From contig JAPDRO010000006.1 in the NCBI GenBank assembly GCA_030247885.1, positions 124,001 through 188,000 of the forward strand: 64,000 nucleotides of DNA, given 5' to 3'. Below the pieces are notes generated by a model. It saw nothing but the letters and a program-made list of their open reading frames with translations. It ran no database searches and had not been told where the DNA came from. The stretch comes from Taxawa tesnikishii (nom. ined.) (lineage: Eukaryota; Ascomycota; Dothideomycetes; Dothideales). Each line of letters opens with the position of its first letter. The stretch's first letter is position 1. Of this stretch, positions 1 through 64,000 are shown in pieces. Position numbers and translations under genes: made by a program.

Positions 1-2247
1 GAAACGAACGTGCTGACCCTTCCGAACTCACCAGCGAAGTGCTGCTCCCGCTTGTCAAAGTACGAGGAACAGCAGTCCTGTTTGTTGACGGCCTCGACGA
101 ATGCGAACCCGGCGAGAGGCGCCTTCTTGTTGCGCAGATCAAGCGGCTGATAGAATGCGGCACAAAAGTCTTCATCGCAAGCCGTGCGGAGATAAATCTC
201 ATTCAAACCATCCCTGGCACAACCTCGATCGAAATCTCCAAAGAGAACCCAGACGTGCAGCGTGATCTCAAGCACTTCATTAAAGCTACCATCGATGAGA
301 AGACGCAGGAAAGGACCATCACCGAAAATAATGAAGTTCTTGAGCTGATCAGAATCACTCTACTAAGAAAGGCTGGAGCCATGTCAGTCTCTGTTCCACC
401 TCTTCTGACAATGTATGCTTATACCACATGCCTAACAATACGTATAGGTTCCTTTGGGTGAAACTCCTTGTCGATGAGATGTGGGAAAACTGCCATTCCG
501 ACGCTGCCATACTAAAAGAACTCGAAACGCTACCGGAAACTTTGAACGGTACATACCGGAGGTGTGTCAAAAGATCCTTCCAACGTTTCGATGCGAAGAA
601 CGCCGGAACGAAGTCTCGGTTCGATGGCCGAGTTCTGAGATGGGTTGGTGCTGCAATCCAGCCGTTCCGGTTGGAGGAGCTTAGAGAAGCACTAGTTATC
701 AATCCAGAAACCGGCGAGCCTAGGGATCCTACCACACGCCCAAACAGAGACTTTGTCCTGAGGTGTGGAGCCAATCTCGTGGTACTTGATGCAGAGACGG
801 ACCATATCACACTAGCGCATCATTCTGTCAAACAGTACCTTTTCCCAAATCATTCAGAAGAACACTCTCTCGAGATGTCCGACTGGGAAACGATCCTACG
901 CACGACCGAAGAGGCAGAACTGGAGATCGGCGAACTTTGCGTCATGCACCTTTATTGGAGGTCGTTCTCGAGTATCATTCCTTGCGGCAACCAAATTCGG
1001 ACCCCAGTGCCTGCAAACCTGTTACGAGTTTCAACACCTCTCAAGCGGTTGTTTGGATCACGTCTAGCCCCACCGTTGGTGCTTCCTCGACCGAGACCCC
1101 GAGAGACCTATCACGAGACCTTTTCGTCCTATGCAAGCGAAAACTGGGCCTTGCACACAAGAAATATCGAGGGATCATCTCCATACTGGAAAGAATGGAA
1201 AGAGATTGCTCTGGATACCCGCGCTACCTTGCATCCTTGGCTGCCACAAGGTCCAGGTGGATATCCTCAAAACCTTTTGGGCTGGGCCATCGTGCACTCC
1301 CACGTGCCGTTCATACATCTGTTATCTGAGGAGCCACAGATACCAAAACGCATTTGGGATTTGCCTCTGACCCAGAATGGCAGCCTTCTACCCCTATTGC
1401 TTGCCGCCAACACCGGAGACCGGAGAGTACTCGATTTCATGTTGGGCCAGTGTAACACATTCTACGACGAGGACTTCAGTGGCAACAACATCCTGCATTA
1501 CTTAGTCCAGCATCGATTGGTAGAAGTGACAAAGTTTCTCGTACACAATGGATGGAGTTTGGCTATGCAAAGAAACAAGGAAGGGTTCACTCCTCTTGAT
1601 TGTGCCGTGCTGAATAATTGTCTGGAGATAGTATCGGAGCTGGTACCCCAGTTGCACGGCTTCCCGTGGTACCCTTCGAACGCATCGAGGGTACTGGGAA
1701 ATGCGCTTCGTCTCGCCGCAAAGTCCGCGCTGGATGCCTTTGTTGAACCACTGATCGAGGCACACTTGGAATGGGCCGTGGGCCCTGGGGGCGATCTGCT
1801 TCGGTTTGGACCTTGATCGATGCGGATGAGCACGGCCGCAACGCTTTGCACTATGCAGTCATGGGTCGGCACTTTACATTCGCGCAGCGATTGGTGCAGT
1901 GGTCCGTGAAAGTCGCTCGCACTACGGATCTGCGGGCGTGTCTGTCTGACCCTTTGCACGACGTGAGATGGAGGGATTGGAAGAAACTTGCCAAGAAAAT
2001 ACAAGTGGAGCAGTTCGGACCCGACCTCACGGACTTTGCAACATGCGGTCAGGGATTGCTTGCCATTATCGATTCTGCGGATGAGGATGGAAGAAAAGCA
2101 ATGGATTATGCCGACGATGCCACCCCAAGTTCCCTGTATGAGCTGTGTTCTGTGCTTCGCAAAATTTGCGAGGGTGAGCAGGATGGATGGAACATGCTTG
2201 AGGAAGAATACCCACCTGATGGAGAGTCAGCCAGCTCAAATCGCTGA
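1..2247 (+). CDS. NACHT-ankyrin NLR-like protein, 3' part
   Basis: Reading is open from the first bases, so the 5' end, including the Walker A loop, lies outside the window. The visible part starts at a Walker B-like strand (AVLFVDGLDECEPGERR, from about 77), followed by the rest of a NACHT ATPase, a helical region and C-terminal ankyrin-like repeats (NNILHYLVQHRLVEVTKFLV; GRNALHYAVMGRH). An intron at 383-447 (donor GTCAGT, branch CCTAAC, acceptor TATAG) joins GAM to FLWVKLLVDEM, the usual motif after NACHT. Near 1800-1815 the ankyrin reading moves by one base in a stretch with short G and T runs (ggtttgg), which looks like a missing base. Such fungal NLRs are candidates for non-self recognition; the N-terminal effector domain that would define the class is not visible. 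Stop is TGA at 2245-2247. Confidence 0.8.
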
Positions 2248-2441
2248 TGGTAAACACTGCATTTTGCATGTCTAGTGGGCATCATGATGAGAAACTGCAG
2301 ATGACTTGTAGAGAAGTGAACCAGCAAACGGAAAATTTATGGCGTTGCGATCAGCATGAGCCGTGTACAGGATGACTTCCCTAGGTATCAATGCTCTGTC
2401 AGAACCCACCCGGCCTCGCAGACAAAAACAGCAACACCGCC

Positions 2442-4926
2442 TCAGTGACTGATATACTGGAACACCGCGCTAACATCCTGCTCACTCGTCTCCTGCCTGA
2501 GCAACAAATCCTGAATCCTCGCCATAGCGCCCTTCTCCCCTTCATTCGTGAAATGGTTCCACGAACTCGTGTCACCATACAACATAGCAGGCGCCTTAAT
2601 GGTCTGCCTACCCTCTTTGCAGCGCTTGCACTTGAACGTGTCGTGTGTATCGCTCGTGGTGTTTGGCCGGTACTGGAACAGCTCGCGCAAGCTGTCAAGC
2701 GAGAAGTGACGCTCGACATCTTCGGCGGAGTCAACGACGGCGGTCGAGAGCGCTTGCTTGTGCGACTGCCGCTGGAAGATCTTCTCCTCGATAGTGCCGG
2801 TTGAGATGAAGCGGTACACGAAGCAGTCTTTCTTCTGGCCGTCACGCCAGACACGTGCCAGAGCCTGCTGATCGGCAGCGGGGTTCCAGTCCGGGTCAAA
2901 GAGGACGAGGCGATTGGCGCCAATGAGGTTGAGACCGCAGCCTCCAGCCTTGGAGGAGAGGAGGAAGACAAATTCACTGCCTTCAGGATCGTTGAACTTG
3001 TCGACGAGCTTTTGGCGCTTGTTGACGTTCATGGTTCCGTCGAGTCGGAGACTGCCGTAGCCGCGGGAACGGCACAGCTTGTCGAAGATATCAAGCGTCT
3101 GAGTGTAGTTGGAGATGAGCACGATCTTGTCGTTGGTGTCGGCCCGGATGCGAGCGAGCATGCGGTCAAGGACCATCATCTTGCCGGAATACCATGGCTT
3201 GACGTCGCGATCTCTGCCACGCGCGTCTTTCGGTACAAAATCTTCTGGGTAGAATTGCTCACATCCAGGCAAGTCGTCGGGCAGGTTGAGCAAGTCTGGA
3301 TGATTGCAAAGCTTCTTGAGCATGCCAATAGCTTTGAGAGGTTGACTTCCCTTTCCGCGCAGTAGGCTCTTGATGTCTGGTGACTGGATGAAATGGTTGT
3401 ACAAGTCCTTCTGGAAGGGCGCCATGTTGCAGAAGACGACATGCTCGTACTTGACGGGAAGATACTTGGAAAGAATGTCGTTGGTGCGGCGGATGATGAA
3501 CTTGTTGACCAAGCCGAGAAGTTCTTTCAGACATTCGTCACCCTTCTGGCGGTCCTTGTCCGTGCCATCCGCATCTCGTCCGCGCAGAATGGGGATCTCA
3601 TACTTCTTTCTGAACTCGGCACGCGTTCCAAGGTAGTTGGGGTTGGCGAAGTTCAGAAGCGCGAAGTACTCTGACAGATCGTTCTGAATGGGTGTTCCAG
3701 AGAGAATCACACGCCGTTGCACGTTGAGACTGTTCAATGCGGTAAACGTCAAGCTTTCGCCGTTCTTGAGACGGTGACCTTCGTCACAAAGAAGGAGACC
3801 GATGGGAGTATCCTTAAGCTCGTCCGTGTAAAGACGGAGCGTCTCATAAGACACAATCAGAACCGGGCGAATGACAGCTCGTCCAGTAGCGATGGACCAC
3901 TGACGCAGTTGCTGGATGAGCTCCTCCTTGCTAGCCTTTCCGTCAATGGCGAAAGGGTTGACGGCGTCCTTGCCCAACCACTTCACCAGCTCATTGGCCC
4001 AGTTGCGAACCAAACTGGACGGACAGGCAATTACGCACTTCTGGATTGTGGACTTGCCAGCATCGGGCGATTGTTTAAGCAAGGTCCACATGAGCGTGAT
4101 GCACTGCAGGGTCTTGCCGAGGCCCATCTCGTCCGCCATGATGCAACCTCCTGCCTTCGGGTCGATCAAGCCTGTCGTAGCGCGATAGAGGAACTTGACT
4201 CCCTCAACTTGATGTGGACGCAGTACCTTGGCCAATCTTGGGTCGATGACCACGGGAACCCTCGGACGCTCTTCGACTTTCTTCTTCAATCCTAGAATAT
4301 CTGCCAAGCTTTTGTGCACGATGGGCTCATCCAACTTCAGTTTGTCCTCGTCATCCTTCTTCTCTTCCGAGACTTCCTCAACAATGACTGGCTTGTCATC
4401 AATTGTGGGGTCGTACAGTACTATAGCAAACTCTCCGCTTGGGTCGTGCAATGGCTTTGCTACAAATACCGCGCCTTGTCGCAATCCGAGGAGTGGCGGA
4501 GCACGGTTCTGGTTGTAGGCTGTAGAGTCCTTGTTGATCAACGGCACATTGAAGCGCTGTCGGAAGATCGTGTCCTTGTCCTTGGCCTTGAAAATGGGAA
4601 ACCGATTCACATCTCTCGTAGCAAGGGCAAGTCGGTCATCGTTGCTGTACGGCTTGTCGCCGTCCTCTGCGCTACCGTCCGCGTCGGCGTAATTGACCTT
4701 CCTCCTCTTACGTGCCGGCTGTGTGGATATACGTGTTGGGGTCGCAGATCCGGGGCACTTGAAGGGTTTGATCAGACGGTCTAGTGACTGTGGTGTGCTC
4801 GCGGTGTACATGCGGGTACGCTTGACTCCGACAGTGGAAGGGGCGACATTCTCCTTGTTTTCAACAACGACCGCCCTGCCAAATATTCAGTAATAGTTGG
4901 ACAGTATAACTGGGTCTTACATACAT
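2442..4926 (-). CDS. RAD54: RAD54-type SNF2 ATPase, recombination repair
   Basis: An 811-residue nuclear translocase that works with Rad51 in strand invasion and chromatin remodelling. Walker A (ADEMGLGKT, about residues 248-256), the DEGH box (about 365), and the second RecA lobe with the VWRDGQKKD box are all present, and the N-terminal region KENVAPSTVGVKRTR is typical of fungal Rad54. The coding sequence is almost one exon (4875 down to 2442), but conserved N-terminal residues continue upstream of the ATG at 4811 as far as an acceptor (GGCAG, ending 4876). Joining this to a GTATGT donor at 4924 makes ATG from AT (4926-4925) plus G (4875), giving MAVVVENKENVAP. The start codon is therefore split by a 49-nt intron. 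It is divergently arranged with RPL28. Confidence 0.93.
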
Positions 4927-5560
4927 TGCAATGGATCCTGTGCTGGTCACAATGGTGGTGTCGTGTGGGATAAGAAGAGACGAGGGAGCTGTTCGAGAAG
5001 GCGGCGATTGATAACCCAGAAGACGCGTCGCGACAATCTAACAGCCTAACAGTTCGCCACACTTACTCCACGTCGGCACGTGCTCACACCGAAACTCAAT
5101 CTGGACTGTTCGTGCAAGACAGGCTGTATGTTCTTCTTCGTGCAGTTACTGTTGGTACTTATGGCGCACATACTGATTATTCCTACTATATCACCACACA
5201 ACTTCATGACTTTAAAGCACGCACAGCTCGTAGAGGCCACAGGACCGGCTCGATGGGCGCAGCAGCACTCACTCGTTGCCTCCTTCAGATGCAGATCTTA
5301 CCAATTCATCTCAGACCTGATCAGCCTGTCCACAGAGCCGCCATGCTGTAAATGCGCTGTAGATGCTCCCGAGATCTCGAAAAGTTCCTTTCTTGAACGA
5401 TGTACAATGCTCGCTCGATCACGTGCGGAGAGCCAAGGATTTCCTCGGGTTAAGCCGCTAGCGCTTCCGTCGCAACACTTTCGGTTTTGCTCTCGAAATA
5501 CATTCCTTCTGTCGTAGCGACGAATTCGACAACGACAACTTCGCCCAACGATAACCCAAA
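4927..5560. other. Divergent intergenic region RAD54/RPL28
   Basis: This should hold the promoters and 5' UTRs of RAD54 (leftward) and RPL28 (rightward). A CACGTG E-box-like hexamer lies near 5420. I see no conserved protein in any frame. Confidence 0.6.
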
Positions 5561-6822
5561 ATGCCCACCAGGTTGACAAAGACCCGCAAGCAGTCAGTAT
5601 TCACCTCTTCTATATCGCAAATTCCCACTTGTACATCGGAGCCCTAGAGGATTTCCACCATCGCACCTGGAACCAACCGCTCTTCCACTCTGCGCCGATG
5701 ATCCGAAGGACTATACAAACGGTCATTCGGTGGTTGTCGCAGAGCAGTGGTAGTTGCTTTGGAAGAGTTTCAGGCGCGCGGTCAACTCACGGTGCTCTGG
5801 TTCTTCGTCGTCGGCCTCAGAATCAGGGAAACAATCTTACTGACTGATTTCTGTAGCCGCGGCCACGTCTCGGCCGGTCACGGTCGTGTTGGCANNNNNN
5901 NNNNNNNNNNNNNNNNNNNNNNNNNNNNNNNNNNNNNNNNNNNNNNNNNNNNNNNNNNNNNNNNNNNNNNNNNNNNNNNNNNNNNNNNNNNNNNNNNNNN
6001 NNNNNNNNNNNNNNNNNNNNNNNNNNNNNNNNNNNNNNNNNNNNNNNNNNNNNNNNNNNNNNNNNNNNNNNNNNNNNNNNNNNNNNNNNNNNNNNNNNNN
6101 NNNNNNNNNNNNNNNNNNNNNNNNNNNNNNNNNNNNNNNNNNNNNNNNNNNNNNNNNNNNNNNNNNNNNNNNNNNNNNNNNNNNNNNNNNNNNNNNNNNN
6201 NNNNNNNNNNNNNNNNNNNNNNNNNNNNNNNNNNNNNNNNNNNNNNNNNNNNNNNNNNNNNNNNNNNNNNNNNNNNNNNNNNNNNNNNNNNNNNNNNNNN
6301 NNNNNNNNNNNNNNNNNNNNNNNNNNNNNNNNNNNNNNNNNNNNNNNNNNNNNNNNNNNNNNNNNNNNNNNNNNNNNNNNNNNNNNNNNNNNNNCCAACA
6401 TCGACAAGTTCCACCCTGGTTACTTCGGTAAGGTATAGGGTACTTCTCATCAGCAGACCGAAAGTATACTAATACTATCTTACAGGTCGGTATGCGCTAC
6501 TTCCACAAGACCAACCAGCAGTTCTGGAAGCCCTGCGTGAACCTCGACAAGCTTTGGTCTCTGGTTCCCTCGGAGCAGCGTGAGAAGTACCTCGCGGGCG
6601 GTAACGACTCCGCTCCTATCCTCAACGTCCTCGATCTCGGATACGCCAAGGTCCTCGGAAAGGGGCGCCTCCCAGAGAACTGCCCTATCATCGTTCAGGC
6701 TCGCTACTTCAGCGCCGAAGCCGAGTATGCCTCCCTCACCGTCATTGTGTCGTACATGTACTGACAATCTCTGCAGGAAGAAGATCAAGGAAGCTGGTGG
6801 TGTCGTTCAGCTCATCGCATAG
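5561..6822 (+). CDS. RPL28: Cytosolic 60S ribosomal protein L28 (uL15, human L27a), with assembly gap
   Basis: This is a structural protein of the large cytosolic ribosomal subunit. Exon 1 (5561-5592) encodes MPTRLTKTRK plus CA; intron 5593-5856 is 264 nt, long for this window, as is common for first introns of ribosomal protein genes. Exon 2 starts at 5857 with HRGHVSAGHGRVG and runs into an N gap at 5895-6394. Coding resumes at 6395 (TNIDKFHPGYFGK), then intron 6433-6485, exon 6486-6724 (VGMRYFHKTNQQFWKP to SAEAE), intron 6725-6776 and exon 6777-6822 (KKIKEAGGVVQLIA). Compared with family members, only about 20 residues (the K-HRKHPGGRG-MAGG-HHH stretch) are missing in the gap, so the gap either includes an intron or has an arbitrary length. 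Confidence 0.95.
5593..5856 (+). other. First intron of RPL28 (264 nt)
   Basis: Donor GTCAGT at 5593, TACTGAC branch region near 5840, acceptor CTGTAG ending 5856. It is several times longer than the other introns in the window. Ribosomal protein introns can carry regulatory elements or snoRNAs; I see no confident snoRNA boxes. Confidence 0.85.
5895..6394. other. Assembly gap of exactly 500 N
   Basis: A run of N inside RPL28. Both flanks are exonic and in register with the same protein, so the join is probably correct, but the round size suggests a nominal rather than measured length. Confidence 0.95.
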
Positions 6823-7990
6823 ATGATGCAAGATGGTTTCAAAAGCAGGGGTATTGGCTTTGGGGTGCAGGCATGCTGCAAACGACGAAACAAAACGGGT
6901 CACACGGGCATATTTCAGGGCTACAGCTCGACGGCGTTCGGCGGCTCTTTAAGCGTGGTGGCTGAGGAATGAGTTCGATTCGAGTAGCCGTATAGCTGCA
7001 ATGATATCAACCCATTCCTGAACAAACCATTTCGACGGCCCTGATGGGTTTGTCTTCTTTGCTCGGCACGATCGTTGTGAGACATGGCTGCTCTGCAGTG
7101 CAGCGTGAAGTGTGTGAGGTGAGTGTTGTACTATGTGATGGTAGGCATTGCATGTCTGTGGCGTGATTGGTGTCTTGACCTGGTTTGTCGTTTCCACTCT
7201 GTGAATTATGTCTATCGAGGACGTATCCGGTATAGCTCTCATCCTCCCTGCTGGTGGATGTGATGCGTTTCGCCTCTTCACTGCAACTAGCCTCTGAAAT
7301 GATACACCATCTCTTCTGAAATGCTGATTCACTTGTCTATGGTGTTCAGTGCGTCGTTGTTGATCTCACAATCCATGAAGATTGTAGCTTCCTGCGATTG
7401 TTCAATGCACAGTATGACTGCTGGATCGTTCTTTTCACACTAAAGCATTTGACGAACGATGAAGTCCACATTGTTTCGACGATAAGGTTGTGAGATTGCG
7501 GATTGTTCCACCACCCTTGTTTTGTCTTTGAGCCTCCCCGCCTCCAACACCTCGTCTTTAATTTGACCTCAACCTCGACTTGGACCGTTCAGCGTAAACT
7601 CTTGGTATTGCGTTTCATCCGTATCATCCTTGCCATGCCGAGGGCCATGAACTGTACACAAAAGCCGGAATGATGGGCCGCTAACGCCCCCACATGCCAT
7701 GGGAATCGTTTAGTCACTCGCGGCCAGCGATTTGAGGGGTACCTTTGGCCGTATTCCCGAGTAAGCCCATGACGACCCGGGGAAGGTAGATCTACCGTTT
7801 CTTTTCAATTTTCTCAGATCTTTTGCATACGTTTTTGTAAACAACGCCTGTCAGGACATGTTGGAGGGGTGTTAGCAACCTGATGATTGGATCTTGCTGC
7901 ATACTCTCTGGCTAGCAGCACAAATCCAATTCCGTCAGGATTGAAAATCACCAATCCGGTACAAGATAGAAAATCGTTCCATTTGCAGCC
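6823..7990. other. Intergenic region, RPL28 3' side and MCT-like gene promoter
   Basis: RPL28 3' UTR followed by the upstream region of the next rightward gene. Short open frames occur on both strands (for example minus 6949-7332), but none shows a recognisable domain or fungal splice structure. Confidence 0.5.
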
Positions 7991-9527
7991 ATGTCGACTG
8001 TACTAGGACCAGGCTCCGTCGACGAACAAAAACATGAAACCCAAGTCGTGCCCATCGAAGCGGAAGCTGTAGCAGTCAACCCAGACGACGAGGTCCCAGA
8101 GGGCGGATACGGCTGGGTCAACGTGGCCGCCGTCTCGACTATCAACTGCTTCGTCTGGGGCGTCGCTGCCTCCTTCGGCGTCTACCTGGCATACTACCTT
8201 GCCAACGACCACTTCCCCGGCGCCACACCGCTCGACTACGCCCTCATCGGCGGCCTCAACTTCGCAATCGGCATGGCTTTGGCTCCGCTCGTCACGATCG
8301 TAGTCCGCAGGCTCGGAACGCGGCCGACGATGATGATCGGAGTGACTGTGCATGCGCTGGGGTTCGTGAGCGCCAGCTTTGTGTCGAGTATTGGTGGCTT
8401 GTACGCTACGCAGGGCGTGCTGATCGGGATTGGGATCAGCTTCATGTTCATTCCAAGCGTGGCGGTGCTGCCGCAGTGGTTCAAGAAGAGGAGAACGCTG
8501 GCGCAGGGGATTTCGAGCGGAGGGTCTGGAATAGGCGGGTTGGCGTTCAGTTTGGGGACTAATGCTATGATAAGGAAGTATGCAGCAGTTTCTCCTTCTC
8601 AATTTTCCATTTAGATCGCTACAGGCTGCGTGTGCAGATAGTGCGGGCTCACTGGCTGACGATGTGGTACAGCATCAATCTGGCTTGGTCCCTCCGCATA
8701 ACAGGTATCATCTGCTTCGTCTTCAACACCGCAGCAACACTCCTCTTGCGCGACAGGAACAAGTCCGTCAAGCCCACACAAGTCGGCTTCGCTACCTACC
8801 TCTTGAAACGCTACGAAGTCGTCCTCCTACTCTCCTACTCCTTCGTCAACATGTTCGGGTACATGGCTCTCCTGTACTCCCTCTCCAACTACGCCATCTC
8901 CATCGGCCTGTCCCAATACCAAGCCAGCATGGTGACCGCGATCCTGAATCTCGGAACCTTCGTCGGACGACCCGCCGTCGGTGTCGCCAGTGACAAACTC
9001 GGTAGGATACCGGTTGCCGGAGCTCTGGCCATGTTTACGGGGCTGTCTTGTTTCTTCTTCTGGATCCCGGCGACTAGCTACGGCGTGCTATTGTTCTACG
9101 CTTTCGTGGCAGGCATGGTGATTGGCACTTTCTGGATGGTGAGATACAATGTCCACTTGCCCCGGCGCCAAGCCGACGCTCTCAACCCTCCCAACCCATT
9201 CCGAGGAATCCTACATCACTCACTAGTCGCATGGCAGTAAGATACGCGTGCTAACCTATACTCGTGTAGACAATCGGCCCCCTGGCGGCAGAAGTGGCAG
9301 GTCTCCGCGAAGTACCCTCCTTGCTCTCGCTCTCGTGGATCTCGATCATCCTGCCGTGTCTCTTTGCCGAGGTTGTTGCGCTGTATCTAAGGCGGCCCGG
9401 CGCTCAAAGGCCGTACCTGTATTGCCAGATCTTCACGGGGTTGGCTTACTGTGTGGGCTCGTTGTTCTTGGCGGAACTCTGGAGAGTGAAGAGGAAAAAG
9501 GCCAGACAGACTGCGCAGGGTACGTAG
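7991..9527 (+). CDS. Monocarboxylate-transporter-like MFS permease
   Basis: A 436-residue plasma-membrane transporter of the SLC16/MCT-like branch of the major facilitator superfamily, with twelve hydrophobic segments. The N-terminal cytosolic tail ends in the family signature, here PEGGYGWVN (residues about 37-45), before TM1. The central loop after TM6 has the usual FSLGTNAMI to WSLRITG transition. Exons are 7991-8577, 8673-9138 and 9270-9527; introns are 95 nt (donor GTATGC) and 131 nt (donor GTGAGA, branch CTAAC). The first join rebuilds NAMIRNINLAWSLRITG and the second FWMTIGPLAAEV, both as expected for the family. The substrate cannot be read from sequence; fungal members carry monocarboxylates or other small organic compounds, and many are orphans. 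Confidence 0.88.
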
Positions 9528-9859
9528 TGCCTGATTCCTTGCAATAGAACGTATAGGATTTGAGTTTGTGAGCCATAACACGTGCCTGCCGCTAGCTACT
9601 ACTTTAATGTACCCCATTGAGTTGTACAATTAGAGGGAACACAGGAGTTCAAGATCGATCAACGAGGGATAACATGTGAAATGAAGTGGGACTTATGGAT
9701 TCCCGAGCCTGTAAGAAAACCCTCCCGTCTCTTGTGTAGCATGCATCGATCTCTGCATAGTCAGACGCCCACGCGAACTGCCAAATCAGAGCAACGCCAA
9801 CCGCGCCGACGCAAAACCCGCTGGTAGTGTACATTATCGAAATTACCCACTGACGAAGC
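9528..9859. other. Convergent intergenic region MCT-like/ATG9
   Basis: 3' ends of two genes face each other here. No further gene is visible. Confidence 0.5.
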
Positions 9860-12696
9860 CTACCGCGTAAGTCCCATGCCCGCATGCGCCTTGGAGTACT
9901 CCGCAAGCAAACCCAAAACGCCATTGTTCCCTCTCTTCTCCGCTTCACCCCCTATTCGTCCTTTCCTTGCGCCGGTTACATCTCCGGAACCTGCTTCGTC
10001 GGGATCGTCTCTGGCCGTGAACGTCTTCCACGAGTCCGCCAGACTGCTGTCCTCCTCGATGAGGCGGGACGTGGTCATCTCGTGGATCTCATCAGGGTCT
10101 TGTTGCTGTTGCTGCGGCTGTCGTTGGTCTCTAGGCAGCCTTTCTGTACGCGCGCGAGGATGGCGTGAGTCGCGTGGATGCAACCCACGAATAGGTGGCA
10201 AAGGCGGAGATGCGAACGGTACGTCGAGCAAGATGGACTGCTGGGGGCTACCCATTTGGACTGGACGGACATCACTGCTATACGTGTTCGTTGCACCTTT
10301 GTGATGCCCTGGTTCCCTTTCCTTGAGCGGTGACAATGGCGGGAATGTCGGTGGCATCTGAATCCCGTGATACGGGCGGTGATGGTAGCGACTCGCTTGC
10401 TGCTGATCGTATTGACCGAGGCGTTGCATGAAGTAGTACTGGCTCTTCGCCATCTTGTCGTCTTTTGTACCAAAGTAATCCGCTCGGAGGCCTTCGACAT
10501 CTTTGACATTCTCCCCTGCAGCGGCACCGGTACCGGCACCGGAGGCGAGTTTCCGTTTGGGTTTGCTGAAGTTGAAATGCGCCTCTGTGCACACGTGGCC
10601 CAGGCCGTCGATATGTACGGTATGATCGCGGAAGAAATCGATGATTCGCGCCGCCCTCTCGTTTGCATTGCGCCACAGGATGAAGGGGGCGATGAGCAGG
10701 GACATGATCTCTTCGAGATAGATAAGCACTTTCATCTGATAGAGGCCCGAGAATTCGACCCTCACGTCATTACTATGCAGCTGCCGTTCCCAGTGCGATG
10801 GGCAGTAGTGAGTGTAGGAGATGACTTCGAGGAGATGCATAACGGGCTCATGGACCTCTGTATCATCGGGAACGGCACCTCGAGCGGCCGCGAAGACGCC
10901 CATGCAGATACTGATGTAGAAGAAGGCGGTTCTGCCTGGTGTGACTTCGAAGCCGAGGAAGAGTTCGGGGTCCAGGAGGGTTGCGATACCGAGGACGGCG
11001 GCGATGGTTCCGGTGACCAGGCTGACAAATTGCAGGGTCTGGTTCGTCTTGTCTTTAGGGAACTGGTTCAAGTACCGGTCCGCGAAGGCATAGGCCATGC
11101 GCTCGCGTCGGCGGAAGTCGTGGTCTAGTTCGTTGAACTCGCGGAATTTCCACTCAGCGAGGGGCGTGAAGGCGCGCGCGCCCAACTGTGCGGGACTGTT
11201 GCGGTACTCGGCGTAGTAGCGCGAGAAGTAGTAAATGAGGTATGCGCTGGCGCTAAAGGGGGCGGTGAAAATGCTTGCGATGGCCATTGAGCGCATTCGT
11301 TTCTGCAGCGTCTCTATCTGGTTTTGTCGATCCTTTGCCTCAAGACAGGACGGTTGCAACTGGCCATGTTCGTCGAAGATAAAGTTCATGAGACAGCTGT
11401 TCAAGGACCACTCCAGGCTTTTGGAGTAGAACTGGCGATTTCCTAAGAAAGGGACAGGAACGGTAAGGTCCAGGACTTCCTTGTTAAAGAGGGCGATGTA
11501 GTAGTTGTCCCGTCGCATGAGGCGGTTTGCGATGTCATGAGCGTCCATTCTCTGCTTGGATGCGCGGTTCATTATTTTCTTGTGCGCCATCTGCACGTCT
11601 GCTGTTTCCGGATTCACGTCGCGGAGGTCCATGAGGCCTTCGACGACTCGCTCCCAGGGCACAGTCTGGATGTCCGTGTCTTCGATACCTAATAAATGCC
11701 GGTAGAACTCGTGTAGGTGCCACAGCCGGCGGATGTTTGTAAGGAGCTCGAAGGCCTTGTACAGCCACCAGACGATGAAGCACCACAGGAGAACGTTCTT
11801 TACGAACGAGGCTCTGGTTGAGGTTAGCAAAGGAAGGGTTAGAAGATGGAACTGACATACTTTTGCATGCATTTGGGTATTAGTACTTCAGAGGTACTCT
11901 TGCTTTTCGGTATGAGCGAGAAGTCTACACACGTAGAGAGAAACATGAAGAAGCTGAAAAGGAATGCCGCTGTTCTGCACTACTGTATCAGCGAGCCAAG
12001 CGAGTCATCTGTTCCATACAATACGACTTACAACAAAGATATGGTTCGCGATAGAAGAATGGACCATATGCCATGCTGGGTGTAGTATTCGTATACTTCC
12101 TGGAGAAACCGATCCACGTTCCTGACATTATACCACCGCCACATGGCCTCTTCCCTGGGGGTATTATAGCTAGCTCTCACCGCAGGAGTTACCCTGGCAT
12201 GCTGCGGGTGAGGCCCTGAATCTCCAAGATGCAACCGTTGCTGTTGTTGTGCGGCTCTCCACTGCTCTTCTGTACGGCTCGACGATGGCATTGCAGAAGG
12301 TCGTGATTGCGACCTTGCGGGACCTCCACCATTTGTTCTCCCCTCTTCCATCAGTAAGGACTCAGGTACATCCTCATGCTCGGCGTGCTGTCCTTTGGGG
12401 GTGTTCGGTGTCCATTTCGGGCGGATGCCTATACCTGGAGGCTGTTGCCCGTTTCTACGACTGTGTCTTGCTCTTCCCGGTTCCGGCTCTTCTAAGGCAA
12501 CTCCGCTCTGCTCAGCTTCCGCCAAGAGAGTGTTCAGCTCATGCTCATCGAATGAATCTCTGAAATGATCAACGTCCCCGTGGTGCAATGTTCCGGATTC
12601 CAGCCTGCTGTCTGGTGTCCTTTGTTGCAGTCCATCATCTTGTATACCATTCTCAGCACCAGGTAAAAACCGTGACAGAATCCTCGAGGCAGCCAT
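9860..12696 (-). CDS. ATG9: Autophagy protein ATG9, lipid scramblase
   Basis: The multispanning membrane protein of ATG9 vesicles that seeds the autophagosome and scrambles lipids between leaflets. Exons are 12696-12032, 11974-11861 and 11813-9860 (introns 57 and 47 nt), giving 910 residues. The N-terminus MAASRILSRFLPG fits the family better than an upstream in-frame Met at 12855. Visible landmarks are the acidic disordered N-tail, MWRWYNVRNVDRFLQEVYEYY, the first membrane segment spanning exon 1/2, CVDFSLIPKSKSTSEVLIPKC, IRRLWHLHEFY, and the conserved core with DRYLNQFPKDKTNQ. The C-tail is disordered, with a short Gln run and the conserved VLGLLAEYSKA element near the end. Confidence 0.95.
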
Positions 12697-13159
12697 CTCA
12701 GGATGTTGTAATGCGAAATGTCCTCGACGCGAGAGAGCAGCTATCCGGAGGCCCTGCTTGGTAAAGCGAAGATGTTGTGTATGGTCACCGTCGCAGTCGC
12801 GTGAATGTACTCGGGCTTGTTTGTTGCTCAAAGTGCATATCGGATCAAAGGGCACGTATCCTCGTCGCTATGAATCTGGCTGTACGATAGGGAGGACGGC
12901 AAGTTGCAGCATCAAGGTGTGTGTCGAGGCTCGCGTGCAGCTCGTAGTTGGCATGTGATAGATCCGCGAGTCATGCGGTATGCTTGGCATCTTCGTCATT
13001 CGCTCATCCGCAGCAGCAAGGCAACCGCATTTCATTTCGATATCAACCGCATCTGTATCCCATAGTGCACCTTTGTTCAGCACCCATCGCCGAAGGCAAC
13101 CGGCTTTAGACAACTGAAGAAGCAACGATACCACGGGCCGATCAAGGTCAGCGGCAAAC
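12697..13159. other. Divergent intergenic region ATG9/LDS-type gene
   Basis: Shared upstream region of two diverging genes. The ATG9 reading frame stays open upstream to 12855, but the residues there show no family conservation. Confidence 0.5.
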
Positions 13160-14078
13160 ATGGCATTCCAACAAGGCCTCCACAACTTCATAGCAGCCAA
13201 CTTCACAACATCATGGCTCTACCCACTCAAGGTAAACAGCATCGTACATCGCAAACCAGAAACCATACATCGCACCCCGTTTTCTATTCCCTGGAAACCC
13301 CTTGAACTCACACAATCTAGGGAACATGGTTCTTCATCCGGCACGCATATCTCTGGCCCCTCATACGCACTCGCCTGCTTCCATTGACGCTACTCTCTGT
13401 TTGCATCACGGTTCTGCTATTTCTGACCATCTACCTTCCACAAGTTGCCTTCCTGCTCCTTTTTCACCGCGCCGGCTCGGCCTGGGTCAACGCCACTTTC
13501 CTAGTCCTGGGCGAGTCGAACGTCATCATTGCCATCCTATTCGAAGCCTTCCTGGTCGACAAGACCCAAGTCGACGTCTTCGATTCTGTCATGCTGGCAA
13601 GAGGCCACGAAGATTTGATCAAGACTCTTCGCCCCGTGAACGAGCAGGAACCCGATCCGGTCAAGGCCCTGGGTGCGCGTGAAAAGGGTGCCGAATTCGC
13701 CCCTTCTCCTTCCGGCAGATCTTCGAATTCGTCATCTTTCTTCCGCTGAACTTCATCCCCTACGCAGGCGTACCCTTGTTCCTTCTCCTGACGGGTTACC
13801 GCGCAGGGCCGCTACTTCAGTGGCGGTATTTCAAGCTGAAAGAAATGAGCAAGCGGGAGAGGAAGGCGTTCATCAAAGCCAAGACACGCAGATGGCAGTA
13901 TCTGTGGTTCGGTACTGTTTATTTGGTGCTGCAGTTGATTCCGATTCTCAGCATGCTGTTTCTACTCACGAGTGCCGCGGGCAGCGCGCTCTGGGCTGCT
14001 GACATGGAGGAAGCGGACAAGCATAACGCTCGTCGGCCAGAGGAGGATGAGCCACCTGCATATACTGACGAACCCTGA
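13160..14078 (+). CDS. LDS/RRT8-type (EI24-like) membrane protein
   Basis: An integral membrane protein of about 276 residues in the fungal Lds1/Lds2/Rrt8 family; yeast members are lipid-droplet proteins linked to the outer spore wall. Exon 1 13160-13231 and exon 2 from 13321 (89-nt intron) give HNFIAANFTTSWLYPLK-GTWFFIRHAYLWP, several hydrophobic segments, and the family stretch NATFLVLGESNVIIAILFEAF followed by DKTQVDVFDSVM. At 13702-13704 the frame moves by one base inside a C/T run (gccccttctcc): upstream reads GAEFAP, downstream FSFRQIFEFVIFLPLNF, which are contiguous in relatives. One missing base gives a whole number of codons. I read this as an assembly deletion; a real null allele is the alternative. 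The role in this species is inferred from the family only. Confidence 0.8.
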
Positions 14079-14440
14079 ACTCTTGTACTCTGTTTCACCG
14101 TACTTCTGGAACTGCAGGACAGTCGACGGATTCTGCGACATGGAAGAGATTACCGGCGCTGCAAATTCACAACTCCACAATTGAACAAAGACAGCACTTC
14201 CTTACTTGGAAGAGCAACGGAGCAATGGACACTTCGCAAGTCACTAGGGTCATCGAGTGGTAACGCAGGTACTTTGCCTGATTTCCTTCAGTATTGCCTT
14301 CAGTCATACCATACGGATACGTTATTCGGGGCTTGACATGGACTCTCTTTGGAGAAGTCAAACATCCTTCGTTGTTCGTCTGCATCGAGCATTTCCAACT
14401 TCTTTGTTTGCGGTGTCTTTTGGATCCATCGTGTGCTGGA
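14079..14440. other. Convergent intergenic region
   Basis: Sequence between two facing 3' ends. Nothing recognisable. Confidence 0.5.
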
Positions 14441-15716
14441 TCAAGACTGTGTGATCTCGGTGGTTCTGCGTATGAACTGCTTTCCAGATCCGAAGCTATC
14501 AAGGCTGATATCGTCACCTGTGATCTCTGGCTCGTGATGGCACTTGACGACGTGCTCTGCGCCGTCCGACCGTAAGACCAGGTCCGGATCTCTGCCAGAT
14601 GAAGCAGTGTTCACTACAGCGCTCTTATCGAGAGACGATCCGAACGTGTCCCCAACCGTAACGCCAGCGGTATTGAATTTCAACGCAACCGGTCGAAGAC
14701 AAGGGAAGGCTGGATACATGATCGACCACACCAAGCCGATTTCTGAGACGATGAGGAAGTCTACAATGCCGATGCTGTTCTCCTGGCTATGAAGAAAGTT
14801 GTGGTAGAGCTTCAGGGAAATGATGGTAGGTGCAATACCGCTGTACGGATTAGTCTCTCTAGTCTGGTATTGCAATATCTGACTCACAGTAAAGGTAACG
14901 CGAAAGTGCCGAAGATGGCCGTTTTTCTGCTCCAGTTGCTTTGTAGCCGGGCGAACACCCAGAACGCCAGAACCGATGGAACCGCGTCGACAAGGACAAG
15001 AAGGAACGTCTCAACAGCCCATCGTGTCGTCTGTCAATACTCAACGTATCAGCAATCGTTCGGCCGACCGATGTGTTTGCCGGCTTCGACATACGGTGCG
15101 GCTACAACAGACGTTCTCCTCGCCATCTAGAAACCTCCCAGCAGAGCACCCTGCAGCCACCGTTATACATGCGCTAACGGCCGCAACCAAGGTGGTTCCC
15201 GTAAGAACTTTGCAGACGCGGGCATTTGGCGTCTGCGATACCAGTTCATGTAGGTGCAAGGTCTGTGAAGATGCGCACAGTCCACGGGCGAGGATTAACA
15301 GGATCGTAGCCACGAAGGAAGACTACGAAACCGGTCAGTCATGTACCGTGGGGTCAGGGACGAATGTACCTAAGACGAAGGACTGACCTTTGCTGCCTCA
15401 CTGTAGGATTTGCTGTCCAAAAGGTTCGTCGCCTTACCAAGACCTCTCTGCAACGCCGACATCATCACGCCAAGGCTGCTGATGCCCAACAGCTTCGCTT
15501 CTCGTTAGGTGTTTCTTTCTAGAGTCTTGCCATATTGGGGAGACTTACAAACGAAACGATGTATGCAACGTCAGGAGCTTTCAGCTTTCTTCTCGCGTTC
15601 CAACGAAGAAGCGCTGCTATGAGGCCAAAGATCAAGGATACAACACTAGTCACCCACAGCCACGCTTGGTGATCGTAGTGGCCGTACGGTGAGAATCTGG
15701 ACAACATCTTTTCCAA
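14441..15716 (-). CDS. Fungal rhodopsin-domain (SAT4-type) seven-helix membrane protein
   Basis: A 347-residue membrane protein of the large fungal family often annotated 'rhodopsin domain', unrelated to retinal opsins. Five exons: 15716-15549, 15492-15388, 15322-15095, 15030-14888 and 14840-14441, with introns of 56, 65, 64 and 47 nt; the exons sum to 348 codons. Helix I is WLWVTSVVSLIFGLIAALL, followed by RRKLKAPDVAYIVSF; then come a conserved Gly/Leu-rich loop, FVATILLILARGLCASSQTL, TRWAVETFLLVLVDAVPSVL and GIVDFLIVSEIGLVWSIMYP. The C-tail is hydrophilic. Family members are mostly uncharacterised and some sit in secondary-metabolite or effector-related loci; nothing nearby supports such a role here. 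No retinal lysine is expected. Confidence 0.75.
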
Positions 15717-16508
15717 AGCCTAGGAGTAAGAAAGATGGATGGTGGAGTCCAAGTTATCTGAACCTTAACACCGTTGCTCGAGTGTGGCCTGAACTCTGGT
15801 CTATCGGCTGCTCCAGTACTCAGGCCATCGTCAAAGGACGATGTGCCGCTGGAGTGAAGTTGCCTTCGGCAAGCCATATTGGCAAGGTCAACTGCCGTTG
15901 CCAAACCCGTCTTCTTCCACTCTCGAACCTACCAGAAAGCTGGAACATTCTAAGGTTGCCTTGTACGTGCCGCAATATACGTCAGGTTTCAAGCGAGGAA
16001 CGTGTCTATCTAGCATCCGCAATAGACAAGCAGATTGGTTACCAACAGTGCACTACCTGTCTAAACAAGGTTTGTTAGCGCATAGGATGGACTTTTCCCC
16101 GGGTTTTATCCAATACCTCCGCCAATTAACTTCCCCACTGCTGCCCGCGTTGGTCGCTGTGCCACATATGTGCACCTACCAACCATGCTGCCTCAATCTA
16201 GACACTGTCGGCAATCACAAGTTGTTAGCAGACGAGGTTGCGAAGCTGTGCCTCGGTTTGCTGTGCCTCTCTTATCGGCATGAATATATGTCCCTTAATA
16301 TACTTTAGATCAGATAGATATCCCAACATGCATGCTCTCTGGTGATATTGCGTTGCTGGTTTCATTACCACTGGCTTATCAGAGTACAACAGTCACCGTC
16401 CCTCCCCAAACTTTACTCGTCTCGCAGTTCGGGCTCAATCTTCCAATCTTTCGCTCACATATCTAAAGAAAGCAGATCTTTGCAATTGACGTTTGGGACG
16501 TTGTAATC
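15717..16508. other. Divergent intergenic region
   Basis: Shared upstream region of the rhodopsin-domain gene and the amino-acid permease. Pyrimidine-rich near 16390-16500, as in fungal promoters. No gene seen. Confidence 0.5.
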
Positions 16509-18306
16509 ATGATCGAACAGAAAACAGCATCTACCCAGCAATACCAAACTTCACCGGATTTCGACACCAACAAAGATGGAACAGCGCGCGACGAGCGAGA
16601 CATGCGCCGCATGGGCAAGATACAGGAGCTGCGTGTATCGACCTTCTCTGGCCCTGTTGCAGCGCATCTATTGATTGTTTGCAGAGAAACTTCGGCCCTC
16701 TTGCTATTGTTGGCTTCAGCTCTGTCCTTGGTTGTGCGTGGCAATACGTGTTGATGTACGTCAGTATCTCTTACTTAGGAGTCAGAATCGCCCACACCTG
16801 CGCATGACCAGAACGACTGACGGTTTCGTTAGCACCATGATCTTTTCCTTGACGAACGGAGGTGCTGCTGGAGCGATATGGATGTACCTCGTCTGTTGTA
16901 TCGGTCTCTTCCTCAGCACTACCTCTCTTGCTGAGATGGCGTCAATGGCTCCGTCAGCAGGTGGCCAATACCACTGGATCTCGGAATTAGCACCGGCAAA
17001 GGCGCAGAAGCTACTCAGTTACCTCGTGGGATGGCTGACCACTCTCGGCTGGCAAGTCGGTCTGACTTCTGTCTCGTACGGAGCGGCGCTACAGATTGAG
17101 GGTCTTGCCATATTCTTCGACAACAACACAGTCTTTCAAGGATGGCAGTTGACGTTGATCACTATCGGCATCAGCTTGATTGCTGTTTTCTTCAACACCA
17201 TCCTGGCAGGGAAACTGCATGTTCTCGAATTCGTGATGTTGGTCCCGCATTATGCTGCATGGATCATCTTTATCGTGATTCTGCTCGTCATGGGCCCTCA
17301 GTCTTCCAACCATGACGTCTGGGGCACTTTTAAAGACAATTCTGGCTGGGGCAGCATTGGACTGGCAGTCCTCGTCGGTGAGTGAACTTGGGAACGTTGC
17401 AATCATCGCTCACTGGAATCGACAGGAATCATCGGCCCCGTCACATCTCTGACAAGTGCTGATTCATCCTGCCATCTTTCCGAAGAATTGCCCAACGCCG
17501 CCAAATGGATGCCCCGTTGCATGATCTTCTCGGCCTTCCTGAACTTCTCCATAAGCTTCGGCATGCTTCTCGCCATATTGTACAGATCTGGAGATCTCGC
17601 ACAGGCTTTGGAGTCTCCAACCGGGCAGCCGTACATCCAGATTCTATACAACGTCACGGGAAGCAGAAGTGCGACCGGAGTCATGGTCGCATATATCATC
17701 TTGTCGCTGATGTTTTGCGCAATCAATATGGTAACGACGTCATCGCGTCAGCTGTGGTCCTTCGCAAGAGACGGGGGCTTGCCGTTCTCGGGCGTTCTCT
17801 CAAGGGCAAGTTCTTTTCGTCCGAGCAGATTTTGTTTCGGTAGTTGACAGACGCAGGTCTCGCCAAAGAGCCACATTCCCACTTATGCCATCCTGGCCAC
17901 GTTGTTCTTTACGGTTGCAATCTCCCTCATCATCATTGGATCATCGACCGCTTTCAATATCATCGTGTCCCTCGGAGCGTGCGCGATCCTCGCTTCTTAC
18001 ATTGTCTCCATCTCCTGCCTGCTATACCTGCGGATTCGCGGAGATGACTTGTTGCCATCTCCCTTCTCACTCGGTAGGGGACCCGGCATCGTCATCAACG
18101 GATTGGCTTTGGCTTTTCTCTGGCTCGCATACGTCATGGTCTTCTGGCCTTCCGCCCCTAATCCGACTGCTGCGTCCATGAATTGGTCCGTTCTCATCTT
18201 CGGGGCCGCTATACTGTTTGCAATGATCTTCTTCGCTGTCAAGAAGAGGCATGAATACGAGGGGCCGGTGGAGTATGTGCGCAATATGGACGAATTCGAG
18301 CTGTGA
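16509..18306 (+). CDS. APC-family amino acid / GABA / choline-type permease
   Basis: A 523-residue membrane permease with twelve predicted helices. Exons are 16509-16634, 16685-16755, 16833-17377, 17426-17805 and 17857-18306. Family landmarks: QELRRNFGPLAIVGFSS at the start of TM1, SLTNGGAAGAIWMY, EMASMAPSAGGQYHWIS in TM3, SEELPNAAKWMPR after the extracellular loop, TSSRQLWSFARDGGLP, and a C-tail RHEYEGPVEYVRNMDEFEL. Intron 4 (17806-17856, 51 nt) has a GC donor in the context AGG|GCAAGT, the normal consensus for GC-AG introns; no GT donor nearby preserves SRVSPKSHIPTYA. Resemblance is to fungal GABA/choline permeases (Uga4/Hnm1-like); the exact substrate is unknown. An inverted, decayed tail of a related permease follows directly. 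Confidence 0.87.
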
Positions 18307-18519
18307 TCGTCTTCACCACAGCGGTTCCGTCAGGGAGCAAGTGTAAGAGAAGAGTCCCGGGTTATGGAAGTAGGGATTTAGGATACGTGTCTGAGTGAAA
18401 CAAAATCAAAACTGCGCCCGTCAGGTTGCGACCCATTTGCATCCAGGTCGGACTCTTGACCAAGCACGGGTAAATGCCAGAGTTGACAGGCCTTGAGAAT
18501 ATCGTGTATCTAAGCTTTC

Positions 18520-18748
18520 TTGCCTCTTCACGCATCCTTTCGAACGTGCTCGACAGACCCAGTGTACCTGTGTCTCGACCCGGACGAAATGATATATCCA
18601 AGTGCCGATGATGGCGACGCTGAAGATGAGAATCGACCAGTGCATAGCAGCGGCTTCCGGGTGCGGCACCGTGGGAAAAAACATCGATGAGGGACTGGGT
18701 GAGGGCCAGCAAGCCGGAAGCCCAGCATGACGGCTCGCTTTGGTGCAA
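18520..18748 (-). pseudogene. Decayed C-terminal fragment of an APC permease
   Basis: On the minus strand, pieces read GLLALTQSLIDVF, then PTVPHPEAAAMHWSILIFSV, then RHRYTGSVEHVRKDA and a stop, in three frames. They align in order with the last helix and tail of the intact permease ending at 18306 (LALAFLWLAYVMVF, PSAPNPTAASMNWSVLIFGA, RHEYEGPVEYVRNMDEFEL). Two frame changes and the absence of upstream exons show that it is a relic. It lies tail-to-tail with the intact copy, about 210 bp away, as expected after an inverted duplication or loss of one of two convergent paralogues. Confidence 0.7.
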
Positions 18749-19545
18749 GGATCCCGAGTCCTACATATACATAGACTATCGATCTCGTTCCGGTGCAGAC
18801 AGAGGTGTTGTTAGTGCCGGGAGCAGAGGTGACTGCCGAGTGGATCTTTATCTTTGTACGTGCACTTGCCGGTGGACGTTGGAGAAGCTGCGGCCCGCAT
18901 CCTTCCGAGGCTTGTGGACCGGGCAGCGAAGTGGACCACCCGAATTCTTCTTTGAACTTCCTTGACTGGAGTATTACAACCACCTATACCATCAAAGGAT
19001 CGCAGAGCAACGGTGACATTTGTACCCGACGGCCTGAAGTACACCTCTTGAAGGCACCGTTAGTGCTTACCACGATTCGCGAAGAAATAAAGTCTTCCTA
19101 AACGTTCCTGAACCTCCCATCTTTACTGGAAACGTCCACCGTGGTGGTTTCCGGTCTTCTGTTGGGGGCAAAGAGTAGCTGACGGCAAACCGAAACATCG
19201 GTCAATTTCACACGGCTCATTGCAGTGGCTTGATCGGGTATGACTTCCTCCCGGCAAGGACGTCAACGTCAATCATTGAATACCAAGCTCTCACACATCC
19301 CGGTTCATGTACAGTGAAGTGACACTGTTAGTTTCTTTTGTCTACTCTCTCTTATATACCTTCTCTTGTCTACTCTCTCTTGTCTACTTTCTCTCTCCAT
19401 GTAGTAAACACAAACCACTTTTCGAAGTGATGCTGGAGCGCCCTCTCGCATTGCTACCCACACATCCCTTCCGCAGCAACCAAATGAGCGCGCGGTGCAA
19501 GACCATCCTCTCAAGCGCCTTCGTAATTCGACTCCTGTCAAAATT
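18749..19545. other. Intergenic region with TCTACTCTCTCTT-type repeat
   Basis: No gene seen. At about 19335-19399 a pyrimidine-rich tract repeats TCTACTCTCTCTT/TCTTGTCTAC motifs three to four times, downstream of the PGM stop on the other strand. Confidence 0.55.
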
Positions 19546-21308
19546 TCACGCCAGCCGTAACCCATTCTCGTCCGGCTTAAACCACTCCGACAACAAACTC
19601 TCCAGCACCTCCTCCGCCTTCGCTTTCGCCGCAGCAGAACTTTCTTTGCTTTCCCCCTCAATGTACAGCTTGATCTTGGGCTCTGTGCCGGAGCCTCTAA
19701 CCGTAAAACACACGCCACCCTCCAGCTCGCACGAGATCATCTGCGCGTTGCTGTCCACCGGTAACGCGGGCCTGCTATCCGGAGTCGCGGAATCGTATCC
19801 CACCGTGAGATCGCGCCATCTCATGATCCTTCGCCTCCCCACGTACTTGCCCACGCCTGTCTTCATACTCTGTCTTATCCCGTCAAACACGGCGTTGGTC
19901 GTGGCAGGGGAGGGCGAGACGAGGTATGTATTCGCGTCCTCGAAATAGCCGTACTGCTCGTAAAGCTGCTGCAACCTGTCCCACGGCGTCAGACCCTGTG
20001 CTTCCCACCTTTGGCACGCCGTGAGGAAACCGAGGCGGCGGTCACGCCGTCCTTGTCGAAGACGACGGGGCTGAACATGTACCCGATCGCTTCCTCGAAG
20101 GCGTAGAGGGCGGCGTAGCCACGCGATTCCAGATCTCGCGCCCTGTTGCCCATCCACTTGAATCCAGTCAATGTTTCCTCAAAGTGGAAGCCGTTGTGTT
20201 TGGCGAGCGCGGACAGCATGCGTGACGATACTGTGGATGCCAACATGGCCAGGGGCTTCTTGTTCGCATTCAGACCTTCGAGGTAGCTTTCCGCAACGTA
20301 CGAGCCAAGCAGGATCCCGATCTGATTCCCGGTTAGTTGCCGCCATTCTCCACCGACCTTTTGCGCGATGGAGAAGCGGTCCGCGTCGGGGTCGTTTGCT
20401 AGAACTAAGCTGATATCGTGCGTATCTGCGGTACTGGTGGCTAGTTTAAGAGCGCCCTTTTCTTCGGGGTTTGGAAAGCGGACTGTGGGGAAGGAGGGAT
20501 CGGGATGCGCCTGTTCCTCTACGACGTGATAGGAGCTGGGAAGGACGCCGAGTTGCTGAACCGCGGTGGTGAAGAAGGGGAGGCCAACACCGTGCATGGG
20601 TGTGTAGACGAATGGTGTTGGGTCAGGACTGATTTTCAGCGTCGAGGGGCTTGCTATGCTTGAGATGGCGGCGAAGTAGGCATCTTTGACTTGGTCAAGG
20701 GCGTGAACCACCAGGGGTGAGCCTCTCGCGACGGCATCGGAATCCCAGCTCTGAGGTCCCAAATTTCTCTCAATGGCTTCGGCGATCCCCACATCATGAG
20801 GTGGAATAATCTGACACCCGTTGGACCAGTAGACTTTATACCCATTGTCATTCGCCGGGTTATGCGATGCCGTGACCATGACTCCCGCGGCGGCGTTTAA
20901 CTTGCCTACAGTGAAAGGCACAAGCGGTGTATGCACCATACCGAGCCAGAGGATGCGGATGCCCCTATGGATAAAGGCGGCAGCAGCGAGTTTGGCGAAC
21001 TTGTCAGAGTTGTAACGCGCATCTCTACCAATCACGACTCCTCGATCCCTTGCGCTGGGTTCTTGCTCTAAAAGGTACGCGGCCAGACCCTGAGACGCCT
21101 GGATCACGGTCAACGCGTTCATGCGGGAGAATCCTGCGCCCATGGAGGCACGAAGCCCGGCGGTCCCAAAGGTGATACGTTTCCGTAGGCGGAGTTCTAG
21201 TTCCGCGGTGTCTCTAGATGCAAGCAGTGATTCCATTTCCCTGCTGGTCTCAGGGTCTTGATCGAGTTCGAGCCATTGCTGGGCCAACTTCTCGATAGGT
21301 GGTTCCAT
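19546..21308 (-). CDS. Phosphoglucomutase/phosphopentomutase (PGM2/PRM15 type)
   Basis: A cytosolic alpha-D-phosphohexomutase that moves phosphate between C1 and C6 of glucose (or C1/C5 of ribose). It is a single exon of about 587 residues, near the family norm. Visible sites: substrate entry GTAGLRASMG (about 48-57), catalytic phosphoserine loop TASHNP (146-151, Ser148), metal loop DPDADR, sugar-binding loop EEAIGYMFSP and phosphate-binding RGSGTEPKIK near the C-terminus. TASHNPANDNGYKVYW favours the PGM2/Prm15 subgroup over classical Pgm1. Near 20027-20029 (a TTT run on the coding strand) the frame moves by one base: DKDGVTAASV continues as FLTACQRWEAQGLTPWDRLQ only if one base is restored, giving exactly 588 codons. 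I treat this as an assembly deletion. Confidence 0.88.
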
Positions 21309-22114
21309 TCCTGGTTTTGATGTTCGTTATTGCCTGTTGTTGGTGCGCTGCGTTGGCGGGATGTGAAAGGTTTGTGAAATGGTCAAATGCAGGAGTGTTG
21401 TGCAGAATGAGTTCCCGAGTTTATCTGGTTGTCAAGTTTTGAGGAGCGCTAGAATGAGCGAGCAGAGCCAAGAGAATCTATCAGTCTTCTTCTCTGACTG
21501 TGAGAGCATAGAACGACCATTGTGAGTAACTGAAAGAGACTCCAATGCCAAGCATACAGTTCATGACTCGTTCAGGTCGTCGGGATCTGCTCGCCCGAAC
21601 CACCCGAAGGTCTCTTGCCCGATCGGCTTACCACCTTTCTACACCACGAAACCTTTTCTGTACCATCTCTCTGCGCAAGTGGTGGCGCTGCATCACACAG
21701 TGCTGGTGGGACACACGCACTCAAAGTACCATGACGCCTGTCCGAACATGTCAGTAGATACACGTCGACAGGCCCAAGCCGGCTTCTCGGTCACGCAATA
21801 TGCAGTTGCCCGCCGGCCCGCCTTCATCGCGCCCTACCACCGCAGATCGGCACAAAACTGTGCTCGGAGAAGAGTCAGACTCGCAGAGAATGCCGTTAGT
21901 TACATAATAACTGCCCTCCGCTCGCACTATCCTGAGGCGTTTGGTACGCTCTTTGACCAAACATTAATCTGGGAGGAAGAGCTAACTCATCCACTCCTTT
22001 TTCCATCAATCGAGTCCATAAATCCAAACTCTGCCCCTTGTCTATCGTTGAAGCCAGACCATCCAAGCAAGCTTGTTGAAGCAAGAACTCATATATATCA
22101 CGTCGAAAAAGGCC
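21309..22114. other. Divergent intergenic region PGM/MCT-like 2
   Basis: Promoters of the phosphomutase (leftward) and the second MCT-like transporter (rightward). No recognisable gene. Confidence 0.5.
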
Positions 22115-23723
22115 ATGGAAGTCGACACCGAACCGGCACTGACCGACGGAGACGCGGCGAACTTTGCCGAAAAAGACGCAACAGCGGCCACCGATCAGGT
22201 GTCGGAGAAGGCACCTGCAGAGCCTGAAGCTCGAGGATTATCAAGACTAGCACGAACGATATCCAGGACTTCGACACGGAACGATCCCGGGCCACCCCCA
22301 GATGGTGGTGCGAAGGCATGGACCCAGGTCGTGTGCGCACACTTCGTAGTGGCCTCATGCTGGGGATTCATCACCTCGTTCGGCGCGTTCCAAACTTACT
22401 ACACCACTGATCTCGGGCTAGACCCGTCAGACGTATCGTGGATCGGGTCCTTGCAAACGACCTTGTTGTTCCTCGTAGGCGTCGGCAGCGGACGAGCCAT
22501 GGACGCCGGATACTTCAAGATGCTGCTCACGTCCGGGGCGCTTCTGCAGGTCATTGGCGTCATGGGATTGAGCGTGTCACGACAGTATTACGCTCTCATT
22601 CTCACTCAAGGACTGGTGTTTGGACTGGGATGCGGATTGGTGTTCACGCCGACAATGTACGTATGCGAGGGAGCGTATGTGTGTTAGTGGACCCGGTGGC
22701 TGATCTTGTGGGCGGCAGGGCCTTGCTCGCGACGTACTTTGCGAAGAAGCGGAGTCTGGTCATGGGCTTCTCGGCGATCGGATCCTGTACCGGAGGACTG
22801 ATCTTTCCCGCAATCGTGCGGGAACTGCTCTCGAAAATCGGGTTCGGGTGGACGGTGCGCATACTCGGTACGGACCTGCCAGGCTTTTCATTACTGGGAT
22901 CGTATTTTCGCCATCAGCTGACTGGTTCTCTTGATATAGGTTTCATCATGCTCGCGTTCAACATTCCCGGAATCGCACTCATGCGTACGCGCATCCCGCC
23001 GCGGACGTCGGGGCCCTTGGTGGAGTGGACCGCATTTACCGAAGCGCCGTACGTGCTTTTCGTGAGCGGCATGTTCTTCGTGTTCTGGTCACTGTACTTC
23101 GCCTTCTACTATGTATGTTCTCTCTCCTCCTCCTCCTCCTCCTCCTCCTCCTCCTCCTCCTCCTCCTCCTCCCCTCTCGCCTCCTCATTACTCCCTAACA
23201 CACTGTGCAGGTGGGCAGTTTCGGACGCAACATCGTCCACCTCGACTACGCGAACTCCATAAACCTCCTCATGGTCATGGTCGGCATCGGCCTACCGGGC
23301 CGTCTCATACCCAACTACATCGCAGACCGGTACTTTGGGCCCCTGCAATCCATGACGCCCTTCGCATTTCTCTGCTCCGTCATGTTCTTCTGCTGGATCT
23401 CCGTTTCCAGTTCCACCTCTCTCTACGTCTTCGCCGCCTTCTACGGCACCGGCTCCGCGGCCATCCAATCGCTCTTCCCCGCCACCCTGTCGTCCCTCAC
23501 GGAGGACTTGAAGAAGGCTGGAACGCGCCTGGGCATGGGGTTCACGATAGTGAGTATGGCGACGTTGACGGGTCCGCCGCTCGCCGGAGCGCTCGTCGCC
23601 CGGCATGGCGGCAATTACCTCTATGCGCAGCTGTGGGCTGGCTGTTCGATGCTCCTGGGCGGGTCGTTGCTCATTGCCGCGAGGGTTGCAAAGGTCGGCT
23701 TGGAGGTGAGGAGACGGGTGTAG
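22115..23723 (+). CDS. Second monocarboxylate-transporter-like MFS permease
   Basis: A 458-residue MFS protein related in family, but not closely in sequence, to the gene at 7991. A charged N-tail leads to PPDGGAKAWTQVV, then TM1-TM12. Exons are 22115-22656, 22719-22867, 22940-23112 and 23211-23723; introns are 62, 72 and 98 nt. The joins restore FTPTMALLATYFAKKRSL, WTVRILGFIMLAFN and FAFYYVGSFGRNIV, all contiguous in the family. The ATG at 22115 precedes MEVDTEPALT. Intron 3 carries about fifteen CTC/TCC trinucleotides immediately before the acceptor, so its length may vary between strains. Substrate unknown. Confidence 0.87.
23125..23172 (+). repeat. (TCC)n microsatellite in intron 3
   Basis: About fifteen perfect CTC/TCC units between donor and acceptor of the transporter intron, forming most of its polypyrimidine tract. 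Confidence 0.95.
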
Positions 23724-23863
23724 CTATACGTATACGCCGTTTGTCCCTCGGGACGAAGATGCACATGCGCTGCAAACCGACAATCGTCGGGTGCGTTATA
23801 ATCACATGTTGCCTTTGATCCGCTACCTGCTACGTACCTCTACCGGACGAGCGAGCTGTCTAC

Positions 23864-26228
23864 TCACTCCTTCATGAGCTGCTGTATCCATGCCGGAATC
23901 TCCGGTTTCTTCTCCCACGCCTTCCTCCACTTACCCTGCCATCCCTCCGCGGTGCTCGGAATGGCAAAAACGGCCGTGACGAACCACCTCGTCTCGCCCA
24001 TCTTGAGATCCGCATACAGCGTCGGCAGATTCGTCCTCGGCTCGATGAGGTTGGAGTTTGCGTCCGCGTTCAGGATCCCGCCTTTCCTCTCCCTCGCGTC
24101 CGCCAACTCGACGATGCCCACCGCGCCCGCCCGCGATACCGTCAGCGCGCTCTCGCCGGCTTCCAGCACGCCCTCGTGCTCGCCCGCGTCTCGCGAGCCG
24201 AGTCTGGCCAGGGCGCGGCCGTCGCGCTCGCGCACGCCTAGGATCGCGAACGCGCCCTCGGCGCTCTTGACGTCGCGGCCCGTCTCGACCTTGTGCGCGC
24301 GCAGATGCCAGTTCTCGTACCCCTCGGCGGGCGGGACCAGCCACGTGTGCACGGTGACGTCGCTCCAGGGGTTCATGGTCGAGTAGAGCACGGGGCTGCC
24401 GTCGCGGTCAAGGAAGCGGGCGTTGTCGACCTCGCGCCGCATCTTCCAGATCTCGCCGCCGTCGTCGCTGAGCGCGAGCGCGGACTCGGGCACGAACTGC
24501 TCGAGGGTGTAGCCGCCGGTGGGGACCGAGTAGCCGAACGAGGCCGAGTAGGCAAAGTGCCCGTATTTGGCCTGTGTGGCCTTGAGCGGATAGTGGCATT
24601 TTTGGCCCGAGGAGAGCAGGAAGGTGTGCCCGCCTTTGTGCACCATGATGTGCAGGGGATGCTTGAGCGCCTTGATCTCCGGGATCGGGCTGGGGGTTTG
24701 GGTGAAGGGGTGCGCTTGCTCTTCGCTGCTCCAGAATGGGTGCGAGGCGGGGAGCGCTAGGCATGCGAATGCGAGCATGCACCAGTACGGCGACCCGGGG
24801 CTGTTGTAATTCTCGGCCAGGTAGTAGTTCGGATACGTGAAGCCGATGTTCAGCATCCCGTTCGGCTGGAAGATGTGTGGTTGCTTGGCCCACCAACGCA
24901 GGTTGCGGAGGAGCATGCCTTTGGCGATGCCCCAGGAGAGCGGCGCGGGTGGCTCGACGTCGGCGAATGCGAGAGCGGACCAGAATGCGATGGTGGCGAA
25001 GCGGTACGTCAGACTCCTGCCGAAGGGGATGATGGGTCCCTCGGGCGACGAATAGTGGGCAAAGTCGAGTGCGTATTTACGGCCGCGCTCGCGGTATTCC
25101 TCGGCGCGCTTGGGATCCGAGTCGGCGGCCAGCTTCGAATAGAGTAACTGCAGGTACTGGATAGCGTATGACCCGCTGTAGTAGTCCATTTGCGTGTAGC
25201 CTGCGGGTCCGTCGTTGGACCAGCCGTCGCCTCTATGGAAAGTATCAAGATGGTCCATATCGGCTTCGATGCGGGATTGCGAATAAGGAGCGCCGTTTGC
25301 CTTGAGACCGAGGTTTGCAAAAACGCGGAACCAGAGCCTACGGTACGTAAGCAATGGAGCGCAGCTGGGCTTTCACAACCACGAAACTCACCAGTTAGTG
25401 TTTGGCATTTCCTTGTCGTTCATACTTCCGAGCCATTTGGCCACGTTGTCCCTCTCGCGGTCGCTCAGTGGATCCCAGAACTCCTTGTGGGCGATGGCGA
25501 GAGTGTAACCGATGGGACAAGACTCAACCATACGCTGGTCAAGGTCCTCCATGTTGCCCCAGAACTCCGGGCCATCTGGATCAGTACCGGCCGCCAGGCC
25601 TTTGGCGAACAGCTTTGTGTTGCGGTAGGATGAACCTCCGGCTATCAGAGGCGCCAGACCCCACAACGGGCGGGCAAAGCCCTCGATTTGAGCGCCCGTC
25701 TCGTCGACTGTGATGGAGTCAGTCGCTGGAACGGTAGGAAAACAAGCCCCCAAAGCAGCAGTGGCTCCCGAAAACAAGCCCCAAACAGCAGTGTCTCCAA
25801 GAGGGAAGGTCAACTTCGTGTTCGATGCTCGGTCACGGCTCCTTCCCGAACAGGAAGTCGATCTCTTCTTGGGTCGTTGCAGCTGTGAAGGCTGATGGCG
25901 AGCTTTGTGTAGTTCTGTCCGGGCAGGTACGCATCGTGCTTAGTGGTTTTGGCCAAATTTTGGCCAGCAAGACATTGCTGCTGACACCAAGGGGTGCATA
26001 TACGCTGCTTTCCTCCGCCGTGTGTTTCCATACAAGAGAGAAAGACGTACAACGAGTGCCGGTTCCTCCAACACGAACGAGAGCGCATTCTGGCGAAAAG
26101 CCAGCCTCGAGGGGATCCAGTAACGCAGCACACGCCGCTACCACGTCGTCACGCGTCTCGAAGGCATTCTTGGCGAAGGCATGCACGGGGAAAGGTTGGT
26201 TTGCTTCCGCAACCTGAGCGACGGTCAT
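23864..26228 (-). CDS. DUF2264 family protein
   Basis: A 661-residue protein of the DUF2264 family, thought to have an alpha/alpha-toroid fold resembling glycan-active enzymes; no substrate is established. Exons are 26228-26051, 25725-25392 and 25337-23864, with introns of 325 and about 54 nt; the exons sum to 662 codons. N-terminal [17 protein letters not shown] joins [20 protein letters not shown] across the long intron, then [66 protein letters not shown] and [20 protein letters not shown]. The joins are phase-consistent, but the 325-nt intron is exceptional for this window and could hide a further small exon or an alternative start at 25813. It converges on the second MCT-like transporter. 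Confidence 0.8.
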
Positions 26229-27561
26229 GGCTGCTGACGGTACGGTATATTCGACGACGATTGCAGTTATTGTGAAGAACGGAAATACTCTTTACAGAGT
26301 TTGTACAGTGCTACTTTCCTTTTTAACAGAATCCTCCTCCTTCGACATGCGGCATCACGATAGCTGTCCGTTTCCGACCCACTTACTCGGCCATTGTCAA
26401 CCGAAAGCCGATGCCTGTCCCTACGAGCAAAGCGGCGGACCGACACAGGCTTTCGGCTAAAGACGAGGAAGACGATGGTGTATTGGCGGAGCTGGTGCCA
26501 GTTTAGCCAAAGTGACAGCTTGGGGGTCACTCCCAATCGCGGGGTCAAATGCCAAGCCAAGGCCAAAGCCAGAGCCAGAGCCAAAATGCGGGCTGACGGG
26601 CACTGTCTTGTGTCTTGTGTGTTGTGTGTTGGCTCGACTCTTCGACCGGAAAATCCAAGACGCAGACGTCCACTGCTCTAATTGTAGGTTTCACAGCAGG
26701 TACCGTATGTCGATTCACGGGCGCGTGGAACTGTCAGAGCGCACAAGCAACACCACCCTGTTCTCCTTGGCATTTCCGTCTCGCGTTTCCATACTTCCAC
26801 CTGTCTCGTGACGGAACGCCATCCGAAAGAGCCGGGCACGCCTGTGCAGATGCCAAGGTGAAGTAATCCATCCTCTCATATCCGGCCTGGTCTGGGGAAT
26901 AATGCTGGGGCGCCCATCGTCCCGGTTTCGTCCACTCCAAAAACTCTGGCCTATACTCAAACACTCCGTATGGAGACCCCGGACGATACCCCAGACTCCG
27001 CCGCGCATGTTTGTTGTCTATGACGCTCCGCCCAAGACGGAGCTTCACCAAATTCCGTCGACTGAGAGCGGCAAGGATTGCTTGGTCCATCGCAGGCCAG
27101 CCTTGGCCCACCACGGTGCCGCTCATCGACAACGCCCCTGTCATGCGTGCCCAGAGTCACTACTTTGCTTGTCGTCCCTCAAGCCTGAGCCCAGGATGAC
27201 AACCATTCGAGGACAAACCGACGTGAACCTTGGACACCTTGGCCCTACCGTCAAAAATCCCACCATACAGAGGAGAGTGTCCGGTAAATGTCTGCTGTCG
27301 GCTGACAACATGATATATATCCCCAACAATCTCCCACTCCATCGTTTGGTCAGGTCGTGGAGAAGTCAGCGGAGCCCCAGTTCCATCCACTGTATTTCGT
27401 GGTCCCTCGCATTCCAGGAAGCCTTTCGCCACTGGTGTGCTTTGAGTGTAGACAGCCTACCTTGACGGCAGACCAAGCGCCGCACCTGCTTCGTCCATCT
27501 GTCCGGTCACGCCTCCTCTCGCTCGGGCTCGTAGCCAGTAACCGACCGACACCGCGACAGC
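26229..27561. other. Divergent intergenic region, DUF2264/quinate permease
   Basis: Upstream region of two diverging genes, 1.3 kb. A coherent but unrecognised minus-strand open frame sits at 26734-27144 (separate entry). Short AAGCC/AGAGCC units repeat near 26549-26585. Confidence 0.45.
26734..27144 (-). CDS. Hypothetical open frame, possible gene or gene remnant
   Basis: A 136-codon frame on the minus strand with a protein-like middle part (LGYRPGSPYGVFEYRPEF, then EWTKPGRWAPQHYSPDQAGYERM) rich in Trp, Tyr and Pro. I do not recognise the family. Neighbouring minus-strand frames around 27160-27432 look similar in composition and may be further exons. No start or splice structure could be fixed, and it may be a relic or chance. 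Confidence 0.25.
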   Translation of the reverse strand: MTGALSMSGTVVGQGWPAMDQAILAALSRRNLVKLRLGRSVIDNKHARRSLGYRPGSPYGVFEYRPEFLEWTKPGRWAPQHYSPDQAGYERMDYFTLASAQACPALSDGVPSRDRWKYGNARRKCQGEQGGVACAL

Positions 27562-29486
27562 ATGGGTCTCCTACAGAGGATTGTCAAGAATGAGGCCATG
27601 AAGAATGATCCCCCATCAATTTATGGATGGAGGGTTTACTTCTTGGCTTGCTCGGCATGCTTCGGCGGTATGCTGTTCGGAATGGACATCGGTATCATCG
27701 GTGGTGTTTTGACGCTACCAGCGTTCAAGTATGGCACTTGACCTCTCTGTGAGCGTCCGGTGAACCCAACGCTAATCGTTGAGCAGGAGCGAATATGGCC
27801 TGAACAACAAGTCAAAGGTCGCCCTGGCTGATCTCAACGCGAACATTGTGTCCACGCTGCAGTGCGGTTGCTTCGTCGGCGCTCTCGTCGCCTCCTGGAC
27901 CGCCGACAGGTTCGGTCGTCGCAAAGCGCTCATGTTCAACGCCGTCATCACCATCATCGGGTGTGTCTTCCAGGCCGCCGGCAGCGGGAAGCTGGCAGTC
28001 ATGTTCATTGGACGCTTCATCGCCGGTCTCGGTGTCGGAGCTGCCTCTATGATCACGCCCCTCTACGTCGCCGAGAACTCTCCCCGTGCCATTCGTGGTG
28101 GTCTGACCGGTCTCTACCAGCTGTTCATTGCCACCGGTACTATGCTTGCCTTCTGGACCAACTACGGCTCTCTGCAGCACTTGAAGGGCGATACGACCTT
28201 CATCGTGCCGCTCGCGGCTCAGGCCCTCCCCGCTATTGCCCTCTTGGTGTGCATATTCTTCTGCAAAGAGAGCACACGCTGGCTCGCCAAGGCGGATCGG
28301 TGGGAAGACGCGACCAAGACCCTCTCGGTCCTCCGCCAGCTTCCCACGGATCACCCGTACGTACAAGGCGAGCTGCAAGAAATGGCGGACCAACTCGAGC
28401 ACGAGCGCCAGCTCATCGGCGGCGCCTCCTTCTGGGACTTGCAGAAGGAGATGTGGACGATCCCGGGCAACCGCAAGCGCGCCCTCATCAGCATCTTCCT
28501 CATGATCTGCCAGCAGATGACCGGCACCAACGCCATCAACTACTACGCACCCCAGATCTTCAAGAACCTGGGCGTCACCGGCAACGCGACCGGCCTCTTC
28601 GCCACCGGCGTCTACGGCATCGTCAAGGTCGTCGGCTGCGCCGTCTTCCTCGTTTTCGTCGCCGACTCCCTCGGCCGCCGCCGCTCCCTCCTGTGGACCT
28701 CCGTCGCCCAGGGCTGCGCCATGTTCTACGTCGGCCTGTACGTGCGCATCGAACCGCCCGTCAAGGGCGAGCCAGTGCCGCCTGCGGGATACTTTGCCCT
28801 CGTCTGCATCTTCCTCTTCGCCGCCTGCTTCCAGGTTCGTAACCCCAGCCCCTCCACCCCCATCATCCCCCGTCCTCCCGTCCCCCGCGGCCTTTCCCGC
28901 AATCGTTGCGCAAAAGATGCTGATGTCTGTGATTCTGTCAGTTCGGCTGGGGCCCCTGCTGCTGGATCTACGTCTCCGAGATCCCCACCGCGCGGCTCCG
29001 GTCGCTGAACGTGGCCATCGCGGCCGCGACGCAGTGGCTCTTCAACCTGGTCGTCGCGCGCGCCACGCCCAACATGATCGCCACGGTCGGCAAGGGCGGC
29101 TACGGTTGCTTCCTCATCTACGGAAGTTTCTGTTTCAGCATGTTCTTCTTCGTCTGGTTCTTCATTCCCGAGACTAAGGGTGAGTTTTTTTCTTCTTCTT
29201 TTTACTTTTCTGTTTCTTTCTTTTTCGTTCTTGTTGTTGGTCTTCCTCCCCAGATCCTACCGATGGGGGCTTGCTGCCCGCGCTGCCGTGGGGTATATTG
29301 TGGGCCTTGTTGTGCTGACGGGAGTGTTGAACAGGTCTGTCGCTTGAGAGGATGGACGAGCTCTTCGGCGTTACGGAGATGGTCAAGCAGATCGAGGACG
29401 ACGATAGGGAGGCCCATGCTGCTCCGGTCGAGATCAAGGAGAAGTCGCAGCATGTTGAGGAGGTCAGGCCTGTGGAGACGAAGTAG
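27562..29486 (+). CDS. Quinate/sugar-type MFS permease
   Basis: A 534-residue sugar-porter family (SLC2-like) permease, closest in appearance to fungal quinate permeases (QutD/Qa-y). Exons are 27562-27728, 27787-28834, 28942-29179 and 29335-29486; introns are 58, 107 and 155 nt. Landmarks: [20 protein letters not shown] in TM1 with [20 protein letters not shown] in loop 2-3, [37 protein letters not shown] in TM7, [10 protein letters not shown] in loop 8-9, [16 protein letters not shown], and [16 protein letters not shown] at the start of the C-tail. If it imports quinate it would feed the quinate/shikimate pathway, but no qut catabolic genes are in the window, so substrate assignment is family-based only. 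Confidence 0.87.
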
Positions 29487-30214
29487 TGGCTCGCATGCGG
29501 TGGGCACTATCGCGTATAGCGTTGTTACAAGTTTGAACGAAGATCGTCAAGGCGTGTAATTGAACCAACGAAATGACTTGGGTTGACGGTTATCCTGCCA
29601 CGACGGTCGAAGATAACGTCAGTGCATATGATGGCCCCCTTTTACAGCTGTCCTATCCCTTCCTTGTTGTTATTCTTCTGACGTGAATCTTGGGAACCTA
29701 GATCTCCAAGCACACGCCGCCCATTAACCGCGGCAACAATCTAGTACATGATGTCCGTTCCCTAACGTATTGCTTCAAGTGGGCTTGCAGTACTACAACA
29801 AGGCGCATAGTGAGGCCACCGCAACATCATATTCCACCAAGCTCTCGACCTATGCCCACACGGCAAGCGCCTTTGATTCATGTGAGTTGCATTGAGTGGT
29901 GTTTTCGTGATTACACACAACGAACCATTTACTTTCCAGTCTCCAAGTGATCAAAATGGTAAGGGGGTATCTTGCAGGAAAACGCCTGAATCCACAACAG
30001 TCCGCAGTTTCGCATGATGAAGAAGCAGCAGATTTTCGAACAAAAGAGAAGCAGAGCCCTTGATCAAAGGAGGGTGAAATGTCCGGAAGTCCGGAAGGGT
30101 GAGTAGAAAAATGAAAAATTCGAAACGCCGGCCCAATGCTTGTGCTCGCTCATGTGTTCCCGAGTTCCATGACCGTTAGAAAAGAAAAAAGTGTACCAAA
30201 AATTACCAGTAGGA
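29487..30214. other. Convergent intergenic region
   Basis: Between facing 3' ends of the permease and the coiled-coil gene. No gene seen. Confidence 0.5.
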
Positions 30215-32295
30215 TTACCAAATCTCCCCGAGGCCGTCGGATGGCCGATTCGGGAGCAACTTGTCGAGTTGTTGAAGTAGGACTCCGAAGTTGGAGGTTG
30301 GATGGTCGGCTTCGATGCCACTGTCCCTATCGGTTCCCTCCCCGTCGAAGCTGGGACCGCTGAATTCGTCGTGGTGCTGCCAGATGCCGAGGGCGCCGGG
30401 GCTGTCGGTGTTGGGTTTGTTGGCATGGAGCGTGTCGTCCTCCGTCGCAGCGACAGAAGCGTCGTCACGGTCGTCCTCGGTAAGTATACGACCACCGAGC
30501 CTGACGTCTGCCGAGCGCACCTGGTGGTCGAGCGCTTTCCTACCGTCTCGGATGAGGTCTTCGGTCCAGCATAGACAGCGTTTCAACGATTGATTCATCT
30601 TCTGCGTGTCGAGGAGGAGCTCCCGATGCTTTTCCAAATCGATTTGTAGACGCTTTTGATCCCTGGCACGATACCTCGCATCACTGTCTGCTTGTGCCGT
30701 TGGTGATAGAGGCGCAGCCGAAGAAGTCACAGAGGCTGAATCTTCCTCAGACAGATCGCCTACTTCTTCTTCGAACGGGCTCGATGTCCGGCCAATGTCA
30801 TCAAAGTCCGGCAAATCACCCTCCTCATCCAGCGATGACAGTCGGCGGACGGGCCGATCTGCTTCTGGAACCGAGAACTGCCCTGCCCGACTGAGCCTGC
30901 GATATCGCTTGAGTTCCGCCTTCTGCTTCCTCATTTCTCTTTCCAGGGATTTGTTGATGGCGAGAAGTGACGAGTTTGAGATTTCAAGATCCAGGACTTT
31001 GCGCTCCCTACGCGCATCCGCCGCAAAATCACTCTGGGTCTTGAGAGGGCTTTGGCTGGGCTCGGCTACAGAAGGACGAGCACTAGCCAATTTTGTGTCA
31101 ATATCTCGCAATATCGGACGCTGTCGCTGCGGTTGAAATTGTGCCTTGTCCTCAGCAGTACGGTCATCTACTGTCGTCTCGCCACTAGCAGGTACTTCCC
31201 CGCAGTTTGTGAGCGCCTCCGTGATCGGTGTGATGCTCCCGATTCGATTGAAGACACACTTGAACTCTTCACGTGACCCTTCTTGAACCCCGACAAACCC
31301 AAGCTCGGCTTTTGTTGGCCGTTCTGATTATCTGGGAACGGTGATTGACCAGGAAGTACGGAGCCAGGTGATGTGCCATGTTGTCGATCTAGCCTGACAC
31401 CGAAGATCTGAGAGACCCCTTCCGGTAAGAAAGGTGTATGCTTTCCTTGGGTGGAGACGCTGGCCTCGCCGACACCGAAGAGGCGCTCGAGGCAGGCGGT
31501 GGGAAGAAAGGCGAAGCTGCAGATGTCGAACTCAAGGGGGCGAGAGTATGGACGGGCTGGGAATAGGTTCTGATGAGACGTTCGCATGCAAGAACAGGCC
31601 AGGTGACCGCTTTTCTGATACTGCTGAAAGCACCGGAGAGGGTGCTTTTGATGACGGCGCTCGGGTTTCCTCCTCTCGCCCGTTTGCGTAAACGAAAGTA
31701 GGGTTCTTCTTAGGCTCAGTCTTTTTCAATGCGGGCTCATGTCGTCTTGCATCGCTGGCGTGGAAGAATTGTGGGCTGTTCTCTCCTGACCTCCTCCCAG
31801 CCACGGTTTGGGTGCCATCTGCCCGTCCAGCCAGCCGTAGTGCAGGTAACCTCACGGTCTCTTTGCCGTTGACCAAGCTCTTCGACCTCCCGCTCGCAGC
31901 TTGCAACCGTGAATCTAATGTGCTCTCAGAGCGTGCAGGTACCCCTTGAAGCTCGCCCGTTGGCGACAGTGTTTTTGCTCTCCTAAGCTTGGCGTGTCAT
32001 CGCCGCCCAGTGCTGGTGACAAGGCTCCAACTCTTGACTTCCGCGAAGACGACCGCGGGGTAATGTTGGAACTCAAAACGGCCTTCACAGGGGTATCGCT
32101 ATCCTCGACTGGTGGAGCTTTTGATACTGTGCTAGCTGACTTGTTCGCCGGTCGTCCTGCGGCAGTGCTCGAGGATACGGTGGGGTGTGCTGCCAGACGG
32201 GGTGTCAAGGGCGATTTGGTATTTCTTGTGGAGCCGAGGGTGGGTTTCAAGGACCGGCCTTGATTGTTGACATTGTGGCGGTCACCAGGGGCCAT
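30215..32295 (-). CDS. Conserved fungal coiled-coil protein, unknown function
   Basis: Predicted length about 694 residues once four single-base gaps are allowed for. The N-terminal half is disordered and Ser/Pro-rich (MAPGDRHNVNNQGRSLKP; AKTLSPTGELQGVPARSE; ASPPKESIHLSYRKG). It is followed by a compact motif EEFKCVFNRIGSITPITEAL and a coiled coil (LLAINKSLEREMRKQKAELK; KRLQIDLEKHRELLLDTQKM). The C-terminus is acidic and ends PSDGLGEIW. The frame moves by one base in the same direction at short runs near 31277, 31416, 31536 and 31989; each join restores a sensible sequence and the total becomes 695 codons. I do not recognise a named homologue; the layout suggests a cytoskeletal or cell-cycle scaffold, which is only a guess. 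It diverges from the Pol kappa gene. Confidence 0.7.
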
Positions 32296-32812
32296 GGTAC
32301 GGTGCCAGCGTAGTACAGATCAAGGTGTGTTTCTCCGCGAGGGGCTGAACAATGCAGAGAGCATATGTGCCAGTGCTGGCCAAAGTGCCTGTTAGGTGTT
32401 AGATGTAGCTGCTGTCCTGGCAATTTCCGGTGATGCTCGGCATGGTGATTTCCGGACAGAAGAAGCGTAGGGCGGTGAAGGGAGCGTTGTAGTTTCTTTT
32501 GCTTGTTCAGATATGAATGTCTCGAGTTTACAGCGAGTGTGGATCCAGGGGGATCAAGTGGGGTCGTAGACGGTTGGATGGTTCCTTTTGTTGTGCTGAT
32601 GTACTCGACTTGGTTATGACACTTACAAACATTCACTCACGCGCGAGACGAACAGCAGATGCGGGTCGGGTCGGCTTGGCGCGCTAGATAATCGATTAAA
32701 CTCGCAGGGATCACGAACGCGTCTTTTACGCCTTCTACGCCTCTTCCATGCTAAACCCGCGTCGACCCCTGCAGCTATCGTATCGAAATATTCCCAACGT
32801 TGATGGAGCAGC
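32296..32812. other. Divergent intergenic region, coiled-coil/Pol kappa
   Basis: Shared promoter region of about 0.5 kb. No gene seen. Confidence 0.5.
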
Positions 32813-34809
32813 ATGGACAACTCTCCAGAGGAGGCGGGTCCCTCCGCGGCCCAGGACAGCACCAACGATGACGCGCCAGAGTCTAGCCAGCATCATACCC
32901 TCAAATATCACCTTCTGGGACCCTCCCTCACCAAGTCCGGCCAGGACGATGTTGATCAGAAGAAGGTCGCCGAGGTCATCTACAACACCTCCAAGGGCAG
33001 CAAGTTTTTCAACAACGAGGAGGTCAGGGATAAAAACCTGACGATCAAAATCAACCGCATCCTGGCCAAGAAGAGGCAACTGGACAAAGTTGAGCTGAAG
33101 CATGACTTGCGGAAAGCAGACGATTACATTGCGGAGCTGGAACTCACGAGGGACTTGAGTCAGGTCGTGGTGCACATCGATTGCGACGCGTTCTATGCGG
33201 CAGTAGAAGAGTTGGACAGGCCGGAGCTCAAGGATGTCCCGTTCGCGGTGGGTAAGGGCGTGCTCACAACATGCAATTACCATGCACGGAAATTTGGCTG
33301 CAGGAGTGGCATGGCGGGCTTTGTGGCAGACAAACTCTGTCCCAACCTCATTCACATACCCATGAACTTCGACAAGTACAACGCCAAGGCGAAAGAAGTG
33401 CGTGCCGTGCTGTCACGGTACGATGCGCGGTTCGAGAGTGCCAGCATCGACGAAGCATACTTGAACATGACGGCCTATTGCCAGGAGCATCAGCTTAGCC
33501 CGGAAGAAGCAGTGCAAAAGATGCGTGACGAGGTGTTCCAAGAGGCCAAGATTACCATTTCCGCCGGAATCGCCGCGAACACTAAGTTGGCTAAGATCTG
33601 CTCGAACAAGAACAAACCCAACGGACAGTTCAGGCTACCTTCCGATCGTGCGAGCATCGTAGCTTTCATGAGGGATTTGCCCACCCGAAAGGTCAATGGC
33701 ATTGGGCGCGTGTTCGAGCGGGAACTCGACGCTATCGGCGTCAAGACATGCGGAGATATCTATCCTCACCGTGCCTATCTATCAAGACTCTTTGGCGAGA
33801 AAGCGTTCCAATTCCTCATGGGCGTTTACCTTGGTCTAGGCCGCACGACAGTCCGTCCTTCGGAGGAATACGAACGCAAGAGCGTTGGCACGGAGACGAC
33901 GTTTCGTGACCTGTCAGATCCCAAAGAACTCCGACAGAAGCTGCAATGGCTGGCTGAAGAGCTCCAGAAGGACTGCGAGCGAACGCAGTTCAAAGGCAGG
34001 ACTCTGGTGCTAAAAGTGAAGATGCATACGTATGAAGGTCTCACAAGACAGGTCGCGCCCCCAAAGCTGTGCATCTGGCAGAAGACTTGTACAAGTATTC
34101 GCTGCCGATGCTGGCCAAGCTGGAGAAGGAGATGCCAAACATGAAGCTCCGGCTTATGGGGCTGCGCATCACGCAGCTTGTCAGCATGAAGAAGGGGGAT
34201 GTGGATTTCTTTGGACGGAAGAAGGGTACTGCGTCGGCACCAGTCATTCGCAAAGCATCAGCAACAGACGAAGGTGAATGGGAGCAGTGGCCCGACGAAG
34301 AATTTGAAGACGCAGCACGACAGGAGCGGCAGGATGAAATGGAAGAGCTTGAGCGCCTGAGTCAAGATCACGCTGTTCAGGAAAGCAAAGATGACAACGC
34401 CGCTCAGAACAGCAAGGACGAGGAGAGTGACAAAGAGCGTCAAGCCTTCGAGGCTCGGAAACACGACAATGGCTTCGCGTGGCGCTTGCTGCTGGAAGAA
34501 GAACGGGCAAAAGAGCGTGCCGAAGCAGAGCAAGCAGCCGAGGCGGAGAAGGAGGAACGCTGGAGTTGTCCGATCTGTGGACTGCCGCAGCCAGCTGAGG
34601 ACAAAGCCTTCAACACACATATCGATGGGTGCCTGTCACGACAAACCATCAAGGAGATCGTCAAGACCTCATCACCGCCAAGACAATTGGCATCACCGAC
34701 CGCAGGGCCCGTCAAGAAGAAGCGAGGAAGGCCAAAGAGTGGGACAGTGACATCACAAGAGGCCAAGAGGCCGAAACACGCATTCTTTACACGTGAGTGG
34801 GAAGAGTAA
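32813..34809 (+). CDS. POLK: DNA polymerase kappa (DinB-type translesion polymerase)
   Basis: A Y-family polymerase of about 665 residues that copies past damaged bases. The N-clasp (KVAEVIYNTSKGSKFFNNEE) is followed by the catalytic palm with VVHIDCDAFYAAVE (about 118-131) and SASIDEAYLNM (about 209-219), carrying the metal-binding Asp/Asp-Glu residues. Next come helix-hairpin-helix (PTRKVNGIGRVFERELDAIG), little finger (YLGLGRTTVRPSEEYERKSVG), a long acidic linker, and a C-terminal UBZ4-like zinc finger (CPICGLPQ, then HIDGC, about 586-607) for ubiquitinated PCNA. A basic KKKRGRPKSG stretch near the end could be a nuclear signal. At about 34062-34066 the frame moves by one base between APPK and HLAEDLYKYSLPMLAKLEKE; one restored base gives 666 codons. 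I treat this as an assembly deletion. Confidence 0.92.
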
Positions 34810-35070
34810 CTTGAAAGCTATTCATCTCATTCCGAAGAATTTTCGTTTCGTTTCCTCGTCGTCCCGTCATCGTCCAAGACAATTCTTCCGACTTCTCTCT
34901 CGTATCAGCCGCAATGCGGTACAATAAAGCCATTTGGTCTTATGGTTCTCATTCACATCTAGTGTCATCGTCGTTCGTGTGCATACATGCGCCCTTTTAG
35001 CATACGTCCACACGTCTCCAAACCAAGCCTGAGCTTCCCACGAGAATCCGACCTCAAATCCACCATCAAC

Positions 35071-36553
35071 TTACTTTCCCTTTGGAAAATCTTCCGGGTA
35101 CTCGCATGTAAACATATTGGACCTGCAACGTGCACACTGTGGTCTGTCGAAATCGCATTGAAGTATGCTCCTCTGACAATTAAGGCACTTTGTCTTACCC
35201 TCATCCTCCGGGCCCGCTGGTCCGCCAATCGGTTTGTGGCGCTCGGCTTCGTTGAAAGGTTGAAGGTCCCGCAATGCTATTGGCGCCTTGGACTTGCGGC
35301 GCGGAGGCTCTATGAAGGTCCGCGGCGGAGCTTCGTCGTACGATACCGTGGCCGAAGGTGGTGCTGCCGCGTTCGACTTGGAGCTGTTGCGTGGTGGTGG
35401 CGGTGGTCTACTGGGCTTCATGAAAATACTCGAACGTCGCTTCATCCTAAACGGGTTCTGTTGGGTCGCCGCTCCGGAGAGGCCGCTAGGCGGCGGGGGA
35501 TCCTCACCTACGCGCTCTCGCGGCGTGTCCTCAGGGCGCAGCGTCCTCAACGCGGCGTGGGCGTTGGCGGTGAGAGGCACCTGGAGACGGCCCGCCCTCG
35601 TTGCCGCTGCGGAAGCGGACTCTCGTCTAGGATTAGGTGCGTCGAGGATCGCCCGGAACTTCTTATGGCGACCTGCGGTCGTGACCGTCGTGGGAGCGGA
35701 TTTTCGTCTGGATGCGACCTTTTCCATGTCTTCGCGCTCTTCCTCTGCATGGAGCAAACTGGACAGACTATCGTCAGAGGCAGAGTCACCAGGATGCGGA
35801 GCGGCCTCCCCTGAGGCCGATTCCGGGCCTTTCTTTTCCGAGGGTTTCGTTCCCGCTCAGCTGCAAAGTCGGCGCGCAGCATAGCGTTGAACTGTTCTTC
35901 GGTCATCTCTTCTTCGGAGTTTTCGCTCCCTTCCGCTCCCGTCACTGGGGGCAGGAAGATTGTGGTGTTTCAGACGGTCCAGGAGGTGCGCGAGCTAGCG
36001 ACGATGAGGACGCATGGATTGGCTTCTCCTTGGCTTCCTGGTCCGAGTTCAGGCCTGCCGGTGCACGCCGCTTGCGACCTGATGCGTCATCCGCGATGTA
36101 GCTTCTGTCGAAGTCTTCTTCCAGGCGTTGAACAGACCATTCGTATCCCGGAGGACGGTGAGTGAACTCTCGCAGGGAAGCGCTTCTCAGCGGAGATGAC
36201 GGACGTCGTGTCTTCCTCGGGGGTTCCGGAGTGGGCGATGGAGAGGATCCCCGGGCCTGCTCGCGCGTAGATCTCCTCCCAGGCTTGCGTTCCTTGGTAT
36301 TGCGTTCTTTGCGACAGTCCAAGCACTCCTTGAAGAACGGCGTCTTCGGCGACGGGCCTTTCTTCTCGAACTGCTCGATGGGTCCGGTCTTTCCGCACTT
36401 GGTACATGGGTCTGGTAGGGGAATTTCGGTTTCGTCTGCTGGTATGTGTGAGGGCCGTGGAGGGCTGTTTTTGTCATCGTCACCACCACCGTCAGGGGCA
36501 GTTGCTACGGTTGAGTTTGGCTTGTTGATCGGAGTGAAAGACGAAGGTTCCAT
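35071..36553 (-). CDS. Putative regulator with N-terminal CxxC zinc motif and C-terminal Zn2Cys6 cluster
   Basis: Predicted 494 residues after allowing for two single-base gaps, at 35845-35847 (TTT) and 35947-35951 (GGGGG, plus strand); the total is then 495 codons. The N-terminal part has CTKCGKTGPIEQF, then FKECLDCRKERN, a four-cysteine pair that could bind zinc. The middle is disordered, charged and Pro-rich. The last 40 residues contain CLNCQRSILQC followed by QCARC and FTC: C-x2-C-x6-C-x6-C-x2-C-x6-C at about 457-484, the spacing of a fungal Zn(II)2Cys6 binuclear cluster. In most fungal transcription factors this domain is N-terminal, so a cluster at the extreme C-terminus is unusual. 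No middle-homology region is seen. DNA binding is inferred. Confidence 0.7.
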
Positions 36554-37103
36554 GTCTTGAGAATTGGAGAGTTGGTTGGTTTACCAACGTGTTCAGTGTG
36601 GTTTCGCATGATGATTCTTAAAGCAGGGCGCAGCGATGGGCTGCTTGGGAAGAGATCAGAGATCGAGATCAGTGCGATGGAGATCCAGATCTAGGGAACT
36701 GTAACGGCGCTGTCTGGATTGAGCGAGATGATGTTACTGAGATCCGTGTTTGTGCTGTACTATCTCCACTTGATATCGGAAGTGCTAGTCTTAGGCATCA
36801 CGACGGTATGTCGTTAAGATATAGTATACAAGATGAGAGATCGAAGGTGATTATCCATAACGGGCCGCTATAGGATGCGGGCACGTGCTTAGAAGCAAGT
36901 CTTTCCTATATTCTATAATAGCGGCATCGCGGAAACGCTTCGTATTGCAATGGCTTGTTGTGTACTTGTGCTGTGCAACGAAAAAGAATAAATTGTTTTC
37001 ATTACACTGCCCTCTTGCGCTGACTGGGTACTCTGCACAAAAGAAAAACGGCCTGAATACATGAAAAGTACTCCGAAATTCTCGCGGCTCAACACCAACG
37101 CCC
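36554..37103. other. Intergenic region, AT-rich
   Basis: Upstream of the Zn2Cys6 gene and downstream of the first MGN paralogue. Relatively AT-rich, no gene seen. Confidence 0.5.
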
Positions 37104-37607
37104 CTAGGGATGTCTGATCTCGGGACAACTGTTGAGCTCCTTGAATTGGCGCAGCATGTCGGCGTATGTGGTAGAGCTGACCTTTGGCATGTCCTCCAGC
37201 AGTTCCAGTATCCGGCGCCACATGGCGAAGTAAGCACGGAAGCGATAGATTCTGTTGCGGCCCACTCCACACCTGAACTGCGCGTCGATCTGATGTACGG
37301 GCTTGCCGCTTTCGTCCAAGACGCAAATCGCCACATTGTTCTGTCCTTGGGGGCCTCGAGGGGTTTTCGAGTAGGTGACTTGGAAATCGTAGCAGTTCTG
37401 CAGCAGCCCTTGGTTCAGGGAGTCTTGATTGATGAGGTAGAACATCAAATGGGCTGTGAGACGTTAGTTTCTGCCCGAGAGGTACGGGTTGGGTTTGTTC
37501 TTACGAATGAATTTCGTCTTGTAGTCTGGTTCACAGCTGAACGCAGGAGCCATACGTTTCCTCAGCCGGCGCGTGCTTGGGAGTTCGTGACTGGTGGCGT
37601 TGCCCAT
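37104..37607 (-). CDS. Small MGNxxS protein A, tandem paralogue
   Basis: A 150-residue protein in two exons, 37607-37505 and 37453-37104 (51-nt intron, donor GTAAGA, acceptor CACAG). It starts MGNATSHELPSTRRLRKRM: Gly2 with Ser6 fits the N-myristoylation consensus. The body reads FIPHLMFYLINQDSLNQGLL, then QNCYDFQVTYSKTPRG, NVAICVLDESGKPVHQIDAQF, and a helical segment YRFRAYFAMWRRILELLEDM. No transmembrane segment or secretion signal is seen. The gene 1 kb away (38196-38822) has the same architecture, intron position and intron length, so the pair arose by tandem duplication. Family unknown to me; membrane-tethered cytosolic protein is inferred from the start. Confidence 0.72.
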
Positions 37608-38195
37608 GGTGGAGGTTTGTGAGTGGCTTCTGTTAAGGATTGAGGAAAGAAGTTTTTAGATGTCGAGAAGTAAGACGATGTGTTGTTCAGAGGCGGAAGG
37701 GTCGTGAACGGTGTCGGTAGTCGTCGTGCTATGATTTAGAAGCTGTGGTGCTGATGGTCCGTAATGGAGATGGGAAAGAAAGAAAGGGCGGGATGTAGGA
37801 GAGTCGATAATTATGTCCATGCGAAAAGCAGTAAGCCGTAGGCAGCAACATCCTAACAGTGTTTCGCAAGCTGGCAGTGCTCTCGTGTAAGAAAGTTTAT
37901 TAATGTTTGGACAGAAAGACGATGCGAGAATGTAAGTAGGCTGGTACGTTGGATTGCAGTATCACCGTTAGACTTTTTCTACTTGACGCTTATACCACGA
38001 TGACGACTGTGAAAATAAGTTTCCACTCCACTCTTGGCCATGGCTTCCCTCGAATGAAACCCAGTCACCAGAAAATGCGGAGAGCTAGTTATTCGGCTGC
38101 TCGACTCGGCGCAATCATCGCAAGAACATTTCCGGTCCGTATAACGTGCACCTGGACGTGCTAGATTGTGCGTGCCGTTCTTCTCGTCTTGAAGC
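37608..38195. other. Spacer between the two MGN paralogues
   Basis: Promoter of copy A and 3' region of copy B. No gene seen. Confidence 0.5.
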
Positions 38196-38822
38196 TCACT
38201 TCTGAGTTTCCGTAGCGGAATATGCAGGCGGCAAATCCTCAGCGTTTTCTTCCGTCGAAGTGACCAGCGGATTCTCTTGGCTCGCTAACCGGCGGGATCC
38301 CTTCTCTTGTGTCGTTCGAGTTTTGTTCAGCAGGCCCATCACTCTATGCAGCATTGCGACGTATGCTTCCAGACGCCACTCATGCCTGCTCGGATTTGTA
38401 TGCATCCCCTCGTTGAACCCTGCAGCGACCTTGTGTACTGGCTTGTACTCCTGGCCTAGGATCCAGATTTCCACGTAAGATCTGACGTCGGGCAGCTCCG
38501 TATAGGCGACTTTGAAGTCGTAGACGTCCTGCTGTAGCCCCTCGTTCAAGAGATCTAGACCAAGCAGGTAAGACATGAGTTGAGCTGTGAGGTCAGTCTC
38601 GAGGAAAACCAAAGGAGTGTCACTTCGCTACTCACGTATGAACAGTCTCTCAAAATCAGGCTCATCACCCCATTCAAGCGCCAGGCAGTCCTTCAGACGC
38701 CGAGTGCTTGCGAGCTTACGAATCGGCACGCATCTCTTCATCGGAGGATTGCTTTGTGCCGGAGGATTGTTGAAGCTCGGAAATGTGTTTCCTGAAGTAG
38801 GTCCACTGCAGCAGTTGCCCAT
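38196..38822 (-). CDS. Small MGNxxS protein B, tandem paralogue
   Basis: A 191-residue protein in two exons, 38822-38636 and 38584-38196 (51-nt intron, donor GTGAGT, acceptor CACAG). It starts MGNCCSGPTSGNT: myristoylation consensus plus two cysteines suited to palmitoylation. Aligned with copy A: STRRLKDCLALEWGDEPDFE; FIPQLMSYLLGLDLLNEGL; QQDVYDFKVAYTELPDV; VEIWILGQEYKPVHKVAAGF; WRLEAYVAMLHRVMGLLNK. Copy B is longer at both ends, ending in a Pro/Tyr tail with LPPAYS, a PPxY-like motif. The intron interrupts the same codon position as in copy A. Function unknown. Confidence 0.72.
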
Positions 38823-39452
38823 CTCGAAGCACTCTCAGTGATATGTCTGAGCAACGAGCAAGTATGCGAAAGCGATGCGAGGAAGCCGGTACTTATCGTA
38901 GCGCATCCAGGCAGACTTTCCAGATTTCGTACCATCCCTAACTGTGCCACGGTATCGATGATGGGAAGAGTCATGCTGCGGGGCTTATCCGAGAGCTTAC
39001 CACTGACGCGAAAAGTTAACAGAGTCTGCCTAAAGGCTGATATAACACGTGTCTTTAGTACGGTGACATCGCTCTCACTACGACCATTGAAGCACTCGAG
39101 CTCAAATAGATGAGATTCTTTGTGAAGTGCTTACAACGTCAAGATAGGATGTGACGGGATCCAACCTCTTTCCAGTGATGATCTCCGTTTCTTTGCGCGT
39201 ATTCCCATGTTATCTCCTAGACCGCTCTGTGAAGAGCCACCGTCCGGCTGTTATCTAGACCCCCTCCTTCGCCCGAATATTCCATGCCTTCTGACCTGGT
39301 ATGAGACTTCTCCATAAACGGGCAGGATACCCTTGTCGTGCCGCTTTTCATACCCAGCATTTTCGGAGGGAAGACGCCTCCAGCGGCGTCGCTGCTAACT
39401 CGTGTTATCTCAGCAGCTCAGATTCCACTCCCCATCCATCTGCTTGAGTGGT
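38823..39452. other. Intergenic region
   Basis: Upstream of MGN paralogue B and downstream of the DUF6314 gene. No gene seen. Confidence 0.5.
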
Positions 39453-39971
39453 TCATCGTTCATATGCAGTATCACTCATGTAGTCTTTCTGCGGGCCCTT
39501 GACCTTGTATCGCAAACCCCACACCTTCGTCTCTCCATCTTCTGCTCTGCGAAAGTCATACAGCGCCCAATACATGTCCATATCGCACAGATGGTCGCCC
39601 TTGGCTATCCATCTCCCCTCGTTGTATTCGAACTCCAGCTCGTGGAACAGATAGTCCACGTCTTCCTCGCCCTCGGTGTGCGGCTCCTTCACGAACCATG
39701 CCGAGATCTTGTCGTCTTCGGGGCTGTAGCGGTATATGTATTTTCGATTGGCGCGTAGGATGTGGCCTTGATCCGTTCGAAGTTCACCTGTCTCATGGTA
39801 GAGATAGGAGGATTGGTTAAATGCGGAGTGCGGTGTGAATGTCGCTGTGCCCGTGAATGTTCCTGACGGGAAGTCCGGCAGAACGCTGGTTAACCGGCGG
39901 TGTAGCTTCCATGTGCCTGAGAGATTGTCGAATATCTCTTTGAGGGGAGGCTTGCGCTGTATCGAAGGCAT
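39453..39971 (-). CDS. DUF6314 domain protein
   Basis: A single-exon protein of 172 residues, starting MPSIQRKPPLKEIFDNLSG (chosen over an ATG 21 bases upstream because the family begins near this point). It has the beta-barrel-like pattern of DUF6314: LSGTWKLHR, GTFTGTATFTP, YLYHETGELRT, RKYIYRYSPEDDKISAWFV, DVDYLFHELEFEY, RWIAKGDHLCDMDMYWALY and YKVKGPQKDY. Relatives are mostly uncharacterised small cytosolic proteins of bacteria and fungi; a lipocalin-like ligand-binding fold is plausible but unproven. Confidence 0.82.
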   Translation of the reverse strand: MPSIQRKPPLKEIFDNLSGTWKLHRRLTSVLPDFPSGTFTGTATFTPHSAFNQSSYLYHETGELRTDQGHILRANRKYIYRYSPEDDKISAWFVKEPHTEGEEDVDYLFHELEFEYNEGRWIAKGDHLCDMDMYWALYDFRRAEDGETKVWGLRYKVKGPQKDYMSDTAYER

Positions 39972-40690
39972 TCCGTTTCTTCTTAAACGCACTTATATGG
40001 AGCAGGGAGGTGAAATGAAATCGCTTCACTTGCGAAGTCGCAGGCTGTCAGAGCCGGATCTTTCCGGACAGCGAAACCCGCCAGCTTCTTTGTTCTCCGC
40101 GATCATTGGGTGTCTTTACTGCTGAAAAAGACATCACATTGACACTTACCGGCTAATCTGCTCCCGAGAACAACGAGTTGCGTTCCGTGATTTACTTCGT
40201 CATCCGTAGTACATCATTGTGAGTGATTAGACCAGCACCCTTTGACTGTCTAATCTTCCAGCCTTGCGTACTTTGCCTAACACTTTTGCTCTCCACGCTT
40301 CTTCCATTTTCTTCGTTCTTCGTCTACTCTCACTCGGCGCTTGCCCCTTGGTGTTGTGAAGAATCAGCTCCAGGAATTTTGGTGTCAGATGGCCATTCGA
40401 GAAAGCAACCCCTCGCAGGACACTTCCAGTGACCATCTTGACGCCTTTGCCGACGAATCTTCGGACGATAGCCTCACACAAAGGTCGAAAGATTCCCTGT
40501 CTTGTCCAAAGGAGAGGGTTATGCGCACATGAACTTTGTGTTACCCGTTTTTGTAGAGCGAGTAAAGTCGTGGGCACCGCTATCCTATCAACGGCATTCC
40601 CGTCTCTTCTCCGGATCCTTCCTAACAGCACGGTGGGTGAGGTTCTTTGCGAGTTGTGGGAAACAAGCCTTGACGCCCTCGAGTTGGATA
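39972..40690. other. Intergenic region upstream of HET fragment
   Basis: No HET domain or other recognisable coding sequence is visible in any frame upstream of the HET C-terminal fragment. Confidence 0.45.
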
Positions 40691-40987
40691 AGAATGTCCC
40701 CCATGGTGAAAGGAAAGCCCATTGCGAAGTCCTATTCGTATAGAATGTTCACAATGGCAAAGGGGTATCTCGGGGCCGCGCTCGGGGAACTATGTGCAGG
40801 CGATTCGGTCTGCATTCTCCACGGCGGCAGGGTTCCATTTATCCTACGACCTGTTCCTTCTCCTGACGATAAACAATCTCTGATCATGGGGAAGACATAC
40901 ATCCACGGAGTCGTGAAAGGCGAGGCGATGGATATGCCGCGCCGGGAAGAGCGGGAGTGGTTTTGTTTGAAGACCTGTGTTGTGTAA
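40691..40987 (+). pseudogene. C-terminal fragment of a HET-domain (het-6-like) protein
   Basis: The end of an open frame reads MFTMAKGYLGAALGELCAGD, then SVCILHGGRVPFILRP and TYIHGVVKGEAM, before a stop at 40985-40987. This matches the conserved C-terminal segment of fungal heterokaryon-incompatibility proteins (family pattern: GY-GLGP, GD-VCVL-GG-VPF-LRP, Y-HG-M-GE). The HET domain itself and the long middle region, normally several hundred residues upstream, are absent, so I read it as a gene relic. It could instead be a last exon of a gene with a displaced 5' part, but no such part is visible. Confidence 0.6.
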
Positions 40988-41380
40988 CTAGCAGGCTGTC
41001 TTTCCAATCATATTGTGAAACTACGATAGCGACTCAATCGAATGCCTTGGCTGTATTAGGACGTGACCGAAGAGATCTTGTCGTGTCACCCACTCAGATC
41101 CATAAGCAAGCCCTTAAGAACGGACGACTCCGATGTAATACTTCTGGGGTCATAACAACAATCACGTAGGTGATAGATCGTGAAGCAGATGGATTCGTTT
41201 CGGAGCATAGATGTTTCAAAACTTGTATACACATTGGCCCATCGAGCGTATCGGACACTTCCAACTCAGGCATTCAGCTGATAGCGAAGCAGACTAGTAA
41301 ATTTCTGCTGATGTTCCTTCATCCTCGACAATAGTGCGTCCTCTTTTCCACCGTCCGTTGGCCATCTCTCAATGCATCGT
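40988..41380. other. Intergenic region
   Basis: Between the HET fragment and the 3' end of the ATPase inhibitor gene. No gene seen. Confidence 0.5.
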
Positions 41381-41665
41381 CTAAGCATCCTTCTTGTGAG
41401 AGAGCTCCTCAGCCTCCTGCCTGTCCTTGGCAAGCTGAGCCTCCTGGTCGGCAATCTTCTTCTTCAGGGCAGCCAGCTTCTCCTTCTCGTGTTGCCTGAT
41501 GTAGAGGGCCTCGGATGCCTCCTCGCGCTTGGTGAAGGCATCGCTGTGGGCGGCGCCGCCCGAGCGTGGTGCGCCAGTGTCACCGGCGGCCATTCTGCGG
41601 GTGATGGAGGAGAAGCTGCGGGTTGCTGGGCGGGCAGCGCGGACGACTCTGAGCGCGGCAGACAT
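41381..41665 (-). CDS. INH1: Mitochondrial F1F0-ATPase inhibitor (IF1)
   Basis: A 94-residue mitochondrial matrix protein that blocks ATP hydrolysis by the F1 motor when the membrane potential falls. The N-terminus MSAALRVVRAARPATRSFSS is a basic amphipathic presequence. The inhibitory segment is around GGAAHSDAFTKREEASEALY, with the usual charged helix IRQHEKEKLAALKKKIADQ continuing into a coiled coil that ends SHKKDA. Single exon. The ATG at 41665 is chosen over an in-frame one at 41698 because the targeting signal starts there. Confidence 0.9.
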   Translation of the reverse strand: MSAALRVVRAARPATRSFSSITRRMAAGDTGAPRSGGAAHSDAFTKREEASEALYIRQHEKEKLAALKKKIADQEAQLAKDRQEAEELSHKKDA

Positions 41666-43084
41666 GGTCTGGAGGGAGAGGTGGTCAGTATACGTCATGC
41701 TGTTTTGTTCAGGGTTGTTGTTGTTGTTGGCTCACTGCGTGTGGTAGATTGTGTGGCTGTGAGGTTTGAGCTCAGGAGGTGTAGCAGGTATCGGTCGGTT
41801 GATGTGAGATATGAGCGAGAAGTGAGGAGACGGTTCCGTGATGGAAGCTTCCAACGAACCTCAGGTGAGCTGCCGGTCTGGAGACACGAGCTGCTGCTTG
41901 CCAAGGCGGATCCGCAGGGCAGACCTGTTTGAAGTGATGGCGCTCTCGACCGATACTCTGAGCCCAACAGCAACAGTTTCATGGTATCATTGTGTTGGAC
42001 ATGTCTGCCGAACAGGAAGTCTTTAGCAGCCTCCTAGATGAGTTGCTTCTAAATGCAGAGAAAAGGCAGCATGCGGAACGAAAGGAACCTGACATGGGAA
42101 CAACTGTGACTTGCAATATTTACTTCGATACTCACCATCACTACAAACGCTATCCGCAGGGCAGCGACTTCCCTGTGACGTGTGGCTGCGCCCAAGCTCC
42201 ATGATTCGCCGGGGCAGCTGGAAATCCGAACGAAAGACGCCCTGGCAAACTCTCAACAAGCCATCAACCTTCACCGACACTGGAGAACCTCTCCTAAACA
42301 TCGCCAATTGGGTGAGTATACCTCTTTCTCTTCTTCTTTGACTTCTCCGTCGGCTTCCTCCTCGATCCAGTCAGCCAATTCATCTCCAAACGCCATCTCA
42401 TCCACAAGAGGGGCATAGTGGGGGCTATTGGTTGATCGAGAGTCGTGCCTACTATCTATTGAAACAAAACACTCAGCCAATCCCTATCCTTTCTTTTCCG
42501 CGACTTCAAAGGATCTTGTCACTCATACCAGACCAAGTCCTAGATCCATTGCACTCTTTGTCACGATCAAGCGATCCTCACAAAAACAACCCGTATGTAT
42601 CTTTCTCTTGCGGTATCGGCTTTTGCTGCATCACCATGTTTCATAGTGCTTACGCATTGTTGACGCTTCCCATTGTACTCCCAACACACTACTGTATCTG
42701 AGCCTCCCCTCCGTTCGCGCCCAGCATGTCCACACCATATACACTCATCTCAACGAGCACAACACAACACCAGAACGCCGGCGCTTTATCGCAGTTCAAA
42801 CACCAGGTCCAGCGGTCCTACCAGCAAACAGCTTCTTCCTTACTCCTACCATTGTACTGTTCTCCGGACAAGACGGCCCTCCAACCGACATCGAGCGATT
42901 GTTCTCATTCACACGTCGGAGAATGTCACGAGCCCGTCAACTGACAGAAAAAGCAGACGTCTAGACCCTCCACGTTTCCAAACCAGGCTTCTCCAGCCCC
43001 TGTATACAGTCCGTCAACCCGCTCGACGGCATAGTCGAGCGTACCCTTCCTCTCTCGAACCTTTATACCTCCACAACCGCAACC
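41666..43084. other. Divergent intergenic region INH1/hexokinase
   Basis: 1.4 kb holding both promoters. The 3' part (42300-43080) is strongly pyrimidine-rich on the plus strand, as in leader regions of highly expressed fungal genes. No gene seen. Confidence 0.5.
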
Positions 43085-44717
43085 ATGGTCGGTCTTGGTC
43101 CGAGACGGCAGCCTTCCCGTAAGGGTTCCATGGCCGATGTGCCAAAGGATCTCTTGGAAGAGATTAAGAGATTGGAGGACCTGTTCACCGTCCCTACCGA
43201 TAAGTTGAAGGCTATCACGGACCACTTCGTCTCCGAACTCACCAAGGGTCTCACCGTTGAGGGCGGCAGCATCCCAATGAACCCAACATGGTGCATGGGC
43301 TTCCCTACAGGTTACGAGACCGGCACCTTCCTGGCCCTTGACATGGGTGGCACCAACCTCCGTGTTTGTGAGATCAACCTGCCAGAAGAGAAGGGAGAGT
43401 TCGACATCATCCAGTCGAAGTATCGCATGCCGGAGGAGCTAAAGACAGGAACTGCGGACGAGCTGTGGGGTTACATTGCAGACTGTCTACAGCAGTTCAT
43501 CGAGTACCACCATGAGGGAGAGAAGTTGGACAGGTTACCTCTTGGTTTCACATTCTCCTACCCTGCAACGCAAGACTACATCGACCACGGTGTGCTGCAG
43601 AGATGGACCAAGGGCTTCGACATTGACGGTGTTGAGGGCAAGGACGTTGTGCCACCGTTTGAAGAGGCACTCAAGGAGAGGGTACGTCCTCACCAACGAG
43701 ACCATCGTGCCGTTTCTCCCAAACGATGCTGGTGCTGATCTTCATCTTTAGGGCGTACCGATCAAGCTCACTGCGCTTATCAATGACACTACCGGAACAC
43801 TCATCGCTTCTGCATACACCGACACGGAGATGAAAATTGGTTGCATCTTCGGCACCGGTTGCAATGCAGCATACATGGAGGAGTGTGGCGAGATCCCCAA
43901 GCTTGCACACATGAAGCTGGACCCAAAGACACCAATGGCCATCAACTGCGAGTGGGGTGCATTCGACAACGAGCACGTGATCCTTCCTCGGACACCGTAC
44001 GACATCATCATCGACAAGGACTCTCCTCGCCCGGGCCAGCAGTCTTTCGAGAAGATGATCGCTGGTCTCTATCTCGGAGAACTCTTCCGTCTTGTCCTGC
44101 TCGACTTGCACCAGAAGAAGGATGTGACCATCTTCGAGGGCCAGGATGTCAGCAAGCTGAAGAAGGCCTACAGCTTGGACGCCTCCTTCCTGTCCGCCAT
44201 TGAGGAGTAAGCGAATATAGCAGTTCAAGTGGAGACTCGGCTGATATTTGACAGGGATCCTTTCGAGAACTTGTCGAACACTCAAGACATGTTCGCGAGC
44301 GAGCTAGGCATTCACGCCACCAAACCCGAGCTCGAGCTCTGCCGTCGCCTGTCGGAGCTGATCGGTACGCGTGCAGCTCGTCTGTCAGCTTGCGGTGTGG
44401 CCGCTATCTGCAAAAAGAAGAACATCGAGAGCTGCCACGTTGGTGCAGACGGCTCCGTCTTCACCAAGTACCCTCACTTCAAGGCTCGCGGTGCCCAGGC
44501 TTTGCGAGAGATCCTGGACTGGCCAGAGAAGAAGAGCCGGAGGGAGAAGGACCCCGTCGAGATCCTGCCCGCTGAGGACGGTAGTGGTGTCGGTGCGGCT
44601 CTGATCGCTGCGCTTACCATTAAGAGAATGCAGGACGGCGTTCTTGCCGGTATCAAGGACGTCGAGGGCATGATGGCCGGTACCACTGCTAGTCAGGCTA
44701 AGGAGGAGCATGTTTAG
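43085..44717 (+). CDS. HXK1: Hexokinase
   Basis: A 504-residue enzyme that phosphorylates glucose and fructose at C6 with ATP, the entry step of glycolysis. Exons are 43085-43681, 43752-44206 and 44255-44717; introns are 70 and 48 nt. Landmarks: N-terminal VGLGPRRQPSRKGSM, phosphate-binding loop FLALDMGGTNLRV, sugar-binding LGFTFSYPATQ, catalytic-region ALINDTTGTLIASAY, GCIFGTGCNAAYMEE, INCEWGAFD, and C-terminal adenosine loop DGSVFTKYPHF with GAALIAAL. Overall it resembles the single catalytic hexokinases of filamentous fungi (HxkA) rather than glucokinase. Basic residues near the N-terminus recall the nuclear-shuttling segment of yeast Hxk2; a regulatory role here is only possible. Confidence 0.95.
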
Positions 44718-45150
44718 ACAGACGAGCGACGGCAGATGACGGATTCTTGTTAGTTTCACGAAGGCATGCGATAAACTCTTAAAAGCCCATAGATCGGCGG
44801 GGACTCGTTGCTGTACCTGAAGAACTATGACTTGACGATTTCAATAAACCCATTCAAGCATTAGAGATTCGCATGTGATAAAGTGACCTCATCAAAACTT
44901 CCTGGTCGACTGAGGAAACTGTTGTTATGCTTTGACTTTTACCGACGAACAACGACCACTCTTATCTCTTACAACAATCACTCTGATCCCTCACAACTTC
45001 TCGCCCACGCATAATTGCGCACATCTTCCCGTTTCTCTCCTTGCGCTTGCGCTTGCGCTGCTGCAGCTGCTGCAACTGCCACACGCCCACCACCGACGAC
45101 TGATCGCGCATCGCTGCTGCTAATATCCAGACTGCGAGCGCAGACCAACA
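44718..45150. other. Intergenic region with pyrimidine-rich leader
   Basis: Hexokinase 3' UTR and the upstream region of the next gene. A CTGCTGCAG/GCTTGCGCTTGCGCTTGCGCTGC stretch near 45040-45075 is a short repeat. No gene seen. Confidence 0.5.
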
Positions 45151-45667
45151 ATGGACGACACAGAACTCGACCCAGAACTCGCAAAGGCCATGGGCTTCTC
45201 GGGCTTCGGGACGCAGCCGAACAAGAAGAGGAAGTTCACGCACAACGACGCCGTCGTCGAAACCGCGCCTAAGAAGGAGGGCAGTGGAGCGAACAACACG
45301 GCGCTAGGTGCGAGAGGGAAGAAGGGGTGGGGAGGCCAGAAGTTGTAGCGGACGAGACACGGAACTCGGCGCAGCAGCGGGCAGGAGGAGGAGGAGGGTT
45401 GGCAGGGTTTCTTGCGAGAGGACAGCAGGGGCCGAACGAAGGCCGGGCGCGTGCGCACGAGACAACAGGTGGAGTAGTGCCAACTGGGACGGATGGAGGA
45501 GCAGCTGCCACGGAACGCGTGCGGCAGGTGCGAGGGGAGGAGAGCGGATTGTGCGGGACCAAAGCATGCAGCAGAGCGCGATGACGGACGCCCCGGCCTA
45601 CTTTCGAGACAGCTTTCTGGAGGATCCTTGGAAGGAGTTGAGGGAACGGAGAGGACAATCGGGATGA
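45151..45667 (+). CDS. Small conserved fungal protein, unknown function
   Basis: About 172 residues if two single-base gaps are allowed for (near 45324-45336 and 45534-45537, both in G runs), making exactly 173 codons. The N-terminus DDTELDPELAKAMGFSGFG followed by NKKRKF is conserved in many Pezizomycotina proteins of similar size. The middle is Gly/Gln/Arg-rich and disordered. The C-terminus reads APAYFRDSFLEDPWKELRE, matching the conserved FxEDPW ending of that family. The basic NKKRKF could be a nuclear signal. Without the two frame corrections only the first 65 residues would be called. I do not know a function. Confidence 0.62.
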
Positions 45668-46896
45668 GGGATGCGCAGATGTGGATACCCTTGGGGAGTT
45701 GCCGTTCACCTTGAGATGTGATAGACAGGGAAGCACACGAGCATGGCTGTGGAGAGAGAGGTGTGAACGCCTGGGAGTTTGGAAGTGCCCTTTGGGCGCC
45801 AGTGAGGGCTGCATCCTCCGTCGAGGCCTTTACGCAGACATCTTACCCGCCTTTCTTATCTCCCAAGAAAGCGGCGAGAGAGTGTGGTACGGAAGTATCC
45901 TCGTTATCGTTTAGATCACCAAAAGCTGACACGCCCAGCTAGAAAGCACCCTCATACAGGCCGACTGTTTGTGAGCCTCCATACTGGACGCGTTGTCAAT
46001 GTTGACAATCTACGCTCTTGACTGTTACACGTCAGTCAGCTACATCATGTCACCAGTCAACAGCATCCCAACGCAGGACACTGGGTGGAAAATTACGAAG
46101 TTCTCGATAACTTCGTAGCCGCCTCTAGACAACAGGACGAGCGTAGTAGACATTGCGTTCAGACATGCATACGTGCACAGGTACGGCTGCCGTGCGACAA
46201 CAGCTCATCGGCTGCGCTAACTCACCGCTCAAACATAGGAGCTCATGCATCTTTATCAAGCGCCCCCGTGCTGTCAGCCTTCGAGCATTGGGCGGTTGCA
46301 GCGTAGCACTTGGGCACCAATTCATCTCAGTCACGTGTTTTGCACCAGAGGAACCTCGATAACATTGCCGACGGACACGTGGTTCGAATTATCTGGCATG
46401 ATCTACTGCATCGCTAGCACATGTAGCAAGCGCCGCACTTGCATTCTGGCCCGTCCTTATCCGAACCCACGCCGTCACCCGCAGCACGTGTGACACAGAG
46501 CAGGCTCCCCGACGGTGCTCATGCACGCGTGTCTTGCAGCAGCCACCGGCGCCGGACTGCATCCTCAGAACGGCGAAGAAGAGCTAATGCAGAAAACACA
46601 AGCCACGCTCGCGAATCGGAAGGTTAGCAGTGCAGAAGACAGGAAAGCCACCGCTGCAAGGTACACGGACGGCTCCCGCAGCGGCGAAAGAAGCTTATTG
46701 GAACCTCTGCTCCTCGAAAGATTTCGAAAAAAAAAGCGAGACACGAAAGCCGAGGTTCGGAACTGACTGCATGAGGTGTACGCGGCTACCCGCCCGCTGG
46801 AAGAAAAACGAGGGGGAATAGGAGGCGAAATGGCCGACCGTTGGCAAGTCACACAAGAACCAAAGAAAGGAATCGAGCCGGAGATGCGTGGTGGCA
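45668..46896. other. Convergent intergenic region, 1.2 kb
   Basis: No gene recognised. A perfect 9-bp inverted repeat with a 6-nt loop lies at 46095-46118. Confidence 0.5.
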
Positions 46897-47658
46897 TCAG
46901 CAATCGATTGGCGTAGGATACTTTGCGCTCGCGACCTTGTACTGGGCCGGGTATTTCTGTGCTGCCCTCTGGTTCAGCGCACTACGTATCGAAACAGTCA
47001 GCAAGGATCATCCTCTCTCTCCCCCTCCTCCCCTCCCTCCCTTTCTGGCACTGGCACGTTGACCTCTGTGTAAAGGGGGTCAGTTGGGCGGGAAAAGGCG
47101 CACCTCACACGCTTCTGCGTCCATTCCAGGTCCCGCTGCACCTCCTTGGCCGCCTTGATGCCGTCGGCAAAGTTTGCTTTCGTCGCCTTCAGTCGGGATT
47201 TCGCCAACGCCTGCAGCGCGAGCAACTCGCGGGTTTTCGCGTTCAGCTCGCCGGATCTGGGGGTTGGGGGGCCGGCGTCAGCTCAAATGTGATCCGCTAC
47301 GTATGGAACAGAGAACGACGGCGACAACTCACGTCTGCGCCTGCGTTGCCAGGCTCCTGTCGAGCGGGATGGGATCGATGGTGTGTGAGAGTCGGGTGTG
47401 CATGTATTCGAGCAGGTCGATGCCGGACGCGGACGTCGAAGAGCCCCCGTCGTACTCGTGCGCGCTGCCGGCGTAGCTGCTCGATGCTACCGAGTACGAT
47501 GCTCCGCCTGTGGACACGCTCTCTGCGCGCTCAGGCGGAGAGTCGGAGATGGATCCGTAGCGGGCTGGGGCGTGGTATGGCTGGACGGCGGGACCCTTCG
47601 AGGGTACGGAGAGAGGGAGGGTTGGGGCTGGGGTGGAGCGGTGGGTTGTTGCAGGCAT
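46897..47658 (-). CDS. KXD1: KxDL-domain protein (BLOC-1/BORC subunit KXD1)
   Basis: A 187-residue small coiled-coil subunit of lysosome/vacuole- and endosome-related trafficking complexes. Exons are 47658-47333, 47256-47104 and 46981-46897 (introns 76 and 122 nt), summing to 188 codons. The N-terminal 100 residues are disordered and Ser/Pro-rich. The domain starts DLLEYMHTRLSHTIDPIPLD and continues SGELNAKTRELLALQALAK, NFADGIKAAKEVQRDLEWTQ, then KRVSALNQRAAQKYP after the last splice. The name-giving Lys of KxDL is Gln here (VQRDL). A donor at 47103 (GTGCGC) is weaker than an overlapping GTGAGG but is the only one that restores KRVSALNQRAAQKYP. Confidence 0.82.
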
Positions 47659-48805
47659 GATGGGTGGGTACGGATGGGGGTACAGACAGGCTGTAGAATA
47701 GATCTTCTGGAGGGGATGACTGAACAGGACTGGCGAAGACGTACCCAGGAGGATTCGCATGCGCTTGGGTTCGGAAAAGGTAGATGGAAAGATAGGAACA
47801 CAAAGATCCCAGAAACCGCTCATGGAGCAGCAGCAGCAGCAGCAGCAGCAGCCCTTTTGTAACCCGCTCGCCGCGACACTACTCACAGAGCTCGCCACTG
47901 TTCGGACCGCAGGAGCTGCGTGATAGTGCTCTCCCAACCCTACAGTAGCGTTCTCAACCCCGCTCTTCTCTCGAGAGAGCATTCCTCAGGAGAGCAGTGG
48001 CCGGAAGGGTGGAATGAAGGAGCCGCGGGAGCAGTGATGGGCGCAGCGACCGACAGTGCAGCCATCCCGGCAAAAAACATGATGAGAAACTCTCACAGGA
48101 CCCCCAGATTGGCCTCATCTTTCGCTAGCGTGCCGAGGGCGCGCAGCTGTCGCGCAATCAGATGAAATGGTCAGCAACAGCGATTGACCCCGGAAGCCCC
48201 AGTACGCACGCGAGCGAGCCCGTCTGTTCACGGTATTCCGTTGGGAGCAAGGCACGCTCGAAGGAATAGTGAAGCATGGCGCGCAGGGGGGATGAGCGGA
48301 CGGACAGCCGGCATGCAAGGTCATCCATGTATACTTGGGGGGCGCGTGGTGAGCCCCGTCGGGTTTCTAGCGCGAAGGTTCTGGTAGAGTAGCTGCTGTC
48401 CCCGCGAGACGTGGAGAGAAAGGCCCCCGAAGGGATTTCCCTGGCTACGCTAGTTTGGGGGTGTTGGACACGGCGTGAGGTTCTCGCGTGTTGTACGGGG
48501 GCTGTCAGAGGAGTGCCATGTGCGCGAAACTCCTGTCAAAGGCTGGGAGAGGCTTTGAATGAGATGACGTTGGAGCAGGCTTGCTGATTGGCTGGCGCGG
48601 TTGGCTGGCCGCGACTTTGGGCACCTCTGCTGCGGCAGTCTGCGGCCCTGCGAGACGCGGAATCGAATGCTTCGTCTTTTTGATGCCTGACAATTCCTGA
48701 CAGCCTGACGCCTTCCCGGCATGCTTGAGTCGAGGGTCCGGATTGGATGCGTGATTGTCGGCAGAGTAGCGGTGAAGACGTTTCGATATCTATAGGATGG
48801 GCTAC
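47659..48805. other. Upstream region of KXD1, with (CAG)n
   Basis: Upstream sequence of KXD1. About nine CAG/GCA units lie at 47826-47850. No second gene recognised. Confidence 0.5.
47826..47850. repeat. (GCA)n microsatellite
   Basis: Roughly eight to nine perfect GCA/CAG units about 170 bp upstream of the KXD1 start. Confidence 0.9.
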
Positions 48806-49195
48806 CTACGGATGCTGAACCAAGACGAACCCCTTGCCTCCCCGAGCCAGCCATGCGACTATCCGTCTTCTATGCCAACATCGTCTATGCCAACATCGAG
48901 TCGACAAAGAAGGGCACATGGCAAAAACCCAGATCAAACGGAGTAGGTGGGGATATGGTACAACTCCCTCTTCTCGGATCCCGAACCGCTCACACAGCGC
49001 CACCGCTCTCTCCCAGACGTCTCCGCTCACAAACCCGCCCCTGATACTCCCGATCCACCATGTGGTATATTCGCTGGCAGTGTGGAACAATATACGCATG
49101 AAGTGTGCTGGTTCAACGCAGCTCCATATCTCCGTGGATGAAGACGTCCTCTCAAACCTTCTTGTGTACTCGGGAAGGTCGGCATACCTCACCAT
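48806..49195 (-). CDS. Hypothetical small protein
   Basis: An unrecognised minus-strand frame of about 129 codons starting MVRYADLPEYTRRFERTSS. Its middle looks protein-like (EPAHFMRILFHTASEYTTWW; FVSGDVWERAVALCERFG), with regular alternation of hydrophobic and polar residues. The last 30 residues are His/Arg/Trp-rich and less convincing, so a final intron or frame error is possible. No family identified. Confidence 0.3.
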   Translation of the reverse strand: MVRYADLPEYTRRFERTSSSTEIWSCVEPAHFMRILFHTASEYTTWWIGSIRGGFVSGDVWERAVALCERFGIREEGVVPYPHLLRLIWVFAMCPSLSTRCWHRRCWHRRRIVAWLARGGKGFVLVQHP

Positions 49196-49222
49196 ATTCG
49201 AAGTCGTTGTACTTAGCGGCAT

Positions 49223-49831
49223 TGCGTTTGGCAGAGTCGACGGTTTCTGCTCTGTGGACTGCGCTGTGGTGTCGAGATGCCGCCTGTCCTTAGAAACACG
49301 CTGTTTCAGACGAGCATCGTATCACTTGAGACAGTTCATCTCACTTGCAGTAAGTTCCTTTGAACTTTCCCTGTCCCGCCAACACCCATCAATAAAAATC
49401 TCAGAACGCAACGGCGCTTATAGAGCTTTGGGAGGTGGGGGAAGTGCAAAAGTAACGCAATATCTTCAGCCAACATCACACATCTATCCACAGGGCATAT
49501 CGAACCGAACAGGGGGGGGGGGGGGGGGGTCGTTACACGGCTAGATGGTATTGTCTAATTCGGTAAGAACAAAAAGACCCGCTAAAAGTACGTGACACAA
49601 AAAAAGGAACAATCAGGCCTGTAAGCACAAGGGAAAAAAATTGAAGAAGAAAGACAACAATGCAAACCCCGTCTATCACGCATGTAAGCCACCGAGAACA
49701 TGTACACAAGGGGGTTGAAGCAAGCCGGGAGTTGTGCACTACAAATCTCCCAGCCCAGCCCCCTCCCCGCCTTTTTTCGCTCCTCTTCCTGTTCGACGCA
49801 CTCCGTGAATTCAAGCGTGGCGGTTCCGCAC
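49223..49831. other. Intergenic region with poly-G tract
   Basis: Region downstream of the Flc/TRP-like gene. An uninterrupted run of 18 G lies at about 49512-49529. No gene seen. Confidence 0.5.
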
Positions 49832-52268
49832 CTAATAAGCCCTGCCGAACCCGACGTCTGGTAACCTGGGCTCCCGGCTCGGACTCCTACTCCTATTACC
49901 TCCGAAGCTGGCCGCGTGGTCGACGAGTCTGTCCCTGCTGTCGTCGCGCTCGAAGTTGGGCCTGCTGAGGCTGCGTTCGATGTCGTGATCGTAGCCACCG
50001 GGGCTCTCGCTCCCCTTGCCGCCGACCGGCTCGTAGCGGCCGGAAGTGTTGCCGCGGAGGAACGAGGCTGCGCTGCCCAGGGAGGACTGCTTGTTGTGCA
50101 AGGAGGAAGAGACAAGTGGGGCTTTGGACATGGCGGGGCCGGATGAGTAGGCGCCCTTGTACTCGGTGAGTTGGGTCGGGTCCATAAGCAACGAGTTGCG
50201 CGCGTCCAGGGGCGTAAGGGTATCGAGATCCTTGTTGAGTTTTTCTGAAGGAGCAAGATGTCAGCTATTTGTACGATATGGGGGCACGCGAGGATACGGT
50301 GTAAGGAAAAGGACAAAACCTACCGGCCTCCTTTCTCTTCCTGCGGTGCGGGTTCTCCTTTACGCAGGTGATGATGGCGTTGACAACGATAAGGATGGCC
50401 AGGACGCCAGTCAGGACAGACTGCACGATGATCAAGACGACACCGGTGACCGTCTTTGTGGTCTGACTGATCCCCAGCTCCTCCACGAAGACCAGGATGC
50501 AGACGACGGAAAGGACGCGCACGACCTGGATGATGATGTTGATGACGTTACCACTCTTGCGGCTGTAAGGTCTGGACCAGAGCAACACCACGAGCATGAT
50601 AACCTCGACCGACATCTGGGCGATAGTCTGAGCAAGGCCGTGTCCATTGAAGGCGGCGATGACCACGTTGCGTGCAAACATGTAGATTATGGCCGGCACG
50701 AAGACCCACCAGTAGCCCTTCTTGTAGTTGTCGTAGAACAGACTGTATTTGACCCAGGTCTCTTTGTCCTCGTACAGGCCCTTCGTATTTCCGTCCATCT
50801 TCCTGAACTGCCGGACCTTGAACCAGATCCTGAAGCCGAAGAAACCCAGTACTGCGGTGAAGATGGACCACGTCACGGCCGCGAGGGTCTTGGCGGCCCA
50901 CGAGTCACCGTTCGTGAACTGGTAAACACAGTAGAGGGTCCACATGCCGTAGAGAAGGAGAATGAGGTTGGTAATGGTCTTCGCGAGGCGCCACCAGTAC
51001 CGCTTGCGGAAACTCTCGAGAGACTTGGGAAGCTTGCCCATGAGCGCAAAGGCCTCCAGGATGACCTTGAACAGCAGGATGCCGACGGTGATGGCGGCGA
51101 CGATGATTGCAAAGACCAAAAGAACGGTCATGAAGGTGTTCGCTTGTGGGATGGAAAGCTGCTCGACGTACGCCTGGATGTTTTTGACGTAGTGCATCTC
51201 CTTGCTCTCGCCAGCACTCGTGTTGTTGCCGGTGCTGTTGCCGCTCGACCCGGAGCCGATGCTGGCAGAAGTTCCGTTGATGTTCGTTTCGATATCGCGC
51301 ATGTAGAGAGAAGCGACATCCAAGACACTGTTCAGGGCACGCTTGGCAATGCTGCTGGTGTTGCCGCTGCTAGTGTAGACCAATGTTGCGTTTTGCAGGT
51401 AGGCATAGCTGTCCTCGGTCAGGTTTCCTCCAGTCTTGGCGCGGAAGTTGTCGATGGTTGTTTGCATGGTACCCCACGGCACGAGACCGGTGCTGAACGC
51501 AAAGTTCTTCGCAAAACTCCTGTAGACCGTCGGGTACTGCACGCTCATCATTCCGTTTACCGCAAGGCCTTGGAACCAGCCAACGACCTCGCTGAAGGTC
51601 GGACTCGGAGAAGTCGAGCCCGCGTGCGCTCCACCCACAGCCGCAGAAACCGCTCCGAACACGAGTGCTGCTCCCGCCATACCGACGACAACGTAAGAGA
51701 CCGCAGGGACGTTCATTGTCTTTCCGTTGTTCACCGTCGACTGGATGCAGGCCAGGTCCGCGCCAGTGTCTACGGATTTCAGTTCCAGCTTCGCCTCGCC
51801 ATCCAGATCCGGCACCGTGAATGCAATGGAGGGAATCATGCTGGCATAGTTGGAGGGAATGTCCTGCGAACCGGAAGCAGAGAAGTTTCCTGCAGGTACT
51901 GACCAAGGCGTTAGTATACGAACAAAAAAACATCCGCATGGACCAGACATACTGGGACATAATTGCGGCACAGCGGTTTTGTTGTCGCAAGGGTTGAAGC
52001 TGTTCTGGTATACTTGCTTGCCGTAAGCCGTCACCACTATCGATGCCATGACCTTTTGTATTTCCGAGCTGCTTCCTGCGACGTCAAACACCACCTTGCC
52101 GGACGCCCGATCATATTGAATGTTGAGCTTCTGGACCTGTACTGTCGGGTTGTCCACGCAGGTACTGAAACCGTCGGTAGTGAGGACGTCACCCGCCAAC
52201 ACTCCGGCCGGCAGAGTGTTCAGCAGGAGAAGTGGTATTAAGTTCCACGAGGCGCGAAAGGACCGCAT
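49832..52268 (-). CDS. Flc/TRP-like membrane protein (ML-like plus TRP domain)
   Basis: A 767-residue protein of the fungal TRP-like family (yeast Flc1-3 flavin carriers, S. pombe Pkd2), with roles in calcium homeostasis and cell-wall integrity. Exons are 52268-51953, 51898-50324 and 50244-49832 (introns 54 and 79 nt); they sum to 768 codons. The signal peptide is MRSFRASWNLIPLLLLNTLP up to about residue 25. A lumenal ML-like domain follows (DVLTTDGFSTC; LPxGNFSASGSQDIPSNYAS variant), then about nine helices including SYVVVGMAGAALVFGAVSAA, YWWRLAKTITNLILLLYGMW, YWWVFVPAIIYMFARNVV and MLVVLLWSRPYSRKSGNVIN. The C-tail is cytosolic, Ser-rich and disordered. Several Asn-x-Ser/Thr sites lie before TM2. 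Confidence 0.9.
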
Positions 52269-53952
52269 GGTTGTTGAGCGTTCGAAGACGCCGTGTGTCG
52301 AGGGGAAAGCGTAGTTTGCAGCGATCCGAGCAGCGTACGTCAGTCGTCCACAGATGTCGAGTCGAGTGTTGACAGCGACGGAGACAAGGAAAACAGAGAG
52401 GCGTGTTTCAGCAACGGGTTGCCGGTAGACGAGGGAGCGAGCGAAAGCCGTTGTCGTCGGCCGGCCGTTAAAAGGGGCGTGAATAAAGGATGCCTGTCGA
52501 AGTGAAGAATGGGCAAAGAAGATCAAGAGGGAACAAGAAGAAGGAACAAGGGCGCAAAGCGAGTGCAAGAGAGACCTGTAGGTGAAAGAACGGCTGTACA
52601 AAGCACACAGAAAGCAGACGCAGCGAATACGAGAAAGGTGTGAGCGAAAGGTCAGACTGGCCTGCAGGTGAGCGTGGCAGCGTGGCAGGGTCGCAGTGCT
52701 GCGCGGTCGAGGCGCATTCGGAGAACGCTAGAGCCACGCTAGACCCAAAAATAGGGAGGCCGTGCCGGCGCATCCCTGCTCAAGAAACGCTCCAACTCCA
52801 GTCTTCTGGGGAGGAAGAGAGGGAGAGAGAGACCCTTGGCCTATTTCTGCAGCTGCTCTTGGCTTCAACTCTGTTCCGGAGATCGGAACGCCCGACCATC
52901 TTTTGCCAACCGTCTGCATGTCGTTGTTTCCATGTCACATAAACATCCGTCCCATATCATGTTCCTGTAGGAAACTTATCACGTTGTGGGTGACATGGTG
53001 TGGCACATATAGCATAAGGATTGCGCACCACCGCACCAAGAACGCCTTTCCCGCCGCCGCTTAGCCACTCAACGTCGCCATTGCGCACCCCTTCATCTCG
53101 ACATGATACACTTGCATCTCGACGTGACACAAGTCCATACCATCGCGCAACCGAGTGCCAAACACTGCCGTCTTCATTGACGTTTCTCCCCGCCTTGTGT
53201 TCTGCCCGCAAGGAGGGTCACTCGGCGCGAGATCAACTGCAGCGCCAGAGTCTTCCATGCATATCCTGTATAATGCACATGCCGCACTGCACGGGCAGCG
53301 GCATTGCACGGGCAACGGCTCGTTAGGATCCGTCTAGCATGCTAGAAGAGGCCTTTGTCGGCTCTGGCAGAGCTTTCGAGGCCGACTCTTTTCGGGCAAG
53401 AGAATCCATCCGCTGCTGACACTCGTAATGCGCCTCTTTCTACAACTCTCACCCACAATCATGGCGGAGCATCAGTGCGCAGCAATACGCCCACCGCTGT
53501 TTGGACAAGCGTCAATTCTTGTCGTGTAACGAATAGGCAACCAAACAAGCTGTGACATAACGCATCCCAAAGATTGTCAACAACACGTGCTTCCCTTCCT
53601 ATATCAAGAGAGTGTAGTGCAAACCATCCATTCTCAAGTCCAGTCCTGTTACTAGCTACCCATCCGGTCCCAGCCAGTCATGGTCCGTCTTCGCAGCCAA
53701 AGAGCTGAAGAACACGCCGTACGCCATCTCAGCTTTCATCCTTCGTTGTTTGTTTCGAGGGTATCGTCCATGTCGTGAAAACCAATCTCAGCACTCATCA
53801 CCCTCACCACCACCCCCATATCCTTTTCGTGCTTCCGCCATATCCATCACGACTCGGCAAGAGGGTTCTCGTCCGCTGCGAACAAGGTCAGCCAAGCAGG
53901 TCCCTTGCCCACCACCAAACAACCGACAAAGAGGCACTGGACATGCCATACC
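52269..53952. other. Intergenic region, 1.7 kb
   Basis: Upstream region of the Flc-like gene (the frame stays open upstream to 52601 but without conservation) and downstream region of the RPEL gene. No gene recognised. Confidence 0.5.
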
Positions 53953-54360
53953 TCACTCACCAGTCAGAATCCCCTCCCTGACCAAATCCTCCGGCTTCGG
54001 CCTGTTCTGCAACTGCTTCTCCAGACTATCGGCCCGCATATGCTTCGCCAGCTCCCTCTGCTGGCTCTGCAGCGCGGGGGCGACGTTCGAGTCCGGCAGG
54101 ATGTTGCGCTCGACGAGCGACTCCTTCTCCGGCCGGTGCGCGAGCCCCTTTTTCAGGTTGTCGGTGACCTGCTGCCGCTGGAGCTCCTGCTGCTGGGCCT
54201 GCAGCGCTGGCGCCGCGTTGGTGTCGAGCAGGATGTGCCGGTTCTTGAGATCCTGCGCTTCGGGTCGGGTCTGGAGGTGCTTCTCGAGGGAGTTGCGACG
54301 CTCGAGGGGCGCGATGGACGAGGTGTCGACCATGCCGAACTGCTCTGGTGTGTCGGTCAT
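53953..54360 (-). CDS. RPEL-repeat protein, putative G-actin binder
   Basis: A 135-residue single-exon protein starting MTDTPEQFGMVDTSSIAPLE (an ATG at 54477 is in frame but precedes low-complexity sequence). It carries three RPEL motifs: SLEKHLQTRPEAQDLKNRHI, NLKKGLAHRPEKESLVERNI and SLEKQLQNRPKPEDLVREGI. The RP pairs fall at 32, 76 and 120, an exact 44-residue period, and the linkers are also repeated (APALQAQQQEL; APALQSQQREL). In animals, RPEL motifs of MRTF and Phactr bind monomeric actin through the conserved Arg-Pro helix; fungal RPEL proteins are little studied. There is no second domain, so it could act as an actin-sequestering adaptor, which is inference. Confidence 0.85.
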   Translation of the reverse strand: MTDTPEQFGMVDTSSIAPLERRNSLEKHLQTRPEAQDLKNRHILLDTNAAPALQAQQQELQRQQVTDNLKKGLAHRPEKESLVERNILPDSNVAPALQSQQRELAKHMRADSLEKQLQNRPKPEDLVREGILTGE

Positions 54361-54989
54361 TGTTGGGTCTGGTTCAGAGGTCTGTACGGTGGTCGTTGGT
54401 TTCGAACGGGATGGGCTGGAATGTGTGGGTGTTTTGTTTCTGCTGCCAGGGCTTTTAGATTGGACCTCCAGAGACACTGTGATTGCGAGTAGACATACAC
54501 TGATTATAGATAGACGTCGGCTTGAAGATGACGTGAACAGGTGACCGTGACCAAGGCAAGGTCAGGATGTCTCAGGTCGTTGCCAGGATGAAAGCAGCTC
54601 GGACCCTGATGCGGGAAAGCTCCTCCACCACCACCTTCCGCTTTCGGTCAGGGATGACCCTGATGAAACGCCCATCCGTAGAGTGACAGGTACCAGGAAC
54701 AGGAACAACACATGGCAGAATCGATCGACAACAGCAACAAAGCAGTCTTCATCTCCCGCATTCATCGCGACATTATTGATATACAGTACTTATTAACCGC
54801 CGAGAGCCAAGCTCTTCGACATCTTCAGAATGGTATCATATATGCCTTGATCCGCCAACAAGCAGTCAACAGAGTGCAGCGTTCACGATCTCAACTTTCT
54901 CTCTCCCCTTCTCTCCCGTCGTTTCATGTTTCATTCTGCTCCACGGTAAAATCGCCCAGATGGCGATGTGGCGTGCGATGGAGATGCAT
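54361..54989. other. Intergenic region
   Basis: Upstream of the RPEL gene and downstream of the rhodopsin gene. No gene recognised. Confidence 0.5.
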
Positions 54990-56057
54990 TTACGCACCCT
55001 CGTCGTCGTCACCAACGCGGATCTGGCCCTCAGAGCTGAGGCCGTGGGACCAGAAGCCACCGAGCTCAACGTTGGTCTCTGGGATCCTCATGTGGGTGAT
55101 GAGCAACCAGGCACCGAAGACTGGCTTAGCAAGAATGTCGAGGACGGCGTAGGCGATGATCTCCTGGTCAACGTTGAGCCTGCGAGAGCCATCGGCGATA
55201 CCCCAGACACTATATCCTATCAATTTCCGCTGCATTCGGAATCAATCTGACAAGACTCACATTGGGTAGATGGTCCAGATGACCAGTGTGAAGAGACCGA
55301 TGGCGCCGAAGAAGTTGCCGACCTTGCCACCCTTGGACATGGCCTGAGCGCGACCGTGGAGGACAAGGTGCCAGATGACAACCAGGTAGGCAACGCAGGC
55401 CATGGCGTACCAGCCCCACTTCTGAGGGTGCCCTCGCTGCCGAAAGCGGCGAAGAGACCAGTCATGATCATGATGATGTCGGCAATGATGGCCATCAGGA
55501 TGTGGCCACCGTTCATGCCAGCAAGCAGGCACAGGTCGAGAAGGAGCAGGGGAGTGGTAACGCTCCAGTCAACGTAGCGAGCCCAGAAGACCTGGCGGTA
55601 GAGGTCGTGGGTGGTGTCTGGGACGTGCTTGTGGGATTCACGGACAGTGATGTGGTTGTAGGCAGTGCCGTGGCCAGTGGCCATGGCGAAGTAGGACAGA
55701 GAGGCGAAGATGGTGATCAAAGTGGTGATGATGTGGTACAGACGCCTCGACTGTGAAAGGGTCAGGTCAGCCTTCGGTGCCACGGATAGAGGAAATGCTG
55801 CTGCCTGGTCACTCACGATTGGGACGGTCCATGACATGCCGGCGAAAACGGCAGAGGAGATGAGCATCAGGACGAAGACGACCCAGAGAGTCCTGGTGCC
55901 AGTCTCGGTCACGCTCTGGTATTCCGGCAAGCTTGGGACCTGCAAGTGATCAGTCATGCACCCTGTGTACTCGACAACGAGGCACGCATACGACAGTCGG
56001 AATAGGAGCAACAGAGCTCGTCTTGGCCGCAAAGGCCTGAACTGGGTCGACAATCAT
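54990..56057 (-). CDS. Microbial-type (type I) rhodopsin, proton-pump-like
   Basis: A retinal-binding seven-helix protein of 299 residues. Exons are 56057-55992, 55939-55817, 55750-55261 and 55209-54990; introns are 52, 66 and 51 nt. The start MIVDPVQAFAAKTSSVAPIP joins VPSLPEYQSVTETG. Helix C reads WARYVDWSVTTPLLLLDL, with aspartates at about 124 and 135 at the positions of bacteriorhodopsin Asp85 (acceptor) and Asp96 (donor). Helix G reads YAVLDILAKPVFGAW with the retinal lysine at about 255 and an aspartate four residues before it. Both carboxylates point to an active proton pump, as in CarO-like fungal rhodopsins. Near 55426-55428 (GGG run, plus strand) one base is missing between GSEG and QKWGWYAMACVAYLV; restoring it gives 300 codons. 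Confidence 0.92.
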
Positions 56058-58221
56058 GATGGCGGTGATGGAGACGGGACAGTCGAGACGGTGTCTGGTG
56101 TCGAGGTTGTCCGGGAGGTTGTTGGAGGAAGGAAGGAGGGAGAGAAGGAGGAAGTCAAGGTACTTCTGTCAAGCTCCCTCCTGCGGGGTCCAACAGGCCA
56201 ACAAGGTGCCATCTCAAGTCTGGTGATCGGGGAGCGGCGCGTCGAGCTAAGACGTCACTCCAATCATCGCGCATCATCCGTGGCTCGTGCTCGAGCTTTC
56301 TCCGCACGTGAAGCGCCTCTCCCAAACGCGCCTCGCATGGCGTCGAGCAGGCCAGATCGGATGAGCTGCGATTTCTCCGAGGTATTCATGTCCCAGAGAA
56401 GGGTCCCTCTATGTACCTGTAGGACATCTTTCGAGGGTTGCAGGAGTACCTTTTCTTTGGATGCCTTGTCGGGCATCTGGTCGTCTACGAGGGAGGTTGT
56501 TTCGGAGCAAACGGAACAGAACCGAAACCGGATACATCATCTGCATCATAAAGCGCCAAGGATCCCGATTGCTGGATCGGCTAGGAAGAAATCAAGGCAT
56601 TGCACATGCGCCATCTCCACAGCCTGAAGGTTGGTGTGCGTGCTTATCGTCCAGATCGACTCTTGTTGTTTAGGCGCCCGTTTTCTGCTGTGCTCTTCGG
56701 AGCGAATGCCACAAGGAATGCGAGCCACTTGCGTAGAATCGCAGGCTACCGATAAAACCAGCGCCTCCTGCTTGCTGAGATCCCCCACGCATCTGAGACA
56801 CCACCAGCCAGTCAGCTGCGGTGCCACGGGCCCGTGCAGCAATTGAGACCTCCTGAAACTGCTTGGCGGAATCGATGCAGTTAGAGTACCGCCATAGCCG
56901 GTCAACACTATATACATGCTGCACGTCTCGGCGGCACCACGATTGCTTTGTGGCCTGTTCAAATATGGTATGAAAGAGAGGACCTCTAACTGCTAACCTC
57001 GAAGGCTTTACAACCCGGCAGGCTTTCAATACAGGCTCCGCTCCGGACGGACCAATGAAAGTCACAGACATCCATCACCGTAGTCAGTAGCCGAGAGTTA
57101 GAGCGTCTTGCTCGAGATAGGTGATTGTTTTGTGAAACTCTCTTCCTCTACATGGACTTGACGAGATTGCTATTCCGGGGACCACCTACCTGAGACAATC
57201 TTGTCAACCGGATAAGACAGATGTGCGCTGGCGAGCAGCCAATCACGCCTTCATCATCGTTCTGGAGACCAACGCCGACACGTCGAAGAAATCAACAACC
57301 TCAGCGCCGACGCATGCTCAGTGCAACGATGCGCAATCTTTCTTTCGTACGCGCCCTGAAAATCTTAATGCCTCAGCCCTCTATCTCCCGCTGAGGGCGC
57401 TATGCTCTATCTCGCCAGAAGCAACCGCACTCAAAAGGATGGAACCTGATTTGGCCCGGGCTGCTGCCACCCAGTTAGACGCGATTCTCGGTTTTTGACG
57501 GCACACGTTCTCCTGGCAACCCGTTGTATAGGCCAGAAAGCAGAGAGTCGTCCGCGGGACTAAGCAAGAATGAGGAACTTCAGCAGCCTCAAGTCCTCGC
57601 TCTGATGGAGGGCAGCAAGAGCGTGGATGGAAACGCAGGTCCTGAATTCTCCTTGGAGATCTTGCAGGATGGTTGCCTAGTGTCAATGCAGCATAACAGT
57701 CCTATGTATTCTCGCATGCTCGAAACTACTATTATTGCACTGTTCGTAACGTCTGCAGAAAACACACCTAGCACTACATAGTTGTACGCTTAGCGAATAG
57801 CCCTGCCATGAACCATACAGTCACCCAACATCTCATAAGCCTTCGCCTGATGCACACAGCCTACTCGAGCTATGTCTCTCCTAAACAACGAGGAAGCTGT
57901 TCGTCTTCTTGGCGCGCATCGTCGCCGCGGCTCAACACCGCTGCTCAACACCGCTACAACTCACAACGGTCTTCCTTTCCTTTTTCCTGCGCGAAGGCCC
58001 GCTGCTATCGTTGCACATCGGGACAATCCGATAACAAGGCACGCGACATGTATACAGAATCGTGAAAATAAGCCAGCCAAATTGGCGCGCTTGTCCACCA
58101 CCGCTCATTGGGCCCTGCAGGAGATTGCGCACGCGACATTGCTGCGAGGTACCAGGGAAGTACAAAGAGTTCAGTCCGAGCCTCTTGTTCCACTCTGCGT
58201 TGTTCAAAGGATAAACACAAG
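56058..58221. other. Divergent intergenic region rhodopsin/nuclease, 2.2 kb
   Basis: The longest gene-poor stretch between assigned genes. Short frames exist (for example minus 56264-56476 and plus 57223-57498), but none has a recognisable domain or good splice sites. Confidence 0.45.
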
Positions 58222-59352
58222 ATGTTCTTGCGCTCTGTATTGTTCGCAGCCGGACTAACCGTTGGCGCAACCGCTTGGAACACCGATGTCCACCAGCAGG
58301 TACGTGTCAGGAGCGTCGTACAAGCAGACAGAACGAACTGACGGCAGCAGATCGGATTCGCAGCAGAAACTTATCTGACAAACTACACGACTTCGGTCCT
58401 GCAGAAGATCCTTGAGCCGCAATACGAGGGGTCAATTGGGCGTGCAGCCGCCTGGGCAGACTCCTATGCTCACACTGACGAGGGCGCGTTTTCCTATCAA
58501 TGGCACTGGATCGATTCGGCTGACAATGTATGCATCACGTCCTTCCTCCTGTCGATGTCTCGAGGGTTAGAAGACTGACCTCGGATCCAGCCACCTGCAT
58601 ACTGCAACGTCTACTACAACCGCGACTGCGCCAAGGGTGGCTGCGTGGTCTCGGCCATAGCAAATCAGACCGAGATCCTTCGCGGGTGCATCTCCCGTGC
58701 AAAGGCTGGTCGGCTCAGCAGTGGAGCAGACCTCCAATGCTCGTATGCGTTGAAGTGGGTGACGCATTTTCTGGGCGATATCGCCCAACCCTTACACGCG
58801 TCCGGGATCGCGGCGGGCGGCAACTTCTACAATGTTACATTCGGCAACGTCTCGACGGAGTTGCATGCGGTAAGAAGCCAATCCCATCAGCAATAGGAGA
58901 GGGCTGAGGAAAACTAAATCTTCTGCCAGGTTTGGGACGGCTACATCATCTACTCCGATGCCAACGTGACACGCTTCTCCAACACCTCGCTCAGTCCTTT
59001 CTTCAGCTCGCTCGTGGCTAAGACGGAGGCCGACGCATTCTACATTCCGACCGCGGAGTGGCTGGCTTGCAGTGACCCATCCAGGCCGATTGAGTGCGCG
59101 TTGGAGTGGGCTAGAGACAGCAACGCCTGGACTTGTGACTATGTTTACTCGCAGGTCTTCAACGGCACTGATCTTCTGGCGAGTGGATATGCAACGGGCG
59201 CGTATCCGATTGTGGAACTGCAAGTCAGCAAGGCTGCGTTGAGATTGGGTACGTGGCTCAACAAGCTCGTCGAGGGCGACTACAGCATGGACAGACAGGT
59301 AGTGCTGAGGACGAACCCGGGCTGGGTTTTGGGCCCGGATGCGGGCGAGTAG
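58222..59352 (+). CDS. Secreted S1/P1-type zinc nuclease
   Basis: A 318-residue extracellular phosphodiesterase of single-stranded DNA/RNA with 3'-nucleotidase activity in the family. Exons are 58222-58299, 58351-58527, 58591-58869 and 58930-59352; introns are 51, 63 and 60 nt. Signal peptide MFLRSVLFAAGLTVGATA is followed by mature Trp (WNTDVHQQIGF), whose N-terminus binds zinc in this family. The other zinc ligands are present: His in NTDVHQ, Asp in AAWADSY, His in WHWIDSADN, HFLGDIAQPLH (His/Asp/His) and STELHAVWDG (His/Asp). Several Asn-glycosylation sites and paired cysteines support secretion. A second AG three bases upstream at intron 1 could add one Gln. Confidence 0.93.
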
Positions 59353-60228
59353 ACACGTCTTGAACGGCGCCTGATTCGTGCAAAGGCAAAGGTTTTGGAG
59401 GACTCGCTGATCTAGGAGAGAGAGGGTCATGGGTCTATGCCGAAAGGCTTGTTCTTGTTCATATACAAGGTGCATTCCATGAGTGTGGAACGAACCTGCC
59501 GGCGGAAGAGCAGACAATCGAAGCTGTAAATGTCTCGGTAGATGATTCGGTCCACGTGTCCGCCGCAGAACTGTCAATGCTCTCCTTTGATGACAAGCAA
59601 CAAGCTGGTATCTCCAACGGGACGTTCGCACTGTTCAGCCGGTGTCTAGAGTCTGGAAGAGAAAGCGCTGTTTCGAGCTGCCTGTCGTTGGAAGTGAGAG
59701 GATTGAACCTGTGACGACGGGGGTATATATCTCCATTCAAACAGCGCTACTGAGGGCGGTGAATGTTAGCGTGGCAACAAAACTCATCGTACTCGCATCT
59801 ACGCAAGAGACAGAATGGCTGTCCTTTACAGACTACAAGCCACTGTTCTCGCTAGTTGGATGTTCTGTTCCGGACGAGGTGCTGTCTTTCTCGGAGTTCA
59901 CTTCCGGATCATGGAGCGGTACGATATGTTCCGGTCGGGTGCAGATGCTGTCTCTACTCCCGCATGTCGAGTCCCGCATACAGGTGCCGATGAGGAACTG
60001 CTGCCCTGTCGCTGTCGTTGCAGTGGAGTTCGTGCTCCTCTGCCGCGTTTTGATGAGCATGAGCAGAGCCTTCTCCAACCCCACACAAGACGATCTGCCG
60101 ACTGCGCTGCCATCCACTCCCCACTAGCCCCTCCTCCCCGAACGTCACAAGCAAGCAAACACCTGCAGAGCCCAGGAAAACGTCTTCCCCAAACCCTCAG
60201 TTGCGAGTAGGTGCTCAACTACGAGTAG
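59353..60228. other. Intergenic region
   Basis: Between nuclease stop and the next rightward gene. A 161-codon frame at 59642-60127 lacks any recognisable motif. No gene assigned. Confidence 0.45.
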
Positions 60229-61438
60229 ATGCTCAGAGCGTCGAGTCGCCGCCTATCACAGTTCCGACCCATCATGCAGCCCTTCGAATACAACCAGCAC
60301 CCAGGCCGCGTCGTCTTCGGCAGCGGCACCCTTCAGAAGCTCCCTGATGAGATCAAGCGCCAGAACCTGTCCGCTCCTCTCCTGCTGTCCACACCACAGC
60401 AGGTCGAACAAGCAGATCAACTGAAGAGCATCCTCTCCGGCAATGTCGCGGGCATCTTCACCGAGGCGACCATGCACACGCCAACCCACATCACGGACAA
60501 GGCTCTGGCCTACGCGAAGGAGACGAAGGCGGACAGCGTAGTGTCCATCGGCGGCGGCAGCACCATCGGACTGGGCAAGGCGATCAGCATCCGGACCGGC
60601 CTTCCTCATATCTGTATCCCGACGACGTACGCCGGCAGCGAGATGACACCGATCCTGGGCGAGACGGCAGAGGGCAAGAAGACGACCCGGAGCGATCCCA
60701 AGATCCTGCCGGGCACCGTCATCTATGACGTCGATCTCACCATGACTCTTCCCACGGCATTGAGCGCCACGAGCGGCGTCAACGCCATCGCACACTCGGG
60801 TAAGCCCATTCCCTCCACCCATCCCCCAATCACTCCCCACGCGCCACAAACGCCATCCTCAACCAGACCGCTGACCCCCCGTGTGCTCCAGTCGAGGCGC
60901 TGTACGCGCGCAACACCAACCCGATCATCAACCTGCTCGCACTCGAGGGCATCAAATCGCTGGCCGCTTCCCTCCCCGACATCGTGTCCGACTCCAGCTC
61001 GCAATCCGCGCGCTCCTCGGCCCTCTACGGCGCCTGGCTCTGCGGCATCTGCCTGGGCAACGTCGGCATGGCCCTGCACCACAAGCTGTGCCACACGCTG
61101 GGCGGCTCGTTCAACCTCCCGCACGCCGAAACCCACACCATCGTCCTGCCGCACGCCATCGCGTACAACGCGCCCAAGATCCCAGACGTCATGGCCAAGC
61201 TGGCCGAGGTGCTGCCGGGCAGCGACGGCGATGCCATCAAGGGGCTGAACGTGCTGTTGCAGCGACTGAAGGTCAAGAGGGGTTGAAGGAGTTTGGCATG
61301 AAGGAGGAGGATATTGACAAGGCGGTCGAGATTGCGCTGGGCAACCCGTACTGGAACCCGAGGGAGATTGAGAGGGAGCCGTTGAGGGAGACGATCAGGC
61401 GTTGCTGGGCCGGAGAGGAGGCCAGGGCGGATCTGTAA
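60229..61438 (+). CDS. Maleylacetate reductase (iron-type alcohol dehydrogenase family)
   Basis: An NAD(P)H-dependent enzyme that reduces maleylacetate to 3-oxoadipate in aromatic (resorcinol/hydroxyquinol) breakdown. Exons 60229-60799 and 60892-61438 flank a 92-nt intron, joining AIAHS to VEALYARNTNP. Landmarks: HPGRVVFGSGTLQKLP, the nucleotide loop SVVSIGGGSTIGLGKAI, CIPTTYAGSEMTPILGETAE, and GMALHHKLCHTLGGSFNLPH followed by AETHTIVLPH with the metal-site histidines. Two possible starts: 60229 (MLRASSRRLSQFRP, which could be a mitochondrial signal) or 60274 (MQPFEYNQHPGRV, the usual family start). At 61279-61282 (GGGG) one base is missing between LQRLKVKRG and LKEFGMKEEDIDKAVEIAL; with it the gene has 373 codons from the first start. 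Confidence 0.88.
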
Positions 61439-61813
61439 GTGATTTGCAGGTGTTGAGGAGACTGTGAAGTGGTAGGTCGGGCTATCACAGGATCGAGCAT
61501 TGTGGATAATAGATGGTGGACGGTCATTGAAAAACGTGATTTGCGGGACTTCTCGTTTCATTCACGTTTTGGGATATATTGTGCCTAGAAAGAAAGCAAA
61601 ACGGTCGTATAGTCGTTACTGCGCTCCACGCCAAAAAAAAGGCCCGATGGAAAGGAACACCCGCCTCTCGTCAAAAGAGACCAAAAGAAAAATGCCCACA
61701 GTCTGTACAAACTCCTTCCTCAACACCATTGCAAAGCGCATAATCGCTTTGTTTCCTGCGGGGGTATCTTTCAATGCGTTCGATCCATCTCATCACTCTT
61801 CTTTCGGAGATGT
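61439..61813. other. Convergent intergenic region
   Basis: Facing 3' ends of the reductase and the MARVEL gene. No gene seen. Confidence 0.5.
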
Positions 61814-62562
61814 CTAGACGTAGTATGAGCGCCTGTTGGTGGAGTGGTGCGACCGACGTCCAGAGCTGGGGCGGTAGTTGTTGTTGTAATCGTAGCTGCC
61901 TCTGCTGCTGCGGCGGTGGCCGTGGCGCGTGGTGTGGTATTCGCGCTTGACGACGACGCGGTCGTCTTTCCGGCGGTGGTGGCGGTGGACCAGGAGTGCG
62001 AGTAACTGGGTTCACTGCGTTAGCAATTCCTATCCTTTCTGCATTCGGAAACATAGCGAGCAGTTAGGAGAAAGAGGGGGATTGGATCACTCACGAAGGT
62101 GAAGAAGAAGAGTATGCACTCGATTATGCCGAGCGCAAAGGCCGCCTTGAGCATTGCGCAGTTCTTGTTGATGTTGGCCGCCCAGGGCGAATCGCTCTGC
62201 CGGCCGTAGTACCCGAACGGTCCGAGGGAGATGTAGAAGCTGCCCGCGGTGAAGTTTGTGCAGCTCCAGTTGGTGACGCCGCGCAGCAGGACCACGGCTG
62301 CGATGAAGGTGGCCATGAACGCCAGGTCGACGAGCGCGACGAAGAGCGCCGAGTGTCGGGCCCGCAGGTACGCGACCACGGTTGCGAGGGTCCAGGCCAG
62401 AGCGAGCACGGAGGTGATGAACTCGACCAGGATGTAGGTCGGTGTTAGTTGGTTCACGGACACGAAGCCGTGGACGAAGTAGGCGAGCAAGCCCACGATG
62501 GGGATGAGGGTCAGGATTTCGAGGATCCGGAAGGAGAGGAAGAGGAGACCGGAGAGGGCCAT
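61814..62562 (-). CDS. MARVEL-domain membrane protein
   Basis: A 219-residue protein with four membrane helices, exons 62562-62095 and 62005-61814 (89-nt intron). Helices: ILEILTLIPIVGLLAYFVHG, YILVEFITSVLALAWTLATV, ALFVALVDLAFMATFIAAVV and AFALGIIECILFFFTF, the last continuing as LLALLVHRHHRRKDDRVVVK after the intron. The extracellular loop with NWSCTNFTAG and NCAMLKAAF has the conserved cysteines of fungal MARVEL/Nce102-like proteins. The C-tail is basic and His/Arg/Tyr-rich (HTTRHGHRRSSRGSYDYNNN) and ends SYYV. Relatives act in plasma-membrane microdomains; a specific role here is not known. Confidence 0.85.
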
Positions 62563-63389
62563 CGTGATGGTGTTGTTGAGGGTGGTCGTAGCAGTGATTG
62601 AAGTGTGAGTGGTGGGTGGGGTGGTTTGTGATGGTCAGTGAATGGAGGACAAGATCAACTGCGGTAGAGCTGAAGCCTCAGCTTGCAGCAGGATGTGGTG
62701 AGGAGCGCGGGAGTGAGTGCGCGGGCAGTGGACAAGACGTGGAGGGGTCCGCCACCGTCTGTACAGTCGATGTACGTTCGTGTGAGGTATTGCTTCTCTA
62801 CAACAGCAACAACAGCAATGGGCAGGTGCGCACAAGGGAAGTCTTGTAGTAGGGGCGCTTGACCCTCCGCACAGCAGGAATCAGTCGAATGACGTAGTAC
62901 GATATACAGATATCTTGATCTCAACCGCGCTGCAACGGTGGTGTAAGCAGGCTCGTCTTATATGCATGAGAAGTACGCGAGCCAACTATGATATCTTGCA
63001 GGACCAAGGAAACAATCGAATGGCGGGGAGAGGGCTGGTGATGCTCGCTGCCCAATCAGATCGGGCCACGGACGCTAAGGATCTATCCGAGCGTGCCCGC
63101 CCTCGGTTCGACGGCTAACGGCCCAACTGCCGCGTGGACTCCGTGACAGCGAACGGAGTCAACGGCGAACGGAGTCAACGGCGAACCCGTCCATCTTGTT
63201 CGCACTTCGTTCTCTATACACTTCTCCTAGGCCTCGATGGCGTCCAATAGTATATATTGTTCTCGCTGTACTTCCGCATGGTGCGGCGCGTCTCACGCGC
63301 GCTCATTAGTGTTATGCTGCGGCGCCCATGACTCGCCATAGATGAACCCAGCCTCCTCACAAAGATCTTCTCGGATCTTGCGCTATTGC
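62563..63389. other. Upstream region of MARVEL gene and gene-free sequence
   Basis: Promoter side of the MARVEL gene, then sequence without recognisable genes. A 16-bp unit (GCGAACGGAGTCAACG) is repeated twice plus a partial copy at 63149-63187. Confidence 0.5.
63149..63187. repeat. 16-bp direct tandem repeat
   Basis: GCGAACGGAGTCAACG occurs twice head-to-tail without mismatch, followed by GCGAACC. Confidence 0.9.
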
Positions 63390-64000
63390 AATGCTGCTGC
63401 TCTACGAAATCCCTACATGGAAGATCTGGGTGCCAGGGACACGGGCGTCAATATGGTGGGTGTCCCTAGCTATCGTGCCGTCTCACCGAGAGGAAGAAGT
63501 TGTCTTAAGACATTGGCGCCCACCCATCCCTTGGGCGACCTGCACTGCAATAAGACACTGCCCCATTCCAGAAAGATCTACTGGCAACACATATGGTCCT
63601 TCGCTGTTGGCGGCCTAGAGCCATTACGGTCTGTACGCTGAACTATTCCCGGAAGTTTTCTGCCGGAATGCTACGAACCCGGGTGGTGCTTTTGCCTTGC
63701 AACAACACCCTTTGCGCATCCAGTAAGAGCTCTTGAGGGCACATTTGGTCTTTCTCCGTAGTCGTCCATACCTATGACGGCCCTCACAGTGGACTGCCCC
63801 CACACGTTTCTTCCGAAATCCTGCATGTTTAGTCGATGCTCCTCCTTATGACAATACCGTTGATCGTTCAGAACGTACGATTTGAAGGCACGCTTGATCC
63901 CTCTCCGTTGGCGGTCCATGTCGGTAGTGGCCCTTGTACTGGACTGGTTCCGAATATTCTCTCCCAGCACGCTGCATGCTCAGGTGGTGCTTCGCCTTAT
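63390..64000. repeat. Diverged tandem repeat, period about 151-152 bp, open at the window edge
   Basis: Matching blocks recur at constant spacing. ACATATGGTCC at 63589, ACATTTGGTCT at 63741 and ACGCTTGATCC at 63892; GCAATAAGACAC at 63547 and GCAACAACACCC at 63699; GGTGGTGCT at 63682, GTCGATGCT at 63834 and GGTGGTGCT at 63983; AAGATCT at 63421 and 63573. At least three units plus a weaker fourth are visible, each differing at perhaps a third of positions. On the minus strand two units translate to related peptides (QSSTRATTDMD and QSTVRAVIGMD), so it may be a decayed repeat-protein exon or a non-coding satellite. Confidence 0.72.

What the first reader, a model, noticed from the sequence alone, without database searches (positions are those of the whole stretch)
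1..64000. About 14 one-directional single-base frame breaks at homopolymers across nine genes
Apparent one-base losses occur near 1800-1815, 13702, 20027, 31277, 31416, 31536, 31989, 34062, 35845, 35947, 45330, 45535, 55426 and 61279. All shift the frame in the sense of one missing base, on both strands, in otherwise well-conserved genes, almost always in a run of 2-5 identical bases. Adding one base per site makes each gene with both ends visible a whole number of codons. This is the pattern of homopolymer under-calling. Any automated annotation would wrongly split or truncate these genes or call pseudogenes.
Basis: partly seen in the sequence, partly recalled or inferred. Interest (0 to 1): 0.7.

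Follow-up and report, generated by a model that had tools for sequence, protein, structure and literature searches.

The report
Missing bases in a draft fungal assembly
Several genes in this stretch of a fungal genome look broken because the draft sequence has lost single bases, often beside short runs of one letter; the same fault sits in a gene the fungus should not be able to live without, so it is almost surely a sequencing or assembly error and not biology.

Summary
The window is part of a 29.37 Mb, 34-contig genome of what appears to be a filamentous fungus. In each, homology resumes in the -1 frame with no room for an intron. Three more are supported (13702, 35845, 35947), 2 partly (1800-1815, 20027), 6 not shown (31277, 31416, 31536, 31989, 45330, 45535). 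A frame tracker called 21 losses and 5 gains in the window plus 13 other 10-kb stretches; on finished E. coli DNA, 0 of its 16 steps fell inside a gene. Elsewhere in the genome, 6 of 6 breaks too tight for an intron go the same way. One lies in an RNA polymerase III RPC2-type gene, where 2 bases stand for one codon. Coding runs of 6 or more number 3 against about 60 in codon shuffles, partly natural. Homopolymer under-calling is well supported; "about 14 in nine genes" and "all one-directional" are too strong. Known kind of artefact; no reads were available.

The parts
428..2247 (+). Ankyrin-repeat gene; frame changes near 1800-1815 (partly supported)
   Evidence: Ankyrin E 5.9e-10 upstream, E 0.057 downstream in the -1 frame; tracker ends the gene at 1816
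13160..14078 (+). EI24-type gene; frame break near 13702 (supported)
   Evidence: EI24 E 5.2e-8 from 13716 on; one loss preferred to a 134-bp intron by 3.9
19546..21308 (-). Phosphoglucomutase/phosphomannomutase-type gene; frame change near 20027 (partly supported, intron possible)
   Evidence: PGM domains I-III in one frame, domain IV (E 8e-6) in the -1 frame; 77-bp intron fits as well
30215..32636 (-). Chain of overlapping open frames of unknown family; four claimed breaks 31277-31989 not shown
   Evidence: Open frames; no Pfam match; tracker takes one intron and no loss
32813..34809 (+). DNA polymerase kappa-type gene; frame break near 34062-34076 (shown)
   Evidence: PDB matches on both sides, 29 bases for about 10 codons; tracker loss at 34076
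34965..36553 (-). Gene or genes with a Zn-cluster match; two frame changes near 35947 and 35845 (supported)
   Evidence: Two losses preferred to a 187-bp intron by 5.5; Zn-cluster frame
45151..45667 (+). Region with an MPLKIP motif; claimed breaks at 45330 and 45535 not shown
   Evidence: MPLKIP E 3.1e-7 in one frame, downstream of both sites; tracker calls only 45151-45348
54990..56267 (-). Bacteriorhodopsin-like gene; frame break near 55426 (shown)
   Evidence: Profile 29-124 and 125-220 in two frames with 2 bases between; tracker loss at 55422
60229..61438 (+). Iron-containing alcohol dehydrogenase gene; frame break near 61279 (shown)
   Evidence: 32 bases for 11 codons of 3jzd; ADH_Fe_C in two frames; tracker loss at 61284

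Best explanation
A sequencing and consensus artefact. The assembly was made from reads, most likely nanopore-type long reads, whose base caller shortens runs of one base; too little polishing left single bases missing at or near runs all over the genome, detected here about once per 5 kb of coding DNA. Shown: single-base frame losses in conserved genes, a bias towards losses, their spread over several contigs, a loss in an RNA polymerase III gene. Inferred: that the chromosome itself carries the full runs, and the sequencing platform.
For: Three window genes broken with no room for an intron. 21 losses to 5 gains in 104,028 coding positions of the window and L042-L054 (sign test P 0.0025), with a tracker that recovers planted losses and gains about equally (85 and 94 of 100) and makes 0 of 16 steps inside a gene in finished E. 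coli DNA. 6 of 6 tight breaks among 61 neighbouring family matches are in the -1 frame, 3 of them exactly one base short. In the C7 gene, yeast RPC2 residue 1008 (human 993) and 1010 (995) are separated by 2 bases. Coding runs of 6 or more: 2 A/T and 1 G/C, against 22.8 and 36.8 in codon shuffles. Runs of 4 or more near 8 of 22 losses, 2.1 expected. Base callers other than Scrappie capped runs at 5 bp in one nanopore study (PMC5889714, passages).
Against: No reads were available. 5 of 26 tracker steps are gains, and runs lie near gains too (2 of 5). One called gene in L043 gives 4 of the 21 losses and 2 of the 5 gains. 14 of 22 losses have no run of 4 or more within 8 bases. Outside genes A/T runs of 6 are fewer than expected (10 against 21) but runs of 7 are not (5 against 5.4), and a few runs of 8 to 18 exist, so the cut at 5 is not absolute. 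E. coli genes also lack long G/C runs (1 against 6.3). No fungal control genome was held. Passages of PMC7500977 report that polishing of nanopore data gave more gains than losses.
Confidence: 0.95

Rival explanations
1. Short introns, or borders between two genes, and not frame breaks: an intron whose length is not a multiple of three changes the frame.
For: Introns are common here; 54 of 61 neighbouring family matches have intron-size gaps. An intron fits 20027 as well as a loss. Nothing excludes it at 31277-31989 or 45330-45535.
Against: No room for one at 34062, 55426, 61279 or in the RPC2-type gene; at 13702 it would remove residues that match EI24. As the general explanation it fails; for the 6 unshown sites it stays open.
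Confidence: 0.03
2. Real frameshift mutations: decayed genes or pseudogenes in the living fungus.
For: Some genes could be dispensable, such as the ankyrin gene; the run-rich sites are mutation-prone (recalled).
Against: An RNA polymerase III RPC2-type gene, a CCT chaperonin gene and an HSP70-type gene are broken in the same way; RPC2 is essential in yeast (recalled). The sequence on both sides of the shown breaks stays conserved.
Confidence: 0.02
3. Recoding: the runs are truly short and ribosomes or RNA polymerase slip to restore the frame.
For: All the shown breaks need the same -1 correction, and runs are enriched near losses.
Against: A slippery XXXYYYZ heptamer lies within 15 bases of only 2 of 21 losses, about 1 expected. 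The longest runs near losses vary in base and in length from 2 to 5. No such system is known to me in fungal nuclear genes (recalled; not searched for in papers).
Confidence: 0.01

Closest known systems
Homopolymer truncation in early nanopore human assembly (PMC5889714; passages seen)
   Same: Runs capped near 5 bases; more deletions than expected from truncated runs.
   Different: Here the platform is not known, a few longer runs exist, and the cut is clear in coding DNA but weaker outside genes.
Nanopore-only Drechmeria coniospora fungal assemblies (PMC7500977; passages seen)
   Same: Filamentous fungus; indels in runs shift frames in conserved single-copy genes.
   Different: Those passages report more gains than losses after polishing; here losses outnumber gains.
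Run-length errors of 454, Ion Torrent or thinly covered PacBio data (recalled, no call)
   Same: Single-base indels, often at runs.
   Different: Not separable here without reads; a fall between 5 and 6 fits k-mer base calling better (inference).

Membership tests
Homopolymer under-calling artefact | Single-base losses outnumber gains | tested here: met
   21 to 5 (sign test P 0.0025); 6 of 6 tight breaks
Homopolymer under-calling artefact | Breaks lie at or beside runs of one base | tested here: met
   8 of 22 losses within 8 bases of a run of 4 or more, 2.1 expected, P 0.0007; but 14 of 22 are not, and 2 of 5 gains are
Homopolymer under-calling artefact | Long runs are scarce across the assembly | tested here: inconclusive
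   Coding runs of 6 or more: 3 against about 60 shuffled; natural avoidance of G/C runs also in E. coli; outside genes A/T runs of 7 are not scarce
Homopolymer under-calling artefact | Also hits genes that must work | tested here: met
   RPC2-type gene, 2 bases for one codon; essentiality recalled
Homopolymer under-calling artefact | Reads or an independent assembly show the longer run | not testable with these tools
   No reads and no sister genome held
Spliceosomal introns | Room for an intron of about 45 bases or more at the break | tested here: not met
   Not met at 34062, 55426, 61279; not excluded at 20027 and the 6 unshown sites
Programmed -1 frameshifting | Slippery XXXYYYZ heptamer at the shift | tested here: not met
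   2 of 21 losses within 15 bases, background fraction 0.048

The most novel reading that the evidence does not exclude
The runs are truly short in the chromosome, and the fungus restores the frame genome-wide, in essential genes too, by -1 ribosomal slippage or transcriptional slippage at short runs.
Probability: 0.01. Interest if true: 0.95.

Novelty: not a real feature. Interest (0 to 1): 0.1.

Why it matters
It matters to anyone who uses this assembly: at about one detected loss per 5 kb of coding DNA, many gene models will be split, cut short or given false small introns, and claims of pseudogenes or gene loss drawn from it would be unsafe. It tells nothing new about the organism.

Tried and rejected
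tRNA and Rfam searches of the window found nothing. A tracker with a stiff step penalty (12) took most breaks as introns and found 2 losses in the window; with penalty 7 it finds 6 of the 14 sites, so it is conservative. E. coli at first seemed to give false steps (12 losses, 4 gains); all 16 lie within 45 bases of an annotated gene end, where neighbouring genes meet or overlap. It also gave 18 false introns there, 3 of them inside genes, so single tracker introns are weak evidence. A CCT gene on C3 and a proteasome gene on C34 looked broken in the match tables but have intron-size gaps. PDB searches with the phosphoglucomutase tail did not settle 20027. One paper search aimed at the species returned 0 papers; the organism was not identified, and that it is a fungus rests on its gene families and introns, not on a taxonomic match.

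How samples were chosen. Pairs were picked by eye from the tables (neighbouring matches on one strand, gap about 120 bases or less); more distant pairs were left out. The 44 sequences overlap in part (34 losses and 9 gains in all; one loss is counted twice, in L011 and L029, and one gain lies at a sequence end); the count of 21 to 5 uses only the window and L042-L054. The run test used 22 of the 27 distinct out-of-window losses. The E. coli run control used 27 of the annotated genes of its stretch.

Full report
What the window is. It lies at C31:124001-188000 of a 29,367,862-base genome in 34 contigs. Its genes look like those of a filamentous fungus: Rad54, ATG9, a TRP channel, a sugar transporter, a Y-family polymerase, a bacteriorhodopsin-like protein, with short GT-AG introns predicted. 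The window holds one N run of exactly 500 (5895-6394), a round size that suggests scaffolding filler (inference).

Checking the 14 sites. I searched the three frames of each of the nine genes apart, with stops as X, and pieces of three genes against solved structures. Three sites are shown. In the rhodopsin gene, profile positions 124 and 125 fall in two frames with 2 bases between them. In the iron alcohol dehydrogenase gene, 32 bases stand for 11 codons of chain 3jzd. In polymerase kappa, 29 bases stand for about 10 codons of the human chain (the second piece is weak alone). At 13702 the intron that the tracker would take instead removes residues that match EI24. At 35845 and 35947 two losses beat a long intron, though two genes remain possible. 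At 1800-1815 and 20027 the evidence is partial. For the other six sites (31277, 31416, 31536, 31989, 45330, 45535) nothing here shows a break; introns or a gene border are possible.

Frame statistics. I wrote a tracker that follows the reading frame by sequence composition, with GT-AG introns and single-base steps. On the window and 13 other 10-kb stretches it called 21 losses and 5 gains in 104,028 coding positions. It recovers 85 of 100 planted losses and 94 of 100 planted gains, so the bias is not of its making. On 50 kb of finished E. coli DNA all 16 of its steps lie at gene ends and none inside a gene. One called gene in L043 gives 4 of the losses and 2 of the gains, so its structure may be wrong.

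Genome-wide test with conserved families. From searches with PF00118, PF00133, PF00562, PF00227, PF00069, PF04998 and PF00012 I took 61 neighbouring match pairs. 54 have intron-size gaps, with frame changes both ways (22 and 18; 14 unchanged), and one is between sizes. 6 leave no room for an intron; all 6 are in the -1 frame and 3 are exactly one base short: one of the Rpb2-family genes, a CCT chaperonin gene and an HSP70-type gene. The Rpb2-family gene on C7, one of three such loci, matches RPC2 of RNA polymerase III best: one piece ends at yeast residue 1008 (human 993), the next begins at 1010 (995), and 2 bases stand between. RPC2 is essential in yeast (recalled), so the base is most likely missing from the sequence and not from the cell.

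Run lengths. In coding pieces of the sample, runs of 6 or more number 2 (A/T) and 1 (G/C), against 22.8 and 36.8 in codon shuffles. E. coli gives 25 against 30.8 and 1 against 6.3, so natural avoidance explains part of the G/C deficit but not the A/T one; no fungal control was held. Outside genes the deficit is weaker: 10 A/T and 4 G/C runs of 6 against 21.4 and 14.9, but 5 A/T runs of 7 against 5.4. Runs of 4 or more lie within 8 bases of 8 of 22 out-of-window losses, 2.1 expected, and of 2 of 5 gains. Base callers in one nanopore study, Scrappie apart, capped runs at 5 bases (PMC5889714, passages), and nanopore-only assemblies of another fungus show frame errors in runs in conserved genes, though there with more gains than losses after polishing (PMC7500977, passages). 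The platform here is inferred.

Verdict. Recoding was considered: slippery heptamers lie near 2 of 21 losses, about 1 expected. This is an artefact of a known kind, useful as a warning about the assembly.

Noticed in passing
window 5895-6394: An N run of exactly 500 that seems to lie inside a ribosomal protein gene (uL15/RPL28-like by eye, no search made).
   Followed up: no
window 49512-49529; L042:7078-7088; L045:2906-2916: Isolated long runs (G18, T11, G11) in sequence otherwise short of runs over 5 bases; possible polishing or filler artefacts.
   Followed up: no
genome contig C2: Eleven protein kinase matches on one contig; three share profile range 3-260 with one TGA and one TAG inside, and two have identical scores: perhaps a repeated, decayed element.
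   Followed up: no
genome contig C34:341219-342854: One RNA polymerase largest-subunit locus appears in three different frames with open frames of only 273-291 residues; losses and introns were not told apart.
   Followed up: no
L043:4212-8726: One called gene with 4 losses and 2 gains: a decayed gene, several genes joined by the tracker, or a badly sequenced stretch.
   Followed up: no
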